Assembly: GCF_028281565.1 (NCBI RefSeq)
Contig: NZ_JANQJQ010000018.1
Coordinates: forward strand, 62,001 to 126,000
Direction of reading: 5' to 3'
Length of the DNA stretch: 64,000 nt
Origin: Seonamhaeicola sp.
GTDB lineage: Bacteria; Bacteroidota; Bacteroidia; Flavobacteriales; Flavobacteriaceae
The notes below the pieces were generated by a model. That model saw only the letters and a program-made list of their open reading frames with translations, ran no database searches and had not been told where the DNA came from. Within the stretch, counting starts at the first letter, position 1; every line of letters begins with the position of its first letter. Shown piece after piece: positions 1 through 64,000 of this stretch. The position numbers and the translations under genes were made by a program.

Positions 1-2
1 GC

Positions 3-2351
3 TTTGTAATTACCATCTTATGTTTTTTGAATTTTGTACTTGCATATACTCAAGAACACACATTAGACTATAAAAACTCATCTTTAATTGATATTCTTGA
101 AGATCTGGAAAACAGATTTTCGGTGAAATTCTCATACAATAGTGATATCTTAAAAGGAGAAACCTTTTCATACTCTGGTGAAGCCACAATAAAAGGTTTT
201 CTTGATATCTTAAAAGAGACATTGGATTTAGAAATAATATTCATAGACGATGAGAACATTGTTCTAAAAAAAAAAGGCTCCCTAGAAGAAACGGCGGTCA
301 TCCATAATTTAGATGAAGTTTTAATTGTCACAGAATACCTTACCTCGGGATTTGACCAGAACAAGAAAGATGGCTCCATCAATTTGCAGCCCGCCAGGCT
401 AAATGTTCTACCGGGTCTCACAGAACCCGATGTATTGCAAAGTTTACAAATGCTACCGGGCATTTCAAGTCCTACGGAATCAGCCTCAAATTTACATATT
501 AGGGGAGGCACTCCCGATCAAAACCTGATATTATGGGATGGCATAAAAACTTACCACCAAGGGCATTTATTTGGGATGATTTCTGCATTCAACCCCTATA
601 TCACTGAGCAAGTAAACGTTTACAGAAGTGGAACCAGTGCAAAATATGGTGAACGTATTTCAAGCGTTATTGATATACAAACCACTAAAGAAATTCCTGA
701 GAAAACCACATTGGGGATTGGAGCCAATTTATTGCATTCAGATGCTTTTATAAAAACTCCAATTATTAAAAACAAACTTGGTGTCATCATATCGGCCCGA
801 AATTCATTATCCAATTTAAATTCAATTACATTTAATAGAATTAGTAATAAGGTTTTTCAAAATACTAGAATAAATGATAAGAACGAAATTCAAGAAGAAG
901 AGGAACTAAATATTTTGGACGATACATTTAAATTCACAGATTTTAATATTAAAGCTTTATGGCAAATTTCTAAAAACAGTAAACTTAGTATAAGCAGCCT
1001 ATTTATTAATAATGAATTAGATTATGCCAATGAAGACAATAATGGCAGCATTGCAAGAGACATATTGAATCTAAAGAATAACGGTTTTAGTATGAAATGG
1101 GATAAGAAATTCAATCCCAATTGGAGTTTCCAAAGTGACATTCATTTTTCCAATTACAATTCTTTTTATGAGTTTAATGAGCAATCTCTAGAAGGCAATT
1201 CTGATGAAAATGTAATTCGAGATAACCAAATTAAAGATTCTGGAGCAAGTCTACACAACCAATTAAAAATCAACTCCAATAACATATTTATTTTTGGTTT
1301 AGACTATAACAGATATAGAGTAGATTATAATATTGGATATGGGCAAAATGCCTCAATCAGGGAATCACAGAGTCGCACAGAATCAGTTAATTCGGTTTAT
1401 ATAGAACATCAGTTTCAACATAAAAATTGGTACATCCGGCCCGGAATACGATCAAGTTTATTTTCAGAAAACACTAAATTTTTAGTAGAACCAAGGTTGT
1501 TTGTTAACTATAAAATAAATAAAGCCTTAATGTTCAAAGCTTCTGGAGAAATAAAAAACCAAGCTATAAGCCAGTTAATCTCCTTTGATTTTAATTACTT
1601 GGGGCTAAACAATGAGATTTGGGCTTTAGCCAACAATGACAATATCCCTATACTTAACAACAAACAAATTACTTCAGGATTATCATTTACCAAAAAAGGA
1701 TGGAAAATTGATATTGAAGGATATTATAAGCATATAAAAGGCTTAACCTCGCTTACTAAGGGTTTTAATGCTTCTGTAACCGATGACGATTATGCCTCTG
1801 GAAAAAGCAACATATACGGCATTGATGTATTGTTAAAAAAGCGCATTGGAAATTTCCGAACCTGGTTAAGTTATTCTCTTAGCAAAACCGATTTTGACTT
1901 CAATAGTATTCAAAACAATAGTTTTCCTGGCAATTTTGATCAGCGCCACAGTTTATCTTTTTCTAATACCTATAAGTACAAACAATTTCAATTTTCGGTG
2001 GGCTGGCAATATGCCTCAGGAAAACCATTTTCAATGCCCTCGGGTTTTGAAACAACTATAAATGAAGAAGGTCAACCAGAAGGCTCCCTTATATTTTCAA
2101 GCCAAAACAATAGGCGTTTGCCCAGTTACCATAGACTTGACGCTAGTTTTATATACAACCTCTATCTGAATAAACAAAAGACGGTGAAAGCAAGAATGGG
2201 GATTTCTGTTCTTAATCTATACAATAGAAAGAACAATATCGACAAAATTTTTGATTTGGATGAAAATGAAAACTCTGAGTTTGAGATTATTGAAGAATCC
2301 GTTATTGGACTTAGAACCACTCCAAATTTTATCTTCAGAGTAAAATTATAG
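3..2351 (+). CDS. TonB-dependent receptor with STN domain (5' end outside window)
   Basis: Outer-membrane active-transport receptor for an unknown ligand. The reading frame is open to the window's left edge and encodes a hydrophobic stretch (FVITILCFLNFVLAYTQ) that looks like the end of a signal peptide, so the true start lies upstream; the in-frame TTG at 27 is probably not the start. After the signal comes an STN-type domain (about 60 residues, 'LIDILEDLENRFSVKFSYN'), a plug with the typical 'LHIRGGTPDQNLILWDG' segment, and a long beta-barrel finishing in a hydrophobic strand with terminal 'FRVKL'. An STN domain normally signals to a FecR-type anti-sigma factor, which may be encoded upstream of the window. 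No carboxypeptidase-regulatory domain is present, unlike SusC-type receptors. Family is clear; substrate is not. Confidence 0.9.
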   Translation, partial: FVITILCFLNFVLAYTQEHTLDYKNSSLIDILEDLENRFSVKFSYNSDILKGETFSYSGEATIKGFLDILKETLDLEIIFIDDENIVLKKKGSLEETAVIHNLDEVLIVTEYLTSGFDQNKKDGSINLQPARLNVLPGLTEPDVLQSLQMLPGISSPTESASNLHIRGGTPDQNLILWDGIKTYHQGHLFGMISAFNPYITEQVNVYRSGTSAKYGERISSVIDIQTTKEIPEKTTLGIGANLLHSDAFIKTPIIKNKLGVIISARNSLSNLNSITFNRISNKVFQNTRINDKNEIQEEEELNILDDTFKFTDFNIKALWQISKNSKLSISSLFINNELDYANEDNNGSIARDILNLKNNGFSMKWDKKFNPNWSFQSDIHFSNYNSFYEFNEQSLEGNSDENVIRDNQIKDSGASLHNQLKINSNNIFIFGLDYNRYRVDYNIGYGQNASIRESQSRTESVNSVYIEHQFQHKNWYIRPGIRSSLFSENTKFLVEPRLFVNYKINKALMFKASGEIKNQAISQLISFDFNYLGLNNEIWALANNDNIPILNNKQITSGLSFTKKGWKIDIEGYYKHIKGLTSLTKGFNASVTDDDYASGKSNIYGIDVLLKKRIGNFRTWLSYSLSKTDFDFNSIQNNSFPGNFDQRHSLSFSNTYKYKQFQFSVGWQYASGKPFSMPSGFETTINEEGQPEGSLIFSSQNNRRLPSYHRLDASFIYNLYLNKQKTVKARMGISVLNLYNRKNNIDKIFDLDENENSEFEIIEESVIGLRTTPNFIFRVKL

Positions 2352-2397
2352 AGTGTTTTTTGTAAAGTTTACGATGCTCTTATTTAGAGTTTAGATT

Positions 2398-2709
2398 ATG
2401 ATAAAACCAACTTTAGATTATTTTTTTTATAAAATTATTATCAATAACAGACTTAACAAACAAAAAATCTATAAAGAAGGCCTTAAAAGATTGAACAAAT
2501 TCGATATCCTGTTCAATACAAGTGACCTAGAAAGAAAGAGACAGTTGATCGGTTCGATGTTCCCGGAAAAGTTCCAGTTTGAGAAAAACAAAGTTCGAAC
2601 CGCTGATATAAATCCGATACTTTTAAAGATTGCCAGTATTAACAAAGGTTTTAAAGGGAATAAAAAAGGAACAAATCAAATAATTCTGATTTGTCCCAGT
2701 CTATCCTGA
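2398..2709 (+). pseudogene. C-terminal remnant of a serine site-specific recombinase
   Basis: A 103-codon frame whose residues 33-95 match the C-terminal end of large serine recombinases: 'RKRQLIGSMFPEKFQFEK' followed by 'RTADINPILLKIASIN' corresponds to the usual KR-x-I-I-G-S-x-PEK-L-x-F ... RT-x-x-x-N ending. The catalytic serine domain and the zinc-ribbon domain that should precede it (400 or more residues) are absent; the preceding DNA belongs to the TonB-dependent receptor. The first 30 codons match nothing I recognise. It is therefore a decayed end of an integrated element rather than a working gene. It points at the 3' end of tRNA-Leu. Assignment rests on motif recall, not on a search. 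Confidence 0.6.
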
Positions 2710-2832
2710 AGGAAGGAATTGCCAACTACGAGTCCCCGTCTCAACATGTTGAAAAAAGCCGTCCCTACGGGCCAACTGTTTTATTTTCTCCGCGAACTGA
2801 AACAAGTTTCGTTCGCTCCGAAAACAAAAAAA

Positions 2833-2850
2833 CCGGAACAACTGTTCCGG
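2833..2850 (-). terminator. Terminator after tRNA-Gly/tRNA-Leu
   Basis: Eight-base-pair GC-rich stem (CCGGAACA / TGTTCCGG). Read on the minus strand it is followed by a run of seven T. It lies 12 bases beyond the 3' end of tRNA-Leu. Confidence 0.8.
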
Positions 2851-2861
2851 CTTTTTATCTG

Positions 2862-2946
2862 TACTGAAGGCGGGACTTGAACCCGCACGGCCATAATGGC
2901 CATTGGATTTTAAGTCCAACGTGTCTACCAATTCCACCACTTCAGC
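2862..2946 (-). tRNA. tRNA-Leu (anticodon TAA)
   Basis: An 85-base class II tRNA on the minus strand. The acceptor stem GCTGAAG pairs with CTTCAGT, followed by discriminator A. The D arm contains GGTAGAC, the anticodon loop is CTTAAAA with anticodon TAA (reads UUA/UUG), there is a long variable arm (TGGCCATTATGGCC) as expected for leucine, and the T arm is GGTTCAAGTCC. CCA is not encoded. Thirty-four bases separate it from the upstream tRNA-Gly, so they are probably co-transcribed. Confidence 0.95.
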
Positions 2947-2980
2947 ATCCTGGTATATTCTGAACTTAAGAAAGTATCAG

Positions 2981-3052
2981 AGCGAAAGACGGGATTTGAA
3001 CCCGCGACCCTCACCTTGGCAAGGTGATGCTCTACCCCTGAGCTACTTTCGC
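2981..3052 (-). tRNA. tRNA-Gly (anticodon GCC)
   Basis: A 72-base tRNA on the minus strand: acceptor GCGAAAG / CTTTCGC with discriminator T, D loop AGGGGTAGA, anticodon stem-loop ACCTTGCCAAGGT giving anticodon GCC, and T arm GGTTCAAATCC. Lies just upstream of tRNA-Leu in the same orientation. CCA is not encoded. Confidence 0.95.
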
Positions 3053-3170
3053 AGTCTTGTTCTATGAACTTACCTGCGGCAAGCAGGCTTACAATCTCCC
3101 GATTGCGGATGCAAATTTAAACTATTTCTAGGAATTGCAAAGCCTTTTGACAAAATAAATGCAATTTATT

Positions 3171-5783
3171 TTAGGCCTGCTTTTTCTTCACTAACATACG
3201 CTTAATTTCATTGAGTTTCATAAGGGCTTCCACCGGTGTAAGCGTGTCAATATCCGTATGTAATATTTCGTCTTTGATATTTTCGAGCAAGGGGTCATCC
3301 AAATTAAAGAAGCTCAATTGCATGTCGTTTGGAATCGTTTTTACTTTATCAGTAAGTTCTTCACTGGAATGCGATTGCTCTAACTTCTTTAAAATCTTAT
3401 TGGCACGACGCAACACCTGTTGTGGCATCCCCGCCATTTTGGCTACGTGAATACCAAAACTATGATGACTGCCGCCTGCCACAAGTTTCCTCAGGAACAG
3501 TACATTATCCTTTAATTCTTTTACCGACACATTGAAGTTCTTGATGCGTTCAAAGGTTTCGGTCATTTCATTAAGTTCATGATAGTGCGTGGCAAATAAG
3601 GTTTTAGGCTTTGAGGGGTGTTCATGCAAATATTCACTGATGGCCCAGGCAATGGAAATACCGTCGTAGGTACTGGTCCCACGGCCAATTTCATCCAGCA
3701 ACACTAAACTTCGGTCTGAGATATTATTCAAAATAGAAGCCGTTTCATTCATCTCTACCATAAAAGTGGATTCGCCCATAGAGATATTATCACTGGCACC
3801 AACCCTGGTGAAGATCTTATCCACCAGACCAATTCTGGCCGATCTCGCCGGCACAAAGCTTCCAATTTGTGCCAGCAATACGATTAAAGCCGTTTGACGT
3901 AATATGGCCGATTTACCGGACATATTAGGCCCGGTGATCATAATGATCTGCTGGTCCACCCTATCTAAAAACACATCATTGGCAATATAGGATTCGCCCA
4001 ATGGCAATTGCTTTTCTATAACCGGGTGGCGCCCATCTTTAATATCCAGGTCAAAGGACTCATCAATAACAGGATTCACATAGTTATTATCTTTGGCCAA
4101 TTGTGCAAAACCACATAAACAATCCAGTTGCCCAATTAAATGCGCATTTTGCTGAACCGCCTTGATATACTGGTTCATCCAAACCACCAGATCAGTGAAC
4201 AGTTCCTGCTCCAGGGCCTGAATTCTATCTTCAGCACCTAAGATCTTGGCTTCGTATTCTTTTAACTCTTCGGTGATATAGCGTTCGGCACTTACCAAGG
4301 TTTGCTTTCTGATCCATGCTTCCGGCACCTTGTCTTTATGGGTATTTCGGACTTCAATATAATACCCGAATACATTATTGGACGCAATTTTTAAGGAAGG
4401 GATTCCGGTGCGTTCGCTTTCACGCTCCAGCATATTATCGAGGTAATCCTTCCCGGATTTAGACAGGCCTCGTAATTCATCAAGCTCCGAAGAGAATCCG
4501 GAGGCTATGGCATTCCCTTTTAAAACGTTTACCGGAGCCTCTTCATTTAAAGTTTCCTTAATTTTTTCACGAAGCACCTCACACCCCTGAAGGTTATCAC
4601 CTATGATTTTAAGGGATTCATTACTGCAATTAAAAGCCAATGCTTTTATAGGCACAATAGCCTCCAAAGAGTTTTTAAGCTGAATGACCTCACGCGGATT
4701 TACTTTAGCCGTGGCAATTTTTGAAATAAGGCGCTCCAGATCGCCAATATGCTTTATATGATGTTGAATTTTTTGATGGGTAGCATCCTGTTTGGTTAAA
4801 AAATCCACCACCTCATGCCGTTGCCTGATCTTATCCAAATGCTTTAAAGGTAAGGCCAACCAACGCTTGAGCATACGCCCGCCCATGGGCGACAAGGTTT
4901 TATCAATAACATTTAAAAGCGTCACCGCATTGTTATTGGTAGAATGGTACAGCTCTAAATTCCGGATGGTAAACTTGTCCATCCACACATAATCGTCTTC
5001 AGCAATCCTGGAAATAGAGGTGATGTGTTGCAATCTATGGTGCTGTGTCTCCCCTAAATAATGCAAAACGGATCCCGAGGCAATGATCCCTTCGTACAGA
5101 TCTTCAATACCAAAGCCTTTCAGCGTTTTCGTATTGAAATGTTTGGTGAGGGTTTCATAGGCATAATCGGTCTGATATACCCAATCTTCCAAATAAAAGG
5201 TATGAAAATCGGTTCCAAAAGTGTCATTAAACTGACTGCGTTTCTGTTTAGACACCAGGACTTCACTGGGGTTAAAATTCTGAAGCAGTTTATCAATGTA
5301 TTCGGCATTGCCCTGGGACGTTAAAAACTCCCCTGTGGAAATATCTAAAAATGACACCCCAATGTATTTTTTATCAAAATATACCGAACACAAAAAGTTA
5401 TTGGATTTAGAGACGAGTACCTCATCATTAAGTGCTACACCGGGTGTTACCAGCTCGGTCACACCGCGCTTTACGATCTTTTTAGTAAGTTTTGGGTCCT
5501 CCAGCTGATCACAAATAGCCACACGTTCTCCGGCCTTAACCAGTTTAGGCAAATACGTATTTAAAGAATGGTGAGGAAAACCGGCTAACTCCGTTTCGCT
5601 TTCACTCCCAGCACCGCGTTTGGTTAAAATAATACCTAAAATACCGGCTGTTTTTACCGCATCCTTCCCAAAGGTTTCATAAAAATCCCCCACGCGAAAC
5701 AACAATAAGGCATCCGGATACTTTGCTTTAATAGCATTGTATTGCTTCATTAACGGGGTTTCTTTTTTTGCTTTTTTCGTCAT
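3171..5783 (-). CDS. mutS: DNA mismatch repair protein MutS
   Basis: Recognises base mismatches and small loops and starts mismatch repair with MutL. The 870-residue product has the full family order: mismatch-binding domain I with the Phe-x-Glu motif (F34-Y35-E36), connector, core/lever and clamp, then the ABC-type ATPase with Walker A GPNMSGKS at 618-625, Walker B '[11 protein letters not shown]' around 693-703 and the 'ATHYHEL' motif. A reading frame 13 codons longer exists, but those codons ([13 protein letters not shown]) are translated from a dispersed hairpin repeat at 5792-5816, so I start at the ATG giving [10 protein letters not shown]. Monocistronic as far as can be seen. Confidence 0.97.
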
Positions 5784-5791
5784 GTCTCTAT

Positions 5792-5816
5792 TGTCATTCC
5801 CGCAACGGCGGGAATC
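5792..5816 (-). repeat. Dispersed hairpin repeat, GACA family (type B)
   Basis: Read on the minus strand: ATTCCCGC, loop CGTT, GCGGGAAT, then GACA. A perfect 8-bp stem placed 9 bases upstream of the mutS start codon, so it would lie in the mutS leader. It creates a false N-terminal extension of the mutS frame. Confidence 0.75.
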
Positions 5817-5948
5817 TACCAATGGTAAAGTGGTTTTTAAATATTATTTTTGCTTCAGATGTAAGATTGCTAATGTAGTATAATTTTGATTTTTTTTGAA
5901 ATAGACCTGCTGGAAGTTATCTACAATTAGTACGAGATTTTAACAAAA

Positions 5949-5976
5949 TGTCATTCTGAACAGCGTGAAGAATCTC
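5949..5976 (-). repeat. Dispersed hairpin repeat (type A), left half of doublet
   Basis: On the minus strand: ATTCT, TC, ACGCTGT, TC, AGAAT, GACA. The five-base arms are complementary and flanked inside by the TC/TC mismatch typical of type A copies. Faces away from the copy at 5994-6020. Confidence 0.7.
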
Positions 5977-5993
5977 ATTGAAGGCAAACAAAA

Positions 5994-6020
5994 AGATGCT
6001 TCGGTTCGCTCAGCATGACA
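5994..6020 (+). repeat. Dispersed hairpin repeat (type A), right half of doublet
   Basis: ATGCT, TC, GGTTCGC, TC, AGCAT, GACA. Compared with its partner at 5949-5976 the arm reads ATGCT instead of ATTCT and the other arm has changed to match (AGCAT instead of AGAAT). Confidence 0.7.
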
Positions 6021-6196
6021 AAGTGAGTTTTAAATATTATTTTTACCAAGTCGCAAGAGCACTAATACAAACAGTATTCCGCCTTTTATAAAGTGGAACA
6101 AACCTAAGTCATATTTAATTATCATGATTTGATTAGCCACGAATACACAAATATTTTATTTAATGATTCGTGAATTTGTGGCACAAGATTTTTTTT

Positions 6197-6736
6197 ATGC
6201 GCAAACTTAAAAACAGCGAACTGGACCGGTTAAGCGTCAACGATTTTAAAACGGCTAAAAAGACACCTTTAATCATTGTACTGGATAATATCAGAAGCTT
6301 AAACAACATCGGATCTGTCTTTAGAACCAGTGACGCCTTTTTAATTGAAAAGATCTACCTCTGCGGTATTACGGCCACACCACCGCATAAAGATATTCAT
6401 AAAACGGCTTTGGGCAGTACCGATACCGTAGATTGGGAATATGTTGAAAATACTCCGGACCTGGTTACAAGACTAAAGTCTCAAGGTGTGAAAGTGTGTG
6501 CTATTGAACAAGCCGAAAATGCCACGATGTTAAACGACTTCATACCTGAGCCTCAAACAACTTACGCCCTGGTTTTTGGCAATGAAGTTAAAGGAGTGGC
6601 TCAGGATGTGGTCAGCACCAGTGATGTGGTGATTGAAATCCCGCAATACGGTACCAAACACTCTTTAAATATTTCCGTGAGTGCAGGTGTTATGATTTGG
6701 GATGTGTTTAGCAAATTAAAAAATTCCAATCTCTAA
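6197..6736 (+). CDS. TrmH family (SPOUT) RNA 2'-O-methyltransferase
   Basis: Predicted to methylate a ribose 2'-hydroxyl in tRNA or rRNA using S-adenosylmethionine. The 179-residue product shows the three SPOUT motifs in order: 'LDNIRSLNNIGSVFRTSDAF' near residue 30 (catalytic Asn and Arg), 'LVFGNEVKGV' near 125, and 'IPQYGTKHSLNISVSAG' near 150, which forms the knotted cofactor site. It lacks the N-terminal substrate-binding extension of larger TrmH/RlmB proteins, so the RNA target is not predictable. A GTG 27 bases upstream would add nine residues; the ATG giving MRKLKNSEL is preferred because conservation begins there. Thirty bases separate it from the next methyltransferase gene. Confidence 0.9.
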   Translation: MRKLKNSELDRLSVNDFKTAKKTPLIIVLDNIRSLNNIGSVFRTSDAFLIEKIYLCGITATPPHKDIHKTALGSTDTVDWEYVENTPDLVTRLKSQGVKVCAIEQAENATMLNDFIPEPQTTYALVFGNEVKGVAQDVVSTSDVVIEIPQYGTKHSLNISVSAGVMIWDVFSKLKNSNL

Positions 6737-6766
6737 ATTCCAAATCCCAATAAAACACTTTATCAG

Positions 6767-7426
6767 GTGACCAAAAAATCAAAAACACCGTGGCTAACAA
6801 AGGATGTTATGGATCAGATCTATGAGCAACATCTTTGGGGTGGTAAGGATTTTGATTTTTATTCCGGTTACGGCTCCCATGACAATAACATCGTAAAACC
6901 CTATTTAGAGGCTGTTATTAATTTTTTGGATTCTTTTTCTGAACCTTTGGTCGTATGTGATCTAGGTTGTGGCGATTTCAATATTGGTAAGCACCTAACA
7001 TCCCATACCAAAACCTATATTGCCGTTGATATTGTTGAAAAACTGATTCAAAGGAATAAGGCTCAATTTAAAGCAGACGAATTAGAGTTCCATTGTCTGG
7101 ACATTTCAAAAGATGACCTGCCGCATGCCGACTGTGTGATCCTGCGACAAGTTCTTCAGCATTTGTCAAATACTGAAATACATCAAATCCTCAAGAAATT
7201 AAGAGGTTACAAATACATCATCTTAACAGAGCATGTTCCCATAGGGAACTTTATCGCCAACAAAGACATCATTTCCGGACAAGGCATCAGGCTAAAACAA
7301 AACAGCGGCGTTAATCTATCAGAATCACCGTTCCATTTTAAAATTAAAGATCAAAAAACCTTGAACGAACATTTTGTGGAAAATAATAAAGGACGTATTT
7401 TGACTGTCTTGTATAAAGTGTTTTGA
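6767..7426 (+). CDS. Class I SAM-dependent methyltransferase
   Basis: A 219-residue Rossmann-fold methyltransferase. Motif I is visible as 'VVCDLGCGDFNIGKHL' around residues 62-77, with an acidic residue after strand 2 ('YIAVDIVEKLI') and 'ADCVILRQVLQHLSN' for the motif IV/V region. No partner or substrate signature is recognised. It starts with GTG (MTKKSKTPWL); the next in-frame ATG is 14 codons later. Placed just after the TrmH-family gene on the same strand and converging on folK-dNK. Substrate unknown. Confidence 0.8.
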   Translation: MTKKSKTPWLTKDVMDQIYEQHLWGGKDFDFYSGYGSHDNNIVKPYLEAVINFLDSFSEPLVVCDLGCGDFNIGKHLTSHTKTYIAVDIVEKLIQRNKAQFKADELEFHCLDISKDDLPHADCVILRQVLQHLSNTEIHQILKKLRGYKYIILTEHVPIGNFIANKDIISGQGIRLKQNSGVNLSESPFHFKIKDQKTLNEHFVENNKGRILTVLYKVF

Positions 7427-7463
7427 TTGTTGTATCCTTTTTGTCATTCTTGTCTTTCGACTA

Positions 7464-8594
7464 TCACTCACCACAGATGGTGCTCAAAATCCATAAATAA
7501 TCGGCACGGTTTTTTACAAAATCTCTATCGGAGATATCAATGATCTTCACGTTAAAGTCTTTTTGGGTTTTTAAGAACTCCAAATAGCCTTCATTAATTT
7601 TTTCCAGGTAATCATCTTCAATATCCTGCTCGTAATCTCGGCCGCGTTTTTTAATGTTCTCCTGTAACCGCTTTGTATTCTGGTATAAATACACATACAA
7701 TTCCGGTTTGGCAATATCCTTATACATTAGATAGAATAACTTCCGGTATAGGGTGAACTCATCTTCCTGTAAAGTGATCTTGGAAAAGATAAGCGATTTA
7801 AACACATCATAGTCACTTACAATAAAGTCTTTGAATAGATCCAACTGAGACAGGTCATCACTTATTTGCTGGTATCTGTCTGCTAAAAAAGACATTTCCA
7901 ATGGAAATGCATATCGGGCGGCGTCTTTATAAAACTTTGGCAAAAACGGGTTGTCTGCAAACCTTTCCAGAATAAGTTTGGCATTAAAATCCTGTGATAT
8001 CATAGTTGCTAAACTCGTTTTACCGGCACCTATATTGCCTTCAATAGCTATATAATTAAACCTGGAAAAATCATAAGCCTTCCTCGGGTTTTTTAACCAG
8101 ATCTTAATAGGTTCCAGAACCGAGTCGTCTTCGCACGCCTCCAACAGAACTGATACTTCTTTGTTTAATTTAGGGTGCTTTACTTTTGAAGCAATATCAT
8201 AGAGTGGTTGTAACACAAACCTGCGTTTTGCCATTTCGGGATGCGGTACCTGCAAGGTTTTGATATCAATCACAGCGTCTCCTGCAAAAATGATATCCAA
8301 ATCTATGGTGCGTGCTTCGTATCCTTTACCTGTCTTACGGGTACGCCCTAATGATTTTTCAATTTTTAATAATACTTCCAGCACGTTTTGAGGCTTTAAA
8401 TAGCTATCTAAAACCAAACAGGCATTCAGAAAATCATCACTTTCAAAACCAAAAGCCGGCGATTTATAAACCTTTGAAATTAACTTAACATTCCCTACTT
8501 CGGCATGTATAGCATCAACCGCTAATTGCAGGTTTTTAAGCTTATCACCTTTATTGCTCCCCAGGGCTATATAAAATGTGGTAGATGACATCAT
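7464..8594 (-). CDS. Fused HPPK (FolK) and deoxynucleoside kinase
   Basis: Two enzymes in one 376-residue chain. Residues 1-160 are 6-hydroxymethyl-7,8-dihydropterin pyrophosphokinase of folate synthesis: 'LGSNKGD' at 11-17, 'RTIDLDII' at 95-102 and 'PHPEMAKRRFVLQPL' at 117-131 carry the metal- and ATP-binding residues. Residues 180-376 are a deoxynucleoside kinase of the dCK/dGK family with P-loop GNIGAGKTS (186-194), the 'FADNPFL' and 'SFLADRYQQ' segments and an Arg-rich lid 'KKRGRDYEQ'. This fusion is frequent in Flavobacteriia from general knowledge. Whether the kinase prefers deoxyadenosine, deoxyguanosine or deoxycytidine cannot be told. Convergent with the methyltransferase gene, divergent from yhhQ. 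Confidence 0.93.
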   Translation of the reverse strand: MMSSTTFYIALGSNKGDKLKNLQLAVDAIHAEVGNVKLISKVYKSPAFGFESDDFLNACLVLDSYLKPQNVLEVLLKIEKSLGRTRKTGKGYEARTIDLDIIFAGDAVIDIKTLQVPHPEMAKRRFVLQPLYDIASKVKHPKLNKEVSVLLEACEDDSVLEPIKIWLKNPRKAYDFSRFNYIAIEGNIGAGKTSLATMISQDFNAKLILERFADNPFLPKFYKDAARYAFPLEMSFLADRYQQISDDLSQLDLFKDFIVSDYDVFKSLIFSKITLQEDEFTLYRKLFYLMYKDIAKPELYVYLYQNTKRLQENIKKRGRDYEQDIEDDYLEKINEGYLEFLKTQKDFNVKIIDISDRDFVKNRADYLWILSTICGE

Positions 8595-8785
8595 AGAAAG
8601 GGCAAAATAAAAAAAGTTAATGTTTTCTTTTCTTTTTACAGAAGGTATTTATTCACAAATTGTCCTGAATATTGATACTGAGGTTGTCCGGGTACAATCA
8701 CACCTTTGGCGTAACTCCCGAACTGAGATAGGAAAATTAAAAATTGCGTATATTGACCCTGCAACAGATCGTTACTTTTTAATTT

Positions 8786-9490
8786 ATGACACAAAAAGAT
8801 AAACTAGCCGCCCAAAGAATCTACATGCTCTTAGGAGCGCTTTTTATTACCTCTCTGGTTGTTTCAAATTTAATTTTTCAAAAGTTTTTTTATTGGTATC
8901 CGGTGGATGTTGAGATCTTCGGCAGTAAACTTTTTGAAATTTCCGTAGGTATCTTGCCTTATCCCATTACTTTTTTAATTACCGATCTCATTAGTGAGAT
9001 CTACGGTAAAAAACGGGCGAACCAGGTGGTAGTCACAGGTATTTTTGCCTCTTTCTTTTCGCTTTTAATTGTTTCTGCTTCCAGCCTGGTGCAGGCCACA
9101 CCATGGTCTCCCGTTGACAACGACATGTTTGACACGGTTTTTGGAAACACTATCCTTGCTGTTTTAGCCAGTATGATGGCTTATTTATTTGCCCAGTTTG
9201 TGGACATACAGATCTATCATTTCTGGAAACAATTAACACAAGGCAGACACCTTTGGCTGCGTAATAACTTTTCAACCTGGTTTTCACAATTTGTGGACAC
9301 CTTCACAGTACTCGGTCTTTTATGCCTATTTGAAATCATTGCGTGGGACCGGTTTCTCGGCCTTTTATTCAGTGGATTCCTCTTTAAAGTACTGGTAGCA
9401 GCTGCAGATACGCCCTTTTTATATTTAGGTGTGTTCCTGTTCAGAAAACGCTTTAAATTAAAGGTGAACGAGGAGATCGACTTGTTATAA
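8786..9490 (+). CDS. yhhQ: Queuosine precursor transporter (YhhQ/DUF165 family)
   Basis: Inner-membrane protein of 234 residues that imports preQ0/preQ1, precursors of the tRNA base queuosine. About six membrane segments are visible, beginning with 'LLGALFITSLVVSNLIF'. Family hallmarks include 'GILPYPITFLITDLISEIYG' and 'WLRNNFSTWFSQFVDT' (conserved acidic and Asn residues in the pore). No queuosine-synthesis genes are in the window, consistent with salvage from outside but not proving it. The 190 bases upstream show no preQ1 riboswitch that I can recognise. Confidence 0.9.
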   Translation: MTQKDKLAAQRIYMLLGALFITSLVVSNLIFQKFFYWYPVDVEIFGSKLFEISVGILPYPITFLITDLISEIYGKKRANQVVVTGIFASFFSLLIVSASSLVQATPWSPVDNDMFDTVFGNTILAVLASMMAYLFAQFVDIQIYHFWKQLTQGRHLWLRNNFSTWFSQFVDTFTVLGLLCLFEIIAWDRFLGLLFSGFLFKVLVAAADTPFLYLGVFLFRKRFKLKVNEEIDLL

Positions 9491-9573
9491 CACGGGTTAA
9501 TTTTGGGTTAAATTTTAATCGGTTTCAAACCAAATCTTTCCAACTGCCGTATATTTATTCAAAAGTATGCTTT

Positions 9574-12198
9574 ATGCGAAAAGTTTTAAAAATTGTTGGA
9601 ATCACTCTTCTTATTATAGTAGCTCTTTTAATTGCTGTCCCCTTCGCGTTTCAATCACAAATAACCGATATCGTTAAACGCTATATCAATAAAAACCTGA
9701 ATGCCAAAGTTGAATTTAGCGGTGTAAGCCTGAGTTTTATTCAAAACTTTCCACAGGCCCGGGTTAATGTGTCTGATTTGGTGATTACCAATTTTGAGCC
9801 GTTTAAAGACGAAACTTTGGCCACGGCTAAAAGCATCGCTTTTACAATGCCCATTAAAGAATTATTTAAAAAGGCCGATGAAACGCCTATTGTGGTTAAT
9901 TCCTTTAAAATTGACGAGGCACTTTTAACTTTAAAGACTGACAAATTCGGGAATACCAATTACGATATTGTAAAAACCGATAGCACCGAAACTGATGTCC
10001 GGGAAAGCTCCGGTTTTTCATTTAGCATTGAAGACTATAACATTAACAACAGTGCTTTAACCTATTTGGATGAAGCCTCTAATATGTTAATTCACCTTTC
10101 TGAATTGAATCATCGTGGTAACGGGACGTTTTCGGCGGACACGTCTGAAATGAACACAGAAAGTGAAGCCAACATCAGTTTCACCATGGACAGTATCCAT
10201 TATTTAGAGAACAATGCTTTAACACTGGATGCTGTTATAGGTTTGGATCTGGAGAAAAGCATCTATACTTTTAAAGATAATATTGGTTTTATCAATAAAC
10301 TTCCTATTGAATTTGACGGCTCGGTACAACAGGTAGAAGATGGCCAGCAAATAGACATTACTTTTGAAAATCCGCAAGCATCTTTTAAAGATTTTCTTGC
10401 TGTGATGCCCAGAGCTTATACCGAAAATTTGGATGACATTGTTACCACGGGCGATTTTAAGGTAAAAGGACAGATCAAAGGTTTAAGCTCGGATGAAACC
10501 ATTCCAAACCTGGATATCAATATTACCTCAAATAATGCGTCTTTTAAATATCCCGATTTACCAAAACGTGTAGAGCAAATTTCAATTAATACGTCCATAA
10601 AAAATACCACCGGCAATGCTGATGACACTTATGTTGCCATAGAAAAGCTTAATTTTAAAATTGATGAAGATAGTTTCAGGTCGTCTGCCACTTTAAAGAA
10701 TTTAACCGAAAATATGTTCGTACACGCTAACCTTGACGGTACTCTTAATTTAGCTAATATCACCAAGGTATATCCTATTGAATTTGATAAAACCCTAAGT
10801 GGCATCTTAAAAGGAAAAATAAATACGACTTTTGATATGAAGGCTATTGAAACCAATGCATACGAACGTATCAAAACCAATGGCAATGCTACCATTTCAG
10901 ACTTTGTATTTTCTTCGGAAGACATTGTAAATCCTATTCATATTACTTCCGCTGAGATGGCCTTTACCCCGGAAACAGCCTCCTTAAAAAATTTCAATGC
11001 TAAAACCGGTGACAGTGATTTGAATGCGACCGGAACCATTAAAAATTTGCTTGGATTTTTATTGAGCGACAATAAGTTAAAGGGTGACTTTAATGTGAAC
11101 TCCAATTTATTCAAAGTAAGTGATTTTATGACAGAGGATGAAGCCGCTTTAGAGGATAACAAAACGACTGATGATGACGAATCTCTAAAAATTCCGGCCT
11201 TTTTAGACTGTACCATTCATGCCAATGCCAATACCGTTGTTTATGATAATTTAAACTTAAAGGATGTTACCGGAACTTTGATCATTAAAGACCAAAAAGC
11301 TACATTTAAAGATGTGACCTCAGGTTTATTTGACGGTTCTATTGCTGTTATTGGAAATGTTTCAACAAAAGAAAAAACCCCGACTTTTGATCTGAACCTG
11401 GGTATTGACGGGTTTGATATTTCGCAATCATTCAACAACATGGCATTGCTTCAAAATTTAGCCCCGATAGCTAAATTGTTTGAGGGAAAATTAAATTCAA
11501 CCATACATATATCGGGAGATTTAGATAATGAGTTTTCCCCTGAATTATCCACAGTTTCCGGGATGGCTTTAGCGGAATTACTGACTACTAAAATCAATGC
11601 CAATAAAGGAGCCTTATTCAATGCTTTAGAAAGTTCCTTAAACTTTATTGATTTTGATAAGCTGGACCTAAAAGATGTAAAAACCCAGTTAGAATTTGCA
11701 GATGGCGGTGTGAGTGTAAAACCCTTCGATTTAAAATACGACGATATTGCCATCACCGTTTCGGGTAATCATAAGTTTGACAAAACCATAGATTATAATG
11801 CCGTTTTCAATGTACCGGCCAAATATTTAGGCAGCGAAGTAAACAGGCTTATTGGTAAAATAAATTCTGAAGAAACCAACAATATTTCGATACCTATTAC
11901 AGCTAACATTGGCGGTAGCTACACTGCGCCTACTGTTAAAACCGACCTAAACAATGCGGTTTCTAACTTAACTAAACAGCTTATAGAGATTGAAAAACAA
12001 AAACTGCTCAATCAGGGTAAAGACAAAGTAAAAGATCTATTAGGTGGTATTTTAGGTGATGAAAATTCTAAAAAGGGAGATTCAATCACCGATAACAAAT
12101 CAATAACAAAGGTTGACTCCACCCACAACATAAAAGACGAGGTTAAAAATATTTTGGGTGGGTTGTTACGTAAAAAGAAAAAGGATACGGTTAATTAA
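9574..12198 (+). CDS. AsmA-like envelope protein
   Basis: An 874-residue protein anchored by an N-terminal membrane segment (residues 7-27, 'IVGITLLIIVALLIAVPFAF') followed by a very long repetitive beta-rich periplasmic part. The segment directly after the membrane anchor ('INKNLNAKVEFSGVSLSF') and the conserved end 'FNVPAKYLGSEVNRL' identify the AsmA/AsmA-C family, whose larger members bridge the periplasm and help move phospholipid to the outer membrane. A charged tail 'LLRKKKKDTVN' ends the protein. No neighbour is functionally linked. The family call is firm; the precise role is inferred. Confidence 0.85.
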   Translation: MRKVLKIVGITLLIIVALLIAVPFAFQSQITDIVKRYINKNLNAKVEFSGVSLSFIQNFPQARVNVSDLVITNFEPFKDETLATAKSIAFTMPIKELFKKADETPIVVNSFKIDEALLTLKTDKFGNTNYDIVKTDSTETDVRESSGFSFSIEDYNINNSALTYLDEASNMLIHLSELNHRGNGTFSADTSEMNTESEANISFTMDSIHYLENNALTLDAVIGLDLEKSIYTFKDNIGFINKLPIEFDGSVQQVEDGQQIDITFENPQASFKDFLAVMPRAYTENLDDIVTTGDFKVKGQIKGLSSDETIPNLDINITSNNASFKYPDLPKRVEQISINTSIKNTTGNADDTYVAIEKLNFKIDEDSFRSSATLKNLTENMFVHANLDGTLNLANITKVYPIEFDKTLSGILKGKINTTFDMKAIETNAYERIKTNGNATISDFVFSSEDIVNPIHITSAEMAFTPETASLKNFNAKTGDSDLNATGTIKNLLGFLLSDNKLKGDFNVNSNLFKVSDFMTEDEAALEDNKTTDDDESLKIPAFLDCTIHANANTVVYDNLNLKDVTGTLIIKDQKATFKDVTSGLFDGSIAVIGNVSTKEKTPTFDLNLGIDGFDISQSFNNMALLQNLAPIAKLFEGKLNSTIHISGDLDNEFSPELSTVSGMALAELLTTKINANKGALFNALESSLNFIDFDKLDLKDVKTQLEFADGGVSVKPFDLKYDDIAITVSGNHKFDKTIDYNAVFNVPAKYLGSEVNRLIGKINSEETNNISIPITANIGGSYTAPTVKTDLNNAVSNLTKQLIEIEKQKLLNQGKDKVKDLLGGILGDENSKKGDSITDNKSITKVDSTHNIKDEVKNILGGLLRKKKKDTVN

Positions 12199-12396
12199 GT
12201 TGTATTATCCTGTGGACAACAGATATCTATTGAAAATTCTCTGTCATATCGAAATGCGATGCATAGAACTTGCCGAAATGAGGTAGGATTGAGGAGGGTA
12301 TTTAAAAACTTATAATTAAATTATGTGATTTCTCCCTTTCGGTCGAAATGACTTAGGGTCTGTCATTATAACAGCAGAAGATTCAGGATCAACCTG
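12199..12396. other. Intergenic spacer between convergent genes
   Basis: Holds one recognisable GACA-family hairpin (12327-12352) and a decayed sequence near 12242-12290 that starts with TGTCAT and may be the remains of its outward-facing partner. No T-tailed terminator was recognised. Confidence 0.5.
12327..12352 (+). repeat. Dispersed hairpin repeat (type A)
   Basis: ATTTC, TC, CCTTTCGG, TC, GAAAT, GAC. Complementary five-base arms with the inner TC/TC mismatch shared by the other type A copies. Confidence 0.65.
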
Positions 12397-13191
12397 TTAA
12401 TCTAAATTAAGCTTAACTACAAGTCCTTCATTGGCCCTGACATTAAAAACAGTTTCGTCTTCAAAGATCAGGTATTGTCCTTTAACACCAACCAATTTAC
12501 CGGAGTATGTTTGTTCTTTTACTATGTTTAAGCTTTTTGGTTTTTCAGGGTATTTACTTACTGGAAATTCCAAATTGGTTTCCGTATTACTTTCAATAAA
12601 ATAATCGCTTACTTCACTGGGAATAAAACCTTTTAAACGCTCCCGCCATTCTACTAAATTCTCATCTTCAATCTCATTCTTGAGCATTTTACGCCAATTG
12701 GTTTTATCAGACACCTGATCTTTTAAAGCCACTTCGGTAATACCCGCCAAATACCTGTTAGGCACCTCAACAATCTCTATAGCTTCATGGGCACCCTGAT
12801 CAATCCAACGTGTAGGCACCTGGTTCTTTCTAGTCACACCAACTTTCACATTACTCGAATTTGCCAAATACACAATATGTGGTTGCAACTGTGTTTTCTT
12901 TTCAAATTCCAGGTCACGTTCTTCAATGCCTAAATGGGCTTTACTTAATTCCGGTCGCATCACCCAATCAGCGGCCTGAGGCGCTTCATAAAAACACTGT
13001 TTGTCGAAGCCCTGACGGTAAATAGGTTTGTCCAATCCGCAATGTAAACACTGATACTTAACAAATTGCATGGTAATGCGCTTATTCAGCAACTGGTTCA
13101 TATTAATAAAATCGTTTTCAAACACTAAATAGTACTGAATAGGGCTTGCAAACTCCGTTTCCATTTTTGTTAAAACACCTTGGTAGAACAT
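12397..13191 (-). CDS. DUF2797 family protein
   Basis: A 264-residue protein of the DUF2797 family, function unknown. Visible features are a zinc-binding-like segment 'CLHCGLDKPIYRQGFDKQC' (C48, C51, C66), and near residue 107 a stretch 'HIVYLANSSNVKVGVTR' followed by 'RWIDQGA', which resembles the GIY-YIG nuclease core ('VYxAxxxxxKVGxTR'). Whether it cuts DNA is not known. It is divergent from the GH3-family gene with a 42-base spacer. Confidence 0.75.
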   Translation of the reverse strand: MFYQGVLTKMETEFASPIQYYLVFENDFINMNQLLNKRITMQFVKYQCLHCGLDKPIYRQGFDKQCFYEAPQAADWVMRPELSKAHLGIEERDLEFEKKTQLQPHIVYLANSSNVKVGVTRKNQVPTRWIDQGAHEAIEIVEVPNRYLAGITEVALKDQVSDKTNWRKMLKNEIEDENLVEWRERLKGFIPSEVSDYFIESNTETNLEFPVSKYPEKPKSLNIVKEQTYSGKLVGVKGQYLIFEDETVFNVRANEGLVVKLNLD

Positions 13192-13233
13192 GAAAAAAAG
13201 TATTATTTTTAAAATCTTAAAGATAGAATAAAT

Positions 13234-14748
13234 ATGCCAATTCCTTTAGTAAATTCTATTGCATCCTGGTTTCTTAAGAAACGTTTTCATCAAATTGAAT
13301 TGTTTTTAAAATATCCCAACGAAGTACAAATTGAATTGCTTCATAACCTGGTGGAATATGCTAAAGACACTGAACTTGGAAAACAGTACGATTTTGCTTC
13401 CATTAGAAACTACGAGACATTTGCCGAACGGGTTCCTATAAAAAACTATGATGGCTGGCAAGACATTATTGAACGTTCCAGGCGTGGTGAAAACAATCTT
13501 TTTTGGCCCAGCCCCATTAAGTGGTTTGCAAAATCCAGCGGTACTACCAGGGCGAAGAGTAAATTCATTCCCGTAAGTCAGGAATCTTTAGAAGATTGCC
13601 ACTATGCAGCCAGCAAGGATCTACTTTGCATGTATTTAAATAATAATGAAGACTCACAACTCTTTACCGGGAAAAGTTTACGCTTAGGAGGCAGCAAAGA
13701 ATTATATAAAGAAAACGGCACTGCGTTTGGTGATCTATCGGCTATTTTGATTGACAACATGCCTTTTTGGGCAGAATTTAGCAGTACGCCCAGTAATAAG
13801 GTGTCGTTAATGAGTGACTGGGAATATAAAATGCAAGCCATTGTTGATGAAACCATAAATGAAAATGTGACCAGTTTAGCTGGCGTACCCTCCTGGATGT
13901 TAGTGTTATTGAATAACGTACTGGAAACCACCGGCAAAGAGAGTTTATTTGATATATGGCCCAATCTGGAAGTCTATTTTCACGGTGGCGTAAGCTTTAC
14001 CCCTTACAAGGACCAGTATAAAAAAATATTGCCAAAACATCATTTTAGGTACTACGAGATCTATAATGCTTCGGAAGGCTTTTTTGCCATTCAGGACCAA
14101 AACAATTCCAGCGAATTATTATTAATGTTAGATTATGGGATTTTTTACGAATTCATCCCTATGAATATATATGGCACTTCCGAAGAAAAGGCTATTCCAT
14201 TAAGCGAGGTGGAACTCCATCAGAATTATGCTGTCATAATCACCACCAATGCAGGTTTATGGCGTTATAAAATCGGGGATACCATTAGGTTTACATCCCT
14301 GAATCCGTATCGCATAAAAATATCCGGCAGAACCAAACACCATATTAATGTATTTGGAGAAGAACTTATTATTGAGAATGCTGAAGAGGCCCTTAAAAAA
14401 GTATGTAAACGTACCAAAGCAGAAATTGTAGATTTTACCGCAGCACCTATTTTTATGGAAGGCAAAGAGAAAGGTGCCCATGAATGGTTGATTGAATTTA
14501 AAACCCCTCCAAATGACATTCACTATTTTAATGAGTTGTTTGATAATGCCCTGAAAGCACTCAATTCTGATTATGAAGCCAAACGCTACAACAATATCAC
14601 ACTCAACAAACCCAAAATAAATATAGCCCGTGAGCAACTATTTCATGACTGGTTAAAACAAAACAATAAATTAGGGGGGCAACACAAAATACCAAGGCTT
14701 TCCAACACCAGGGATTATATAGATGAGCTTTTAAGGCTAAATGTATAA
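13234..14748 (+). CDS. GH3 family acyl-adenylating/amide-forming enzyme
   Basis: A 504-residue member of the GH3 (auxin-responsive promoter) family, part of the acyl-adenylate-forming superfamily. Plant relatives join carboxylic acids to amino acids. The ATP-binding loop 'KSSGTTRAKSKFIPVS' is near residues 106-121, 'YNASEGFFAIQD' and 'LWRYKIGDTIRF' are the next adenylation motifs, and 'SGRTKHHINVFGEEL' marks the hinge before the mobile C-terminal domain. Bacterial members are common in Bacteroidetes but their substrates are not established. No biosynthetic neighbours give a clue. Confidence 0.88.
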   Translation: MPIPLVNSIASWFLKKRFHQIELFLKYPNEVQIELLHNLVEYAKDTELGKQYDFASIRNYETFAERVPIKNYDGWQDIIERSRRGENNLFWPSPIKWFAKSSGTTRAKSKFIPVSQESLEDCHYAASKDLLCMYLNNNEDSQLFTGKSLRLGGSKELYKENGTAFGDLSAILIDNMPFWAEFSSTPSNKVSLMSDWEYKMQAIVDETINENVTSLAGVPSWMLVLLNNVLETTGKESLFDIWPNLEVYFHGGVSFTPYKDQYKKILPKHHFRYYEIYNASEGFFAIQDQNNSSELLLMLDYGIFYEFIPMNIYGTSEEKAIPLSEVELHQNYAVIITTNAGLWRYKIGDTIRFTSLNPYRIKISGRTKHHINVFGEELIIENAEEALKKVCKRTKAEIVDFTAAPIFMEGKEKGAHEWLIEFKTPPNDIHYFNELFDNALKALNSDYEAKRYNNITLNKPKINIAREQLFHDWLKQNNKLGGQHKIPRLSNTRDYIDELLRLNV

Positions 14749-14886
14749 ATTCATCTGTAAAATCTTGTCAAACGCCTTGTAGAGAATTACTTAACGAATT
14801 ATCCTGTTATTGGTCTAAGAAATTGGGATGTCATTCTATTTTGCTTTTATATTTATAAGCTAATTAATCCTAAAAACCCTCAAATT

Positions 14887-16509
14887 ATGAAAGCTAAGCT
14901 ATTGGTAATCTTATGTTTGGCTACAAATATGGTTATTGCACAAACCGCCATTGTAGCTAATAGCCCTGCTAAAAATAATGTCTTATTTAATTCAAATACC
15001 GGAACTGAAACCAGTGTTAACATTGATGCCAATGGTTTTAATTTTGAAGTTTTAGATGCCGGAGCAAATACAAAATACTCTGAATTTGCATCAGGGCTTT
15101 TCAGAAACAAACTCATCACGGTATCCTCAAAAAAGATTGGCGGACTTGCTAAAATAGATCCTAACACCAATGAAGCTTATAAGGAGCTATTCTGTCTGGA
15201 CGTATCAAAAACCGGACAATTAAGTGCACCCCTGTTATTTTCAAGGATATTGAACACTAATGACAGTGAAGACCAGCTTACATTTTCTCCGGACCAAAAA
15301 ACGGTGTATTATACCCGGAGCAGTAAAGAAAACTCACTGGAATTTAAACTTTACAGAGCTACTTTAGAGACAGATTCCCATGGTAATTGGCTTGAAAATG
15401 AATTATTAAGCATCAACAAAGAAGGAATATCTATTGAAACGCCCTATTTAAATAAAAATGGTACTTTACTTTATTTCTCTTCCAATATGGAAGGTTCTAT
15501 AGGGGGCTATGATATTTTTGTGTCCAAAGTCAGTGAGGACGGTACTTTAGATACCCCTGTGAACTTAGGACATTCTATTAATACCACATCAGATGAAAAA
15601 TACCCTTCGCTATCGGTAGACGGGAAACGCTTGTTCTTTTCATCTAACGGACATTCAGGATTGGGAGGTCACGATCTTTTCATGAGCAAGATCCTTAAAA
15701 ACAATAAGTATAAAGCCCCCAGAAATTTAGGAAATACCATTAACACGGCGTATGACGAACTGGCCTTCTTCTTTGTAACGGAGACTAAAGGGTATCTATC
15801 CTCTAACAGGCCCGGTGGCAAAGGTGGCTATGATATTTACACTGCTGTGAACAATGGTATTGCTCAATCTTTAGAAGGTCAGGTTTTAGATTTGGAAACT
15901 AAAATTAAACTACCAAATGCCCTTGTTGTACTTACGGATGAAGATAATAATGTTGTAGGCAAACAAATGACCAATGAAAATGGTGTATTTAAATTTGAAA
16001 ATATCAATCCTTTTGAAACCTATACCGTAACCACTGAAAAAGATGGTTTTGTTAATGGTGCATTTAAGTTTTTAGCCAACAAAGGTTATGACACTACTTA
16101 TAAGGAAACCTTTGAACTTAATACGACCGAGCCGGTCATTGCCAAGGTTGAAGATGAAATGCATATTGTTTTGGAGAATATTTATTTTGACTATGCCAAA
16201 TACACCATTAAAGAAGAATCAACCATTTCTTTAAATAAAATAGTTAAAGTACTTAGAGAGCACCCTAAAATGAAGATAGCCATTAATGCACATACCGATA
16301 TTAGAGGCAACAATACCTATAACCTAAAACTATCTGACAAACGCGCCTGGTCTGCTTTAAATTATTTGGAAAACCTGGGTATTGATAAGAACAGATTAAT
16401 TTCTAAAGGTTACGGTGAGACCAAACCTTTAATTGATTGTAAGTCTAAAAAATGCTCTGAGGATGATCACCAAACTAACAGACGTGTTGAGTTTGTAATT
16501 TTAGAATAA
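14887..16509 (+). CDS. OmpA-family protein with PD40 propeller
   Basis: A 540-residue exported protein. An N-terminal signal peptide ends at 'MVIAQ'. Residues about 120-310 hold WD40-like/PD40 repeats ('TFSPDQKTVYYTR', 'PYLNKNGTLLYFSSN', 'PSLSVDGKRLFFSSN'), about 330-410 a carboxypeptidase-regulatory-like beta-sandwich ('LEGQVLDLETKIKLPNALV'), and 425-540 an OmpA peptidoglycan-binding domain with 'NAHTDIRGNNTYNLKLSDKRA' (the diaminopimelate-binding Asp/Arg pattern). The order resembles T9SS protein PorE and flavobacterial partners of PorP/SprF, but the TPR domain of PorE is missing. It probably anchors an outer-membrane complex to peptidoglycan. Confidence 0.85.
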   Translation: MKAKLLVILCLATNMVIAQTAIVANSPAKNNVLFNSNTGTETSVNIDANGFNFEVLDAGANTKYSEFASGLFRNKLITVSSKKIGGLAKIDPNTNEAYKELFCLDVSKTGQLSAPLLFSRILNTNDSEDQLTFSPDQKTVYYTRSSKENSLEFKLYRATLETDSHGNWLENELLSINKEGISIETPYLNKNGTLLYFSSNMEGSIGGYDIFVSKVSEDGTLDTPVNLGHSINTTSDEKYPSLSVDGKRLFFSSNGHSGLGGHDLFMSKILKNNKYKAPRNLGNTINTAYDELAFFFVTETKGYLSSNRPGGKGGYDIYTAVNNGIAQSLEGQVLDLETKIKLPNALVVLTDEDNNVVGKQMTNENGVFKFENINPFETYTVTTEKDGFVNGAFKFLANKGYDTTYKETFELNTTEPVIAKVEDEMHIVLENIYFDYAKYTIKEESTISLNKIVKVLREHPKMKIAINAHTDIRGNNTYNLKLSDKRAWSALNYLENLGIDKNRLISKGYGETKPLIDCKSKKCSEDDHQTNRRVEFVILE

Positions 16510-16681
16510 ATTATCGACCAATTACAGTCGTAAAAGTTTTTGAACGAGTATTTCGTCTAATCATCTAAAAGCAGGAAAAACGTTTGGGAGCCTTAATAAA
16601 TAAGTATACTTTTAAACTGTTTTAAACAAGGAACAAGAACTAATCCATAATGTTTATTATTAATTAACATCCATAAAAAAT

Positions 16682-16713
16682 AAAAAACCACGCTTTATAA
16701 AGCGTGGTTTTTT
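16682..16713. terminator. Bidirectional terminator between ompA-family gene and clpX
   Basis: A perfect 32-base palindrome (A6, CCACGCTTTA, then its complement and T6), symmetric so that it ends transcripts arriving from either side. It is 173 bases after the OmpA-family stop and 26 bases after the clpX stop. Confidence 0.9.
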
Positions 16714-16738
16714 TATGTCTAAACTTTTAAATCTTCTC

Positions 16739-17971
16739 TTAAGAAACTGCTTTTAATTTCTTTAAAGTTGTTTTAGTTAATTTATCTTCTGCATATGTTT
16801 TAGTAACATTAAGTTTCTTTTCATCGGAACTGGGTAACTCAAACATAGCATCTGTTAAAATTTCTTCACAAAGCGAGCGTAAGCCCCTGGCCCCTAATTT
16901 ATATTCGATGGCTTTATTAACAATAAACTCCAACGCACCGTCAGTGATGGTAAACTCAATGTCATCCATAGCAAACAACTTTTTGTATTGTTTGATGATG
17001 GCATTTTTAGGCTCTGTCAAAATGGCCCTTAACGTATTGGCATCCAATGGGTCCATATGCGTTAATACCGGTAAACGCCCTATAATTTCAGGAATCAGGC
17101 CAAAGTCTTTCAGGTCTTTCGGAATGATATATTGCAATAAATTATCCTGGTCTATCACCTCATCAGATTTTGAAGCACTATACCCAACCGCCTGCATATT
17201 TAAACGCTTGGTAATTACACGTTCAATACCGTCAAATGCGCCGCCTGCAATGAATAAAATATTCTCCGTATTAACTTCTATGAATTTTTGGTCGGGGTGT
17301 TTTCTTCCGCCTTTAGGTGGTACATTTACAACCGTTCCTTCCAAAAGTTTAAGAAGTGCCTGTTGCACACCTTCACCGGAAACATCCCTGGTAATGGACG
17401 GGTTATCACTCTTACGGGCAATCTTGTCTATTTCGTCTATAAAAACAATACCTTTTTCAGCTTTCTCCAGGTTATAGTCAGCAGCTTGTAGCAAACGTGT
17501 TAAAATACTTTCTACATCTTCACCTACATAACCGGCTTCGGTTAAAACAGTAGCATCAACAATGGCCAACGGAACGTTTAACATCCTGGCAATGGTTTTA
17601 GCCATTAAGGTTTTTCCCGTTCCTGTTTGCCCAACCATAATGATATTACTTTTTTGAATATCAATATCATCCTGAGACAGTGGTTGTAGCAAACGTTTAT
17701 AATGATTATAAACCGCCACGGACATTACCTTTTTAGTCACGCCCTGACCAATAATATACTCATCTAAAAATGCTTTAATTTGCTGTGGTTTACGAAGCTT
17801 TAATTCAGCCGATAAATCGCTGCTGTCGCTTTGCTTAGACTCTTCAAGTACAATACCATGTGCCTGCTCAATACATCTGTCACAAATATGAGCATCTAAA
17901 CCCGCTATTAACAAGTTAGTTTCAGGTTTTTTTCTACCACAAAACGAACATTCTAATTCTTCTTTTGCCAT
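16739..17971 (-). CDS. clpX: ATP-dependent Clp protease ATP-binding subunit ClpX
   Basis: AAA+ unfoldase that recognises tagged proteins and feeds them to ClpP. The 410-residue product has the N-terminal zinc finger (C8, C11, C30, C33), Walker A GQTGTGKT (114-121), pore loop GYVG (147-150), Walker B 'VFIDEID' (176-182) and C-terminal '[13 protein letters not shown]' sensor 2 region. The ClpP-docking loop reads VGY where E. coli has IGF. It lies 75 bases downstream of clpP and probably shares its transcript; the shared palindromic terminator follows. Confidence 0.97.
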
Positions 17972-18046
17972 TAATCTAATTCAGTTTTTGAGAACAATTA
18001 ATTGTAAATCCCTTTATAACAATTAATTAAAATTACGAATTTTTAT

Positions 18047-18721
18047 TTAATCTCTGGATAAAATCTCGTCAATCATACCATATTCTTTGGCTTTATCGGC
18101 TTTCATCCAGTAATCTCTATCACTATCTTCGTAGATTTTGTCGTACTCCTGTCCGGTATGCTTACTAATTATTTTATAGAGCTCTTCTTTTAAAATTAAA
18201 ATCTCTCTGGCTGTGATCTCAATATCACTGGCCTGCCCCTGAGCCCCGCCTAAAGGTTGGTGGATCATTACCCTGGAATGTGTTAATCCACTACGTTTTC
18301 CTTTTTCACCGGCACATAGTAATACGGCTCCCATAGAAGCTGCCATACCTGTACAAATAGTGGCTACATCCGGTTTTATAAACTGCATGGTATCATAAAT
18401 TCCCAAACCGGCATACACACTTCCCCCAGGCGAGTTAATGTAAATTTGAATGTCTTTGCTGGGATCTGTACTTTCTAAAAACAATAACTGAGCCTGAATA
18501 ATATTAGCCACCTGGTCATTGATAGCCGTGCCCATAAAAATAATTCTATCCATCATTAAACGAGAAAACACGTCGAAAATAGCAATGTTCATTTGGCGTT
18601 CCTCAATGATATTTGGCGTTAAGTTAGTGGGATACATACTACTAATTATTTTGTTATAGTACGTACTGCTAATGCCCTGGTCTTTTATAGCGAATTTCTC
18701 AAACTCTTTTGCGTAATCCAT
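18047..18721 (-). CDS. clpP: ATP-dependent Clp protease proteolytic subunit ClpP
   Basis: Serine protease that forms the double-ring degradation chamber with ClpX. The 224-residue product has the catalytic Ser129 in 'GMAASMGA', His154 in 'MIHQPLGG' and probable Asp199 in 'IYEDSDRD'. The 'NSPGGSV' oxyanion strand is at 96-102. The N-terminal 30 residues are a likely propeptide, longer than the E. coli one. Gene order tig, clpP, clpX follows the usual bacterial arrangement; a strong hairpin separates tig from clpP, so clpP likely has its own promoter in the 90 bases upstream. Confidence 0.97.
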
Positions 18722-18785
18722 AGTTGTTTTAATACTTTATTATGATTAAACTCCTGATATACATCAAGATAAAATAAAAATCTGT

Positions 18786-18807
18786 TTCAAAAAGATATCT
18801 TTTTGAA
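18786..18807. promoter_or_regulatory. Perfect 22-bp palindrome upstream of clpP
   Basis: TTCAAAAAGAT followed by its exact complement, six bases from the tig terminator and 64 bases upstream of the clpP start. No long T run follows on the minus strand, so it may be an operator for clpP-clpX or simply part of the terminator region. I do not recognise a known binding site. Confidence 0.4.
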
Positions 18808-18812
18808 CAAAA

Positions 18813-18842
18813 AGGCGCTTAAACCTGTTGGTTTAAGCGCCT
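18813..18842 (-). terminator. Terminator of tig
   Basis: A perfect 13-bp stem (AGGCGCTTAAACC, loop, complement) with a 4-base loop. On the minus strand it is followed by TTTT, 24 bases after the tig stop codon. Confidence 0.88.
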
Positions 18843-18866
18843 AAATATAATGAATTATTCTCTTAA

Positions 18867-20195
18867 TTATTTGTCGCCATACACTTCTTTAACAAAGTTT
18901 TCGTAACTTAATTCTTTAACTTTAAGATTCGCTTTTTCTTTGTAAAGTTCTAATAGTTTTTGGCTGATCAATTGCTCGGAAATACGACGCGCTTCATCCT
19001 GGTTTGATAATACTCTCGCTGCAATATCATCTAATTCTTTATCTGAAGGGTTCATTTGACCAAACTGAGCCATTTGACCCCTGATCATGTCCCTGGCATG
19101 ATTTTTAATATCATCCATGGTTACTTTGATATCATTCTCTTCAATGAGTTTACCTTCAATTAGTTGATAACGCAGGCTTTTTTCGGACTTTTCATATTCT
19201 TCTTTGGCTTGCGCTTCGTCTAATTCTTTTTCGCCGGCCGTTGCCATCCATTTTGTTAAGAACTCAGCAGGTAAATCGAATGTCGTGCTTTCAACTAAAT
19301 ACTCGGTAACATCATTTAAAAGCTTCTGATCTGCCTGCTGAACAAATTGCTTTTCGGCATCTTCTTTTATTTTAGCTTTTAATTCGGTAACGGTCTTTAC
19401 AGTATCCTTTCCAAACAATTTATCAAACAATTCCTGGTCAAGATCTGCCAACTCACGTTTGTTTATCTCAGAAACCGTAAAGGTCACTTCAATATCCAAT
19501 CCGTGCACCTCATCGTGTCCTAATTTTAACGCGTGCATTAATTCATGCTCATCACTGTAAAGCCCTTTAGTTTTTAGAGTGATAACATCTCCAACTTTAG
19601 CACCAATAAATTTCTTTTCGGTTGTTTTACCTTTAAATTTATCCAGTGTGATCGTTACCGTGTTATCTATCTCTTTTTCTTCATTCTTAAAAGCACCTGT
19701 GATTTCACTGTCTTTTTCAACAGCATCCTGAGAGACTAATTTCCCGTATTGTTTTTGAATACGTTCTATTTGCTCATCAATCATTTTATCATCTGCAATA
19801 ATGTTGTATTGCGTAATAGCTTTTTTTCCTTTTAGTTTCACTTCAAATTCCGGTGCCAAACCTAATTCAAATTCAAAAGTAAATCCGTCTGCATCCCAAT
19901 CAATGTCATCTTGTGGCCTTGGTAATGGTTGCCCTAAAACATCTAACTTTTCTTCTGTTAAATATTTATTTAAAGCATCTTGCAGTAATTTATTTACCTC
20001 ATCTACCAATACAGCTTTTCCATATTGTCTTTTTACCATGCCCATGGGCACATGCCCCTTTCTGAATCCAGGAATATTAGCTGTTTTACGATAGTCTGAT
20101 AAGATCTTTTCAACTTTATCGCTATAATCTTCTTTAGCAATATCCACTTTTACTACCGCATTTAATGCATCAACGTTTTCTCTTGTAATGTTCAT
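18867..20195 (-). CDS. tig: Trigger factor (ribosome-associated chaperone)
   Basis: Binds ribosomal protein L23 at the tunnel exit and shields nascent chains. The 442-residue product starts with the ribosome-binding domain carrying the signature 'GFRKGHVPMGMVKRQYG' around residues 43-59. The middle PPIase-like domain is strongly diverged ('GAKVGDVITLKTKGLYSDEHE') and may have lost isomerase activity, as in other Bacteroidetes members. The C-terminal helical arms (about 260-430) are intact. It has its own promoter (20325-20355) and terminator. Confidence 0.95.
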   Translation of the reverse strand: MNITRENVDALNAVVKVDIAKEDYSDKVEKILSDYRKTANIPGFRKGHVPMGMVKRQYGKAVLVDEVNKLLQDALNKYLTEEKLDVLGQPLPRPQDDIDWDADGFTFEFELGLAPEFEVKLKGKKAITQYNIIADDKMIDEQIERIQKQYGKLVSQDAVEKDSEITGAFKNEEKEIDNTVTITLDKFKGKTTEKKFIGAKVGDVITLKTKGLYSDEHELMHALKLGHDEVHGLDIEVTFTVSEINKRELADLDQELFDKLFGKDTVKTVTELKAKIKEDAEKQFVQQADQKLLNDVTEYLVESTTFDLPAEFLTKWMATAGEKELDEAQAKEEYEKSEKSLRYQLIEGKLIEENDIKVTMDDIKNHARDMIRGQMAQFGQMNPSDKELDDIAARVLSNQDEARRISEQLISQKLLELYKEKANLKVKELSYENFVKEVYGDK

Positions 20196-20238
20196 TTTTA
20201 AAATGATATATAGCCCTTAGGCAATTAACAGTTTTTAT

Positions 20239-20264
20239 GGATTCCCACTTTCATGGGAATGACA
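20239..20264 (+). repeat. Dispersed hairpin repeat (type B) in tig leader
   Basis: ATTCCCA, CTTTCA, TGGGAAT, GACA. A 7-bp stem lying between the predicted tig promoter and its start codon, so it should be part of the tig mRNA leader (in inverted sense). Confidence 0.75.
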
Positions 20265-20541
20265 ATTTCAATCGAAACTTTGAGACCAAACCTCAAAGCA
20301 TTTTTTGCGACTAAAATTGGGATGCAAAAGTAATACATTTTTACATCCCAACAAAGTTTTTAACAAGCTGATTTTAATACCATTTACCCTTTGAAATTAA
20401 TGCAATAAAACGCCCTTTTTCCCTTTCTTCTTCATTAAAAAAAGAAACCGTAACTAAGGCTATGCTTTATTTTTTAATTTGTATTAAAGAAAAAAATCAT
20501 CATTTTCTTTTACAGTAATCTCAAATGGCAACCGGTATAAG
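20265..20541. other. Intergenic region upstream of tig
   Basis: Part of a 346-base gap between tig and the holin-like gene. It contains the tig promoter at 20325-20355. The remainder (about 20360-20541) is AT-rich; I see no gene, RNA or T-tailed hairpin in it. Confidence 0.6.
20325..20355 (-). promoter_or_regulatory. tig promoter (Bacteroidetes type)
   Basis: On the minus strand TTTG, exactly 19 bases, then TACTTTTG: a full match to the Bacteroidetes -33/-7 consensus. Predicted leader about 120 bases, containing the hairpin repeat at 20239-20264. Confidence 0.75.
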
Positions 20542-20889
20542 CTATTTTTTCTCTTCTTTTAAAAGCGAATGAAGTATAGATTGTAACACTGAAAGCAGAA
20601 TACTGAACAGAATGGCCGTCCAGATACTGCTTACTGAAAAACCGTCTATTAATTTATCTGCCAGCAGGATAATTAATGCATTGATAACCAAAAGGAATAA
20701 GCCCAATGTTACAATGGTAATAGGCAACGTAAAAATGACCAAAACCGGTTTTACAAACAGGTTTAGGACTGATAAAACCACAGCGACAACTAATGCCGTA
20801 AGATAACCATCAACATGAACGCCGTTCAACACATGAGCTATTACAAATACTGCCAGTGCATTCAGCAAAAGTTTGATTAAGAGTTTCAT
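20542..20889 (-). CDS. Holin-like membrane protein (4-TMS phage holin superfamily IV)
   Basis: A 115-residue integral membrane protein with four hydrophobic segments, beginning 'LLIKLLLNALAVFVIAHVLNGV' and including 'VVLSVLNLFVKPVLVIFTLPITIVTLGLFLLVIN', which is the core of the small family often annotated as phage holin superfamily IV. In chromosomal settings without lysis genes, as here, there is no evidence for a lytic role. The C-terminus is charged (EEKK). Function unknown. Confidence 0.8.
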   Translation of the reverse strand: MKLLIKLLLNALAVFVIAHVLNGVHVDGYLTALVVAVVLSVLNLFVKPVLVIFTLPITIVTLGLFLLVINALIILLADKLIDGFSVSSIWTAILFSILLSVLQSILHSLLKEEKK

Positions 20890-21028
20890 TTGAATAAATT
20901 TGATAGTTACAAGTTACAAAATATCAATTTACAAAGGTTATAACCGCCTTGAAAAAACTTGTAGATGTCCTATTTGCAATCAATATACAAGCAATGGTTA
21001 TGATTTCACCTTGGAGACATAGTTTATA

Positions 21029-21892
21029 CTAGGCTTTCTTAAATACAACGATGTCTTGATACTCTTTCTTTGATGCATCTCGCACGTCATCTTTCCAAAA
21101 ACCATCAATTACTTTTACTTTTTTTAGATTTGATCTTTTCAACATCTCATCAAGCTTAGCTTTATGAATGGCTATGTTACCCGACTTTACATTCTCACTC
21201 ATAAGCCTAAAACCATCCTCTCCTTTAATTGGAAAATTAAAATCTTTCCTGGTGGCCACATAATCTTCATCATTAGAATCATATAAAAAAAATGTTGAAA
21301 AACACAATCCGTCGTCAGTCAGCACGCTTCGCATTTGCGAAAAATAATGTTGAATTTCATCTAATGGCATATGTGTAAAAACAGAAAATGTAAAAATCTT
21401 AGTAAACGTTTTTTCTTCGTATGGAAATTCAAAATCCAGTGAACTATTTTTTGAGGTGTTATACAAATCATTAAATAAGGGCACGTACTTAAAGTTAAAA
21501 TTGGAAAAGTCATTTCCTATACCGGAATTACACCAATCTACTCCTTTTTTTACAACATCAAAACCATCATAACTACCGGTTTTATCTAAATAAGACGTTA
21601 AAGCAATAGCAGTCCTGCCAACGCCGCTACCTATATCCAATATTTTATCTGAAGGTTTTAAGTCTATTTCTTCTTTTAAAAGTTGTAATTGCAGTTCTCC
21701 TTGTCTTAAATAACGCTTAGCACTTATAGCAGACCCTGTATATATAAGCCCCCTAGGAGGCACATATTTATGAGTTCTGCCCGCAAGCTTATCAAACACA
21801 TCCTGAGGCAGGTAATACAACCTTCTGATCAAAAACCTTTGGTTTGAAGTCAAACCGTACCATAAGTTTCTTAGTAGCTGAGTCTTTTTCAT
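21029..21892 (-). CDS. Class I SAM-dependent methyltransferase
   Basis: A 287-residue methyltransferase. Motif I reads 'KILDIGSGVGRTAIAL' around residues 83-98, the acidic residue after strand 2 is in 'YDGFDVV', and 'IFTFSVFTHMPLDEIQHYF' follows as motif IV/V. The basic N-terminal 60 residues ('NQRFLIRRLYYLPQDVFDKLAGRT') precede the catalytic domain and could bind a polyanion or membrane, but this is inference. Its start overlaps the stop of the alpha/beta hydrolase gene by 4 bases, implying translational coupling. Substrate unknown. Confidence 0.8.
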   Translation of the reverse strand: MKKTQLLRNLWYGLTSNQRFLIRRLYYLPQDVFDKLAGRTHKYVPPRGLIYTGSAISAKRYLRQGELQLQLLKEEIDLKPSDKILDIGSGVGRTAIALTSYLDKTGSYDGFDVVKKGVDWCNSGIGNDFSNFNFKYVPLFNDLYNTSKNSSLDFEFPYEEKTFTKIFTFSVFTHMPLDEIQHYFSQMRSVLTDDGLCFSTFFLYDSNDEDYVATRKDFNFPIKGEDGFRLMSENVKSGNIAIHKAKLDEMLKRSNLKKVKVIDGFWKDDVRDASKKEYQDIVVFKKA

Positions 21893-22659
21893 ATATATAA
21901 GACAAACTTTATAACCGCCTCAAAAAAGTCTTTAGGGTTTTCGGCATGTAACCAGTGCCCGGAATTGGCTATAGTCACCATGTCCGCTTTTGGAAATTGA
22001 TTCAAAATTAAATTTTCATCTTCCGTACCAATATATTCTGATCTATCGCCTTTTAAGAACAAAGTCTCTTTTTCAAATCGTAAATAAGATGGTAAAGGTT
22101 CCCCGATTTCGGAAACTTCATTTTTTAAAACCTCCAGGTTTATTCGTAAGCCTAATTTGCCTTTTTCAACCCAATACAGGTTTTTGAGTAAAAATTGACG
22201 CGTACCAAAATCGGGCACATAGTCTCCCAAAACTTTATCCGCTTGTCCTCTGCTTTTGATCTCATCAAAATTAAGAGCACTTAAACCTTCTAAAATAGTA
22301 TCGTGATGCACCGGATAGAATCGAGGCGAAATATCAGCTACCAATAACCTGGAAACCAACTCAGGATATAACGCAGAAAACAACATAGCCGTTTTTCCTC
22401 CCATAGAGTGCCCCAGGATAATAATATCTCTCAAGCTATGGGCATCACAATAGTTTTTTAAATCCTCGGCAAGAATTTCATAGCTGAAATTATCAGCCCA
22501 AAAGCTACGTCCGTGATTACGCTGATCAACCAAATGCACCTGAAACCCTTGTTCGCTGAACTGTCGCCCAAGTGTTTTCCAGTTATCACTCATACCTAAA
22601 AACCCATGAAGAATCACGAAGGGTTGTCCTTCTCCTATTATGTTTGAATGTAATATCAT
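21889..22659 (-). CDS. Alpha/beta hydrolase (YbfF-like esterase)
   Basis: A 256-residue alpha/beta-hydrolase. The oxyanion motif 'HGFLGMSDNW' is near residues 19-28, the nucleophile elbow 'GHSMGG' (serine near 93) and the catalytic His in 'NSGHWLHAENP' near the C-terminus are all present, as is 'VDQRNHGRSFW'. The pattern fits the YbfF branch of thioesterases/esterases. It follows pdxJ after a 99-base gap that carries a heptanucleotide tandem repeat, and overlaps the next methyltransferase gene by 4 bases. Substrate not predictable. Confidence 0.85.
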   Translation of the reverse strand: MILHSNIIGEGQPFVILHGFLGMSDNWKTLGRQFSEQGFQVHLVDQRNHGRSFWADNFSYEILAEDLKNYCDAHSLRDIIILGHSMGGKTAMLFSALYPELVSRLLVADISPRFYPVHHDTILEGLSALNFDEIKSRGQADKVLGDYVPDFGTRQFLLKNLYWVEKGKLGLRINLEVLKNEVSEIGEPLPSYLRFEKETLFLKGDRSEYIGTEDENLILNQFPKADMVTIANSGHWLHAENPKDFFEAVIKFVLYI

Positions 22660-22708
22660 ATTCCAGATTTACGAATTACGATTTTAGATTTGTTAAGCTC
22701 AATTCCTC

Positions 22709-22757
22709 TACTGCCTACTGAGCACTGCATACTGAATACTGTATACTGAATACTGCC
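22709..22757. repeat. Heptanucleotide tandem repeat (7 x 7 bp)
   Basis: Seven head-to-tail heptamers with consensus TACTGNN (units end CC, AG, CA, AA, TA, AA, CC; the third unit begins with C). It ends one base after the pdxJ stop codon and lies between pdxJ and the hydrolase gene. Confidence 0.85.
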
Positions 22758-22758
22758 A

Positions 22759-23472
22759 CTAACTTAGTTTCCCTAAGTACATCTGGATCACGTTCTCAAC
22801 TCCCAGATACAAACTTTCGGCCACCAACGCATGCCCAATGGATACTTCTAAAAGCCCAGGAATATTGTCTTTAAAAAACCGGATATTGTCTAATGACAAG
22901 TCATGCCCGGCATTAACACCTAAACCCAGGGTATTTGCCAGCTCAGCACACGCAGCATATGGTTTTACAGCTTCTTTATTCCCCAAACCATATTGGTGTG
23001 CAAAAGATTCCGTGTACAACTCTATTCTATCGGTTCCTGTTGCTTTGGCACCTTCAATTTGTTTCAAGACCGGATCTACAAAAATAGACGTACGAATACC
23101 ATGTTGCCGGAACTCCTTAATCACATCAACTAAAAAATCTCTATGTTTAACAGTATCCCAACCGGCATTACTGGTAATGACGTCCTCGGCATCCGGCACT
23201 AAGGTAACCTGAGTTGGTTTCACACTTAAAACCAGGTCTATAAACGATGGTATCGGGTTACCCTCAATATTATATTCCGTGTAAACTTCAGATTTTAGGT
23301 CACGTGCGTCCTGATAACGAATATGGCGCTCATCCGGCCTGGGATGAATGGTGACACCCTCTGCTCCAAACCGTTGTACATCCTTTGCAAATTGAACCAC
23401 ATTGGGCACATCGCCACCTCGTGAATTTCTTAAAGTAGCAATCTTATTAATATTTACACTTAACTTGGTCAT
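22759..23472 (-). CDS. pdxJ: Pyridoxine 5'-phosphate synthase
   Basis: Final ring-closing enzyme of de novo vitamin B6 synthesis: condenses 1-deoxyxylulose 5-phosphate with 3-amino-2-oxopropyl phosphate. The 237-residue TIM-barrel product has the family start 'LSVNINKIATLRNSRGG', 'GAEGVTIHPRPDERHIR' (catalytic His and phosphate-binding Arg residues), 'VTLVPD' with the catalytic Glu/Asp region, and 'LGVNAGHDLSLDN' with the second catalytic His. Normal length. A Bacteroidetes -7 element lies 19 bases upstream of the start. PdxA is not in the window. Confidence 0.96.
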   Translation of the reverse strand: MTKLSVNINKIATLRNSRGGDVPNVVQFAKDVQRFGAEGVTIHPRPDERHIRYQDARDLKSEVYTEYNIEGNPIPSFIDLVLSVKPTQVTLVPDAEDVITSNAGWDTVKHRDFLVDVIKEFRQHGIRTSIFVDPVLKQIEGAKATGTDRIELYTESFAHQYGLGNKEAVKPYAACAELANTLGLGVNAGHDLSLDNIRFFKDNIPGLLEVSIGHALVAESLYLGVENVIQMYLGKLS

Positions 23473-23490
23473 GAATCATTTTTTAAATGA

Positions 23491-23498
23491 CAAAAGTA
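23491..23498 (-). promoter_or_regulatory. pdxJ -7 promoter element
   Basis: TACTTTTG on the minus strand, matching the Bacteroidetes -7 consensus TAnnTTTG, 19 bases upstream of the pdxJ start. The expected -33 position has only a T-rich run, so the promoter is supported by one element. Confidence 0.5.
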
Positions 23499-23645
23499 TG
23501 TGAATTTTTTCATTTAAAAACGTGGGATTAACGAAGTGACTTCGGAGGTGAAACCAAGTTTTATTTTTTACTGAAGAAAAATACAAACCGGAAAAGGCTT
23601 AAATGCTATTTTTTTAATTAATTTGCATAGGTATTTGATAACACC

Positions 23646-24305
23646 ATGAAATTACGGGATTACATTATAAACGACATAAAACCGGTTGAAAGCACAAGTA
23701 GTGTATCAGACCTGCAAGTACTGTTTAACCAACTCACCTATTCACATATCCCTGTTAAAGATTTAAATGGCGTTTTTATAGGTGTTCTTTTTGAAACGGA
23801 TGTGCATTGCTTTGATAGTAACAAACCCGTTAGTGAATACCTTTATGCCATTGAAGATTTTTACGTTAGAGACAACACCCTTTGGCTGGATGTTCTAGAA
23901 GCTTTTGCCAAAAATTCATCTAATATCATGCCTGTTTTAGATGAAAAGAATAATTATTTAGGGTATTATGAACTAAACGATATCATTAGCCTTTTTAATG
24001 AGTCGCCTTTCTTTCATGTAGCGGGAGCCGTCTTAGTAGTTGAAAAAGGTATCAACGATTATTCGTTTAGTGAAATCAGCCAGATTGTAGAATCCAATAA
24101 CGCAAAATTATTAGGCGCTTTTGTATCGAAAATAAAGAACGATGTGGTACAGGTAACCCTGAAAATAGGGAATACCAGTTTAAACGACATCATTCAAACA
24201 TTCCGCAGGTACAGTTACAATATAGCTTCCGGTCATGAAGAAGACACTTATATTGAAAGTTTAAAGGACCGGTCCGATTATTTAAATAAGTATTTAAATA
24301 TGTAA
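23646..24305 (+). CDS. CBS-domain protein
   Basis: A 219-residue cytoplasmic protein with a pair of CBS motifs (residues about 8-60, 'FNQLTYSHIPVKDLNGVFIGVL', and 70-125, 'FAKNSSNIMPVLDEKNNYLGYYEL') that usually bind adenosine nucleotides and regulate a partner. The C-terminal 80 residues look like an ACT-type fold ('LVVEKGINDYSFSEISQIVESNNAKLLGAFVS'). It precedes nadK by 29 bases. This order is conserved in Bacteroidetes from general knowledge; a role in NAD(P) or nucleotide sensing is inference. Confidence 0.85.
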   Translation: MKLRDYIINDIKPVESTSSVSDLQVLFNQLTYSHIPVKDLNGVFIGVLFETDVHCFDSNKPVSEYLYAIEDFYVRDNTLWLDVLEAFAKNSSNIMPVLDEKNNYLGYYELNDIISLFNESPFFHVAGAVLVVEKGINDYSFSEISQIVESNNAKLLGAFVSKIKNDVVQVTLKIGNTSLNDIIQTFRRYSYNIASGHEEDTYIESLKDRSDYLNKYLNM

Positions 24306-24334
24306 GCCCGTAAAGGTTTAAAACAATTAAAGAA

Positions 24335-25219
24335 ATGAAAGTTGCCATCTTTGGAAGATTTTATAACAAAACAACAACAACTTCTGTTGAAACTTTGTTT
24401 AGCTACTTGTTAAAAAAGGATATGGACGCCTATATTGAAACCGAATTTTTTAATATTATAAAAAAGGAATCCCCAAATTTTCAAGATTATATTTCGTTTA
24501 AAACCTTTGACACTTTAGATACTTCTTTTGATTTCCTTATCAGTGTTGGAGGTGATGGTACTATTTTAAGGGCTATTACCTTTGTAAAAGACATTGACAT
24601 CCCTATTATTGGTCTTAATACGGGTCGTTTAGGTTTTTTGGCAACCATTCAGGTAGATGCTATAGAACAAGCTTTACAAAATATAATTGACGGTAAATAT
24701 AAAATATCGGAACGCAGTTTATTATCAGTGGAAACAAGCCCTGAAAACGAAGAAATAGCTTCCTTGAATTTTGCTTTAAATGAAGTAGGTATCAGCAGAA
24801 AGAATACAACGTCCATGATCACTGTTGAAACCCTGTTAAATGGTGAATATTTAACATCTTATTGGAGTGACGGTTTAATCATTTCAACGCCAACAGGCTC
24901 TACGGGGTATTCTTTAAGTTGCGGCGGCCCTGTCATGGCCCCTGATACTAATGGTTTTGTTTTAACACCTATTGCGCCCCATAATTTAAGCGCCAGGCCA
25001 TTGGTGATTTCGGATACAACCGAAATTCAACTTAAAGTATATGGCAGAGAAGAACAACATTTAGTGTCGTTAGATTCCAGAATTGCAACACTTGATAATG
25101 GTACTATAATAAAAATTAAAAAAGCCGATTTCAAAATTAAGATGATTGACCTGCTGGATGAGAGTTTTTTGATCACGCTTCGTAAAAAATTACTTTGGGG
25201 TGAAGACAAGCGCAATTAA
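24335..25219 (+). CDS. nadK: NAD kinase
   Basis: Phosphorylates NAD to NADP, the only route to NADP in most bacteria. The 294-residue product has the GGDGT motif (72-76), 'GLNTGRLGFLA' and the 'STPTGSTGYSLSCGGP' substrate-binding loop, plus 'LNEVGI' with the conserved Asn-Glu. Length is normal. Encoded between the CBS-domain gene and the DUF6089 gene, in what is probably the start of the envelope cluster. Confidence 0.96.
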   Translation: MKVAIFGRFYNKTTTTSVETLFSYLLKKDMDAYIETEFFNIIKKESPNFQDYISFKTFDTLDTSFDFLISVGGDGTILRAITFVKDIDIPIIGLNTGRLGFLATIQVDAIEQALQNIIDGKYKISERSLLSVETSPENEEIASLNFALNEVGISRKNTTSMITVETLLNGEYLTSYWSDGLIISTPTGSTGYSLSCGGPVMAPDTNGFVLTPIAPHNLSARPLVISDTTEIQLKVYGREEQHLVSLDSRIATLDNGTIIKIKKADFKIKMIDLLDESFLITLRKKLLWGEDKRN

Positions 25220-25409
25220 TACCAAATAAGTATTAAAATGATTAACAATAAATTTGAATTATGTTTTCTTTAGATTAAATAGAAACGAATTTAGTTGATT
25301 GGTTTGATATTTGTATTGGTATACACCCGTATTTTACAATAAATTACCGGAAATACTGTTTTACACTAATACAATTTAGTTCAAATTACATTTGGCTGAT
25401 CTTATTTAT

Positions 25410-25417
25410 TATATTTG
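25410..25417 (+). promoter_or_regulatory. -7 promoter element upstream of the DUF6089-uppS-bamA cluster
   Basis: TATATTTG matches the Bacteroidetes -7 consensus, 17 bases before the DUF6089 start codon. A TTTG lies upstream at 25391-25394 but with a 15-base instead of 19-base spacer, so the -33 element is uncertain. Confidence 0.45.
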
Positions 25418-25434
25418 CAAACTTTTGAATCTCT

Positions 25435-26121
25435 ATGAGGCATTTAACCGTATTAGTATTAAGTATTTTAAGCATCCATTTTAGCTATTCGCAAATCAAT
25501 GAAATTGGCATATATGCCGGTGGCAGTAATTTTATTGGCGATGTTGGAGCCACCAATTACATTTCACCGGATCAATTAGCAATTGGCGCTATTTATAAAT
25601 GGAACAGAAGCAGGAGGCACTCGTATAGAGCATCCTTGATTTTTAGTAAACTGGAAGGCATAGACACTAATTCGGATGACCCCAGGCGTATTCAAAGAGG
25701 TTATGAGTTTTCAACCAATATTACTGAATTCTCCTTAGGCATGGAGTTTACTTTTAAAGACTTCAATTTACATTCCCAAAGAAAAATTGGCACGCCTTAT
25801 TTACACACCGGAATAACTACTGCCAAACACGATAATCATTACTTTTTAAACGGTGCTCAGGTATCTGAAAACACCTCAAGTTGGGCCTTCGGAATACCAA
25901 TGACCTTGGGTTATAAAGCTACTTTTATTGATAATATAGTGTTTGGTATTGAAGTTGGAGCACGCTATACGTTCTCTGATGGCTTAGATGGAAGCTTGCC
26001 CGATAACCCGAATTTACAATCTTACAGGTTTGGCAATATAAATAATAACGACTGGTATGTATTCTCAGGTATAACATTAACCTATACCTTTGGTGAAAAC
26101 CCGTGTTACTGTGTGAATTAA
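25435..26121 (+). CDS. DUF6089 family outer-membrane protein (PorG-like)
   Basis: A 228-residue beta-barrel protein with a signal peptide (to 'HFSYSQ') and alternating strands such as 'EIGIYAGGSNFIGDVG' and 'VFGIEVGARYTFSDGLDG', ending 'FSGITLTYTFGENPCYCVN'. It fits the DUF6089 family, to which the T9SS component PorG belongs. The neighbours support this: in Porphyromonas gingivalis, porG is followed by uppS, the Omp85 gene and two ompH genes, the same order as here. I therefore infer a T9SS role. The final cysteine pair is unusual for a barrel end. Confidence 0.75.
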   Translation: MRHLTVLVLSILSIHFSYSQINEIGIYAGGSNFIGDVGATNYISPDQLAIGAIYKWNRSRRHSYRASLIFSKLEGIDTNSDDPRRIQRGYEFSTNITEFSLGMEFTFKDFNLHSQRKIGTPYLHTGITTAKHDNHYFLNGAQVSENTSSWAFGIPMTLGYKATFIDNIVFGIEVGARYTFSDGLDGSLPDNPNLQSYRFGNINNNDWYVFSGITLTYTFGENPCYCVN

Positions 26122-26123
26122 AA

Positions 26124-26864
26124 ATGGATTTAAAAGAACGCATATTAAGCAAAAAACTTCCCGAACATATTGCCATCATCATGGATGGTAACGGACGTTG
26201 GGCCAAACAAAAAGGCATGATGCGGGCTTTTGGTCATGAAAACGGTGCTAAAGCTGTTAGAAAAACTGTTGAAACCTGTGCTGAATTGGGTGTTAAAAAT
26301 TTAACACTTTACGCCTTTTCAACCGAAAACTGGAACAGACCAAAATTAGAAGTTCAAACCTTAATGAAGCTTCTGATATCTTCATTGCGAAAAGAAATAA
26401 AAACGCTTCAGGATAACAATATAAAATTAGCGGCCATCGGTAACCTCAAACTATTACCTGCCAAGGTTTTTAAAGAACTTTCAGAGGTTATGGATAAAAC
26501 AAAATCCAACAGTAGAATGACTTTAACCTTAGCGCTAAGCTACGGTTCCAGGGAAGAATTACTAAATACTGTTAAAGAGATTAGTATTAAAGTTAAAAAT
26601 AATATAATTTCGCCCGGTAATATTGATGAATCCATTATAAATGAGCATCTTTACACGCAAAATTTACCGGATGTAGATCTGCTTATCAGAACCAGCGGAG
26701 AGCAGCGCATCAGTAATTTTTTGCTTTGGCAAATAGCATATGCAGAATTGTATTTTACCAATGTGCTTTGGCCGGATTTTGCTGAGGAGCATTTGTATGA
26801 AGCTATTATTGAATATCAAAAAAGAGAGAGACGATTTGGGAAAACAAGTGAACAACTTAACTAA
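26124..26864 (+). CDS. uppS: Isoprenyl transferase (undecaprenyl diphosphate synthase)
   Basis: Makes the C55 lipid carrier for peptidoglycan and other surface polymers from farnesyl diphosphate and IPP. The 246-residue product has 'HIAIIMDGNGRWAKQKG' with catalytic Asp21, 'LTLYAFSTENWNRP', and 'DLLIRTSGEQRISNFLLWQ' with the IPP-binding Arg and Ser residues. A longer frame starts at 26103, inside the preceding gene, but the ATG at 26124 gives the family N-terminus. Two bases separate it from the DUF6089 stop codon. Confidence 0.95.
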   Translation: MDLKERILSKKLPEHIAIIMDGNGRWAKQKGMMRAFGHENGAKAVRKTVETCAELGVKNLTLYAFSTENWNRPKLEVQTLMKLLISSLRKEIKTLQDNNIKLAAIGNLKLLPAKVFKELSEVMDKTKSNSRMTLTLALSYGSREELLNTVKEISIKVKNNIISPGNIDESIINEHLYTQNLPDVDLLIRTSGEQRISNFLLWQIAYAELYFTNVLWPDFAEEHLYEAIIEYQKRERRFGKTSEQLN

Positions 26865-29451
26865 CATTTTACCTTTTAAAACCTATATAAAGCTCTGTTT
26901 GGCAATCTTACTTTTTACCGTAAGCTGCTTTAATCTTCAAGCGCAAGACCTATCGTATAATGCTAGCAAAAAATATACCATCGGTGGTATTTCGGTTTTA
27001 GGGAATACCAGCTTTGGCGAGCAGGTCATCATTAATTTTTCTGGCTTAAGAAAAGGACAAGAGATCAATATTCCCGGTGAAGAAATTGGTAATGCTATTA
27101 AAAAACTTTGGGGTACCAAACTGTTTAACAATATTGAAGTTTATGTAACCAACATTGAAAACAGTACGGCTTATCTGGAAATCAGGTTAGCAGATTTACC
27201 GCAGCTTAACGAGTTAAAAGTTAATGGTGTTAAAAAAAGTAAAGTTGCCGGCATTATAGAAGACAACAAACTTAAAAAAGGCACTAAAGTAACCGAAAAC
27301 CTTATAACTACTACCAAAAACTTTTTAACCAACAAATATAAAAAAGACGGTTTTTTAAACACCAAAGTTCATATTAACACGATTGAAATCAAAGATTCTG
27401 TTGAAACGGCCCGTGTTAATATGGTACTGAACATTGACAAAGGCGAAAAAGTAAAAATTAAAGACATTGAGTTTAGTGGCAACAATGCTGTAAGTGATAA
27501 AAAGCTTAGAAAAGCCATGAAAAGCACCAAAAAAATTAACCGCTTACGTATTTTAAAACGTTCTAAGTTTGTTGATTCAGCTTATCAGGCAGATTTATCC
27601 AGTGTAGTAGATAAATTTAAAGAGAATGGTTACAGAGATGCCCGTATTATATCCGATAGTATCATTTATAACGATGATAAAACCATTTCCCTTAAAATTG
27701 ATGTAAACGAAGGGGAACTTTACACGTTTGGTGATATTAAATTTATTGGTAATACCGTTTATACGGATCAGCAATTGCACAACCTGCTTCGTATTGAAAA
27801 AGGTGACACCTACAATGGTGTGTTATTGCAAAAACGAATAGCTGATAACTCAAAACCTGATGGCAATGACCTTACTAACTTATATCAAAATAACGGGTAT
27901 TTGTTTTCCAGCATTCGTCAGGTTGAAGTAAGTGCCGATGACAATGTTATTGACATGGAAATCAGAATAACCGAAGGAAAGCCGGCTTATTTTAATAGTG
28001 TTTCTGTGGTAGGTAATGATAAAACCAATGACCATGTTATTTACAGGGCACTTAGAACACGTCCGGGACAATTATATGATAAATCTGATGTAGTTAGAAC
28101 CGTTAGAGAGCTGGGACAATTAGGGTTCTTTGATGCCCAGGAAATTTCGCCAAATTTTAATAACCCGAATCCGGTGGAAGGCACCATTGACATGGAATAC
28201 TCCGTTAAAGAAACCGGTTCCAGTCAAATAGAATTGCAAGGTGGTTACGGTGGTGGCGGTTTTATTGGTACGCTTGGATTATCTTTCAATAACTTTTCAA
28301 TGAAAGACATCTTTAAAAAAGAAGCTTACAAACCTATCCCTATGGGTGACGGACAACGTTTAGCCTTGCGATTGCAAGCCAGTCGTTTTTTTCAAACCTA
28401 TAGTTTTCAGTTTTCCGAACCCTGGTTAGGCGGTAAAAAACCCGTTCAATTCTCTACGTCATTATCGCATACCAAACAGTTCTTATATGATTTTGTAAAC
28501 AGAAGGGCTGATAAAAGCAGAAGTTTTAACATTACAGGTATTACTTTTGGTTTAGCAAAGCGTCTATCCGTACCGGATGAGTATTTTACACTTTCAAATG
28601 CCATTAGTTATCAGCGTTATGATCTGAATAATTATAACACGGGCTTATTTACATTTGGAGACGGGTATTCAAACAACTTGTCTTATACCATTGGTCTAAG
28701 CAGAAACAATACAAGGTTTGACCCTATTTTCCCTACTGGCGGTTCCAGTTTTTCCGCTACCGCCAAGTTTACATTCCCCTACTCCTTAGTTAATGGTGTA
28801 GATTATGAAGCTTTGCAGGCAGAACGCGATCAAAATCAGGGCATTTTGACCAATGTTAACAGTACGGACCTGGAAAGAACTAATGCTTCTGATAGAATTT
28901 CAGAAATAGACCAGGAGAAATATAAATGGTTAGAGTTTTATAAAGTAAGCTTTAAAGGGGAATGGTATAATGAAATTACCAAAAACCTGGTTTTAAGGCC
29001 TTTAGTTGAATTTGGTTTCTTAGGCGCTTATAATAATTACAGAGGTATTATTCCTTTTGAAAGGTATTTTGTTGGAGGTGATGGTTTAGGACAATATAGT
29101 TTAGATGGCAGGGAAGCCATTCAATTACGGGGATATCCAAATCAGTCCTTGTCAACGCAGGATGGTGGTACTATCTATAACAAATACTCTTTAGAGTTGC
29201 GTTATCCTATTACATTAAAAGCTTCTGCAAAAATTTATGGTCTGACCTTTTTAGAAGCCGGTAATTCGTATAATAACTTTAGAGATTTCAATCCGTTTAA
29301 TGTGAAGCGTTCAGCTGGTTTTGGTGTTAGGATCTTTATGCCTGCCTTTGGTTTATTAGGTATAGATTTTGGTCACGGATTTGACCCTGCACTTGGCGAA
29401 ACGGGTAAACACGGATGGGAAACCCACTTCATAATAGGGCAGCAATTTTAG
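26848..29451 (+). CDS. bamA: Outer membrane protein assembly factor BamA
   Basis: Omp85-type central component of the machine that inserts outer-membrane barrels. Tandem POTRA domains occupy about residues 40-460 ('KYTIGGISVLGNTSFGEQ', 'KIKDIEFSGNNAVSDKKL', 'YTFGDIKFIGNTVYTDQQL', 'YFNSVSVVGNDKTND'), followed by the 16-strand barrel with 'LRGYPNQS' in the lid loop 6. I place the start at the GTG at 26848, which gives a standard signal peptide ('FKTYIKLCLAILLFTVSCFNLQAQ') and a 17-base overlap with uppS; an ATG at 26797 would add 17 residues before an already complete signal. About 867 residues. Confidence 0.93.
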   Translation: MNNLTNILPFKTYIKLCLAILLFTVSCFNLQAQDLSYNASKKYTIGGISVLGNTSFGEQVIINFSGLRKGQEINIPGEEIGNAIKKLWGTKLFNNIEVYVTNIENSTAYLEIRLADLPQLNELKVNGVKKSKVAGIIEDNKLKKGTKVTENLITTTKNFLTNKYKKDGFLNTKVHINTIEIKDSVETARVNMVLNIDKGEKVKIKDIEFSGNNAVSDKKLRKAMKSTKKINRLRILKRSKFVDSAYQADLSSVVDKFKENGYRDARIISDSIIYNDDKTISLKIDVNEGELYTFGDIKFIGNTVYTDQQLHNLLRIEKGDTYNGVLLQKRIADNSKPDGNDLTNLYQNNGYLFSSIRQVEVSADDNVIDMEIRITEGKPAYFNSVSVVGNDKTNDHVIYRALRTRPGQLYDKSDVVRTVRELGQLGFFDAQEISPNFNNPNPVEGTIDMEYSVKETGSSQIELQGGYGGGGFIGTLGLSFNNFSMKDIFKKEAYKPIPMGDGQRLALRLQASRFFQTYSFQFSEPWLGGKKPVQFSTSLSHTKQFLYDFVNRRADKSRSFNITGITFGLAKRLSVPDEYFTLSNAISYQRYDLNNYNTGLFTFGDGYSNNLSYTIGLSRNNTRFDPIFPTGGSSFSATAKFTFPYSLVNGVDYEALQAERDQNQGILTNVNSTDLERTNASDRISEIDQEKYKWLEFYKVSFKGEWYNEITKNLVLRPLVEFGFLGAYNNYRGIIPFERYFVGGDGLGQYSLDGREAIQLRGYPNQSLSTQDGGTIYNKYSLELRYPITLKASAKIYGLTFLEAGNSYNNFRDFNPFNVKRSAGFGVRIFMPAFGLLGIDFGHGFDPALGETGKHGWETHFIIGQQF

Positions 29452-29601
29452 ACCCGGATTTATTTTGGCACGATATTTTCTAATAACTGTTTGATGTTTT
29501 GTATAAGAATTAAAATTTTTAAGCTTAAAATTCGTTAATTTTGAAAACCTAATTCTAATTTTTAGAATTTGTAAGTCAATAAATTATAAAATATAAACAG
29601 G

Positions 29602-30618
29602 ATGCAAAACAAGGTTCTTTTTTTACTGACATTAGTTTTACTAAGCCTATCTGCGCATGCGCAACGCGGGGTTAGAGTTGCTTATATTGATACTGAATAT
29701 ATTTTAGAAAATGTTCCGGAATACCAGGAAGCGGTTGCTCAATTAAATCAAAAAGCCGATAAATGGAAAAATGAAATTGAAGTTAAGCTGAGTGGTATTG
29801 AGCAAAAGCGCAAGGACTTAAGCAATGAAAAAGCACTTTTAACCAAGGAACTTATTGAGGAACGTGAAGAGGATATCTATTTTGAAGAAAAAGAAATATT
29901 GGATTATCAGCAAAAACGCTTTGGCCCTAACGGTGATTTGTTTATACAGCAAAAGCAGTTGATGCAACCGGTACAGGATCAAATTTTTGCAGCAGTGCAG
30001 GATATTGCCTCAAGCAGGAAATATGATTTTATTTTTGATAAATCTTCTGACGGCACCATGTTGTTTTCAGCAAAACATTATGATTTAAGTGCAATGGTCA
30101 TTAAAAGTATTACCAGAACCGCTAAAAGAATGCAGGCCCAATCCAAAGCGGAGCGTAAAGCTGCGGAGGCGGAAGACTTGGTCCCTGAAGTTAACTTAGA
30201 GCAAGAAGAACGCGCTAGAGCTTTAGAAGAAAAGAAAAAACAAAGAGAAAGCGTTATTGAGGAAGCCAGGAAGAAAAAATTGGCTGAACGTGAAGCTAAA
30301 GTAAAAGAAGCGGAGGCTAAACGTCAGAAAATATTAGAAGAACGCGAAAAGGCAAAACAGGCTAAACTGGATGCCAGAAAAAAAGCTTCTGAAAATACTG
30401 AAGAGAGTAAAACTGAAGACGTTAAAAAGGATGATGAAGCAAAAACCGAAACCAAAACCAGGGAACAGCTAATTGAAGAAAACAGGCAGAAAAAGATAGC
30501 AGAACGTGAAGAAAGAAAAAAAGCTTTAGAAGAAAAAAAGAAGAAAATTTTAGAAGAAAGGCAAAAAGCTTTAGAGGAAAAGAAAAAAGCCAGAGACAGT
30601 ATTAACAATAACAAGTAA
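29602..30618 (+). CDS. OmpH/Skp family periplasmic chaperone with long charged tail
   Basis: Periplasmic holdase for outer-membrane proteins. A signal peptide ends at 'LSLSAHAQ'; the Skp/OmpH region covers about residues 22-170 ('VRVAYIDTEYILENVPEYQEA'). Unlike Skp, the protein continues for another 150 residues of lysine/glutamate-rich coiled coil with repeating units such as 'ALEEKKKKILEERQK', doubling the usual length. It follows bamA by 150 bases and precedes a second OmpH gene by 30 bases. The tail may extend the tentacles of the chaperone or bind envelope polyanions; that is inference. Confidence 0.9.
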   Translation: MQNKVLFLLTLVLLSLSAHAQRGVRVAYIDTEYILENVPEYQEAVAQLNQKADKWKNEIEVKLSGIEQKRKDLSNEKALLTKELIEEREEDIYFEEKEILDYQQKRFGPNGDLFIQQKQLMQPVQDQIFAAVQDIASSRKYDFIFDKSSDGTMLFSAKHYDLSAMVIKSITRTAKRMQAQSKAERKAAEAEDLVPEVNLEQEERARALEEKKKQRESVIEEARKKKLAEREAKVKEAEAKRQKILEEREKAKQAKLDARKKASENTEESKTEDVKKDDEAKTETKTREQLIEENRQKKIAEREERKKALEEKKKKILEERQKALEEKKKARDSINNNK

Positions 30619-30648
30619 TAATTTATAACACATTTAACTATTTTAAAA

Positions 30649-31149
30649 ATGAAACATTTAAAAACTATTTTATTAGTAACGGCAGTATGCATAGGGAGTA
30701 TTAGTTTTTCACAGGCGCAAAGTAAAGTTGCACATATAAACACCCAGGAATTAATTGCGGCCATGCCCGGTTTTAAATCGGCTCAGGCTGAACTTGAAGC
30801 TTTAGGCAAAACCTACCAAACAGATTATCAGGCATCTGTAACCGAGTATGACAAGACCAGAAAGCAATATGAAGCAGAGGCAAACACAAAAACCGATGAA
30901 GAAAACCAAAAAAGAATTTTGGAATTGAGAGAAACTGAACAACGTATTGCCCAATTCCAGGCAGATGCACAAAAGAACCTGGCAGAAAAAAGAGCCGAAC
31001 TTTTAAAACCTGTTGAAGAAGAGGCTATGAAAGCCATTAATGCGGTTGCTAAAGCGCAAGGATTTGATTATGTTTTAGACAGAGCAACGCTAATAGTAGC
31101 AGAAGGCACCGATATTTTAGATGCTGTAAAAAAAGAACTGGGTATTTAA
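30649..31149 (+). CDS. OmpH/Skp family periplasmic chaperone
   Basis: Second, standard-length (166 residues) Skp/OmpH protein. Signal peptide ends in 'ISFSQAQ'; the mature part begins 'SKVAHINTQELIAAMPGFKSAQ' and forms the two helical tentacles ('YDKTRKQYEAEANTKTDEENQ'), closing with 'GFDYVLDRATLIVAEGTDILDAVKKELGI', the conserved small beta region. It works with BamA, encoded two genes upstream. A strong terminator follows. Confidence 0.93.
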   Translation: MKHLKTILLVTAVCIGSISFSQAQSKVAHINTQELIAAMPGFKSAQAELEALGKTYQTDYQASVTEYDKTRKQYEAEANTKTDEENQKRILELRETEQRIAQFQADAQKNLAEKRAELLKPVEEEAMKAINAVAKAQGFDYVLDRATLIVAEGTDILDAVKKELGI

Positions 31150-31177
31150 TTTACCTGAATACAAATAACTTACTTTC

Positions 31178-31209
31178 AAAAAAGCTGCTTTTTACAAAGC
31201 AGCTTTTTT
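31178..31209 (+). terminator. Terminator after second ompH gene
   Basis: A6 GCTGCTTT, 4-base loop, AAAGCAGC T6, 29 bases after the stop codon. It separates the bamA-ompH block from murI. Confidence 0.9.
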
Positions 31210-31240
31210 ATTTAGTGAAACCAATATCTGATTAATAATC

Positions 31241-31277
31241 TGTTAATCTGAACTTGTTTCAATATTTCAGGTTCTCA
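31241..31277 (-). repeat. Decayed hairpin repeat, left half of doublet
   Basis: On the minus strand: GAGAACCTGAA, inner hairpin, TTCAGATTAACA. Outer arms CCTGAA/TTCAG remain complementary. It faces away from 31307-31354. Confidence 0.5.
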
Positions 31278-31306
31278 TCATAAAAGTTTGGATTATATTT
31301 GATACG

Positions 31307-31354
31307 AGATTCCGACATACTGAAACCAGTTCAGCACAAGTTAATTCGGAATGC
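31307..31354 (+). repeat. Composite hairpin repeat, right half of doublet
   Basis: Outer arms ATTCCGA and TTCGGAAT-type enclose an inner hairpin CTGAA/TTCAG. The terminal GACA has decayed to GCGAC. It lies 23 bases before the murI start, in its leader. Confidence 0.5.
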
Positions 31355-31376
31355 GACTTGAAATAAAATGTCATAA

Positions 31377-32156
31377 ATGAACAAACAACCAGTTGGTATT
31401 TTTGATTCCGGAGTTGGCGGTACTTCTATTTGGAAAGAAATTCACCGTCTTTTGCCGAATGAAAGCACGATCTATCTGGCTGATAGCATCAATGCGCCTT
31501 ACGGCCCCAAAGGGAAAGAAGCTATTATCAATTTATGCATTAAAAACACGGAGCTTTTATTGGAAAAAGGTTGTAAACTCATTGTTGTAGCCTGTAATAC
31601 AGCCACTACAAACGCAATTGACTATTTAAGAGACACGTACAAAGTCCCGTTTATAGGCATTGAACCCGCTATAAAACCTGCAGCCTTGCAAACCAAAACC
31701 AATGCTGTTGGGATCTTAGCTACTCAGGGCACCTTAAGCAGTGCCTTATTCTCAAAAACATCCGGAAAATTTGCAAGTAATGTTACCGTTATTGAACAAG
31801 ATGGCGATGGTATTGTTGACCTCATTGAAAGTGGAAAATTGTATTCCGAAGCCATGAAAGCCCTTTTAACGGTTTATTTGGAACCCATGATAAAAGCGCA
31901 TATTGATTACTTGGTTTTGGGTTGCTCTCATTACCCCTATTTAATGCCTTTACTGGTTGAAATATTGCCTAAGCATGTAAAGATTATCGATTCGGGTGAA
32001 GCGGTAGCACGACAGACAAAGCATATACTAGAAAACCACATGCTTTGTAATACCCAAACTTCAAAACCCAAAATCGAATTTTATACTAATGGGAGCCCTG
32101 AAGTATTGGACCAGCTTTTAGGAAATGATTACAGTGTTACTTATCTGGATTTTTAA
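31377..32156 (+). CDS. murI: Glutamate racemase
   Basis: Supplies D-glutamate for peptidoglycan. The 259-residue product contains 'PVGIFDSGVGGTSIWKEI' with catalytic Asp10, the first catalytic cysteine C73 in 'VVACNTATTNAIDYLR', and the second C183 in 'LGCSHYPYL' followed by the usual His. Length is normal. It ends the envelope cluster after the ompH genes but is set off by a terminator, so it likely has its own promoter. Confidence 0.96.
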   Translation: MNKQPVGIFDSGVGGTSIWKEIHRLLPNESTIYLADSINAPYGPKGKEAIINLCIKNTELLLEKGCKLIVVACNTATTNAIDYLRDTYKVPFIGIEPAIKPAALQTKTNAVGILATQGTLSSALFSKTSGKFASNVTVIEQDGDGIVDLIESGKLYSEAMKALLTVYLEPMIKAHIDYLVLGCSHYPYLMPLLVEILPKHVKIIDSGEAVARQTKHILENHMLCNTQTSKPKIEFYTNGSPEVLDQLLGNDYSVTYLDF

Positions 32157-32235
32157 CCACAACCTGCTTTGCCATAATGAAAAAAGCGACTGCTAAAAGC
32201 GTACCCATAAGGGTAACGCCATAATAATTAATAAT

Positions 32236-32263
32236 GAGATCCTGAAACTAGTTCAGGATAACA
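32236..32263 (+). repeat. Dispersed hairpin repeat (type B)
   Basis: ATCCTGAA, ACTAG, TTCAGGAT, AACA. A perfect 8-bp stem between the convergent murI and gamma-carbonic anhydrase genes. It differs from the copy at 59831 by one compensated base pair (C-G instead of G-C). Confidence 0.75.
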
Positions 32264-32271
32264 ATAAATTG

Positions 32272-32784
32272 TCATTTAAACCAACCGGAATATTTAATAT
32301 AGGCGTCTGCTATTCGATTGATTTCACCAGAGATCAGTTCCTGGCTGATATCTTTTATTTTTTTGGCAGGAATCCCTGCATAAATGCTACCTGATTCCAC
32401 CCTGGTGTTTTGAGTTACCACAGCGCCGGCTGCAATGATGCAATTACTTTCTACCACGCTACCATCCATAATAATACTGCCCATACCCACCAAAACGTTA
32501 TCATGAATGGTACAACCATGTACCAGGGCATTGTGCCCAATGGACACGTTATTACCAATATTAGTTGGAGCGGTTTGATATGTCCCATGAATAACAGCAC
32601 CGTCCTGTACATTCACCTTATTGCCTATTTTAATATAGTTAACATCTCCCCTAACTACAGTACTAAACCAGATACTGCATTGGTTACCCATAACCACATC
32701 GCCCACAATAGTGGCATTTTCGGCAATAAAACAATCGTCTGGTATCTGTGGGGATTTATCTTTTACTGGTAAGATTACTGGCAT
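32272..32784 (-). CDS. Gamma-carbonic anhydrase family protein
   Basis: A 170-residue left-handed beta-helix trimer-type protein. Hexapeptide repeats run through the chain ('CFIAENATIVGDVVMG', 'VNVQDGAVIHGTY', 'VSIGHNALVHGCTIHDN'), with the three zinc-ligand histidines expected for the family in the 'IHGT' and 'IGHNALVHG' stretches. Many members (YrdA/PaaY type) have weak or no carbonic anhydrase activity, so the reaction is uncertain. It is 38 bases downstream of the LytTR regulator gene, probably the last gene of that operon. Confidence 0.88.
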   Translation of the reverse strand: MPVILPVKDKSPQIPDDCFIAENATIVGDVVMGNQCSIWFSTVVRGDVNYIKIGNKVNVQDGAVIHGTYQTAPTNIGNNVSIGHNALVHGCTIHDNVLVGMGSIIMDGSVVESNCIIAAGAVVTQNTRVESGSIYAGIPAKKIKDISQELISGEINRIADAYIKYSGWFK

Positions 32785-32822
32785 GTTTCTTAATGATTAT
32801 TTTTTATTGATTAATGACAAAG

Positions 32823-33557
32823 CTATTTAAAATAGGACAATAACTCTGCTTTTTTTGAAGCAGATACCATAATTTCTTTTCCGTTACTCAGCACCACACT
32901 GCCTCCTTTTCCTTTTACGTATTTCACCACTTCATTAACATTAACTAAATACGATTTGTGTACTCGAGCAAAACTGGCACCATTTAAAGCCTCTTCAAAA
33001 TATTTGAGTGTTTTACTAACCAATTTCTTTTTGTTGTTATTGAGATAGATTTCGGTGTAATTATCATCGGCCTTACAATATAAAATATCCGAGGTGCTTA
33101 AGATCTCGAATCCATCTAACTGCGGAATCGTTATTTTTCCGTTTACACTATTAGTTTTTGGTACTAATACCTGATCCTGTAAGGCATTTTCTTTGGTTTT
33201 TATTTCGGTAACGTAATCAATCGCTTTAATGAGCTCATCAATAGAAATGGGTTTCATTAAATAATAGGATGCATGGGCATTCAAAGCCTCCATGGCATAA
33301 TGATCATAAGCTGTTACAAACACGGTCTCAAAATCTATATCCCCCACCTTATCCAGCAGATCAAAAGCGTTCCCATAGGGCATTTCCACATCTAAAAATA
33401 CCAGATCTAAATCGTGATTTCTAATCAGGATCAAAGCCTCTTCTACATTGGCAGCTTCACCTAAAATAGTCACATTAGGACAATATTTTTTTAAGTAGTT
33501 CTTTAGAATGGCTCTACTGGTTTGCTCGTCTTCTACAATGATGGCATCTAGTTTCAT
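32823..33557 (-). CDS. LytTR family response regulator
   Basis: A 244-residue two-component regulator. The receiver domain (1-120) has the acidic pair E9-D10, the phospho-acceptor D56 in 'LVFLDVEMP' and the conserved Thr/Lys ('VTAYDHY', 'LMKPISIDEL'). The C-terminal LytTR DNA-binding domain (about 140-244) includes 'ILYCKADDNYTEIYL' and 'FARVHKSYLVNVNEVVKY'. It is encoded just after its presumed histidine kinase. LytTR domains bind pairs of short direct repeats about two helical turns apart; such repeats are present at 35894-35988 upstream of the operon. Confidence 0.93.
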   Translation of the reverse strand: MKLDAIIVEDEQTSRAILKNYLKKYCPNVTILGEAANVEEALILIRNHDLDLVFLDVEMPYGNAFDLLDKVGDIDFETVFVTAYDHYAMEALNAHASYYLMKPISIDELIKAIDYVTEIKTKENALQDQVLVPKTNSVNGKITIPQLDGFEILSTSDILYCKADDNYTEIYLNNNKKKLVSKTLKYFEEALNGASFARVHKSYLVNVNEVVKYVKGKGGSVVLSNGKEIMVSASKKAELLSYFK

Positions 33558-33570
33558 ATGCTTTAATTAT

Positions 33571-33598
33571 GAGACCTCTCGACTGCGCTCGAGGTGAC
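33571..33598 (+). repeat. Dispersed hairpin repeat (type A) in kinase-regulator spacer
   Basis: ACCTC, TC, GACTGCGC, TC, GAGGT, GAC. It fills much of the 65-base gap between the histidine kinase and LytTR regulator genes. Its inner sequence equals that of the copy at 55043 while both arms differ. Confidence 0.7.
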
Positions 33599-33622
33599 TT
33601 TGATTGTTTTAATCTGAAATCG

Positions 33623-35800
33623 TTAATCCTTTTTAAGTGTTACAACAACTTTTGTTCCGGTGTCCTCGGCACCTTGGAAATCGGTTATCAAAACATCTAC
33701 TTTGTCTTTATACATGTCGTTTAAAATGGATACGCGTTTTTTAATATTACCCATCCCTTTTGAGTTTTGCTTTTGCTGGTTTTGAGTTTTTAATGTTTTT
33801 GATTTTTTTCTACCTATACCATTATCAGCAATAGTAATGGAAATCTCATCGGCGTTTGCTTGGGCAATAGCTATTTCTAAATGCCCCTTACTCTTTTTAT
33901 AGCGCAAGCCATGCCATACCGCATTTTCAATATAAGGTTGCAACAACATAGGTGGAATTACAAAGTCCTTTACGTTGATATCATCAGCTACAGTAATACT
34001 GTAATCAAACTTATCCTTAAATCTGAAATGTTCCAGTTTGGTGTAAAGCTGAAGCAGTTCAATTTCTTTTTCCAACGGAATAAAGTCTTCTTCGCTATTC
34101 TCTAAAACGGCTCGCATTAACAATGAAAAGTCAGATAAATATTTGTTCGCGGTTCGTTCGTCATTAGAGGCTATAAAACTATTTACAGAATTAAGCGCAT
34201 TAAAAATAAAGTGCGGATTCATTTGACTACGCAACGATTTTAAAGCCAGTAAATTATTGGCCAATCGTTGTTGCCTGATATATTTAAACATTAAAAAAGC
34301 CACAATTAAAAGAAGTAGAACACCTCCAAAAAGTGAATAAATCAATAATTCCTGTCGCTTAGTTTCTTCTGTATTCAACTGATACCTGGTGTTAGCCAAA
34401 GATTTTTCACTCTCCAAACTGGTAATTCTGTTTTGTTTTGTTGCCAGGTCCTTACTGAACTTTGAAGCCTGAGATATCTCCTGTTCCTTTAGCACATAGA
34501 GTTTATCAACTACCTCTACATAGTTTTGATAGGCTATTAAGGCCTTATCAAATTGTCCGGCATCACGATAAACCTCAGACAGTTTCCTGGTGGCATCTTT
34601 TTGCACAATAAGATCTTCTTTTTCATCGGCTTCTTCTATACTTTTTTCTAGGTAGGTTATGGCATTTCCATAATCATTCTGAAGCGCATAGGCATTACCT
34701 ATTTTATAATTTTGTCTTTGCGGTGTTAATGGGCTTTCGTTACCTAAAAAAATGGAGTCTAGTGCTATATCTGCAATATCTTCCAAAGCCTGTTTTCTAA
34801 GCTCTATTTCACTAGAAAAATTAAGATTTGCTCCCTCAAAATCAGCTACTTTTACTTTTTCTTCAAGGGCTCTTTTTTTGTTTTCGTTACCTGCTAACTT
34901 GAGTGATTTTTTGAAAAGGCCCTGTGCTTCTTCAACCTCACCTTTTTCATTATAAACCTCAGCTATTTTAGAATTTAAATCGGTTATTTTAGGTGTGATC
35001 ACATGTTTTTGAGCTACATTTAACCCGTCCTGATATGCTTTTATAGAAGCATCGTATTGTTTTATGGCTTTATAAACATCTCCCAACCCTTCATACAAGG
35101 TCACCAGCTGATAATTTGATAGGCGTTTTTTACCAATACTGTTGTAAAGCTCAATGCTTTCCTGGTAGTTTTTATTCTCCTTGTAGGCAACGGCTAATTT
35201 TAGTTTAACCTCGTTGGTGTTATTGCTCTTTAAACTGGTATTGTAGTTTGAAATGGCCAGATCCGGTTGCTTCCAAAACATATTGATGTCCCCTAAGACT
35301 TCGTAGGCTTCTGCATTTTCCTTTTTAGAATCACTAAGTTTTAAAGCATTAGTAACAAATTGAATACTCTTTTTGGCATCTTTTTTCAGGTATACTTCTG
35401 CGGAATCTATATACCAATTAAATTGAGGCGCTTTGGATTTTGAACGTTTACTAATAAACTTCTCTTGCTTAAGTTCTTTTTCTTCCTCAGGTTCTACCTC
35501 TACAAGAATACGTTCATTGCTTTGAATGATATAATACACCGTTTCAAAATCTTTATGCCTGATAGTTAGTTCATCACCTTTTCTGGCCTGAATCCTAAAC
35601 TCACCAAAAATATCTGTTGTTGTGTAGTTCCCTCCGTTAACTTCAATATTTACATTGGAAATCGGGTCACGCGTATCACTTTCAACAACCTTACCCCTTA
35701 CAATGAATTTTGGAGCATCCTCTATATCATTCTGGCCCAACAACGAAAGCGGGTTGAACAAAAAATAAAGAATCCATATATGTTTTAAAGCAGTCTGCAT
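33623..35800 (-). CDS. TPR-containing LytS-type sensor histidine kinase
   Basis: A 725-residue membrane sensor. After a signal peptide (to about 22) comes a carboxypeptidase-regulatory-like beta domain (33-105), then tetratricopeptide repeats (about 130-440) in the periplasm, a coiled coil, one membrane segment (486-507) and a His_kinase domain of the LytS type with phospho-acceptor His530 in 'SQMNPHFIFNALNSVN'. The ATPase part shows 'YIENAVWHGLRYKKSKG' (N box) and 'IADNGIGRKKS' (G1). It pairs with the LytTR regulator immediately downstream. The signal sensed is unknown. Confidence 0.92.
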   Translation of the reverse strand: MQTALKHIWILYFLFNPLSLLGQNDIEDAPKFIVRGKVVESDTRDPISNVNIEVNGGNYTTTDIFGEFRIQARKGDELTIRHKDFETVYYIIQSNERILVEVEPEEEKELKQEKFISKRSKSKAPQFNWYIDSAEVYLKKDAKKSIQFVTNALKLSDSKKENAEAYEVLGDINMFWKQPDLAISNYNTSLKSNNTNEVKLKLAVAYKENKNYQESIELYNSIGKKRLSNYQLVTLYEGLGDVYKAIKQYDASIKAYQDGLNVAQKHVITPKITDLNSKIAEVYNEKGEVEEAQGLFKKSLKLAGNENKKRALEEKVKVADFEGANLNFSSEIELRKQALEDIADIALDSIFLGNESPLTPQRQNYKIGNAYALQNDYGNAITYLEKSIEEADEKEDLIVQKDATRKLSEVYRDAGQFDKALIAYQNYVEVVDKLYVLKEQEISQASKFSKDLATKQNRITSLESEKSLANTRYQLNTEETKRQELLIYSLFGGVLLLLIVAFLMFKYIRQQRLANNLLALKSLRSQMNPHFIFNALNSVNSFIASNDERTANKYLSDFSLLMRAVLENSEEDFIPLEKEIELLQLYTKLEHFRFKDKFDYSITVADDINVKDFVIPPMLLQPYIENAVWHGLRYKKSKGHLEIAIAQANADEISITIADNGIGRKKSKTLKTQNQQKQNSKGMGNIKKRVSILNDMYKDKVDVLITDFQGAEDTGTKVVVTLKKD

Positions 35801-35893
35801 TTGTTTCTTTCTAATAGATAAACTTACGCACTTTCATTGGTTTAATAAAATGGCCAAAATCATTTTTACTGTTTTTTAAGGTGAAAAAGACTT

Positions 35894-35988
35894 GTTTACG
35901 CATTAGGGGGTTCTGTTTACTCATTTACCTGGCCACTTAACTCATTCTGCTTTTTTTAAAAAAAACTTTGAACCTAGATTTACGCTAT
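35894..35988. promoter_or_regulatory. Direct repeats at 21-bp spacing, candidate LytTR operator
   Basis: GTTTACGCATT at 35894, GTTTACTCATT at 35915, CTTAACTCATT at 35936 and a weaker ATTTACGCTAT at 35978 (exactly two periods on). Spacing is 21 bases throughout, two helical turns, as expected for dimeric LytTR regulators. They lie between the histidine kinase gene and the divergent VWA lipoprotein gene and could control either or both. Confidence 0.55.
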
Positions 35989-36007
35989 TAATCAAAAAAC
36001 ATAATCT

Positions 36008-37168
36008 ATGAAAACACATCTTAAAACATTCATTTTAAGTTTAACCTTAATTGGGTTCATGGCGTGTAACGCTAATAATAAAAAGCAAACCCAAAACGAC
36101 CTAGCTGAAGTTACAGTTAAACATCATCCGAACAAACAGTATATTAAGGTGGCCCTTTTGTTAGACACGAGTAATAGCATGGACGGATTAATAGATCAGG
36201 CCAAAGCACAACTTTGGGATATAGTTAATGAACTGTCTTATGCCAAATGTGGCGATGAAAAACCAAATCTGCAAATTGCATTATATGAATATGGAAACGA
36301 CAGGCTCCATAGTGCTGAAGGTTATATTAGACAAGTTTTGGCTTTTAGCAATGATTTAGATGATATCTCAAAAGAGCTTTTTTCTTTAACTACCAATGGT
36401 GGCAATGAGTATTGCGGACAAGTCATTCAAACCGCTTTAAACCAATTAAACTGGGGTAATAACCCGGATGATTTAAAACTGGTTTTTATTGCAGGCAACG
36501 AACCTTTTACTCAAGGCAGTGTTCATTACAAAGATGCTTCCGTAAATGCTAAAGAAAAAGATGTTACCATCAACACTATTTTCTGCGGCAATTACAATCA
36601 AGGTGTTTCTACCCACTGGAAAGATGGTGCCAAATTAACTAATGGAGATTATATGGCTATTGACCATAATCAGAAGACTGTACATATTGCTTCCCCTTAT
36701 GACGATAAGATTTTAATGCTGAATCAGCAATTAAACAAAACTTACGTAGCTTACGGTAAAAGAGGAAGGGATAAAGTAGCAGAACAAGCCCAACAAGACA
36801 CTAATGCCAGGGTATACGGTTATGCAAATGCGGTAAAACGTTCTGTTAGTAAGAGTTCTCATTTTTACAAAAACGCCTCCTGGGATTTAGTCGATGCCGT
36901 AGAAAATGAAGAAGTAGTCATTGAAGATCTAAAAGAAGAAGCGCTTCCCGAAGTGCTTAAGGGAAAATCTGAATCTGAAATAAAAGCCTATGTTGCCAAA
37001 AAGAAAACAGAAAGAGCGGCCATTCAGAAAAAAATCCAGGAGTTAAATGTGAAGCGCACCAAATATATATCGGAGCAATCCAGGACTAAAAACACCAATG
37101 GTTTGGAAAATGCCATGACCAAAGCCATTAAAGAACAGGCAAAAAAGAAACAATATACCTGGGATTAA
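36008..37168 (+). CDS. VWA-domain lipoprotein
   Basis: A 386-residue lipoprotein with lipobox ending at C20 ('IGFMAC'). The von Willebrand factor A domain starts about residue 46, with a metal-binding MIDAS motif DTSNS at 53-57 ('VALLLDTSNSMDG') and 'FIAGNEPFTQGSV' later. The C-terminal 100 residues are Lys/Glu-rich and probably helical. Such proteins mediate metal-dependent protein binding; the partner is unknown. It is divergent from the TPR histidine kinase gene, sharing a 207-base region that contains the 21-bp repeats, so it may be a target of that system (inference). Confidence 0.85.
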   Translation: MKTHLKTFILSLTLIGFMACNANNKKQTQNDLAEVTVKHHPNKQYIKVALLLDTSNSMDGLIDQAKAQLWDIVNELSYAKCGDEKPNLQIALYEYGNDRLHSAEGYIRQVLAFSNDLDDISKELFSLTTNGGNEYCGQVIQTALNQLNWGNNPDDLKLVFIAGNEPFTQGSVHYKDASVNAKEKDVTINTIFCGNYNQGVSTHWKDGAKLTNGDYMAIDHNQKTVHIASPYDDKILMLNQQLNKTYVAYGKRGRDKVAEQAQQDTNARVYGYANAVKRSVSKSSHFYKNASWDLVDAVENEEVVIEDLKEEALPEVLKGKSESEIKAYVAKKKTERAAIQKKIQELNVKRTKYISEQSRTKNTNGLENAMTKAIKEQAKKKQYTWD

Positions 37169-37202
37169 AAAAGGAAGCGGTCTGAAAAGTTAAATTTTTG
37201 TC

Positions 37203-37249
37203 AACCTGAACTTGCATGTACTGAACTTGTTTCAGTATTTCAGGCTCTC
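37203..37249 (-). repeat. Composite hairpin repeat, left half of doublet
   Basis: On the minus strand: AGCCTGAA, inner hairpin CTGAA/TTCAG, TTCAGGTT, GACA. Faces away from 37275-37302, joined by a roughly 25-base linker. Confidence 0.6.
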
Positions 37250-37274
37250 ATACCACCTGGCAACAAATTAGGAT

Positions 37275-37302
37275 GAGATTCTGAAATAAATTCAGAATGA
37301 CA
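37275..37302 (+). repeat. Dispersed hairpin repeat (type B), right half of doublet
   Basis: ATTCTGAA, ATAAA, TTCAGAAT, GACA: perfect 8-bp stem. Located between the convergent VWA and PorP/SprF genes. Confidence 0.75.
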
Positions 37303-37328
37303 ATCTTGAGTACTTTTCAGATCTGTTT

Positions 37329-38333
37329 TTAGTAATTAACCGCCGGACACTTACAGTCAAATCGTTGGCGTCTGCAACCAAAGTTATAACCTAAAGTAAA
37401 CTGGTGAAACCCACCATTTGTAAACACCACGGAATTGGTCTGATGTGTATACGTATAGGCAAACATGAAATTTTTATAATTAACACCTACAAGTGGCGTA
37501 ATTTGCTGTAATCTTTGGCTGTTTATAGCATTAGAACTGATATATTCGGCACCATCAAAACTATTTCTATATGATAAACCCGCCCAAATAGTTCCAAAAT
37601 CCATTTGCCTGTAAACTTTGGCATTTATATCAACAGAAGCCTCTTTAGTAGCATCTCTGTATTGTAACATCGCAGAAGGTTCATAACTCCAGGCGCTTCC
37701 CAATTTACCAAAAACACCACCAACAGTAAGCAAATAGCGCCTTAAATTACTGGTCACATTAGGTTCTTTGTTAATCCCTTCATTATTAAGCATGTTCTTT
37801 ACCGCTCCATGCGCATAAAAATCTAAAAAGTGATAAGAAAATCCAAAATCAATATTGAAGTTAGTAGCATTTTGAACAATACCATCTATTAACGGATCCG
37901 GCCCATCAAACAAAAAAGAGGTTTCATCCAGTTTGTACTGAATAAATCCGGCACTCAATCCAAACGACAACATATTTAGATCTACTTCACTTCTTGAAAA
38001 CATTAAGTGATGGGCATAGGTTGCGTAGGCACCCGTTTGTGAGTGAAACCCGTTTTTATCTGTATATACAATCCCCCCTATTCCCGATGGTGAGTCTCCT
38101 ATTCTACCGTTAATACTCAATGTTGTTAATCTTGGAGCATCATCATGACCGAACCATTGCTGACGTGACGTTAGTCTTATCTTAGAACAATTGGCGGCTC
38201 CGGCCATAGACGGGTGAATTAAATAATAATTATCGGTAAGATAATCAGTATATATAGGCAAGCCTTCTTGTGAAATAGCAACATTAGTGAATACCACCCC
38301 TATTGCTATCATTAATATATTTTTTAATCTCAT
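37329..38333 (-). CDS. PorP/SprF family type IX secretion system membrane protein
   Basis: A 334-residue outer-membrane barrel. Signal peptide ends 'FTNVAISQ'; the mature start 'EGLPIYTDYLTDNYYLIHPSMAGAANCSKIRLTSRQQW' is the characteristic PorP/SprF opening (stay-put Asn-Pro/His-Pro-Ser-Met-Ala-Gly). PorP is a core T9SS part, while SprF-type paralogues attach particular adhesins such as SprB. Here no giant adhesin gene is adjacent, and the gene appears single. Which of the two roles applies cannot be told. The last residues 'RRQRFDCKCPAVNY' contain a CxC. Confidence 0.9.
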   Translation of the reverse strand: MRLKNILMIAIGVVFTNVAISQEGLPIYTDYLTDNYYLIHPSMAGAANCSKIRLTSRQQWFGHDDAPRLTTLSINGRIGDSPSGIGGIVYTDKNGFHSQTGAYATYAHHLMFSRSEVDLNMLSFGLSAGFIQYKLDETSFLFDGPDPLIDGIVQNATNFNIDFGFSYHFLDFYAHGAVKNMLNNEGINKEPNVTSNLRRYLLTVGGVFGKLGSAWSYEPSAMLQYRDATKEASVDINAKVYRQMDFGTIWAGLSYRNSFDGAEYISSNAINSQRLQQITPLVGVNYKNFMFAYTYTHQTNSVVFTNGGFHQFTLGYNFGCRRQRFDCKCPAVNY

Positions 38334-38482
38334 AAACTTTATACCAAGTAGGTCTGGTGTTATACAAACGTCTTGATTATTAAAAAATTACACAAAAAAG
38401 AATAAAGCAAAACTTTATTCTTCCATGTCTTAAATTTAGGACACAGAACTCAAATATATGGATATCTGTAGTTTTCTTTTAG

Positions 38483-38490
38483 TATTTTTG
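38483..38490 (+). promoter_or_regulatory. -7 promoter element of the Nfu gene
   Basis: TATTTTTG, a Bacteroidetes -7 match 16 bases upstream of the ATG at 38507. No clear -33 TTTG at the expected spacing. Confidence 0.4.
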
Positions 38491-38506
38491 TAAAAAATTA
38501 GCTGAA

Positions 38507-39409
38507 ATGAACACTTTCAAGGTTTCTGTGCAGGAAACATCAAATAACGCCATAGTTAAATTCGAGGTAAATCAATTTATAACGAATCATCAGAGTTTTG
38601 AATTCAATAATATTGATGAAGCAAAACCATCGCCTTTAGCCCAACAATTATTCTATTTACCCTTTGTGAAAAAGGTTTATATTTCCGGGAATTTTATTGC
38701 CGTGGAACGCTATGATATTGTTGAATGGGGCGACGTGCAAGACGAAGTTGCCCAACAAATAGAAGCCTATTTAAATGACGGTGGCACTGTAATTAATGAA
38801 GCCGAAGCTCCAAAAAAAGTTCCGGTGACTGTGTATGCCGAAGCCACTCCAAACCCGTCGGTTATGAAGTTCGTAACCAATAAAAAAATAGTTACGACCT
38901 TATTTGAATTTACTTCGATTGATGACGCCAAATTGTCGCCATTGGCTACGGAATTATTTCATTTCCCGTTTGTAAAAAGTGTATTTATTGAAGAGAATTA
39001 CGTATCCATAACAAAATATGACGTATCCGAATGGCAAGATATTACTATTGAGCTTAGGGAATTCATCAAGTATTATATTGAAAGTGGAAAAGCGGTTGTC
39101 TTGCCTGAAGCAGCTGAAAAACTTCAAAAAACCAATGCCCAAAAAGACCATCAGTTTGACGCATTAGATGACATATCTAAGGAAATCGTTAACATTCTTG
39201 AAGAATACGTCAAACCTGCTGTGGCCAGTGATGGTGGCAATATTCAATTTTTGTCCTACGATGAAAACACGAAAAACGTGAGTGTTTTGCTTCAGGGAGC
39301 TTGTAGTGGGTGCCCGTCGTCAACCTTTACCTTAAAAAACGGCATAGAAAACATGCTTAAACAAATGCTGCCGGGTAAAGTGGAGATGGTTGAGGCCATT
39401 AACGGGTAA
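38507..39409 (+). CDS. NifU-family iron-sulfur scaffold with duplicated Nfu N domain
   Basis: Delivers iron-sulfur clusters to client proteins. The 300-residue product has two copies of the Nfu N-terminal domain in tandem (residues 1-92, 'NQFITNHQSFEFNNIDEAKPSPLAQ', and 105-200, 'NKKIVTTLFEFTSIDDAKLSPLA'), then the NifU-type C-terminal domain (220-297) with the cluster-binding CxxC C266/C269 in 'GACSGCPSS'. Most Nfu proteins have a single N domain, so this one is enlarged by an internal duplication. Monocistronic. Confidence 0.92.
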   Translation: MNTFKVSVQETSNNAIVKFEVNQFITNHQSFEFNNIDEAKPSPLAQQLFYLPFVKKVYISGNFIAVERYDIVEWGDVQDEVAQQIEAYLNDGGTVINEAEAPKKVPVTVYAEATPNPSVMKFVTNKKIVTTLFEFTSIDDAKLSPLATELFHFPFVKSVFIEENYVSITKYDVSEWQDITIELREFIKYYIESGKAVVLPEAAEKLQKTNAQKDHQFDALDDISKEIVNILEEYVKPAVASDGGNIQFLSYDENTKNVSVLLQGACSGCPSSTFTLKNGIENMLKQMLPGKVEMVEAING

Positions 39410-39595
39410 TTTAAAATATATTAACAATTAAATTGAAGCGTTCTTTTTATCTGTTCGTTTTATTGTTTTTCAATGGGCAGATGTAACCTTTGGCGATTAA
39501 AGCAATTATTCCCTTGTGTGTTTTAACAATTATTTTAGTCCTGTCAGTTTCCTGAACGCCTTTTTATGTCTTATATTTATACGTTTATAAAATCT

Positions 39596-41710
39596 ATGAA
39601 AAAGATATCCTATATAGTATTGCTTTTAATAATTTCATTATTAAGCTGTAAAGGCCAGAACAAAAACGCCATGCAAAATCATAAATACACTAACGACCTT
39701 ATAAACGAAACCAGTCCTTATCTCCTGCAACATGCCCACAATCCGGTAGATTGGAAAGCATGGAATGATGAAACGCTTGAAAAAGCAAAGGCTGATAAAA
39801 AACTGATCCTTATTAGTGTCGGGTATTCGGCCTGTCACTGGTGTCATGTTATGGAGCGTGAAAGTTTTGAAGACAGTCTGGTTGCGGATGTTATGAATAA
39901 ACATTTCGTCAACATTAAAGTAGACAGGGAAGAAAGGCCGGATGTAGACCAAGCCTATATGAATGCGGTTCAATTAATGACCGGTAGAGGCGGCTGGCCT
40001 TTAAACGTGGTTGCCTTACCTGATGGAAGACCCGTTTGGGGCGGCACCTATTTCCCTAAAGACCAGTGGATAAGTATCCTGGAACAGATCACTAAACTGT
40101 ATTCAAATGAGCCGGATAAATTATATCAACAAGCTGATAATGTTGAAAAGGGCTTAAAGTCTTTAGACATGGTTGAGCTCAACACAGACGCTCCTGAGTT
40201 TGAACGTGAATTCATTGAGACCGCAGTAAAAAAATGGTCTACTTTATTTGATAACAGTCTTGGTGGTTTGAACAGGGCACCTAAGTTTATGATGCCTAAT
40301 AATTATCACTTTTTATTGCGATATGCTTATCAGAACAATGATCAAAAGCTTCTGGATTATGTTAATACTACATTGACCAAAATGGCCTATGGCGGTGTTT
40401 TTGATCAAATTGGCGGCGGATTTTCAAGGTATTCCGTAGATGCTAAATGGCATGTCCCACATTTTGAAAAAATGCTTTATGACAACGGTCAATTGGTGAG
40501 TTTATATGCCGACGCCTATTTAATAACCAAAAATGAATTATATAAAGACATTGTTGAAGAAACTTTGAAGTATGTTGAAAGGGATATGACCACTGATGAA
40601 GGTGCGTTTTATTCGTCTCTCGATGCGGATAGTGACAATGCTGAAGGTGAATTGGAAGAAGGGGCGTTTTATGTATGGAACAAAGAAGAGCTGCAATCCC
40701 TTTTATCCGATGATTTCGAATTGTTTTCAGATTATTATAACATCAATAGTTATGGGCTTTGGGAACATGGTAATTATGTACTCATTAGAAAGGATGACGA
40801 TGCAGCTATCATAAAAAAACATAATATTAGCAAAGAAGTACTCAATAAAAAAATTGATTCCTGGAAACATATGCTTTTGGAAGTTAGAAACAAGCGACCA
40901 AAACCCAGATTAGATGATAAAACGTTGGCCTCATGGAACGGGTTAATGCTTAAAGGTTACGCCGATGCTTACCGGGTGTTCGAAAAACAGGAATATCTTG
41001 ACATTGCCATAAAAAATGCCTCATTCATTATCGATAACATGATGAAAGAAGATGGCGGGCTTTATCATACTTACAAAGCAGGCGAAAGTAAATTCAATGG
41101 GTACCTTGAGGACTATGTAACGGTTATTGACGCCTTTATCACTTTATATGAAAATACGCTTGACACCAAATGGCTTAATACGGCCAGAGATTTAACCAAT
41201 TATACTTTTGACCACTTTTTTGACGACCAAAGTAATATGTTTTTCTTTACTTCAAATGAAGATGCATCACTGGTTTCAAGAAGTATTGAGTATAGAGACA
41301 ATGTGATTCCTGGCAGTAATTCCATCATGGCTAAAAACCTGTTTAAATTGGGGCATTATTTTGACAATGAACATTTCAGCAAGAATGCCATGACCATGCT
41401 AAATAATGTAAAACCTGAAATGCAGGACTATGCTTCCGGGTATTCGAATTGGTTGGATTTAATGTTGAATTATACCAATCCGTATTACGAAGTAGCTATA
41501 GTGGGTGCTGATGCCAGACAAAAAATATCGGAGCTTAACAGGACTTACGTTCCCAATAAATTAATCGCAGGAAGTATTTCCGAAAGCGATATGCCCTTAT
41601 TATTAAACAGATACAATCCTGGTAATACTTTAATTTATGTTTGCGTAAATAAAGCTTGTAAACTACCGGTATCTGAAGTTACCAGGGCTATTGAATTTTT
41701 AAAAGAATGA
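39596..41710 (+). CDS. YyaL/SSP411-type thioredoxin-domain lipoprotein (DUF255)
   Basis: A 704-residue protein with an N-terminal thioredoxin-like domain (C80-H-W-C83 in 'GYSACHWCHVMERESF', preceded by 'LINETSPYLLQHAHNPVDW') and a C-terminal alpha/alpha barrel similar to cellobiose epimerases ('MAYGGVFDQIGGGFSRYSVD', 'WHVPHFEKMLYDNGQL'). The reaction is unknown. The ATG at 39596 gives a lipoprotein signal with lipobox C18 ('ISLLSC'); a start ten codons earlier would disrupt this. The stop overlaps the DUF1304 start by 4 bases. Confidence 0.9.
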   Translation: MKKISYIVLLLIISLLSCKGQNKNAMQNHKYTNDLINETSPYLLQHAHNPVDWKAWNDETLEKAKADKKLILISVGYSACHWCHVMERESFEDSLVADVMNKHFVNIKVDREERPDVDQAYMNAVQLMTGRGGWPLNVVALPDGRPVWGGTYFPKDQWISILEQITKLYSNEPDKLYQQADNVEKGLKSLDMVELNTDAPEFEREFIETAVKKWSTLFDNSLGGLNRAPKFMMPNNYHFLLRYAYQNNDQKLLDYVNTTLTKMAYGGVFDQIGGGFSRYSVDAKWHVPHFEKMLYDNGQLVSLYADAYLITKNELYKDIVEETLKYVERDMTTDEGAFYSSLDADSDNAEGELEEGAFYVWNKEELQSLLSDDFELFSDYYNINSYGLWEHGNYVLIRKDDDAAIIKKHNISKEVLNKKIDSWKHMLLEVRNKRPKPRLDDKTLASWNGLMLKGYADAYRVFEKQEYLDIAIKNASFIIDNMMKEDGGLYHTYKAGESKFNGYLEDYVTVIDAFITLYENTLDTKWLNTARDLTNYTFDHFFDDQSNMFFFTSNEDASLVSRSIEYRDNVIPGSNSIMAKNLFKLGHYFDNEHFSKNAMTMLNNVKPEMQDYASGYSNWLDLMLNYTNPYYEVAIVGADARQKISELNRTYVPNKLIAGSISESDMPLLLNRYNPGNTLIYVCVNKACKLPVSEVTRAIEFLKE

Positions 41711-42060
41711 CCACGTTAAGTATTATTTTAATTGGTGTTGTTGCTCTGGAACATATCTATTTCCTGATCCTTGAAATGTTTTTATGGACAAAGCCCAAAG
41801 GCATTAAAACCTTTGGTCTAAAATCGAAAGCGTTTGCGGAAGAAACCAAAGTACTGGCAGCTAACCAGGGATTATATAATGGCTTTTTGGCCGCGGGATT
41901 AACTTACAGTATTTTAAAAAACAACCCGGAAATTGCCATTTTCTTTCTTATTTGTGTGACTATTGCCGGTATTTACGGGTCTTACTCTACAAAGAAAATA
42001 AAGCTGTTTTATATTCAGGCTGTGCCGGCCATAATAGCTTTAATAGTCAGCATAGTATAA
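41707..42060 (+). CDS. DUF1304 family membrane protein
   Basis: A 117-residue integral membrane protein with four hydrophobic segments, opening 'LSIILIGVVALEHIYFLILEMFLW' and carrying the family-typical 'ANQGLYNGFLAAGL'. Function unknown. Its start codon overlaps the stop of the YyaL/SSP411-type gene (ATGA), so the two are translationally coupled. Confidence 0.88.
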   Translation: MTTLSIILIGVVALEHIYFLILEMFLWTKPKGIKTFGLKSKAFAEETKVLAANQGLYNGFLAAGLTYSILKNNPEIAIFFLICVTIAGIYGSYSTKKIKLFYIQAVPAIIALIVSIV

Positions 42061-42149
42061 CGCATGTTTAATGTTTTTTTCATCTGTTTGAAGTTGAAAA
42101 AGTTGGCTGTAGTTCTTAATTTTATAACACTAATCAAATACAATAAATT

Positions 42150-42962
42150 ATGGATTTAAGTAGGTATGCAGAAATCGCTCAAAACTTTATAGTAGAGTAC
42201 GGCATCAAAGTTATTGGAGCCATTGTCATTTGGATCGTTGGTTCCTGGATCATTAAAAAAATAACCAAAGGCATTGGCAAAGTCATGTCTAAAAACAATT
42301 ATGATGTGAGTTTGCAAAAGTTCCTTCTTAATTTAATTGGCTGGGGCTTAAAGATCTTGCTATTCTTAGCCATCCTCTCCCAATTGGGTATTGAAACCAC
42401 TTCATTTGCTGCTATTTTAGCCGCTGCCGGTTTAGCCATTGGTATGGCACTTCAGGGATCATTAGGGAATTTTGCCGGTGGCGTTCTGATCATGATTTTC
42501 AAACCTTTTAAAATAGGCGATTTAATTGAAGCCCAGGGCGAACTTGGGGTTGTTAAAGAGATTGAAATTTTTACAACCAAAATTCTTTCTCCAACTAACA
42601 AAGAGATTATTATTCCAAACGGAGCCTTATCTAATGGGAATATCACTAACTATTCAACTGAAGGCATGCTTCGTGTTGATTTAACTATTGGTGTTAGCTA
42701 CGACTCTGATATTAAACAAACCAAAGAGGTTTTAATGAATGTTTTAACGTCTAATCCAAAAGTATTAAAAGATCCGGCGCCTTCGGTAAGTGTTGCTGAA
42801 CTTGCTGATAGTTCCGTAAACTTTGCTGTCAGGCCTTATGCTACCATTGCTGATTATTGGGATGTGTATTTTGGGGTTACCGAAGGCTGCAAATTGGCAC
42901 TTGATAAAGCTGGTATTGAAATTCCATATCCACACCAGGTTGAAATACACAAGGAAGGATAA
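42150..42962 (+). CDS. Small-conductance mechanosensitive channel (MscS family)
   Basis: Opens under membrane tension and releases solutes during osmotic downshock. The 270-residue protein has three membrane segments; the third is the Ala/Gly-rich pore helix 'AAILAAAGLAIGMALQGSLGNFAGG' region (positions about 93-117), followed by the cytoplasmic beta domain ('FKIGDLIEAQGELGVVKEIEIFTT', 'IIIPNGALSNGNITNYS'). Size and layout match E. coli MscS. A strong hairpin follows, shared with the convergent tsaB. Confidence 0.94.
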   Translation: MDLSRYAEIAQNFIVEYGIKVIGAIVIWIVGSWIIKKITKGIGKVMSKNNYDVSLQKFLLNLIGWGLKILLFLAILSQLGIETTSFAAILAAAGLAIGMALQGSLGNFAGGVLIMIFKPFKIGDLIEAQGELGVVKEIEIFTTKILSPTNKEIIIPNGALSNGNITNYSTEGMLRVDLTIGVSYDSDIKQTKEVLMNVLTSNPKVLKDPAPSVSVAELADSSVNFAVRPYATIADYWDVYFGVTEGCKLALDKAGIEIPYPHQVEIHKEG

Positions 42963-42985
42963 TATTTACCCAATTTCATAATATC

Positions 42986-43018
42986 AGACCTGCCAGGTTT
43001 TAAAAACCTGGCAGGTCT
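42986..43018. terminator. 16-bp-stem hairpin between mscS and tsaB
   Basis: AGACCTGCCAGGTTTT, one base, then the exact complement. It lies 24 bases after the mscS stop and 7 bases after the tsaB stop and probably ends both transcripts. Similar palindromes occur widely in Bacteroidetes intergenic DNA, so it may be a mobile terminator-like repeat. Confidence 0.7.
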
Positions 43019-43024
43019 TTCTTT

Positions 43025-43696
43025 TCAAGATTTAGGCTTTATGGCCACAAAATCCTTTAAATAATACGGTTCAAAATAAGCGACATCTTCAGTGTCGCTT
43101 ATTTTATATTTATCATAAGCCAATCCACTCATCTCATTAGCAGATGGCAACTTGTCCTCAATAAAAACAGCATTGGGATGATTGATGATTTCTCTGGTCT
43201 TTTCAACACCGTTCCCTATAAAATATACCTTATCTTTCTCTAAATAATCGGCAAAAGATGTTTCATCCAAAATTTGCGCCTGCGTGTCTCTTATTTGATT
43301 GTAGCTTGAATCATAAACTGCAGAATACACTTCCATTCTTCGGGCATCTAACATAGCTATAATAACCCCATTATTACAAGTTACCTGCAGAGCCAAAGCA
43401 TCTAAAGTGGGCACTGAAATCAACGGTTTATCTAAAGCAAATGCCAAACCTTTTGCTGCCGAGACACCGATACGCAATCCGGTATAGGAGCCGGGGCCTT
43501 TACTAATACCTATAGCATCCAGCTTATTTTTGTCAATGTTCGCTTCCTTTAAAACATCATCTATAAACACATGCAATTTTTCGGCATGTGAATAGCCATT
43601 TCTGCTATCTTCCTTTAAAGCAATGGTGTTTCCATGTCGTGAAAGTGCTACCGAACAATTGGTGGTAGCCGTTTCTATACTAAGTATTAATGCCAA
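43025..43696 (-). CDS. tsaB: tRNA threonylcarbamoyladenosine biosynthesis protein TsaB
   Basis: Non-catalytic partner of TsaD in making the t6A base of ANN-decoding tRNAs. The 223-residue ASKHA-fold protein opens with 'LILSIETATTNCSVALSRHGN' and contains 'GISKGPGSYTGLRIGVSAAKGLAFAL', the dimer-interface signature. Its start is one base after the TolC gene's stop codon, placing this housekeeping gene at the end of the efflux operon. Confidence 0.95.
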   Translation of the reverse strand: MALILSIETATTNCSVALSRHGNTIALKEDSRNGYSHAEKLHVFIDDVLKEANIDKNKLDAIGISKGPGSYTGLRIGVSAAKGLAFALDKPLISVPTLDALALQVTCNNGVIIAMLDARRMEVYSAVYDSSYNQIRDTQAQILDETSFADYLEKDKVYFIGNGVEKTREIINHPNAVFIEDKLPSANEMSGLAYDKYKISDTEDVAYFEPYYLKDFVAIKPKS

Positions 43697-43697
43697 T

Positions 43698-45038
43698 TTA
43701 ATAGTTTATTGTTTTTCCCATGTAAAAATCTAAAACTTTTGTCTTAAAAACAAAATCATACTTAGCATTTATTAAAGAGGCCTGGGCGTTTATTAGCTGC
43801 ACTCTGGCCTGTTCTAAGTCAAATGCAGTCATAGCACCAATATCATAACGTTCTTTGGCATTATTAAAAGCCAATTCTTGCGATGACAATGAAGACTTGG
43901 CGGCTTCATAAGCTTTTAATGCAGCCTGTGCATCTGTAAATGCACGTTGAATATTCGATTCCAAAGTCAATTTGGCTTGATTTAAACTAAGCTTTGCATT
44001 TTCCTCGACTATTTTAGATTTGGCAACAGACGTTTTGTTCTGAAATCTTGAAAAAACGGGAATGCTTATATTTAAATTTAAACTATGGCCTCTATTATCA
44101 TTTATTTGTTGAAAAAAAGAATTATCGCTCGTTAAATTTGAAAAGTTTGCCCCCGTATTATACCCATAGCCTAACGAAACACTTGGCATATAACCACTTT
44201 TAGAGATCTTGGTGCCTATTTCGGCGTTTTCAATATTCTTTTCGGCAAATTTTATTTCATTACGGTTTTGAAAAGCATATTCTATAATCGGGTCTATACT
44301 TTTATACATTATAGTTTCGGAGGGTTTATCAATTTCAATAATCTCAACATCAAACCCGTTAAACGGCACTTGCAATAATTGAGATAGAGACAATAGGGCC
44401 AAATTAAAGTTATTCTCTGCTATGGTAACCTGCTGCGCATCCCTGCTTAAAGTCGCTTGGGCATCATAAATATTTGCTTTTGGTTGTACTCCGGCATCTA
44501 CCAGATCTTTAACCTGCTCTAATTGTTTTGAGCTAAATTCATATTGTGCCTGTGCCGTTTCTAAATTCTCTTTATTGAACAGTACATTTAAATAGGCATT
44601 GGCAACATTTAACGAAATATCATCTTTTATCCTGGCTAATTCAAATTCATTAGCTTCCAAATTAATTTGAGACTGTCTGTATAAATAAGTATTTCTAAAC
44701 CCATTAAAAACTGTTTGAGACACACTAAGACCTATACCGGTGGAATGAAATGTTCTATCAACAAAATTACCGGGAAACAATTCTGCCTGTCCCAAACTCA
44801 TAGATTGTGTGATACCGGCACCTAAGGACGGATAAAATTGCCCTTTTGCTGCAATGACATCCTGTTCATTTGAAAGCAGGTTGTTTTCAGCTTGTTTAAC
44901 CGAAATATTATTTTCCAAAGCGTGGGCAACACATTCCCGGAGTGTCCATTTTTTTTGTTGACCAAAAGATGAAGAGGCTATAAGCAGTATAAATAGTAAT
45001 AAACTATGCTTCATAAAAGGTCTTCTGTTTTTAATCAT
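43698..45038 (-). CDS. TolC family outer-membrane efflux protein
   Basis: Outer-membrane duct for the ABC exporter encoded upstream. About 446 residues with signal peptide 'MKHSLLLFILLIASSSFGQ' region and the two repeated outer-membrane-efflux domains ('LRECVAHALENNISVKQAE', 'AKERYDIGAMTAFDLEQARVQLINAQASLINAKYDF'). The ATG at 45038 overlaps the adaptor gene's stop by 8 bases and gives a basic n-region; the frame is open to 45062, and an internal ATG at 45014 is another possible start. Completes a tripartite system. Confidence 0.92.
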   Translation of the reverse strand: MIKNRRPFMKHSLLLFILLIASSSFGQQKKWTLRECVAHALENNISVKQAENNLLSNEQDVIAAKGQFYPSLGAGITQSMSLGQAELFPGNFVDRTFHSTGIGLSVSQTVFNGFRNTYLYRQSQINLEANEFELARIKDDISLNVANAYLNVLFNKENLETAQAQYEFSSKQLEQVKDLVDAGVQPKANIYDAQATLSRDAQQVTIAENNFNLALLSLSQLLQVPFNGFDVEIIEIDKPSETIMYKSIDPIIEYAFQNRNEIKFAEKNIENAEIGTKISKSGYMPSVSLGYGYNTGANFSNLTSDNSFFQQINDNRGHSLNLNISIPVFSRFQNKTSVAKSKIVEENAKLSLNQAKLTLESNIQRAFTDAQAALKAYEAAKSSLSSQELAFNNAKERYDIGAMTAFDLEQARVQLINAQASLINAKYDFVFKTKVLDFYMGKTINY

Positions 45039-46155
45039 TGTCATCTTTATCATCTTTGTCATCTTCAGATACTTTATTCCAAACTTTTATTTTATCTCCT
45101 ACTTTAACACCTTCTGTAATTTCTATATTGATACCATCTGACAATCCCAGGGTCACATTTTGTTTCTTATACTTCTCATCACCTTTCAGGATTTCAACAA
45201 AAGGCTTTTCAGTAATCCTATTGTATTGAAGTAAGGCTTCTCTTATTGCTAAAACACTGTCTTTAGATTCAATATCAATTTCTGCATTGGCACTATAGCC
45301 GGCCCTGATATTGGCTTCAGAGTCAACTTTAACATCTGCTTTTACGGTAAACTGTACAGCGCCATTTTCCTCAACCCCTTTTGGCGCTACAAACGTTAAT
45401 TTTGCAGGAAATTCTTTTTCGCCAATGGCTCCCAGAATTACTTTTATGTCTTTACCTTCTTCAATTTTACCAACTTCTGCTTCATCTACTTTCCCTTCAA
45501 AAATCATAAAGCTCATATCAGCGATCGTGGCAATAGTAGTACCTGCATTAAAGTTGTTACTTTGTATCACCTGATCGCCTTCTCTTACCGGAATTTCTAA
45601 TATAGTCCCTGAAATTTGCGCAATGATATTAGTATTGGCGGAACTTCCTCCTGAAATAGAACCCCGTTTTATAATTTGATAATCGTTTTGTGCCTGGGCC
45701 AGTGTTTCTTTGGCTTGATTAAAAGACAACTCACTATTTTCAAAATCTTGCTGAGAAATCACACCTTTTTCATAAAGCGATTTGTTTCTGTCATATAATG
45801 TTTTAGCATTCTCATAAGACAATTTAGAAGACGCTATTCTGCTTTTGGCACTTACCAAGCTTTGCTCATTAGGAACCACTCTGATTTTGGCTATTAAATC
45901 GCCTTTCTGCACAAGGTCCCCTTCTTCAACTAAGATCTCATCTACAATACCCGAGATTTGCGGCTTTAATTCAATTTCTTCTTCCGGGTTTAACTTCCCG
46001 GTTGCAACCGCTTTTGTATTAATAGAGGTATAAAAAGGTTCTTCTACTTTAAACTCCTCAACATCTTTAGAGTTCGCATCTTTAAAATATTTTAATACCC
46101 AAACTAATAGTAACATGGCCACTATTATTAAAATAATCTTTACTGTTTTGTTCAT
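45031..46155 (-). CDS. HlyD/MacA-type periplasmic adaptor
   Basis: Membrane-fusion protein linking the ABC permeases to TolC. The 374-residue product has one N-terminal membrane segment (about 5-22), a split lipoyl domain ('VDEILVEEGDLVQKGDLIAKI' and 'GTILEIPVREGDQVIQ'), the alpha-helical hairpin with 'DFENSELSFNQAKETLAQAQ' and a beta-barrel domain. The C-terminus is an Asp/Lys-rich tail (DDKDDKDDND). It follows the second permease gene by 15 bases. Confidence 0.93.
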   Translation of the reverse strand: MNKTVKIILIIVAMLLLVWVLKYFKDANSKDVEEFKVEEPFYTSINTKAVATGKLNPEEEIELKPQISGIVDEILVEEGDLVQKGDLIAKIRVVPNEQSLVSAKSRIASSKLSYENAKTLYDRNKSLYEKGVISQQDFENSELSFNQAKETLAQAQNDYQIIKRGSISGGSSANTNIIAQISGTILEIPVREGDQVIQSNNFNAGTTIATIADMSFMIFEGKVDEAEVGKIEEGKDIKVILGAIGEKEFPAKLTFVAPKGVEENGAVQFTVKADVKVDSEANIRAGYSANAEIDIESKDSVLAIREALLQYNRITEKPFVEILKGDEKYKKQNVTLGLSDGINIEITEGVKVGDKIKVWNKVSEDDKDDKDDND

Positions 46156-46170
46156 TTTTTATTGATTGTT

Positions 46171-47412
46171 TTATTCTTCTCTTAATGCTTCTATTGGTTT
46201 TACACTGGTGGCTTTAAATGCCGGTATTAATCCTATTAAAGTGCCTAGCACCACTAATATTAACAAGGCAATAAATACGATGAATAATGATACTGAGGCG
46301 TTAACTAAAGTGGCATCATCACCTTGTCCGTATTTCGAATCTAAAAGTATCAGAATCCACCCTCCGGAAATAATTCCCATAAGTCCGGCTGCCAATGTTA
46401 AAGTTACTGCTTCCACAACAATCTGCCTTTTGATCTCAAAAGGAGTGGCTCCTAATGCTCTGCGAACACCAATTTCCTTTGTACGTTCTTTTACGGTTAT
46501 TAATAAAATATTGCCAATAGCAAAAACACCTGCAATTAGGGTTGCTATCCCAACAAACCAGGTTAAAAATTGCATCCCAATTAAAAAACCGGTTACCTTT
46601 TTAAAATCAGCACCTAAATTATAACTGCCTAAAGCCCTTTTATCTTTGGGATGAATTTTATTTAAATTTTTCAATAATAATTTTGCGTCTTCTTCTATTT
46701 GCTTGATGTTATACTCCGGTTTTCCCGTTATCATCATCCAGCCAATCCTATCCCCCTGATTATATACTTGTTGAAAGGTGTCAAAAGGAATATGAATATC
46801 AGATTGGGGACCTCCAAAATTCTTAACTTCAAAAACCCCTACAACCTTAAAATTCAGACTGTTAATTTTAATTAACTGGCCTATAGGCTCCACATCTTTT
46901 TCAAATACCTGTTTGTAAATGTCTTCTGAAATGACGGCTACTTTTCGTTTGCCTTCGATATCATTTTGATTGATAAAGCGACCTTTTATCAAATTCTTTT
47001 TTTGAACTACATCCAGCAACGGTAAATCACCGGCTACATTAAATGTTCCGGAAAGTTCCCCATTAACTACAAAACCGGTACTTTGGTTTCTGGGAACCAC
47101 AAATTCTATACCCTCAACAGCAGATTCAATTTTTCTTGCATCTGATAATTTAAGCCTAACCCGTCTTCCTTCCTGAAACCCTTTAAAGGGCTTACTGGTG
47201 TTTTGACCCCAAATAAAAACGCTGTTCGTTGCAAAATCCCCAAAGGCCCTGTTGAAAGAATTCTCCATACCTCTTGCAGCTCCTAACAATCCAATAAGCA
47301 ATAAAATACCCCACCACACGCCTACCATGGTAATAACAGTACGTAACTTGTTCTTGGTAATACTTTGGTATACCTCCTGCCACGTATCTCTATCAAATAA
47401 AAACTTAAACAT
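46171..47412 (-). CDS. MacB-type ABC transporter permease (second)
   Basis: A 413-residue inner-membrane protein: one N-terminal membrane helix, a large periplasmic MacB_PCD domain (about 45-250) and three C-terminal FtsX-type helices ('IGNILLITVKERTKEIGVRRALGA' marks the coupling helix). It begins immediately after the first permease's stop. With two different permease genes and a separate ATPase gene, the transporter is probably heterodimeric, unlike E. coli MacB, in which ATPase and permease are fused. Confidence 0.92.
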   Translation of the reverse strand: MFKFLFDRDTWQEVYQSITKNKLRTVITMVGVWWGILLLIGLLGAARGMENSFNRAFGDFATNSVFIWGQNTSKPFKGFQEGRRVRLKLSDARKIESAVEGIEFVVPRNQSTGFVVNGELSGTFNVAGDLPLLDVVQKKNLIKGRFINQNDIEGKRKVAVISEDIYKQVFEKDVEPIGQLIKINSLNFKVVGVFEVKNFGGPQSDIHIPFDTFQQVYNQGDRIGWMMITGKPEYNIKQIEEDAKLLLKNLNKIHPKDKRALGSYNLGADFKKVTGFLIGMQFLTWFVGIATLIAGVFAIGNILLITVKERTKEIGVRRALGATPFEIKRQIVVEAVTLTLAAGLMGIISGGWILILLDSKYGQGDDATLVNASVSLFIVFIALLILVVLGTLIGLIPAFKATSVKPIEALREE

Positions 47413-48642
47413 TTAATCGTTTCTTAATGCTACTATTGGTTTTATTCTTGAGGCTTTTTTTGCCGGTAAATATCCTGCTAATGCTCCTGCCGCTACCAAT
47501 ATGATGGTTGCCACTATTACTATAGAGGTGTTCACACCGGGGTCCTTTATAAAATATTCTTTTAAACCCGGCCCAACCCACTCCAGTATACCTACACCTA
47601 TCAACAGACCTAAATATCCTGCAATTGCCGTTATGACAATGGATTCAATTAAAATTATGGAAACAATAGCTTTTGGTGCTGCACCTAATGCTTTTCGAAT
47701 GCCAATTTCTTTAGTGCGTTCTTTTACAATAAAGATCATGATATTGCTGATCCCGACAATGCCGGCTATAAGGGTCCCTAAACCTATAATAAAAATGATC
47801 ACACTTAAAACTGTTGTAAATTGGTTGACGCCTTTGGTTTGTTGCGCCATATTAAATACCCTAACAGCCCGTTGGTCATTAGGCGACACGTTAAACTTTT
47901 TCTTAAGATCTTTTTCTAAAGCAATACCAAAATCAATGGCACTGTTCAACTTCATTTCCGGATTATAGGTTAGACTAATTTGATCAATATAATCGTTATT
48001 ACCGTATATTTGCTGAGCTGATGAAATAGGCATATATATCATACGTTCCTCATTATCGCCTCCATCATCGGTAAATGTCCCCACAACCTTATATTGTATA
48101 CCACTTAAATTGATGTATTTACCTATCGGTGTAGTTTTGGTAAACAAGTCTTCTTCCACCAATCGCCCAATAACAACTACTTTAGATTTGTTCGTTAAAT
48201 CGTTGTTATTGATATACCGGCCTTCTTTGATCTTTGTTTTTTCAAGGAATTGATTGTCCGGGTGAACAGCCCTTAAACTATAACTGTTTTTTTCTCCTCT
48301 AAAGGATGCATTAACATTCCTGAACAAACGTGCTGTAATGTATTGGACTTTTCCTTCAAACTCATCTTTAATATGGCTTATGTCTTCATTTTTAAATTGA
48401 ATACGTCTGCCTGCCTGCAGGCCCTTATGCGCTTTTGTTGTTCTGCCTGCATGAACAAATATGGCATTATTGGCATCATCCACAAAAGCTTCTTCAAATG
48501 TGTTTTCCAAACCATTGGCAATACCTATAAGTATGGTAAAAAGCATGATAGCAAAAGCCACGGTAAAACCAGACAGTATGGATCTGGTCCTGTTTTTATT
48601 CATACTTTGCAATATTTCTCTCCACGTATCTAAATCAAACAT
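47413..48642 (-). CDS. MacB-type ABC transporter permease (first)
   Basis: A 409-residue paralogue of the following gene product with the same plan: N-terminal helix near 28-48, periplasmic domain ('YSLRAVHPDNQFLEKTKIKEGRYINNND'-type region) and three C-terminal helices including 'VKERTKEIGIRKALGA'. Its start overlaps the ATPase gene by 8 bases. Substrates of such systems range from lipoproteins to peptides and drugs; nothing here decides between them. Confidence 0.92.
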   Translation of the reverse strand: MFDLDTWREILQSMNKNRTRSILSGFTVAFAIMLFTILIGIANGLENTFEEAFVDDANNAIFVHAGRTTKAHKGLQAGRRIQFKNEDISHIKDEFEGKVQYITARLFRNVNASFRGEKNSYSLRAVHPDNQFLEKTKIKEGRYINNNDLTNKSKVVVIGRLVEEDLFTKTTPIGKYINLSGIQYKVVGTFTDDGGDNEERMIYMPISSAQQIYGNNDYIDQISLTYNPEMKLNSAIDFGIALEKDLKKKFNVSPNDQRAVRVFNMAQQTKGVNQFTTVLSVIIFIIGLGTLIAGIVGISNIMIFIVKERTKEIGIRKALGAAPKAIVSIILIESIVITAIAGYLGLLIGVGILEWVGPGLKEYFIKDPGVNTSIVIVATIILVAAGALAGYLPAKKASRIKPIVALRND

Positions 48643-49336
48643 GCTGGTTGGCTCTAACTTGAGTTACTTTTTTATCCTCCATAATAACACCGTCACGAAG
48701 ACGTACAATACGTTTACACATATTAGCTATATCTTCTTCATGAGTTACTATTAAAATGGTCTTGCCTTCATCATTTAGCTGTTGAATGAATTCCATAATC
48801 TCATAAGACGTTGTGGTATCCAGTGCTCCTGTGGGCTCGTCTGCTAATAATAATTTGGGGTTTGCCGCTAATGCTCTTGCAATGGCAACACGCTGGTTTT
48901 GACCTCCGGAAAGTTCTTTTGGTAAATGATGTGCCCAATCTGTTAACCCTACTTTTCCTAAATGGAACATGGCCAATTCCTGGCGTTCTTTACGCTTCAT
49001 GCCTTGATAATACAATGGCAACGCCACATTTTCCAGAGCATTTTTATAATTAATAAGGTTGAACGACTGAAAAATAAATCCTAAGAATTTGTTCCTGTAA
49101 ACCGCCGCTTTTTTCTCAGTTAGATTTTTAATTAGCAGCCCGTCTAAAATGTATTCACCGGAATCTGCATGATCCAACATCCCTATAATGTTGAGCAAAG
49201 TAGATTTTCCGGACCCCGAAGATCCCATGATCGCTACCATTTCACCTTCTTTAACAGAAAGATCAATTCCCTTTAAAACATGTAAGTGTGAATCTCCTAT
49301 GGGGTAGGATTTGTGCAATTGTTTTATTTCTAACAT
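48635..49336 (-). CDS. LolD/MacB-type ABC transporter ATPase
   Basis: Powers the exporter. The 233-residue nucleotide-binding protein has Walker A 'GSSGSGKST' near residues 38-46, signature 'LSGGQNQRVAIARAL' (Asn replaces the usual Gln/Glu-Gln pattern, still functional in form), Walker B 'LLLADEPTGALD' and the H-loop 'VTHEEDI'. It is the first gene of the ATPase-permease-permease-adaptor-TolC-tsaB series. Confidence 0.94.
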   Translation of the reverse strand: MLEIKQLHKSYPIGDSHLHVLKGIDLSVKEGEMVAIMGSSGSGKSTLLNIIGMLDHADSGEYILDGLLIKNLTEKKAAVYRNKFLGFIFQSFNLINYKNALENVALPLYYQGMKRKERQELAMFHLGKVGLTDWAHHLPKELSGGQNQRVAIARALAANPKLLLADEPTGALDTTTSYEIMEFIQQLNDEGKTILIVTHEEDIANMCKRIVRLRDGVIMEDKKVTQVRANQHV

Positions 49337-49424
49337 TTGATGAGGATTACATAAGTCTAACCAACCTAAAAATTAGACTATTATCACAAAGAAATGTTAC
49401 AAAAAAGACATGGGAAATTTTTTA

Positions 49425-49643
49425 TTATTTTTTTAACGCTCCGTACTTTCTGTAAATAAAGAATATAATACCCCCCACAAGGATATATGGGATAGCCATT
49501 AAGTATACAATGCCATCATTTATGCCTTCAGCTGCACTTTGCGTTTCCTCACTTTCCAATACAGCCCTGCACATAGCACATTGCGCATTTGCCTTGAGAA
49601 AAAAGAGAAAAGAAAAAAGAAAAAAGACTATTCTGTTTTTCAT
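49425..49643 (-). CDS. Small membrane protein with CAMC motif, last gene of oxidase-assembly group
   Basis: A 72-residue protein. The ATG at 49643 gives a signal peptide ('RIVFFLFSFLFFLKANA') followed at once by 'QCAMCRAVLESEE' with a CxxC pair, and a C-terminal membrane helix ('GIVYLMAIPYILVGGIIFFIYRKY'). A frame open to 49757 would run into the DUF420 gene and lacks a credible N-terminus. It sits downstream of DUF420 and SCO genes, so a role in cytochrome oxidase assembly or copper handling is plausible but unproven. The gene is below the usual size cutoff. Confidence 0.7.
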   Translation of the reverse strand: MKNRIVFFLFSFLFFLKANAQCAMCRAVLESEETQSAAEGINDGIVYLMAIPYILVGGIIFFIYRKYGALKK

Positions 49644-49696
49644 GTTAGAGATTCTTATTTGTGTGCATTCCACCAACTTCACAAAATAGAGTTTCA

Positions 49697-50224
49697 TTAA
49701 TAATATGGTGAAATCATAATATAAACTATTACACCTGTTATAGCTACATAAAGCCATAACGGAAATGTAATTTTAGCTATCTTTTTGTGCTTCTCTATGT
49801 TGTTAGTAATGGCTCTTACATAAGTGATCAATACAAACGGAATAACTGCCACCGACATAACAATATGTGTTAGCAGTATGAAATAATAGAAATACTTGGC
49901 AATACCATCGCCTCCAAATTTGGTTGAATCACTGGTCATGTGATAAGCTATATACATAAGTAAGAACAAAACAGATAATATAATAGCAAACTTCATTAAC
50001 CGTTCATGTAACTTTATTTTTTTATTCTGGACAGCAATAAAAGCCAACACCAGTACCAGGGCGGTAACAGCATTTATGCAGGCATAAATTGGTGGTAAAA
50101 AAACAGGTAATTCTACATCAATTTTAATTCCGAAAAGGGCAGCAACTGCCAATGGAATTACTATTGATAATATTATTATTAATTTGTTGTATTTTTTATC
50201 GTTTGAAACTTCCTGACCTTTCAT
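49697..50224 (-). CDS. DUF420 family membrane protein
   Basis: A 175-residue protein with five hydrophobic segments ('LIIILSIVIPLAVAALFGI', 'FAIILSVLFLLMYIAYHMTSD', 'YYFILLTHIVMSVAVIPFVLITY', 'LWLYVAITGVIVYIMI'). The 'YHMTSD' and 'LLTHI' histidines are conserved in DUF420 proteins, which accompany heme-copper oxidase genes. It follows the SCO gene with a 37-base spacer holding a hairpin repeat. Exact function unknown; a link to oxidase assembly is inferred from context. Confidence 0.85.
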   Translation of the reverse strand: MKGQEVSNDKKYNKLIIILSIVIPLAVAALFGIKIDVELPVFLPPIYACINAVTALVLVLAFIAVQNKKIKLHERLMKFAIILSVLFLLMYIAYHMTSDSTKFGGDGIAKYFYYFILLTHIVMSVAVIPFVLITYVRAITNNIEKHKKIAKITFPLWLYVAITGVIVYIMISPYY

Positions 50225-50231
50225 GATTATT

Positions 50232-50258
50232 AGATTCTTCGCTCTGCTCAGAATGACA
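50232..50258 (+). repeat. Dispersed hairpin repeat (type A) between SCO and DUF420 genes
   Basis: ATTCT, TC, GCTCTGC, TC, AGAAT, GACA. It occupies nearly the whole 37-base spacer between two genes of one operon. Confidence 0.75.
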
Positions 50259-50261
50259 AAA

Positions 50262-51008
50262 CTACTCGTTTAGCAACTTTTTAATATCTTCTTTTAAGGC
50301 GCTTATTTGTTCTTTTTCTCCTTCATCATTTACCTGTTCTTCTTCCGAAGTAACACCCCTGTAATAAATGATGGCATTTCCAAAAGCATCTTTTCTGGAA
50401 CGGATAAATCCGTTTTTATCAATTAAAGCAAAATTACCCGAATGCTCAAAGCCTCCTTCCACATCTTTATTTTCTGCGGCATAAATATAAAACCCTTCGT
50501 TTGCCAGTTTGTAAATAGTGTCTTTATCCCCGGTCATTAAATGCCAATTGGGGTTAGTGATCCCATAGGTATTAGCATATTCTTTAAGTACTTCGGGAGT
50601 GTCATGTTCCGGGTTTATAGTGAAAGAGGCCACTCCAAAGTCTTCAAAATCTTTGAACTCATTTTGAATTTTTACCAGGTTATGGTTCATTCTCGGGCAA
50701 ATAGTCGGACAGGTAGTAAAAAAGAATTCAATCACATATACTTTCCCTTCGTAGTCTTTATTGGTAACCGTGTTTCCGTTTTGGTCTGTAAAACTAAACT
50801 CCGGAACCTGCCTGTTGCCATCGGTACCGGGTATAAAAACTAAATCGGAAGTCGAGTTTTTTTTATCCCCGGCATAATCACTTCTGCTTTCTTGCCTGGT
50901 AATATCCCCCTGGGTTATTCTATCCACAATTTTTGGAACAAACAGGATCCCGAAAACCAGAATGATAAAAGCAATCCCTATGTATGAATAATTGGTTTTT
51001 TTGCTCAT
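50262..51008 (-). CDS. SCO family copper chaperone for cytochrome c oxidase
   Basis: Delivers copper to the CuA site of oxidase subunit II. The 248-residue protein has an N-terminal membrane anchor (about 7-25) and a thioredoxin fold with the copper-binding CxxxC in 'FFTTCPTICPRMN' and the third ligand His in 'FEHSGNFALIDKNG'. About 35 extra residues near the C-terminus ('SEEEQVNDEGEKEQ') are hydrophilic. It starts one base after the stop of the preceding Trx-like gene. Confidence 0.93.
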   Translation of the reverse strand: MSKKTNYSYIGIAFIILVFGILFVPKIVDRITQGDITRQESRSDYAGDKKNSTSDLVFIPGTDGNRQVPEFSFTDQNGNTVTNKDYEGKVYVIEFFFTTCPTICPRMNHNLVKIQNEFKDFEDFGVASFTINPEHDTPEVLKEYANTYGITNPNWHLMTGDKDTIYKLANEGFYIYAAENKDVEGGFEHSGNFALIDKNGFIRSRKDAFGNAIIYYRGVTSEEEQVNDEGEKEQISALKEDIKKLLNE

Positions 51009-51009
51009 G

Positions 51010-51723
51010 TTATTTTTCTTCTGCTTTTAAGTCGTTAGCACGTCTGATCTCTGAATTGAATTCTCCTTTTCTCTTTTGCCTGTATTCCGTGAATAAGATA
51101 CGCATATCTTCACTCATTTCATTCTTAATAACAGCGACTTCAATACCGTTATAGGCATTTAACCCGTAAACCGGTTTGCTCTTCTCTATTTCACCATCCG
51201 TTCTATTATCAATACGTCCGCGTTGGTTCAACTCTTTATCAATGACAAATACCTCATCTGTTGCCAACGTATTGTTTAATGCGGTATTCGATTTTAAACT
51301 CTTATATAACGCCCTGATGCTTTCAGGTTCTCCAAAAACAAAATGCCAGAACTTTAAATCTTCGTATTGACTGATTTCCTGTTTTAATTGTTTAGCCGTG
51401 TCTTCACTTCCATTGGGTACAACAATGACCACCTGGAACTTTTTAAAGCCTTTAAATTTATCATATACAAGCTCTTTTAAATTTAAAGCTGTTGTTGATT
51501 TATTCATTGGATTTTCCCCTAAAAACCCTAAAACTGTTATCTGATCTTTTAATAAAACCGGCCCGTCAGCTGATGTAAACTGCTTTAATTCTAAAACATC
51601 GTCATTAACAATATCCAACGGGGTATAATTATGCGTAGCCGGATATAGCAGCAACAAAAAGGTTACCGGAAGAAAGAATAAAATTCCTAAAACTGTATAA
51701 CGGCCAACTTTCTTTAAATCCAT
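51010..51723 (-). CDS. Membrane-anchored thioredoxin-like protein without active-site cysteines
   Basis: A 237-residue protein with one N-terminal membrane helix (about 9-27, 'YTVLGILFFLPVTFLLLLYP') and a periplasmic domain whose strand pattern ('QITVLGFLGENPMNKSTTALNLKEL', 'FKKFQVVIVVPNGSED', 'DEVFVIDKELNQRGRID') resembles the SCO/thioredoxin fold but has no CxxC. It immediately precedes the SCO gene. A structural or assembly role next to SCO is inferred; I do not recognise a named family. Confidence 0.65.
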   Translation of the reverse strand: MDLKKVGRYTVLGILFFLPVTFLLLLYPATHNYTPLDIVNDDVLELKQFTSADGPVLLKDQITVLGFLGENPMNKSTTALNLKELVYDKFKGFKKFQVVIVVPNGSEDTAKQLKQEISQYEDLKFWHFVFGEPESIRALYKSLKSNTALNNTLATDEVFVIDKELNQRGRIDNRTDGEIEKSKPVYGLNAYNGIEVAVIKNEMSEDMRILFTEYRQKRKGEFNSEIRRANDLKAEEK

Positions 51724-51758
51724 TAAATGATTGTTTATTAAGTCTTTAAATAATCATG

Positions 51759-51766
51759 CAAAAATA
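51759..51766 (-). promoter_or_regulatory. -7 promoter element for the Trx-like/SCO/DUF420 genes
   Basis: TATTTTTG on the minus strand, 36 bases upstream of the start at 51723 and directly after the subunit IV terminator. A -33 element is not clear. Confidence 0.4.
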
Positions 51767-51767
51767 A

Positions 51768-51795
51768 AAAAGGTGGTTCTTATAAACCACCTTTT
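51768..51795 (-). terminator. Terminator after oxidase subunit IV
   Basis: An 11-bp stem (AAAAGGTGGTT / AACCACCTTTT), 28 bases after the subunit IV stop, followed on the minus strand by a T-rich run. It divides structural from assembly genes. Confidence 0.85.
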
Positions 51796-51823
51796 ACCTA
51801 TATTTTAACAGACTGGTACTGTA

Positions 51824-52204
51824 TTAAAAGTCTCTTTTGATATACCCGTCTTTATAAACATCAAATACGTAACCCCCTTCTTGTAATAAGATGAAAATTA
51901 AATACAATATTAAGAAGATGGCTGTCCAAACTACAGCACGTCTTAAGCCTTTGGTTTCATCACGCATGTGCATGAAATCCCAGGTAATATAATAAGCTTT
52001 TACAATGGTCAAAATGATGAAGATCCAGTTTAAAAGTTTCATTCCCAAAACTTTTGTCAGAGACCATTCCGGTTTTACAATACCCAACCCAACCTCAACA
52101 GCTGTTACAATAGATAATAAAATCAAGACGCCCCAAATCTTTTGGGTATTGGTCTTAAATTTTATTAAACCTCTTAGTATTGCTAAATTATGTGCGTGTG
52201 CCAT
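51824..52204 (-). CDS. Cytochrome c oxidase subunit IV family protein
   Basis: Small membrane subunit of the aa3/caa3-type terminal oxidase. The 126-residue protein has three hydrophobic segments ('IWGVLILLSIVTAVEVGLGI', 'LLNWIFIILTIVKAYYITWDFMHM', 'VVWTAIFLILYLIFILLQEGGYV'), matching the prokaryotic subunit IV family, with the conserved 'KAYYITWDFMHMRDE'. Its gene lies between the larger subunit III gene and the terminator. Confidence 0.9.
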   Translation of the reverse strand: MAHAHNLAILRGLIKFKTNTQKIWGVLILLSIVTAVEVGLGIVKPEWSLTKVLGMKLLNWIFIILTIVKAYYITWDFMHMRDETKGLRRAVVWTAIFLILYLIFILLQEGGYVFDVYKDGYIKRDF

Positions 52205-52225
52205 GTTTTTTTAAAATCTTTTTTT

Positions 52226-52250
52226 GATTTCCTTCTTCAAGGAAATGACA
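52226..52250 (+). repeat. Dispersed hairpin repeat (type B) between oxidase genes
   Basis: ATTTCCTT, CTTC, AAGGAAAT, GACA. A perfect 8-bp stem in the 61-base gap between subunit III and subunit IV genes. Confidence 0.7.
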
Positions 52251-52265
52251 ATGTTTTCTTTATAA

Positions 52266-53267
52266 TTAAACCAGGTAAAAGAATGTAAATACAAATACCC
52301 AAACCAAATCTACAAAGTGCCAGTATAACCCCACTTTCTCAACCATTTCATAACTCTTACGCCTTTCATAAGTCCCCAATACCACATTAAAGAAAATGAT
52401 GACATTGATAACAACTCCCGAAAATACGTGGAAACCGTGGAAACCGGTTATAAAGAAAAAGAAGTCTGCAAATAACGGCGATCCATACTCATTGACGTGA
52501 AGGTTAGCTCCTTCAACCACCAGTTTTCCGTTTTCTTTTATTTGTTTTAATGATTCTTCTCTGGACAATATTGTTTTTTCGCCTTTTTCTATTATTTGAG
52601 TTCTTACCAGAACATCTTCATGAGCTATTAAACCGGCATAAACTTCCTCAACAGTATAAGATGGTAATGTGCCTTCGGACACAAACCACAATCCGTTATC
52701 TCTGTCATGGGCCGTTCTATCGGCATGGGCATCGGCAACGGCAAAATCTCTTAAAGCCACTCTCTTAAACTTTTGTTCACCATCAACATCAACATAATGA
52801 CCAAACTGCAAAATGTTGCCGCCTTTTGTTTGAATAGCACCGTAGTCACCTTTAATAAAAGTAGCCCATTCCCAGGCCTGAGACCCAACGAATATTAAAC
52901 CGCCAATAATGGTTAAGAACATATACAGGGTAACCTTGGCTTTATTTAAATGATGGCCGGCATCTACGGCCAATACCATAGTTACCGATGACATAATAAG
53001 GATAAAGGTCATAAACGCCACATAGATCATAGGCAACTCCTGACCATGTAAAAACGGTACGTGTGTAAACACCTCATCGGCTATGGGCCATGAATCGATA
53101 AACTTGAATCTTGAAAATCCATAGGCCGCTAAAAAGCCCGAAAATGTCAATGCATCTGAAACGATGAAAAACCACATCATCATTTTACCGTAACTTGCTT
53201 TTAACGGCTGGTTACCTCCACCCCAGGTTTTTCCTTCTGCTTCAGCATTTACAACTGTAGTACTCAT
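52266..53267 (-). CDS. Cytochrome c oxidase subunit III (long, with insertion)
   Basis: A 333-residue heme-copper oxidase subunit III. Membrane helices flank a hydrophilic insertion of roughly 120 residues (about 141-262, 'IQTKGGNILQFGHYVDVDGEQ' to 'EGANLHVNEYGSP') that ordinary subunit III lacks. The C-terminal part 'FFFITGFHGFHVFSGVVINV' and 'GLYWHFVDLVWVFVFTFFYLV' is canonical. It is the second of two subunit III genes in a row; paired genes are known in Bacteroidetes oxidases. Confidence 0.92.
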   Translation of the reverse strand: MSTTVVNAEAEGKTWGGGNQPLKASYGKMMMWFFIVSDALTFSGFLAAYGFSRFKFIDSWPIADEVFTHVPFLHGQELPMIYVAFMTFILIMSSVTMVLAVDAGHHLNKAKVTLYMFLTIIGGLIFVGSQAWEWATFIKGDYGAIQTKGGNILQFGHYVDVDGEQKFKRVALRDFAVADAHADRTAHDRDNGLWFVSEGTLPSYTVEEVYAGLIAHEDVLVRTQIIEKGEKTILSREESLKQIKENGKLVVEGANLHVNEYGSPLFADFFFFITGFHGFHVFSGVVINVIIFFNVVLGTYERRKSYEMVEKVGLYWHFVDLVWVFVFTFFYLV

Positions 53268-53295
53268 ATATAATGGTTGTTATTTAAAAGTTGCA

Positions 53296-53303
53296 CAAAA
53301 ATA
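53296..53303 (-). promoter_or_regulatory. -7 promoter element for long subunit III gene
   Basis: TATTTTTG on the minus strand, 29 bases upstream of the start codon at 53267. The -33 region has only a partial match, so the 146-base gap after the previous gene may or may not carry a separate promoter. Confidence 0.4.
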
Positions 53304-53413
53304 ATCATTTTATTTATCTAACGAAATATAAGCTGCAAATTTTAAACTATGATAAAGATCAGTTTAAGAAAATAAAAATACTACCCTACTTTTTTAAAAA
53401 AAATGGGAATATT

Positions 53414-53995
53414 TTATTTGACAAAGTATAGGAATAGGAACAGATAAATCCACAGTACATCTACAAAATGCCAAAAGGTTGCAGCCAACTCAAAACCCAG
53501 TAAATTTTCCGGGTTATACTTCTGTTTAAAATGATTATAAATTACTACGGCTAAACAAATTAACCCGGCAACAACGTGCAAAATATGCACGATGGCTATT
53601 ATATAAATATAGGACATGGTCACATTACTGGTTGGCCCTGTAAAATTGTAACCTAAATCTATTATTTGCTGAAAGCCTTTAAACTGAAATACTATAAAGG
53701 CAATACCCAATGCAAAGGTTATTAGCAACCAAAGTGTGGCGCCCTGCCTGTTATTTTGTTTTAAAGTCTTTTTTGCCGCTATAAACGCAAAACTACTAAC
53801 AATGATGATGACCGTACTGGTAATAAAGGCATCAGGCAATTGGAAATCTTTTAACCAATCCGGCCTGGACCTGCTTACAATAAAAGCACTTGTCCAACCC
53901 ATAAAAGACATGATCAATGAAATGATACCAAACCAAAGCATCATTTTTTTGGCTCTGGCCTTCTTTTCTTCCGGTGTTCCCTGAGTTAAATCCAT
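53414..53995 (-). CDS. Cytochrome c oxidase subunit III (short)
   Basis: A 193-residue subunit III with five membrane helices and the family end 'ELAATFWHFVDVLWIYLFLFLYFVK'. It follows the heme o synthase gene with a two-base gap, so they are co-transcribed. It lacks the insertion of its neighbour at 52266-53267; the two subunits may fit different positions or be alternative. Confidence 0.92.
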   Translation of the reverse strand: MDLTQGTPEEKKARAKKMMLWFGIISLIMSFMGWTSAFIVSRSRPDWLKDFQLPDAFITSTVIIIVSSFAFIAAKKTLKQNNRQGATLWLLITFALGIAFIVFQFKGFQQIIDLGYNFTGPTSNVTMSYIYIIAIVHILHVVAGLICLAVVIYNHFKQKYNPENLLGFELAATFWHFVDVLWIYLFLFLYFVK

Positions 53996-53997
53996 AG

Positions 53998-54891
53998 TTA
54001 TCTAATAAATTTATCAACTACATATACTATTTGTACCAATGTAATGTATGATACACTTGCTAACATTAATTGTTTAGCTGCTTTTTCAGTCATATCTTTA
54101 AATAGTCTAAAGGCATAATACACCATTCCCAAACCTAACAAGCCCACTAAAATAGCTGCAACAATTGACAGCTTTAAAGCCCCTGTAAAGCCAAAAACCG
54201 GTATAATGGATACCACTAATGTCCAGATACAATACATAATGGTTTGTACGGCGGTTCCCTTGTCTTGTTTTCCTGTAGGCAACATAAAAAACCCACCTTT
54301 TTGATAGTCCTCATATAAAAACCACCCGATAGCCCAAAAATGAGGGAATTGCCAAAAGAATTGTAATGCGAATAAGGTTCCCGGTTCTATTCCGAAATCA
54401 TCGGTTGCTGCCACCCAGCCCAACATAAACGGAATGGCTCCCGGAATAGCTCCTACAAAAACCGCTAACGGTGTTTTGGTTTTTAAAGGTGTATATACAC
54501 AGGTGTATAAAAAGATAGATATGGCACCAAACATAGCGGTTTGCTTGTTGATGGTGTATAAAATAATGACTCCTAAAAGGGTGAAAACAGTGGCAATAAT
54601 AAAGGCTGTGGTCACTGACATACGTCCTGCCGGAATGGGCCTGTTTTTGGTACGATTCATCAGGGCATCCAGATCTTTTTCAATGATCTGGTTGTATGCG
54701 TTTGAGGCTCCTACCATAAAATAGCCACCTAAAGCTAATAATAATAAGGTTTTGTAGTTAACCGTGTCAACTCCCAATAAATAGCCGGCAAGCGATGAAA
54801 ACACCACGCTTAAGGCGAGTCCCATTTTTGTAATTTCCTTAAAATCTGAAATTACCGAAGGTGTTGTTACTGAAGATTTTGACCTACCCAA
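53998..54891 (-). CDS. cyoE: Heme o synthase (protoheme IX farnesyltransferase)
   Basis: Adds a farnesyl group to heme b, giving heme o on the way to heme a. The 297-residue UbiA-family protein has about eight membrane helices, the first Asp-rich motif in 'NAYNQIIEKDLDALMNRTKNRP' and the second in 'FWAIGWFLYEDYQKGGFFMLP'. First gene of the oxidase block, with a good promoter 24 bases upstream. Confidence 0.95.
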   Translation of the reverse strand: MGRSKSSVTTPSVISDFKEITKMGLALSVVFSSLAGYLLGVDTVNYKTLLLLALGGYFMVGASNAYNQIIEKDLDALMNRTKNRPIPAGRMSVTTAFIIATVFTLLGVIILYTINKQTAMFGAISIFLYTCVYTPLKTKTPLAVFVGAIPGAIPFMLGWVAATDDFGIEPGTLFALQFFWQFPHFWAIGWFLYEDYQKGGFFMLPTGKQDKGTAVQTIMYCIWTLVVSIIPVFGFTGALKLSIVAAILVGLLGLGMVYYAFRLFKDMTEKAAKQLMLASVSYITLVQIVYVVDKFIR

Positions 54892-54914
54892 TGCGCTGTT
54901 CTGTTTTGCGAGTG

Positions 54915-54945
54915 CAAAGATACGCTATTAAAGCATTTTGGCAAT
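54915..54945 (-). promoter_or_regulatory. cyoE operon promoter (Bacteroidetes type)
   Basis: ATTG, exactly 19 bases, TATCTTTG on the minus strand. The -7 matches TAnnTTTG fully and the -33 carries TTG. Predicted start of transcription is about 15 bases before the cyoE start codon. Confidence 0.7.
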
Positions 54946-54981
54946 GGGTTAGAAGAAAATAAAATAAGGCTGTTTAAAACG

Positions 54982-55010
54982 TGTCATTCTGAATGAAAAT
55001 GAAGAATCTC
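54982..55010 (-). repeat. Dispersed hairpin repeat (type A), left half of doublet
   Basis: On the minus strand: ATTCT, TC, ATTTTCAT, TC, AGAAT, GACA. Inside the loop of the 21-bp inverted repeat. Confidence 0.7.
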
Positions 55011-55042
55011 CTTGAAATTAAACATCTCTTTATCGGTGTTAT

Positions 55043-55071
55043 GAGATTTTTCGACTGCGCTCAAAATGACA
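55043..55071 (+). repeat. Dispersed hairpin repeat (type A), right half of doublet
   Basis: ATTTT, TC, GACTGCGC, TC, AAAAT, GACA. Same inner sequence as the copy at 33571 with different, still complementary arms. Confidence 0.7.
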
Positions 55072-55119
55072 GCTTTAAAATGTTTTAAACAGCCTTATTT
55101 TAAAATTAAAACTTACGAT

Positions 55120-58100
55120 CTATTCAATGGCAATCCCTCTAGATTTAAACTCACCTTTACTATTAGAGACTTTGATATAATAAATACCCAAAGCCCAACG
55201 TGCTTTGTTAATATGGATCTTTTTATCCTGAATGCCTTTCTTCTGATACTTTATTCTTCCGTAAACATCTACAACTTCTATGTTATAAGTGTCTTCAGTG
55301 TACTTCTGATCTTTAGAGGCTGACGCTATTTTTCTTGAAGTTGCCGAAGCCTTAGCACTCTCTTCTGAAGCTGCCGACTCGCCTTCAATTATTTCCAGAG
55401 TTAAATCAGCTTCCGGTGCAGCTGTGGACATCATAAACTGGAAGCCTCCGGGATAATTGGGGTCGTAGCCTTGTAATAAATAAGTAAACAGGTACCAGTC
55501 GCCCCAGCCACAATCATTCTTTAACCGGGCAGAAAACTCCAGGTTAAGAAATGGTGCCTGTGCTATGCACCACGTAGGTACCGCGTCACCATATGGGCCG
55601 TCGTAATCAAAATCGTTGTAGGGAGAAAATGCAAACTCAAAGTTGCTGCTATTTAATTGTAGATCCCCCGTAATGTCGGCAAAATAGAGAAGGCATTCAT
55701 CCCATTGCGCATAAATTTTATTAGGATCCGGATCGGCGCTAACTACTACGGGAAGTGTTGTTCCTACCGAAATAGTTTTCGTAATGGCCGCCGGTGCTGT
55801 CCCACAAATACCAGTTGGCGTTATAGAAATAGTTACCGTACCTGAAAGGGGGCCTGTTCTTGTTAAGGTCAAATTTGAGGTACCATTACCACTTACGGTT
55901 ACCAAATTCCCTGACTGGCCAAAAAACGGTTCCTGGGTTACCGTCCAGTTATAAGTACCGGACCCTACGGAAAGAGTATAGGTTTCACTACCGCTGCAAA
56001 TACCTTCGGCCCCCACTATATCACCGGATTCACATACATAAATGCAATCGAAATCATTGGCCTGACTATCGCCATCCAATTCTTCGGCTAACCAGTTACC
56101 ATTACGGGTGTTGAAGGAAATATGTTCCTCATTTCCTGCACCGCTATTCGGAAAGGAGGTTGTAAAGTTATCAAACGGCGGATCGAATGGAAAACCGATT
56201 AGTTTATTCACGCTATACTTGTACAAGTGTTCATATTCAGAAAGCTGAATATTAAAATTCCCACCTATGTCCAGGGCACTGGGGCTGGGTATAAAATTAA
56301 AGCTATTGGCAATATTGGTATTAATGTTTAAATTGCCCAATACATTATCTATAGAGGTTCCTGAAAAATTCAGGAATACATCATAAAACCCGCCGGGATA
56401 GGTATCATAGGGTAAAATCCCCACGGGGTTGTTATAACTCCTGTCAGTAAGATTCACTGTTATATTAATAAACCAGAACAATTTTTTGGTGAAGGTTATT
56501 TTTCCTTTATAAATCTGGGCGTTTTGCCCATATTCCGGTAAAGCATTGGCTTTAAAATCCAGGTTGAATTTACTGTTTCCGGGCAAGACACCAATTAGCA
56601 GCCCCGGTTCATTAAATGCTATAGCTAAATAAAGAAAACCAAGGTTTGTAATGGGCTTAAAAAGCTGCATTAAAAAATTGGTAAGCAAACTCGTTTTACC
56701 GTTGCCATTCATAGAGAACAACTCGTATCCCGGAGAAAATGCCTGTAAATCTGCACAATGGCTACCATTACTAATGGCCACATTCCGGGTTTGTTGCGGA
56801 TAGCCCTTACTTTGTAAGTCTGTTTGCCACGAGTCAAACTCGGTAGTGACTATAACAAAATTGCTGTTTACCGTATTGGCTAATAATTGTTTTGTTCCCG
56901 GTGCATCTAACAAATCCTTTATATCCTCAATAGATACCGGGCTACCCGTACCGGTATCAATCTCGTAATCCCCTAATGGTGTGCTTACAAACTGGTCTGC
57001 CATATGGCGGGCAAAGTATTGAATTCCCAACGGTATGTTGGCACCCCTGTGCGGGGCATCATGGCTAATATACAAACTGGTATCGTGATCTTCTCCCGGG
57101 GTTTGCTCCATATCTGCCAGGGCATACCGGGCTATAAGGCCTCCCATACTTTGGCCCAAAACCACATTAGGGGTATTCCCAGTTTTTTCCGTGTTGACCC
57201 ACTCTATTATATCTTTTAACAGCGCCGCGTTACGCTGTAGGTAATCGTTGCCATCATCCCAATTCACATATATGATATCATACGTATTAAGTTGGGTTGG
57301 TAAATTGCCTGTAAAAAAATCAGCTTCTGTTCTAAAAGTTGCGTACCTTGACTCTCCCAACGGATTCTCTACACCCATTAAACCACTATCAAAACCTTCT
57401 ACCACGATCAAGGGCTTATCTATCACACAATTTGTACCGGAATAATCAATCTCCAGGGTGGCACTGTTGGCCTGCCCCAAATAGGTACGTGTTCCTGCAA
57501 ATTCTACCTCATCTATACCATTCACTATATTTCCCGAGCATGGCTCGGATGGTAATCTTTTGGCTGTTTTTACCTCTTTGGCCCCAGGAGGTGGTGATGT
57601 GTAGGTGCCTTCAACCTGTATCTTGCTATGGCTGTAAAGTACCTGGCTGTTGGTCAACGTTAATTTATATTTCCATTCGTATACACCGGATTGTGTATAG
57701 CTTATGCTTTTTACCTGTCCCAGGGTCATCGCCTGGTAGCCATTACCATCTCCAAAATCTATGGCAATACTTTGTACATTACCTGCCTGGTTGGTATACC
57801 ATAAAGTATTTGGCAGTTCTACATCTACATTCAAGCCCTGGTATACCAATATGGGCGTTGCCATGGCAAATACCTCCTTATCTTCATAAGGGTTTTGCCA
57901 AACCCCGTTAACATACTTATCGTATAATTTATCATTTATAACCGTGATGTAATTGGGGTAGGCATTACTTTTAAATTGGCTGTACTTATAATACAGGCCG
58001 CTTAGTGCAATTTTATCGGGCTGCCTTAGATTGTCCCAATTGGTTCTGTAGGTATCCGGGCTCACCAGGCCCGTAACATTGGTATTTACCCTGGCCATTA

Positions 58101-58368
58101 ACAAGGTATGGTATATGGCCGTTAAATGCCCCCTGTGGGTAAGGTTATCAGAGGTTAAAGTGCCACTATAGGCGGAAAGTTCGGCAAATTCCATGGCATA
58201 ATCTACCAGGAGCTGATGGGGGATCTTAGTTTTATCAACACCGGCAAAGGTACTGTTGATCTGGGTTTGGTAAGCGGTGCTTACGGTTTGTGCGCCCATA
58301 CCCATAAAAATGAGCATGCAGCAACAAATAAAGAACGCCTTAAGGCGTTTGTTCCAAAAAGATTGCAT
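55120..58368 (-). CDS. Secreted T9SS-sorted protein with alpha/beta-hydrolase (lipase-like) domain
   Basis: A 1082-residue protein with a signal peptide (to about 26). Residues 170-255 resemble a PKD-like beta domain ('SIAIDFGDGNGYQ', 'YEWKYKLTLTN'). About 315-480 is an alpha/beta-hydrolase core of PGAP1/lipase style: 'KPLIVVEGFDSG', the nucleophile elbow GQSMGG (Ser407) and 'SHDAPHRGA' at 435-443. A second PKD-like segment lies near 785-870. The last 70 residues ('VVDVYGRIKYQKKGIQDKKIHINKA'-type region ending 'SRGIAIE') form a type A T9SS sorting domain. Likely an exported or surface esterase; substrate unknown. Confidence 0.82.
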   Translation of the reverse strand: MQSFWNKRLKAFFICCCMLIFMGMGAQTVSTAYQTQINSTFAGVDKTKIPHQLLVDYAMEFAELSAYSGTLTSDNLTHRGHLTAIYHTLLMARVNTNVTGLVSPDTYRTNWDNLRQPDKIALSGLYYKYSQFKSNAYPNYITVINDKLYDKYVNGVWQNPYEDKEVFAMATPILVYQGLNVDVELPNTLWYTNQAGNVQSIAIDFGDGNGYQAMTLGQVKSISYTQSGVYEWKYKLTLTNSQVLYSHSKIQVEGTYTSPPPGAKEVKTAKRLPSEPCSGNIVNGIDEVEFAGTRTYLGQANSATLEIDYSGTNCVIDKPLIVVEGFDSGLMGVENPLGESRYATFRTEADFFTGNLPTQLNTYDIIYVNWDDGNDYLQRNAALLKDIIEWVNTEKTGNTPNVVLGQSMGGLIARYALADMEQTPGEDHDTSLYISHDAPHRGANIPLGIQYFARHMADQFVSTPLGDYEIDTGTGSPVSIEDIKDLLDAPGTKQLLANTVNSNFVIVTTEFDSWQTDLQSKGYPQQTRNVAISNGSHCADLQAFSPGYELFSMNGNGKTSLLTNFLMQLFKPITNLGFLYLAIAFNEPGLLIGVLPGNSKFNLDFKANALPEYGQNAQIYKGKITFTKKLFWFINITVNLTDRSYNNPVGILPYDTYPGGFYDVFLNFSGTSIDNVLGNLNINTNIANSFNFIPSPSALDIGGNFNIQLSEYEHLYKYSVNKLIGFPFDPPFDNFTTSFPNSGAGNEEHISFNTRNGNWLAEELDGDSQANDFDCIYVCESGDIVGAEGICSGSETYTLSVGSGTYNWTVTQEPFFGQSGNLVTVSGNGTSNLTLTRTGPLSGTVTISITPTGICGTAPAAITKTISVGTTLPVVVSADPDPNKIYAQWDECLLYFADITGDLQLNSSNFEFAFSPYNDFDYDGPYGDAVPTWCIAQAPFLNLEFSARLKNDCGWGDWYLFTYLLQGYDPNYPGGFQFMMSTAAPEADLTLEIIEGESAASEESAKASATSRKIASASKDQKYTEDTYNIEVVDVYGRIKYQKKGIQDKKIHINKARWALGIYYIKVSNSKGEFKSRGIAIE

Positions 58369-58418
58369 AATTTTAAAAACTTTTTTAGGTTAGACATTAA
58401 TTTATGTTTGACTTTAAG

Positions 58419-58446
58419 GAACCGTTTTGTTGGCGCAAAACGGTTC
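58419..58446. terminator. Hairpin between lipoprotein and T9SS protein genes
   Basis: An 11-bp stem (GAACCGTTTTG / CAAAACGGTTC) 12 bases after the stop of the minus-strand lipoprotein gene. The T run is on the plus strand, opposite to the genes, so the direction is uncertain; it may also be in the leader of the downstream gene. Confidence 0.5.
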
Positions 58447-58457
58447 TCTTTTTTTGA

Positions 58458-58988
58458 TTATTCACTGAATGTCATATCAAAACGTCCTTCACGTATTTGA
58501 TGCACATTACCATCCTGATCCTCTATATCATACCAGAAGGTGCCCGAAACGATATTCTTTTCCATATCTAATTTTGTTATAGACATTTCTCCAGAATGAC
58601 TAGTTGAGGTGTAATTTGTAAATATTTCGAAAGCGTATCTACCTACTGCATTACCATCATGTAATTCCTCTAATTCATAAGTTTTGCCTTCTTCAATTTG
58701 TAGTTTTTGTGTACCAAGACCTACTCCAACTAAATTGAGATTTATCTCTTTATCTGCCTTTAAAGCAAAATAATAATCCCCACTTACAAATTGGTATACA
58801 CAATCCAGTGTTAAAGGGCCGGGACCTGGTAAAAAGGCCTCGCCATCCAGCAGGCAACCAAAGGTGTTTTCACCGGTTTGGGTTGCCGGTGGCAGCTGGT
58901 CTATGGGATTAACCGGGGTGTCATCATCCTTTTTGTTACAACAACTTAATACCAGCAGTATTACGAGTAAATGCATTGTCTTTTTCAT
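58458..58988 (-). CDS. DUF6252-like lipoprotein (copy 2)
   Basis: A 176-residue lipoprotein with lipobox 'LVLSC' at C16 and an acidic linker. It shares with the upstream gene product (59013-59546) nearly identical ends: 'PPATQTGENTFGCLLDGEAF' near the N-terminus and 'LDMEKNIVSGTFWYD' and 'GRFDMTFS' near the C-terminus, while the middle third differs. The conserved pattern fits the DUF6252 family of Bacteroidetes lipoproteins. Function unknown. Co-directional with and 24 bases downstream of its paralogue. Confidence 0.75.
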   Translation of the reverse strand: MKKTMHLLVILLVLSCCNKKDDDTPVNPIDQLPPATQTGENTFGCLLDGEAFLPGPGPLTLDCVYQFVSGDYYFALKADKEINLNLVGVGLGTQKLQIEEGKTYELEELHDGNAVGRYAFEIFTNYTSTSHSGEMSITKLDMEKNIVSGTFWYDIEDQDGNVHQIREGRFDMTFSE

Positions 58989-59012
58989 GTTGATCTTATT
59001 TTCATAATTATT

Positions 59013-59546
59013 TTATTTACTGAATGTCATATCAAAACGTCCATCTCGTACTTGATGTATATTACCATCCTGATCTTCTACATCATACCAAAAGGTGCCC
59101 GAAACGATATTTTTCTCCATATCTAATTTTGAAATATACATCTCTCCAGAGTTTAATGATGAAGTTCTAAATCTTTCAAGATTAAAAAAATAAGAACCAT
59201 ATGCGTTCCCTTCAACTCCTTCCATTAACTTATATATTTGCCCTTCCTCAATCTCTAATTTCTCTGTTGAACATCCAATCAATTTTGAATTATTCTGTTC
59301 ATCTCTTTTATTTGCCTGTAAAGCAAAATAATAGTCTCCATTTACAAATTGGTACACACAATCCAAGGTTAAGGGGCCGGGGCCGGGTAAAAAGGCCTCG
59401 CCGTCCAGCAGGCAACCAAAAGTATTTTCACCGGTTTGGGTAGCCGGTGGCAGCTGGTCTTTGGGATTAACGGGGGTATCATCATCCTTTTCGCAGGACA
59501 CACATAAAACAAAAGTGCATAGCGCCATTAAGCTTAATATTTTCAT
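59013..59546 (-). CDS. DUF6252-like lipoprotein (copy 1)
   Basis: Paralogue of the next gene product. The ATG at 59546 gives a clean lipoprotein signal ('MKILSLMALCTFVLCVSC', 177 residues); the frame extends five codons upstream. The mature part begins with Glu-Lys-Asp-rich linker, then the shared 'LPPATQTGENTFGCLLDGEAF' and a divergent centre ('NNSKLIGCSTEKLEIEEGQIY'). Function unknown; probably arisen by tandem duplication. Confidence 0.75.
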   Translation of the reverse strand: MKILSLMALCTFVLCVSCEKDDDTPVNPKDQLPPATQTGENTFGCLLDGEAFLPGPGPLTLDCVYQFVNGDYYFALQANKRDEQNNSKLIGCSTEKLEIEEGQIYKLMEGVEGNAYGSYFFNLERFRTSSLNSGEMYISKLDMEKNIVSGTFWYDVEDQDGNIHQVRDGRFDMTFSK

Positions 59547-59751
59547 AGCATTATTTATCACTGTTAACGTTGAGAGTCCTTATACATTTAAGACTTGATA
59601 TCAGGATAGGATTATATCAAATATCTTAAATACTTAACAGTTAGGATTACATATCATAAATGTAGTAAAACTACGTCAGAAAAACTACTTTTTTTATGAT
59701 GAAAATCAGGTATTAAGAATTAGGGTACTGAAGCCAAGTTTGAGAGCACTT

Positions 59752-59794
59752 CGATGCTTCGACAAGGCTCAGCACAGGCAAGCTCAGCGTGACA
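59752..59794 (+). repeat. Dispersed hairpin repeat (type A with internal duplication)
   Basis: ATGCT, TC, GACAAGGC, TC, AGCA, then CAGGCAAG, CTCAGCGTGACA. The right arm is present twice, as if a second right half had been added. Confidence 0.55.
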
Positions 59795-59830
59795 TGTTTC
59801 TTTAATTATTGTTATGAGCTAATTATATAT

Positions 59831-59858
59831 GAGATGCTGAAACTAGTTCAGCATGACA
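59831..59858 (+). repeat. Dispersed hairpin repeat (type B)
   Basis: ATGCTGAA, ACTAG, TTCAGCAT, GACA: perfect 8-bp stem with the same loop as the copy at 32236 and one compensated base-pair change. Confidence 0.75.
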
Positions 59859-59974
59859 AGGTCATTATAACTAAATGAGGTCCCGATAGCCATCAGGATT
59901 CCTGCTTGCCAGCAGGCAAGAATTCAACTTACAATTTTGGGTTCGTCTACAAGACTTCCCAAAATCGAGTTTCA

Positions 59975-62074
59975 TTAAAAATCAAAATACCAATTAAACA
60001 GGTCCGTTCTTAGGCCGAAATTGAACCAAACCGTATTGTTATCAAAGGTTGACGTAGTTGTGGCATTGGGATTGAAATTCCTTACCGTAATATCTGTGAA
60101 TAGTTTCAAATTGGATGCGGGATTAATTAAATACCCGGCCTGTAAATTCGCATAAAATGACCTGGTTTTGATACCCTGACCAATCTCTACACCAGTATCA
60201 AACGGACGTTCGTTATAATCCCTATAAATATCACCTCCGTAACTAAAATTATCGGTCCCGTCATTATAATCTAAGCCGCGATTACCAAAAATAAATTTGG
60301 CATCGGCAAACCATCTGTCTAATCTGTAACGTCCTATTAAGACCAGTTCACTAAAATTAGCACCCCACAAATGCGCCAGAGTCTGGTTGTTATGGGCATA
60401 GTTAAGTACAATGGTGTTATGGGAATAGGTGTAGGGCCTTATACGATTATATTCCAGTTGCAGGAACAAATTATCAACTTTAAAAGCATTGTAATACTTA
60501 ACTCCCAATTGATAACCGTATTTATTTTTCCAGCTTTTATCACCGCCTTTTATATCACTTAATGAAAATTCATCCAGAATAAACTGGCCATAGGCATTCA
60601 CATTATCACTAAACTTGTATTTAGCCGAAGCTCCCAATAACGCATTTCCTGCACCTTGTCCCGTTTCAAACTCGATGGCCCTGTAAAAAATGATCGGGTT
60701 CAGGTAATTAATATCAAAACCACGGTCGTTACTATTGGTCCAAAGTACGGACTCGAACAGCCCCAAATTAAACCGTTTGGATACATTCCAGCTCAAATAA
60801 TGGTTGGCTACATATTTGGTTAAAAAAGCTTTATCCTCCACCACTTCATCGCGTACATCTTTCATCCACATAAAGGTATTGGTATACTTTATTTTCCAGA
60901 ATTTGGTGTTCAGTTTTAAGAACGGATGCGGACTAGTCACATCACTCAATAACAGGGATCTATAGCCATCGCCGATAAAGTTTTTACCATGCCCGAACTG
61001 AATATTTAAGAACTTTGCTGGTGAATAAGATAAGTAAGCTTCGGCTACCGGGTAGTCATAAGAATCAGTCTTAAAACGTTTTGCTATACCACGGCCGGGA
61101 ATTATAGCCGGATCCGGGCCAAACGCCTTTAAACTCTCAGCATATCTATTCACATAATCTGCAAAACGCCCCTGGCTTTCAAATACTGCTGAATAAAAAT
61201 TGAATTTTTTACCTAAGCCTCCCTGAACTACAAATCCACGTGTGTTGTTATAGGTTGAATTGAAATCGGCATCGGTATCTTTACCAACCTGTAAATCGAA
61301 AATCGGATCAATAGTAAACCAGTAATCTTTACCCTGCACCTGAACCAAATGCTCATTCCAAAGCTTTTTACCTGCCCAGGTTTTGGTATCTTTTTGCAAC
61401 CGTTTGTTCTCAGCTTCAAAATCGTAATATTTCGAAACATCGCTATATAAAAAAGGCTTAGACGCCGTGTGACTGTTCGTTCCCAACAAGTTCATGGCTC
61501 TGTCAAACCTGGCATAATCACTATGAATAAACTGGATATTCAATTCGCTTGTAAATCGTTTATTACTGTACGGCACTAAGCTTTTCCGAACACTGTCAAA
61601 CTCTTGTTGCGCAGCAGTTTCAAACTTAGCCATTTCTTTTTCCTTAGCCAGGTCCTGAGTGATTGGTGTCTGCTTAACCAAAGGAATTTGAATGGGGATT
61701 GAGTATTGCTTAAATGTACTGTTTCCATTGTATGTCCCAGGTGTTATTTTAGGAAATGTCTTAAAAACGCGCCTGGCTTCTTCCTTTAATTCATTGTAAA
61801 AGGCATCTACATATATTACTTTAAAGGCTCCTGTTTTATCCACTTCAAACAGCACCACCATTCTACCTTTATACTGCTCATCAAGCACCTTCTGAGGCAC
61901 TTTAAAATTATCATAAATACGATTGAATACGTTTCTATCAAAACAGTGTTGTAAAGAATCTATTGCTACACTGTCACAATTTGGAAAAACCGGTGGTTTT
62001 TCATTTAAAAATTTATCTTGTGAATACCCGATAAATTGAACTAAAAGTAGGTATAGGACAACAAATCTTATCAT
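59975..62074 (-). CDS. remB: Gliding motility protein RemB-like
   Basis: A 699-residue outer-membrane protein with a signal peptide (to 'FIGYSQ') whose long barrel-like C-terminal part ('FGHGKNFIGDGYRSLLLSDV', 'RFNLGLFESVLWTNSNDRG') is what I recall for RemB, a protein needed for normal gliding in Flavobacterium johnsoniae. Residues 28-132 are different: 'PPVFPNCDS' with C33/C44, 'VVLFEVDKTGAFKVIYVD' and 'EEARRVFKTFPKITPGTYNG' look like the C-terminal module of the two TonB proteins encoded just upstream. The RemB name rests on memory of the family. Confidence 0.75.
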   Translation of the reverse strand: MIRFVVLYLLLVQFIGYSQDKFLNEKPPVFPNCDSVAIDSLQHCFDRNVFNRIYDNFKVPQKVLDEQYKGRMVVLFEVDKTGAFKVIYVDAFYNELKEEARRVFKTFPKITPGTYNGNSTFKQYSIPIQIPLVKQTPITQDLAKEKEMAKFETAAQQEFDSVRKSLVPYSNKRFTSELNIQFIHSDYARFDRAMNLLGTNSHTASKPFLYSDVSKYYDFEAENKRLQKDTKTWAGKKLWNEHLVQVQGKDYWFTIDPIFDLQVGKDTDADFNSTYNNTRGFVVQGGLGKKFNFYSAVFESQGRFADYVNRYAESLKAFGPDPAIIPGRGIAKRFKTDSYDYPVAEAYLSYSPAKFLNIQFGHGKNFIGDGYRSLLLSDVTSPHPFLKLNTKFWKIKYTNTFMWMKDVRDEVVEDKAFLTKYVANHYLSWNVSKRFNLGLFESVLWTNSNDRGFDINYLNPIIFYRAIEFETGQGAGNALLGASAKYKFSDNVNAYGQFILDEFSLSDIKGGDKSWKNKYGYQLGVKYYNAFKVDNLFLQLEYNRIRPYTYSHNTIVLNYAHNNQTLAHLWGANFSELVLIGRYRLDRWFADAKFIFGNRGLDYNDGTDNFSYGGDIYRDYNERPFDTGVEIGQGIKTRSFYANLQAGYLINPASNLKLFTDITVRNFNPNATTTSTFDNNTVWFNFGLRTDLFNWYFDF

Positions 62075-62165
62075 GGAAAAAGATTAAGCATTGATTTAAA
62101 GTTGAAAGATAGCATATTTTTTTGATGAAGCGATTTTGATTATTCAAAAACATAAAACCATATAC

Positions 62166-62278
62166 ATCAATCGGACACTGAGGCTCTCGAAGTGTATTTC
62201 AGGTTCTCATCATAAAATCACCTATTATTAAGATTCCGAAATACCTTGCCTGACGGCAGGCAGGAATTTGGAATGACA
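62166..62278. repeat. Decayed composite hairpin-repeat doublet
   Basis: The left half (62166-62210) is a degraded CCTGAA-type hairpin on the minus strand. The right half (62231-62278) has outer arms ATTCC/GGAAT enclosing a CTTGCCTG/CAGGCAGG-type hairpin and ends in GACA. Lies between the tonB gene and remB. Confidence 0.5.
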
Positions 62279-62346
62279 CAACAGAGAAAAACCGCTACCA
62301 ATTGATTTGATAACGGTTTTAGAGCTTTAAAATCATCTGGTTCCAG

Positions 62347-63129
62347 TTATTGGACATCAAAAATTATAGGCAAGGTATACCTGACTTTTACAGGTTTATC
62401 ACGTTGTTTCCCAGGTTTCATTTTAGGCACCTTATTAATAACACGTTCAGCTTCTTTATTCAATCTGGGATGCGGTGCTCTTGTTTGAATGTCGATAACA
62501 TTTCCCTGTTTATCAATAGTGAATTGCGTTAGAACGGTTTGTCTACCGGATAAGCCTAATTCATCTCCCAGTGATGTATCGAACTTTTTCCTAATCAGCT
62601 TAGTCAACTTCTCAGACATACACTTTTTTCTGGCATCATTAGTTTTCTTGTTTTCACATCCGGGATAAACCGGCACTTCTTCAATAAAAACAAAATCAAC
62701 AATAGGTTCCTCAGTTGGCTCTTCTATTGAGTCAAAATCCTCTAATGGTGGATTTTTATCTTCCACGGGTTCATCAGGAGTGTCTAAGATTTGCTCAATA
62801 ATAGGCTCGTTATCTTCTACTTCAATAAAGTCTTTCGGTTGTTTAACTTTCTTCTGTTGAACCGGTTCTTCAGTTGGACGCTTTTCAGGTGTTATCAACG
62901 GGATGTCGATACTGTAAGGGTCATCGGGAGGTAACTGGCTGGCTACTGTTGGAATCTTAGTTTCAAATTTCATTTCAAACAATCCATGGGTGATCAACAG
63001 GCACACAATTAGTCCTACCTGGAAATAAAGGGTGGAGTTTTTTTGTAAATTTGCTTCATGCTTTTGCGGTTTTTTCACAGGTTTCTCATTTTGCCGAATG
63101 AGCCTGTGAGATTCTTTACGATGTCTCAT
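62347..63129 (-). CDS. Energy transducer TonB
   Basis: Carries proton-motive energy from ExbBD to outer-membrane receptors. The 260-residue product has a basic N-terminus, one membrane helix (about 35-51, 'YFQVGLIVCLLITHGLF'), a Pro/Glu/Asp-rich periplasm-spanning region and a C-terminal TonB domain ('VLTQFTIDKQGNVIDIQTRAPHPRLNKEAERVI', ending 'RYTLPIIFDVQ'). Just before that domain is a 'PVYPGCE...C' pair of cysteines found in Bacteroidetes TonB proteins. A paralogue lies 208 bases upstream. Confidence 0.93.
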   Translation of the reverse strand: MRHRKESHRLIRQNEKPVKKPQKHEANLQKNSTLYFQVGLIVCLLITHGLFEMKFETKIPTVASQLPPDDPYSIDIPLITPEKRPTEEPVQQKKVKQPKDFIEVEDNEPIIEQILDTPDEPVEDKNPPLEDFDSIEEPTEEPIVDFVFIEEVPVYPGCENKKTNDARKKCMSEKLTKLIRKKFDTSLGDELGLSGRQTVLTQFTIDKQGNVIDIQTRAPHPRLNKEAERVINKVPKMKPGKQRDKPVKVRYTLPIIFDVQ

Positions 63130-63189
63130 AATTAATTATAATTTAAATGTTAATATTATGATAAAATCACAAGAAGCATACCAAAAAAG

Positions 63190-63220
63190 AAATCCCGTTA
63201 CAAAATTTGTAACGGGATTT
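63190..63220 (-). terminator. Terminator after upstream tonB gene
   Basis: A 15-bp stem (AAATCCCGTTACAAA and its complement) followed on the minus strand by CTTTTTT. It separates the two tonB genes, so they are transcribed independently. Confidence 0.85.
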
Positions 63221-63262
63221 TATATGGTTACTTAGCGCTGCTAAGTGGTTTAATTTTTGTTT

Positions 63263-63288
63263 GGATTCCCGCTTTCGCGAGAATGACA
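63263..63288 (+). repeat. Dispersed hairpin repeat (type B)
   Basis: ATTCCCGC, TTTC, GCGAGAAT, GACA. One mismatch (C-A) in the 8-bp stem. Between the tonB gene's stop and its terminator. Confidence 0.7.
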
Positions 63289-63337
63289 ATTTCAATAGAA
63301 ACATTGATGTAAAAACATCAATGAATCATTTTTTAAA

Positions 63338-64000
63338 TTAATCCTGAACCTGGAATATAATTGGTAACGAATAAGGAACGTTTACCGGCTTACCACGTTG
63401 TTTACCAGGCTTCATTTTAGGTAACAAACCAATAACTCTTTTAGCCTCTTTTTCTAATCCGGGGTGCGGCGCTCTTGCTCTGATTCCGGTAACAGTACCT
63501 GTCTTATCAATTTTGAAAATTACATTAATACGTTGTCTTCCTGATAAACCTAGGTCACTTGCCAACTCCGTATTAAACTTCTTATTTACAAACTGCGATA
63601 TCTTTTTAGACATACAGGCTCTTTTTGCATTGTTATCCCCTTTTTCGCATCCAGGGAAAATCGGCACATTTTCAATAACCGCGAATGGTACATCAATATC
63701 CTCTTCTACTTCTTCAACAATTACTTCCTCAACTTCAACAATCTCTGTTTCCTGATCTACCTCTGTTGATTCAATTACTGTTTCTTCAACTTCTTCTTCA
63801 TCCTCCACAATCTCAATCACCTCAGGGGCAGCCGGTGGCGGTGGCGGTGGCGGTGGCGTTTGGATCTGCTCTGTAATTGGAATTTCTTCTTCCAATTCTT
63901 CATCCATATTTAACTGACCAATATCTATATCAGATTTGTCATAAGTCTTGTAATTGATAGCATAATTTGTTAAAAATAACATTAATGCCAAACCAATCGC
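63338..64000 (-). CDS. Energy transducer TonB (5' end outside window)
   Basis: Frame open to the right edge. The visible 221 residues begin in the membrane helix ('AIGLALMLFLTNYAI'), so the true start is outside. A polyproline run of eight residues and a Glu/Val-rich spacer follow, then 'PIFPGCEKGDNNAKRACM' and the TonB domain ('INVIFKIDKTGTVTGIRARAPHPGLEKEAKRV', ending 'PYSLPIIFQVQD'). It is close in sequence to the downstream paralogue over the last 110 residues but not in the spacer. The apparent TTG start at 63991 is an artefact of the cut. Confidence 0.93.
   Translation of the reverse strand, partial: AIGLALMLFLTNYAINYKTYDKSDIDIGQLNMDEELEEEIPITEQIQTPPPPPPPPAAPEVIEIVEDEEEVEETVIESTEVDQETEIVEVEEVIVEEVEEDIDVPFAVIENVPIFPGCEKGDNNAKRACMSKKISQFVNKKFNTELASDLGLSGRQRINVIFKIDKTGTVTGIRARAPHPGLEKEAKRVIGLLPKMKPGKQRGKPVNVPYSLPIIFQVQD

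What the first reader, a model, noticed from the sequence alone, without database searches (positions are those of the whole stretch)
5792..63288. A family of dispersed intergenic hairpins with co-varying arms
At least 15 copies lie between genes. All end in GACA (or GAC, AACA). Type A (5949, 5994, 12327, 33571, 50232, 54982, 55043, 59752) reads N5-TC-N7/8-TC-N'5-GACA; type B (5792, 20239, 32236, 37275, 52226, 59831, 63263) has a 7-8 bp stem. The arms differ between copies (ATTCT/AGAAT, ATGCT/AGCAT, ATTTT/AAAAT, ATTTC/GAAAT, ACCTC/GAGGT; ATCCTGAA, ATTCTGAA and ATGCTGAA with matching partners), yet each pair stays complementary, except single mismatches or a decayed arm in 63263 and 59752. That pattern of compensated change points to selection on the folded form. 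I know of no named family.
Basis: partly seen in the sequence, partly recalled or inferred. Interest (0 to 1): 0.78.

Follow-up and report, generated by a model that had tools for sequence, protein, structure and literature searches.

The report
TGTC-tagged hairpin repeats, mobiliser unknown
Short hairpin-forming DNA repeats scattered between the genes of this bacterium belong to a known kind of bacterial repeat (REP elements), but in a variant with a conserved flaw in the stem; the same sequence turns up in many other bacterial phyla, and I could not find an enzyme that spreads it.

Summary
All 15 sites exist; 864 kb of this genome hold 55 units against 4 in a shuffled copy, 48 of 55 intergenic. 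Arms covary (type A: 34 cells changed on both sides, none on one). Read on the other strand, a unit is 5'-TGTC + hairpin + often CTC, some in head-to-head pairs, frequent in convergent gaps and rare in divergent ones. That is the anatomy of the CGTC/TGTC-tagged REP superfamily (Di Nocera 2013), so "no named family" is wrong. New here: (1) type A has a 5-bp stem, a conserved tandem G.A mismatch and a covarying inner stem, sometimes with a second G.A step; (2) G.T pairs are very rare, favouring DNA over RNA as the paired form; (3) one exact 27-base form occurs in records titled to about 17 phyla; (4) 60 Y1 (RAYT-type) transposase loci are not enriched in units, and 26 of 52 unit-rich genera show no Y1 in two searches; (5) a minority of pairs sit inside longer palindromes, some terminator-like. 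Best reading: a non-autonomous hairpin element spread by an unidentified enzyme acting on the TGTC strand. Mobility and mobiliser are inferred, not shown.

The parts
5792..5816 (+). type B2 unit (TGTC on this strand), 8-bp stem ATTCCCGC, loop 4; overlaps the end of a called ORF
5949..5976 (+). type A unit, left half of head-to-head pair; ATTCT-GA-...-GA-AGAAT
5994..6020 (-). type A unit, right half of the pair; ATGCT arms
12327..12352 (-). type A unit, ATTTC/GAAAT arms, tag AGTC
20239..20264 (-). type B2 unit; present at the same place in relative G154, absent in five other genus relatives
20278..20298 (.). terminator-like hairpin that accompanies the B2 unit (20239); followed by CATTTTTT
32236..32263 (-). 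type B1 unit ATCCTGAA/TTCAGGAT, tag TGTT; G150 and G153 have different units near the same stop codon
33571..33598 (-). type A unit, ACCTC/GAGGT arms, inside a 65-bp stretch between two genes that abut directly in four relatives
37179..37189 (.). left outer arm GGTCTGAAAAG of composite
37275..37302 (-). type B1 unit, ATTCTGAA stem, right half of pair
37313..37323 (.). right outer arm CTTTTCAGATC of composite
50232..50258 (-). type A unit in a 37-bp gap between two genes
52226..52250 (-). type B2-like unit, 8-bp stem, loop 4
54961..54980 (.). left outer arm AAAATAAGGCTGTTTAAAAC
54982..55010 (+). type A unit, left half of pair
55043..55071 (-). type A unit, right half of pair, ATTTT arms
55082..55101 (.). 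right outer arm GTTTTAAACAGCCTTATTTT
59752..59794 (-). chimeric or nested unit (5' part of one unit joined to a second, by eye; weak model match, 16 bits)
59831..59858 (-). type B1 unit, ATGCTGAA stem
63263..63288 (-). type B2 unit with one stem mismatch (not recovered by the scoring scan)
63302..63323 (.). terminator-like hairpin accompanying 63263
31239..31278 (+). partial type B1 unit

Best explanation
These are TGTC-tagged REP elements: non-autonomous units of about 25-28 nt whose TGTC strand folds, as single-stranded DNA, into a short hairpin (tag TGTC, AT-led lower stem, in type A a conserved tandem G.A mismatch, a 2-bp upper stem and a small loop, then often CTC). The unit most likely to move is the head-to-head pair, as in REPINs. 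Shown here: the anatomy, the covariation, the scarcity of G.T pairs, the intergenic placement with preference for convergent gaps, presence and absence at orthologous gaps, and the spread over genera and phyla. Inferred: that an enzyme supplied in trans recognises the tag plus the irregular hairpin on the TGTC strand and copies or moves it, as TnpA-REP does with GTAG REPs (for E. coli REPs the GTAG tag and a mismatched bulge are both reported as required, PMC8266576, passages seen). Its identity is unknown, and a Y1 transposase encoded next to the units is not supported by my data. Pairs may also act as transcription terminators where outer arms and a T-run make a larger hairpin; I treat that as a by-product.
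For: Covariation with no one-sided change: 22 type A (34 of 154 cells), 16 type B1 (14 of 128), 58 distinct type A copies from relatives (85 of 391; regions picked around the best matches). The pair on the loop side of the tandem G.A covaries too (13 GC, 7 AT, 1 CG, 1 unpaired of 22; 27 GC, 25 AU, 1 unpaired). The G.A step without circularity: my type A label requires it, so its invariance is by construction; a scan that does not ask for it finds it in 12 of 13 intergenic 5-6 bp hairpins of the right size, 2 of 5 coding, 0 of 8 in the shuffled copy, and 38 of 41 intergenic ones in picked family regions. G.T pairs: 0 of 294 ungapped cells in the top 45 type A matches, 2 of 168 in the top 21 type B1 matches. 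Intergenic: 48 of 55. Gaps holding units: 13 of 56 convergent, 18 of 290 tandem, 2 of 78 divergent. Pairs: 10 head-to-head, 4 tail-to-tail, 27 singles among 41 elements; 42 of 82 cross-phylum copies are in head-to-head pairs. Presence/absence in syntenic gaps of genus relatives.
Against: No mobiliser found: no gene family recurs beside the unit in three or more genomes among 80 loci. A rank test shows more units in Y1-bearing genera (Mann-Whitney p 0.02) although the Fisher test on rich genera is not significant (p 0.12), so some link to Y1 is not excluded. No movement was observed; insertion ends could not be placed to the base, except roughly at 20239. Covariation measures that count pairs or pair types do not exceed shuffles. 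Folding energies of single units are small and not better than shuffles, and both strands fold alike with DNA parameters (-1.9 and -1.7 kcal/mol), so strand choice is inferred; one whole composite (37165-37330) does fold far better than shuffles (z -4.3). One G.T pair was seen among 29 inner pairs of relatives. No target-site signature was established.
Confidence: 0.6

Rival explanations
1. RNA element: the hairpins act in transcripts (terminator, 3'-end stabiliser or attenuator) and pairing is kept by selection on RNA.
For: Preference for convergent gaps and avoidance of divergent gaps; some pairs lie inside terminator-like outer hairpins and some B2 units come with a terminator-like hairpin; the type A TGTC strand folds a little better as RNA than its complement (-4.6 against -3.5 kcal/mol). 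Di Nocera et al. argue for RNA roles from placement and GT pairing in their sets.
Against: G.T pairs are very rare here (0 of 294 and 2 of 168 cells; no one-sided change in 391 cells). The same sequence recurs at unrelated loci and in unrelated phyla. Single units are no more stable than shuffles.
Confidence: 0.15
2. Arms stay matched because replication template-switching inside the quasi-palindrome rewrites one arm from the other; no selection on the fold is needed.
For: Lack of one-sided intermediates, which a mutational correction would give.
Against: Does not explain the conserved tandem G.A, which such correction would turn into a perfect stem, nor the tag and the dispersal. It could still act together with the main explanation.
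Confidence: 0.1
3. The moving entity is a MITE with outer terminal inverted repeats (GAGRCTGTYTAAAA type) moved by a DDE transposase, and the TGTC units are its internal part.
For: In this genome the 14-mer occurs 8 times at 5 places; the five elements read there are all head-to-head pairs, and two near-identical sets lose similarity at the outer arms, by eye. The same composite occurs twice in a genome of another family of the class (L331, L336).
Against: Only 3 of 41 elements in the own-genome sample have outer arms above the null and 1 of 40 single units across phyla, so it cannot account for most copies. One uninterrupted hairpin with the same arms and a T-run in G127 (L333) suggests the arms are a terminator; two more 17-mer matches (L332, L335) have neither units nor a partner arm. 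No transposase with these ends was seen.
Confidence: 0.1
4. A Y1 (RAYT-type) transposase in trans is the mobiliser, as for GTAG REPs.
For: The unit plan is the same as for E. coli REP (tag, lower stem, mismatch, upper stem; PMC8266576). Positive rank association of unit number with Y1-bearing genera (p 0.02).
Against: 60 Y1 loci (192 kb) carry 5 units in 4 loci, 0.026 per kb, against 0.058 per kb in this genome (imperfect, since the loci come from genera of varied unit density). Six L003-class loci have other palindromes nearby. 26 of 52 unit-rich genera show no Y1 in two searches (some of the 26 are incomplete assemblies).
Confidence: 0.1

Closest known systems
CGTC-tagged REP superfamily (Di Nocera, De Gregorio, Rocco 2013, PMC3733652; by its text includes Neisseria dRS3 and Rickettsia RPE-4/RPE-6)
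   Same: Tag CGTC or TGTC at one end, stems that start with AT, head-to-head pairs over tail-to-tail, mostly intergenic and rare between divergent genes, no associated transposase gene; reported in Bacteroidetes, G. forsetii named in the text.
   Different: Type A has a stem interrupted by a tandem G.A and, in some long forms, a second one; the tail is mostly CTC, not CCA, in types A and B1; G.T pairs are rare. The paper's Figure 2 (family consensus) is not held, so whether type A is among its four families could not be checked.
GTAG-tagged REPs, REPINs and TnpA-REP/RAYT (E. coli, Pseudomonas)
   Same: Tetranucleotide tag, hairpin with mismatches in E. coli, inverted pairs (passages).
   Different: Different tag; Y1 loci not flanked by these units.
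MITEs with terminal inverted repeats
   Same: A minority of pairs lie between outer inverted arms and seem to have moved as one composite.
   Different: Most copies lack outer arms; no target duplication recognised by eye.

Membership tests
CGTC/TGTC-tagged REP superfamily | unpaired CGTC (or TGTC, CCTC) at one end | tested here: met
   GTC in all 22 type A and 16 B1 aligned copies (the scan asks for GAC on the other strand, so this is partly by construction); preceded by T in 19 of 22 and 14 of 16, by C in 2 of 16, by A in 3 of 22
CGTC/TGTC-tagged REP superfamily | complementary A and T at the first and second stem positions | tested here: met
   first pair A-T in 20 of 22 and 16 of 16, second T-A in 19 of 22 and 12 of 16; the scan's score favours AT, so partly by construction
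CGTC/TGTC-tagged REP superfamily | uninterrupted stem of 8-9 bp with loop of 4-5 | tested here: inconclusive
   met by B1 (8 bp, loop 5) and most B2 (8 bp, loop 4); not met by type A (5 bp, tandem G.A, 2 bp, small loop)
CGTC/TGTC-tagged REP superfamily | 3-nt tail at the untagged end, mostly CCA | tested here: inconclusive
   CCA in 4 of 9 units filed as B2 (two of the 9 look like chance hits); CTC in 13 of 22 type A and 10 of 16 B1
CGTC/TGTC-tagged REP superfamily | head-to-head pairs predominate over tail-to-tail | tested here: met
   10 against 4 among 41 elements; 27 are singles
CGTC/TGTC-tagged REP superfamily | not flanking a transposase gene | tested here: met
   tested for Y1 only: 5 units in 60 Y1 loci, below the density of this genome
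GTAG REP with dedicated RAYT | GTAG or GTGG tag | tested here: not met
GTAG REP with dedicated RAYT | Y1 gene flanked by the same repeats | tested here: not met
MITE with TIR | terminal inverted repeats on most copies | tested here: not met
   3 of 41 elements with outer arms above the null
MITE with TIR | target-site duplication | tested here: inconclusive
   none recognised by eye at the five composites read; no systematic test
Rfam family | match above gathering score | tested here: not met
   only two tRNAs in the window

The most novel reading that the evidence does not exclude
A single hairpin repeat lineage, shared almost unchanged by bacteria of about 17 phyla, is spread by an enzyme that is not a Y1/RAYT transposase: a new kind of single-strand hairpin mobility that recognises a TGTC tag plus a tandem G.A step and that tends to place pairs inside existing palindromes (terminators, other repeats).
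Probability: 0.2. Interest if true: 0.85.

Novelty: new variant of a known kind. Interest (0 to 1): 0.55.

Why it matters
CGTC-type REPs were reported in 2013 to lack a visible transposase, and I found no paper that names one in the held library. The data here make the question sharper: a defined hairpin grammar (tag, lower stem, tandem G.A, upper stem), a phylum-crossing sequence that can be synthesised and used as bait, and genomes rich in units with no Y1 detected in two searches (for example G131, one contig, 100% complete, 40 matches counted). Finding the enzyme would add a mobility system that shapes gene 3' ends in many bacteria.

Tried and rejected
Y1 transposase next to a type A pair in this genome (L003, a Y1 frame that runs on into an ORF that looks like HemF): a lead because the pair lies just beyond the HemF end. 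The other 29 loci from the same search (L025-L053) carry no type A or B unit, one weak unclassified hairpin in L042 (the stricter scan had missed even the known pair in L024). Six loci examined have other palindromes close by. Rejected.

Recurring neighbour gene: all-against-all comparison of ORFs of 80 aa or more in 80 loci from many phyla gave only two clusters of three or more loci; the larger (8 loci) has two members near a unit, both from one Desulfatirhabdium bin, the smaller (3 loci) has one. Ten genes close to units or unit arrays in relatives include no transposase by Pfam: nine have a hit at E up to 0.01 (one of them only below the curated cut-offs, one to a phage virion family), one has none.

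Phages and plasmids: in 50,697 phage records 21 weak hits, best E 0.2; in 72,556 plasmid records five, of which three unannotated Phocaeicola records match 27-28 bases at 93-96%.

General rule that units sit in hairpin loops: holds for a minority of pairs only. Own sample: 3 of 41 elements above the null, all three pairs (of 10). Cross-phylum: 13 of 42 pairs against 1.1 expected, 1 of 40 singles against 1.0; by eye five of the 13 (L280 twice, L245, L238, L243) are neighbouring or enclosing repeats or doubtful, leaving eight, of which L252 and L213 are weak and L231 and L253 are alike.

Strand choice from folding energy: no useful difference with DNA parameters.

Rows dropped and limits: covariation set A1 uses the 22 of 30 type A units with a standard loop; A2 uses the 16 B1 units; the window unit at 32236 is in neither, its tag being TGTT. 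One search counted some pairs on both strands; one search removed these and copies near contig ends (82 of 87 used). One search used the 30 fetched loci of each, not every match, and its unit and Y1 tables were copied by hand. In one search at most 47 candidates per genome were scored, so counts are lower bounds; 150 of 2,281. The family regions were picked around strong matches; the genus stretches gave only one of the 64 matches. The first script on the sample failed on a file name.
Full report
WHAT IS THERE. The 15 sites of the finding are in the sequence. Rfam has nothing there above its gathering scores (only two tRNAs in the window). I sampled 864 kb of the same genome (window plus four runs of 200 kb; genome 5.27 Mb in 48 contigs). 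A scoring scan gives 55 units, 30 type A and 25 type B, against 4 in one Markov-shuffled copy, none of them type A; 48 of 55 are intergenic, while about 89% of the sequence is inside called ORFs (464 kb part). By proportion this means some 300 units in the genome (inference).

ANATOMY. I read the units on the strand that begins TGTC. Type A is then TGTC - five paired bases starting AT - GA - 7 or 8 bases - GA - five complementary bases - often CTC (13 of 22). The 7-8 bases are not a plain loop: their first and last bases pair and covary (13 GC, 7 AT, 1 CG, 1 unpaired of 22), and so does the next pair in most (13 CG, 4 UA, 5 unpaired). So the hairpin is a 5-bp lower stem, a tandem G.A mismatch and a 2-bp upper stem. 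My type A label asks for the G.A step, so its invariance in the alignment proves nothing; a scan that does not ask for it finds it in 12 of 13 intergenic hairpins of that size, in 2 of 5 coding ones and in 0 of 8 of the shuffled copy, and in 38 of 41 intergenic ones of the picked family regions. The pairs covary likewise in 58 distinct copies from relatives (85 cells changed on both sides of 391, none on one side), nearly all from family regions picked around strong matches. Some long forms carry a second G.A step: 2 of 5 long-loop units in this genome, 3 of 10 in relatives, 13 of 30 across phyla. Type B1 (8-bp stem, loop 5) keeps the same 5' half but has TC where type A has the second GA, so the step is paired there; two of its pairs vary, both with changes on both sides, and six are constant. 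Type B2 (8-bp stem ATTCCNNN, loop 4) fits the text description of CGTC-1, to which that paper assigns dRS3.

COVARIATION AND WHAT IT MEANS. Covariation score and percentage paired exceed all 500 shuffles in the three sets, and slid structures score far lower; the measures that count pairs or pair types do not exceed shuffles. There is no one-sided standard change in any set. In model-selected matches, where my scanner does not exclude G.T, G.T pairs number 0 of 294 ungapped cells (top 45 type A matches) and 2 of 168 (top 21 type B1 matches); other mismatches number 19 and 1. One G.T appears among 29 inner pairs of relatives. RNA stems usually tolerate G.U, so this speaks for DNA as the paired form. 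It differs from the remark of Di Nocera et al. on the frequency of GT pairing in their stems. Two caveats: copies are related, so changes are not independent events; and a template-switch process that copies one arm onto the other would leave the same trace. The conserved, unrepaired G.A step argues that such copying is not the whole story.

GENOMIC SETTING. Units are found in 13 of 56 convergent gaps, 18 of 290 tandem gaps and 2 of 78 divergent gaps, in line with what is described for REPs of both tags (section read). Among 41 elements there are 10 head-to-head pairs, 4 tail-to-tail and 27 singles. The syntenic stretches of six genus relatives are poorer in units: 9 in 396 kb against 55 in 864 kb here by the same scan, so this genome looks enriched. 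The comparison shows gain or loss. At 33571 two genes abut exactly in four relatives but are 65 bp apart here, with the unit inside. At 20239 the unit and a terminator-like hairpin are present here and in G154 and absent in the other five. At 37275 four relatives have a plain terminator-like hairpin. At 32236 two relatives have different units close to the same stop codon; this may be one inherited unit with changed arms, or repeated insertion, and I cannot tell which.

COMPOSITES. Some pairs lie between longer inverted arms. In the own-genome sample this is clear for 3 of the 10 scanned pairs, plus 37275 by eye; the stretch 37165-37330 folds as single-stranded DNA far better than shuffles (z -4.3). 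The 14-base arm GAGRCTGTYTAAAA occurs 8 times in the genome, at 5 places; all five elements read there are head-to-head pairs, and two near-identical sets lose similarity at the arms, by eye, so the composite may move as one. In 295 genomes of the class the 17-base form occurs in 5: besides this genome, two such composites in a genome of another family, one uninterrupted hairpin with the same arms followed by TTTTTT in G127, and two matches with neither units nor a partner arm. Across phyla 13 of 42 pairs have outer complementarity of 20 or more against 1.1 expected, and 1 of 40 singles against 1.0; eight of the 13 remain after removing neighbouring repeats and doubtful cases, two of them weak and two alike. 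Some units lie inside the loop of another unit (five candidates by pattern, L245 and L268 the clearest). Di Nocera et al. noted repeats inside palindromes in three species, one of them with CGTC pairs (passage). Whether this reflects insertion into hairpin tips or mobile composites is open.

SPREAD. With the type A model, 108 of 149 genera of the family have matches at E up to 0.01 (capped per genome). By their record titles they fall in about 17 phylum-level groups, five loci being unassigned; among the groups are Bacteroidota, Chloroflexota, Bacillota, Planctomycetota, Verrucomicrobiota, Nitrospirota, Acidobacteriota, Cyanobacteria, Armatimonadota, Campylobacterota and Patescibacteria (my grouping of titles). 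Most are metagenome bins, where misplaced contigs are possible; six records bear RefSeq-style names of Calothrix (two), Hymenobacter, Winogradskyella, Chryseobacterium and Helicobacter marmotae, three phyla. Chance would give far less than one match (arithmetic, inference). In 61 genomes of the phylum a 26-letter form matched 15 times, in 6 genomes, and its backward control never.

WHO MOVES IT. The genome has three Y1 loci, one with stops inside. Together 60 Y1 loci from the family (192 kb) carry 5 units in 4 loci, two of them the pair of this genome: 0.026 per kb against 0.058 per kb in this genome. The comparison is imperfect because genera differ in unit density. Six L003-class loci examined have other palindromes nearby, three with CCTGCAAGG arms and three with other ACCT-led arms. 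Of 52 genera with at least ten units, 26 show no Y1 in two searches, some of them incomplete assemblies; 35 of the 97 other genera have Y1. The Fisher test gives p 0.12 and a rank test p 0.02 in favour of more units with Y1, so a loose association is not excluded. No gene family recurs beside the unit in three or more genomes. This is in line with the 2013 statement that CGTC REPs have no associated transposase. By analogy with E. coli TnpA-REP, reported to need both its GTAG tag and a mismatched bulge in the stem (PMC8266576, passages), I think an enzyme acting on the TGTC single strand most likely; this step is inferred.

VERDICT. Real, well supported, and a variant of a known kind: TGTC-tagged REP elements. 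The tandem G.A grammar, the rarity of G.T, the sequence identity across phyla and the missing enzyme are the parts worth following. Literature claims rest on these searches of the held library; a search for pieces of the sequence in paper text listed 17 papers, by their titles none about bacterial repeats. The RepRanger paper tabulates two Flavobacterium species; I saw only that table passage. I read the abstract, passages, section 15 and part of section 17 of PMC3733652, and passages of PMC6006769, PMC8266576 and PMC12306157; figures are not held.

Noticed in passing
L003:349-1863 (G000:C5, about 50.8-52.3 kb): A Y1 transposase reading frame runs on in frame into an ORF that looks like coproporphyrinogen oxidase (HemF, recognised from memory, not by search); five relatives also have open frames above 500 aa at their match.
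   Followed up: partly
L025-L027, L029, L031, L033 (Y1 loci): L003-class Y1 loci have palindromes close by, three of six with CCTGCAAGG arms, the rest with other ACCT-led arms: a separate REP-like family with its own candidate enzyme.
   Followed up: partly
L001:1100-1950: A second Y1 gene lies between inverted copies of a GATAGCGCGGATTTGTAATCCGTGCC-like hairpin (by eye), another candidate REPtron.
   Followed up: no
window 20239-20298, 63263-63323; L102 near 18606: B2 unit, a linker ATTTCAATNGAAAC and a terminator-like hairpin with different, still complementary arms recur together in three places.
   Followed up: partly
L333 near 1501 (G127:C26:57521): Uninterrupted terminator-like hairpin with the same arms as the composite elements: possible empty target or excision product.
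   Followed up: no
L173:4750-5927 (G038:C7): Array of 14 units in mixed orientation between two glycosyltransferase genes.
   Followed up: no
C5:92233-92296 (L008:12233-12296): Two type A units in tail-to-tail order inside a called ORF.
   Followed up: no
window 58458-59561: Two tandem ORFs that share stretches of 185 and 138 bases at 90 and 89% identity.
   Followed up: no
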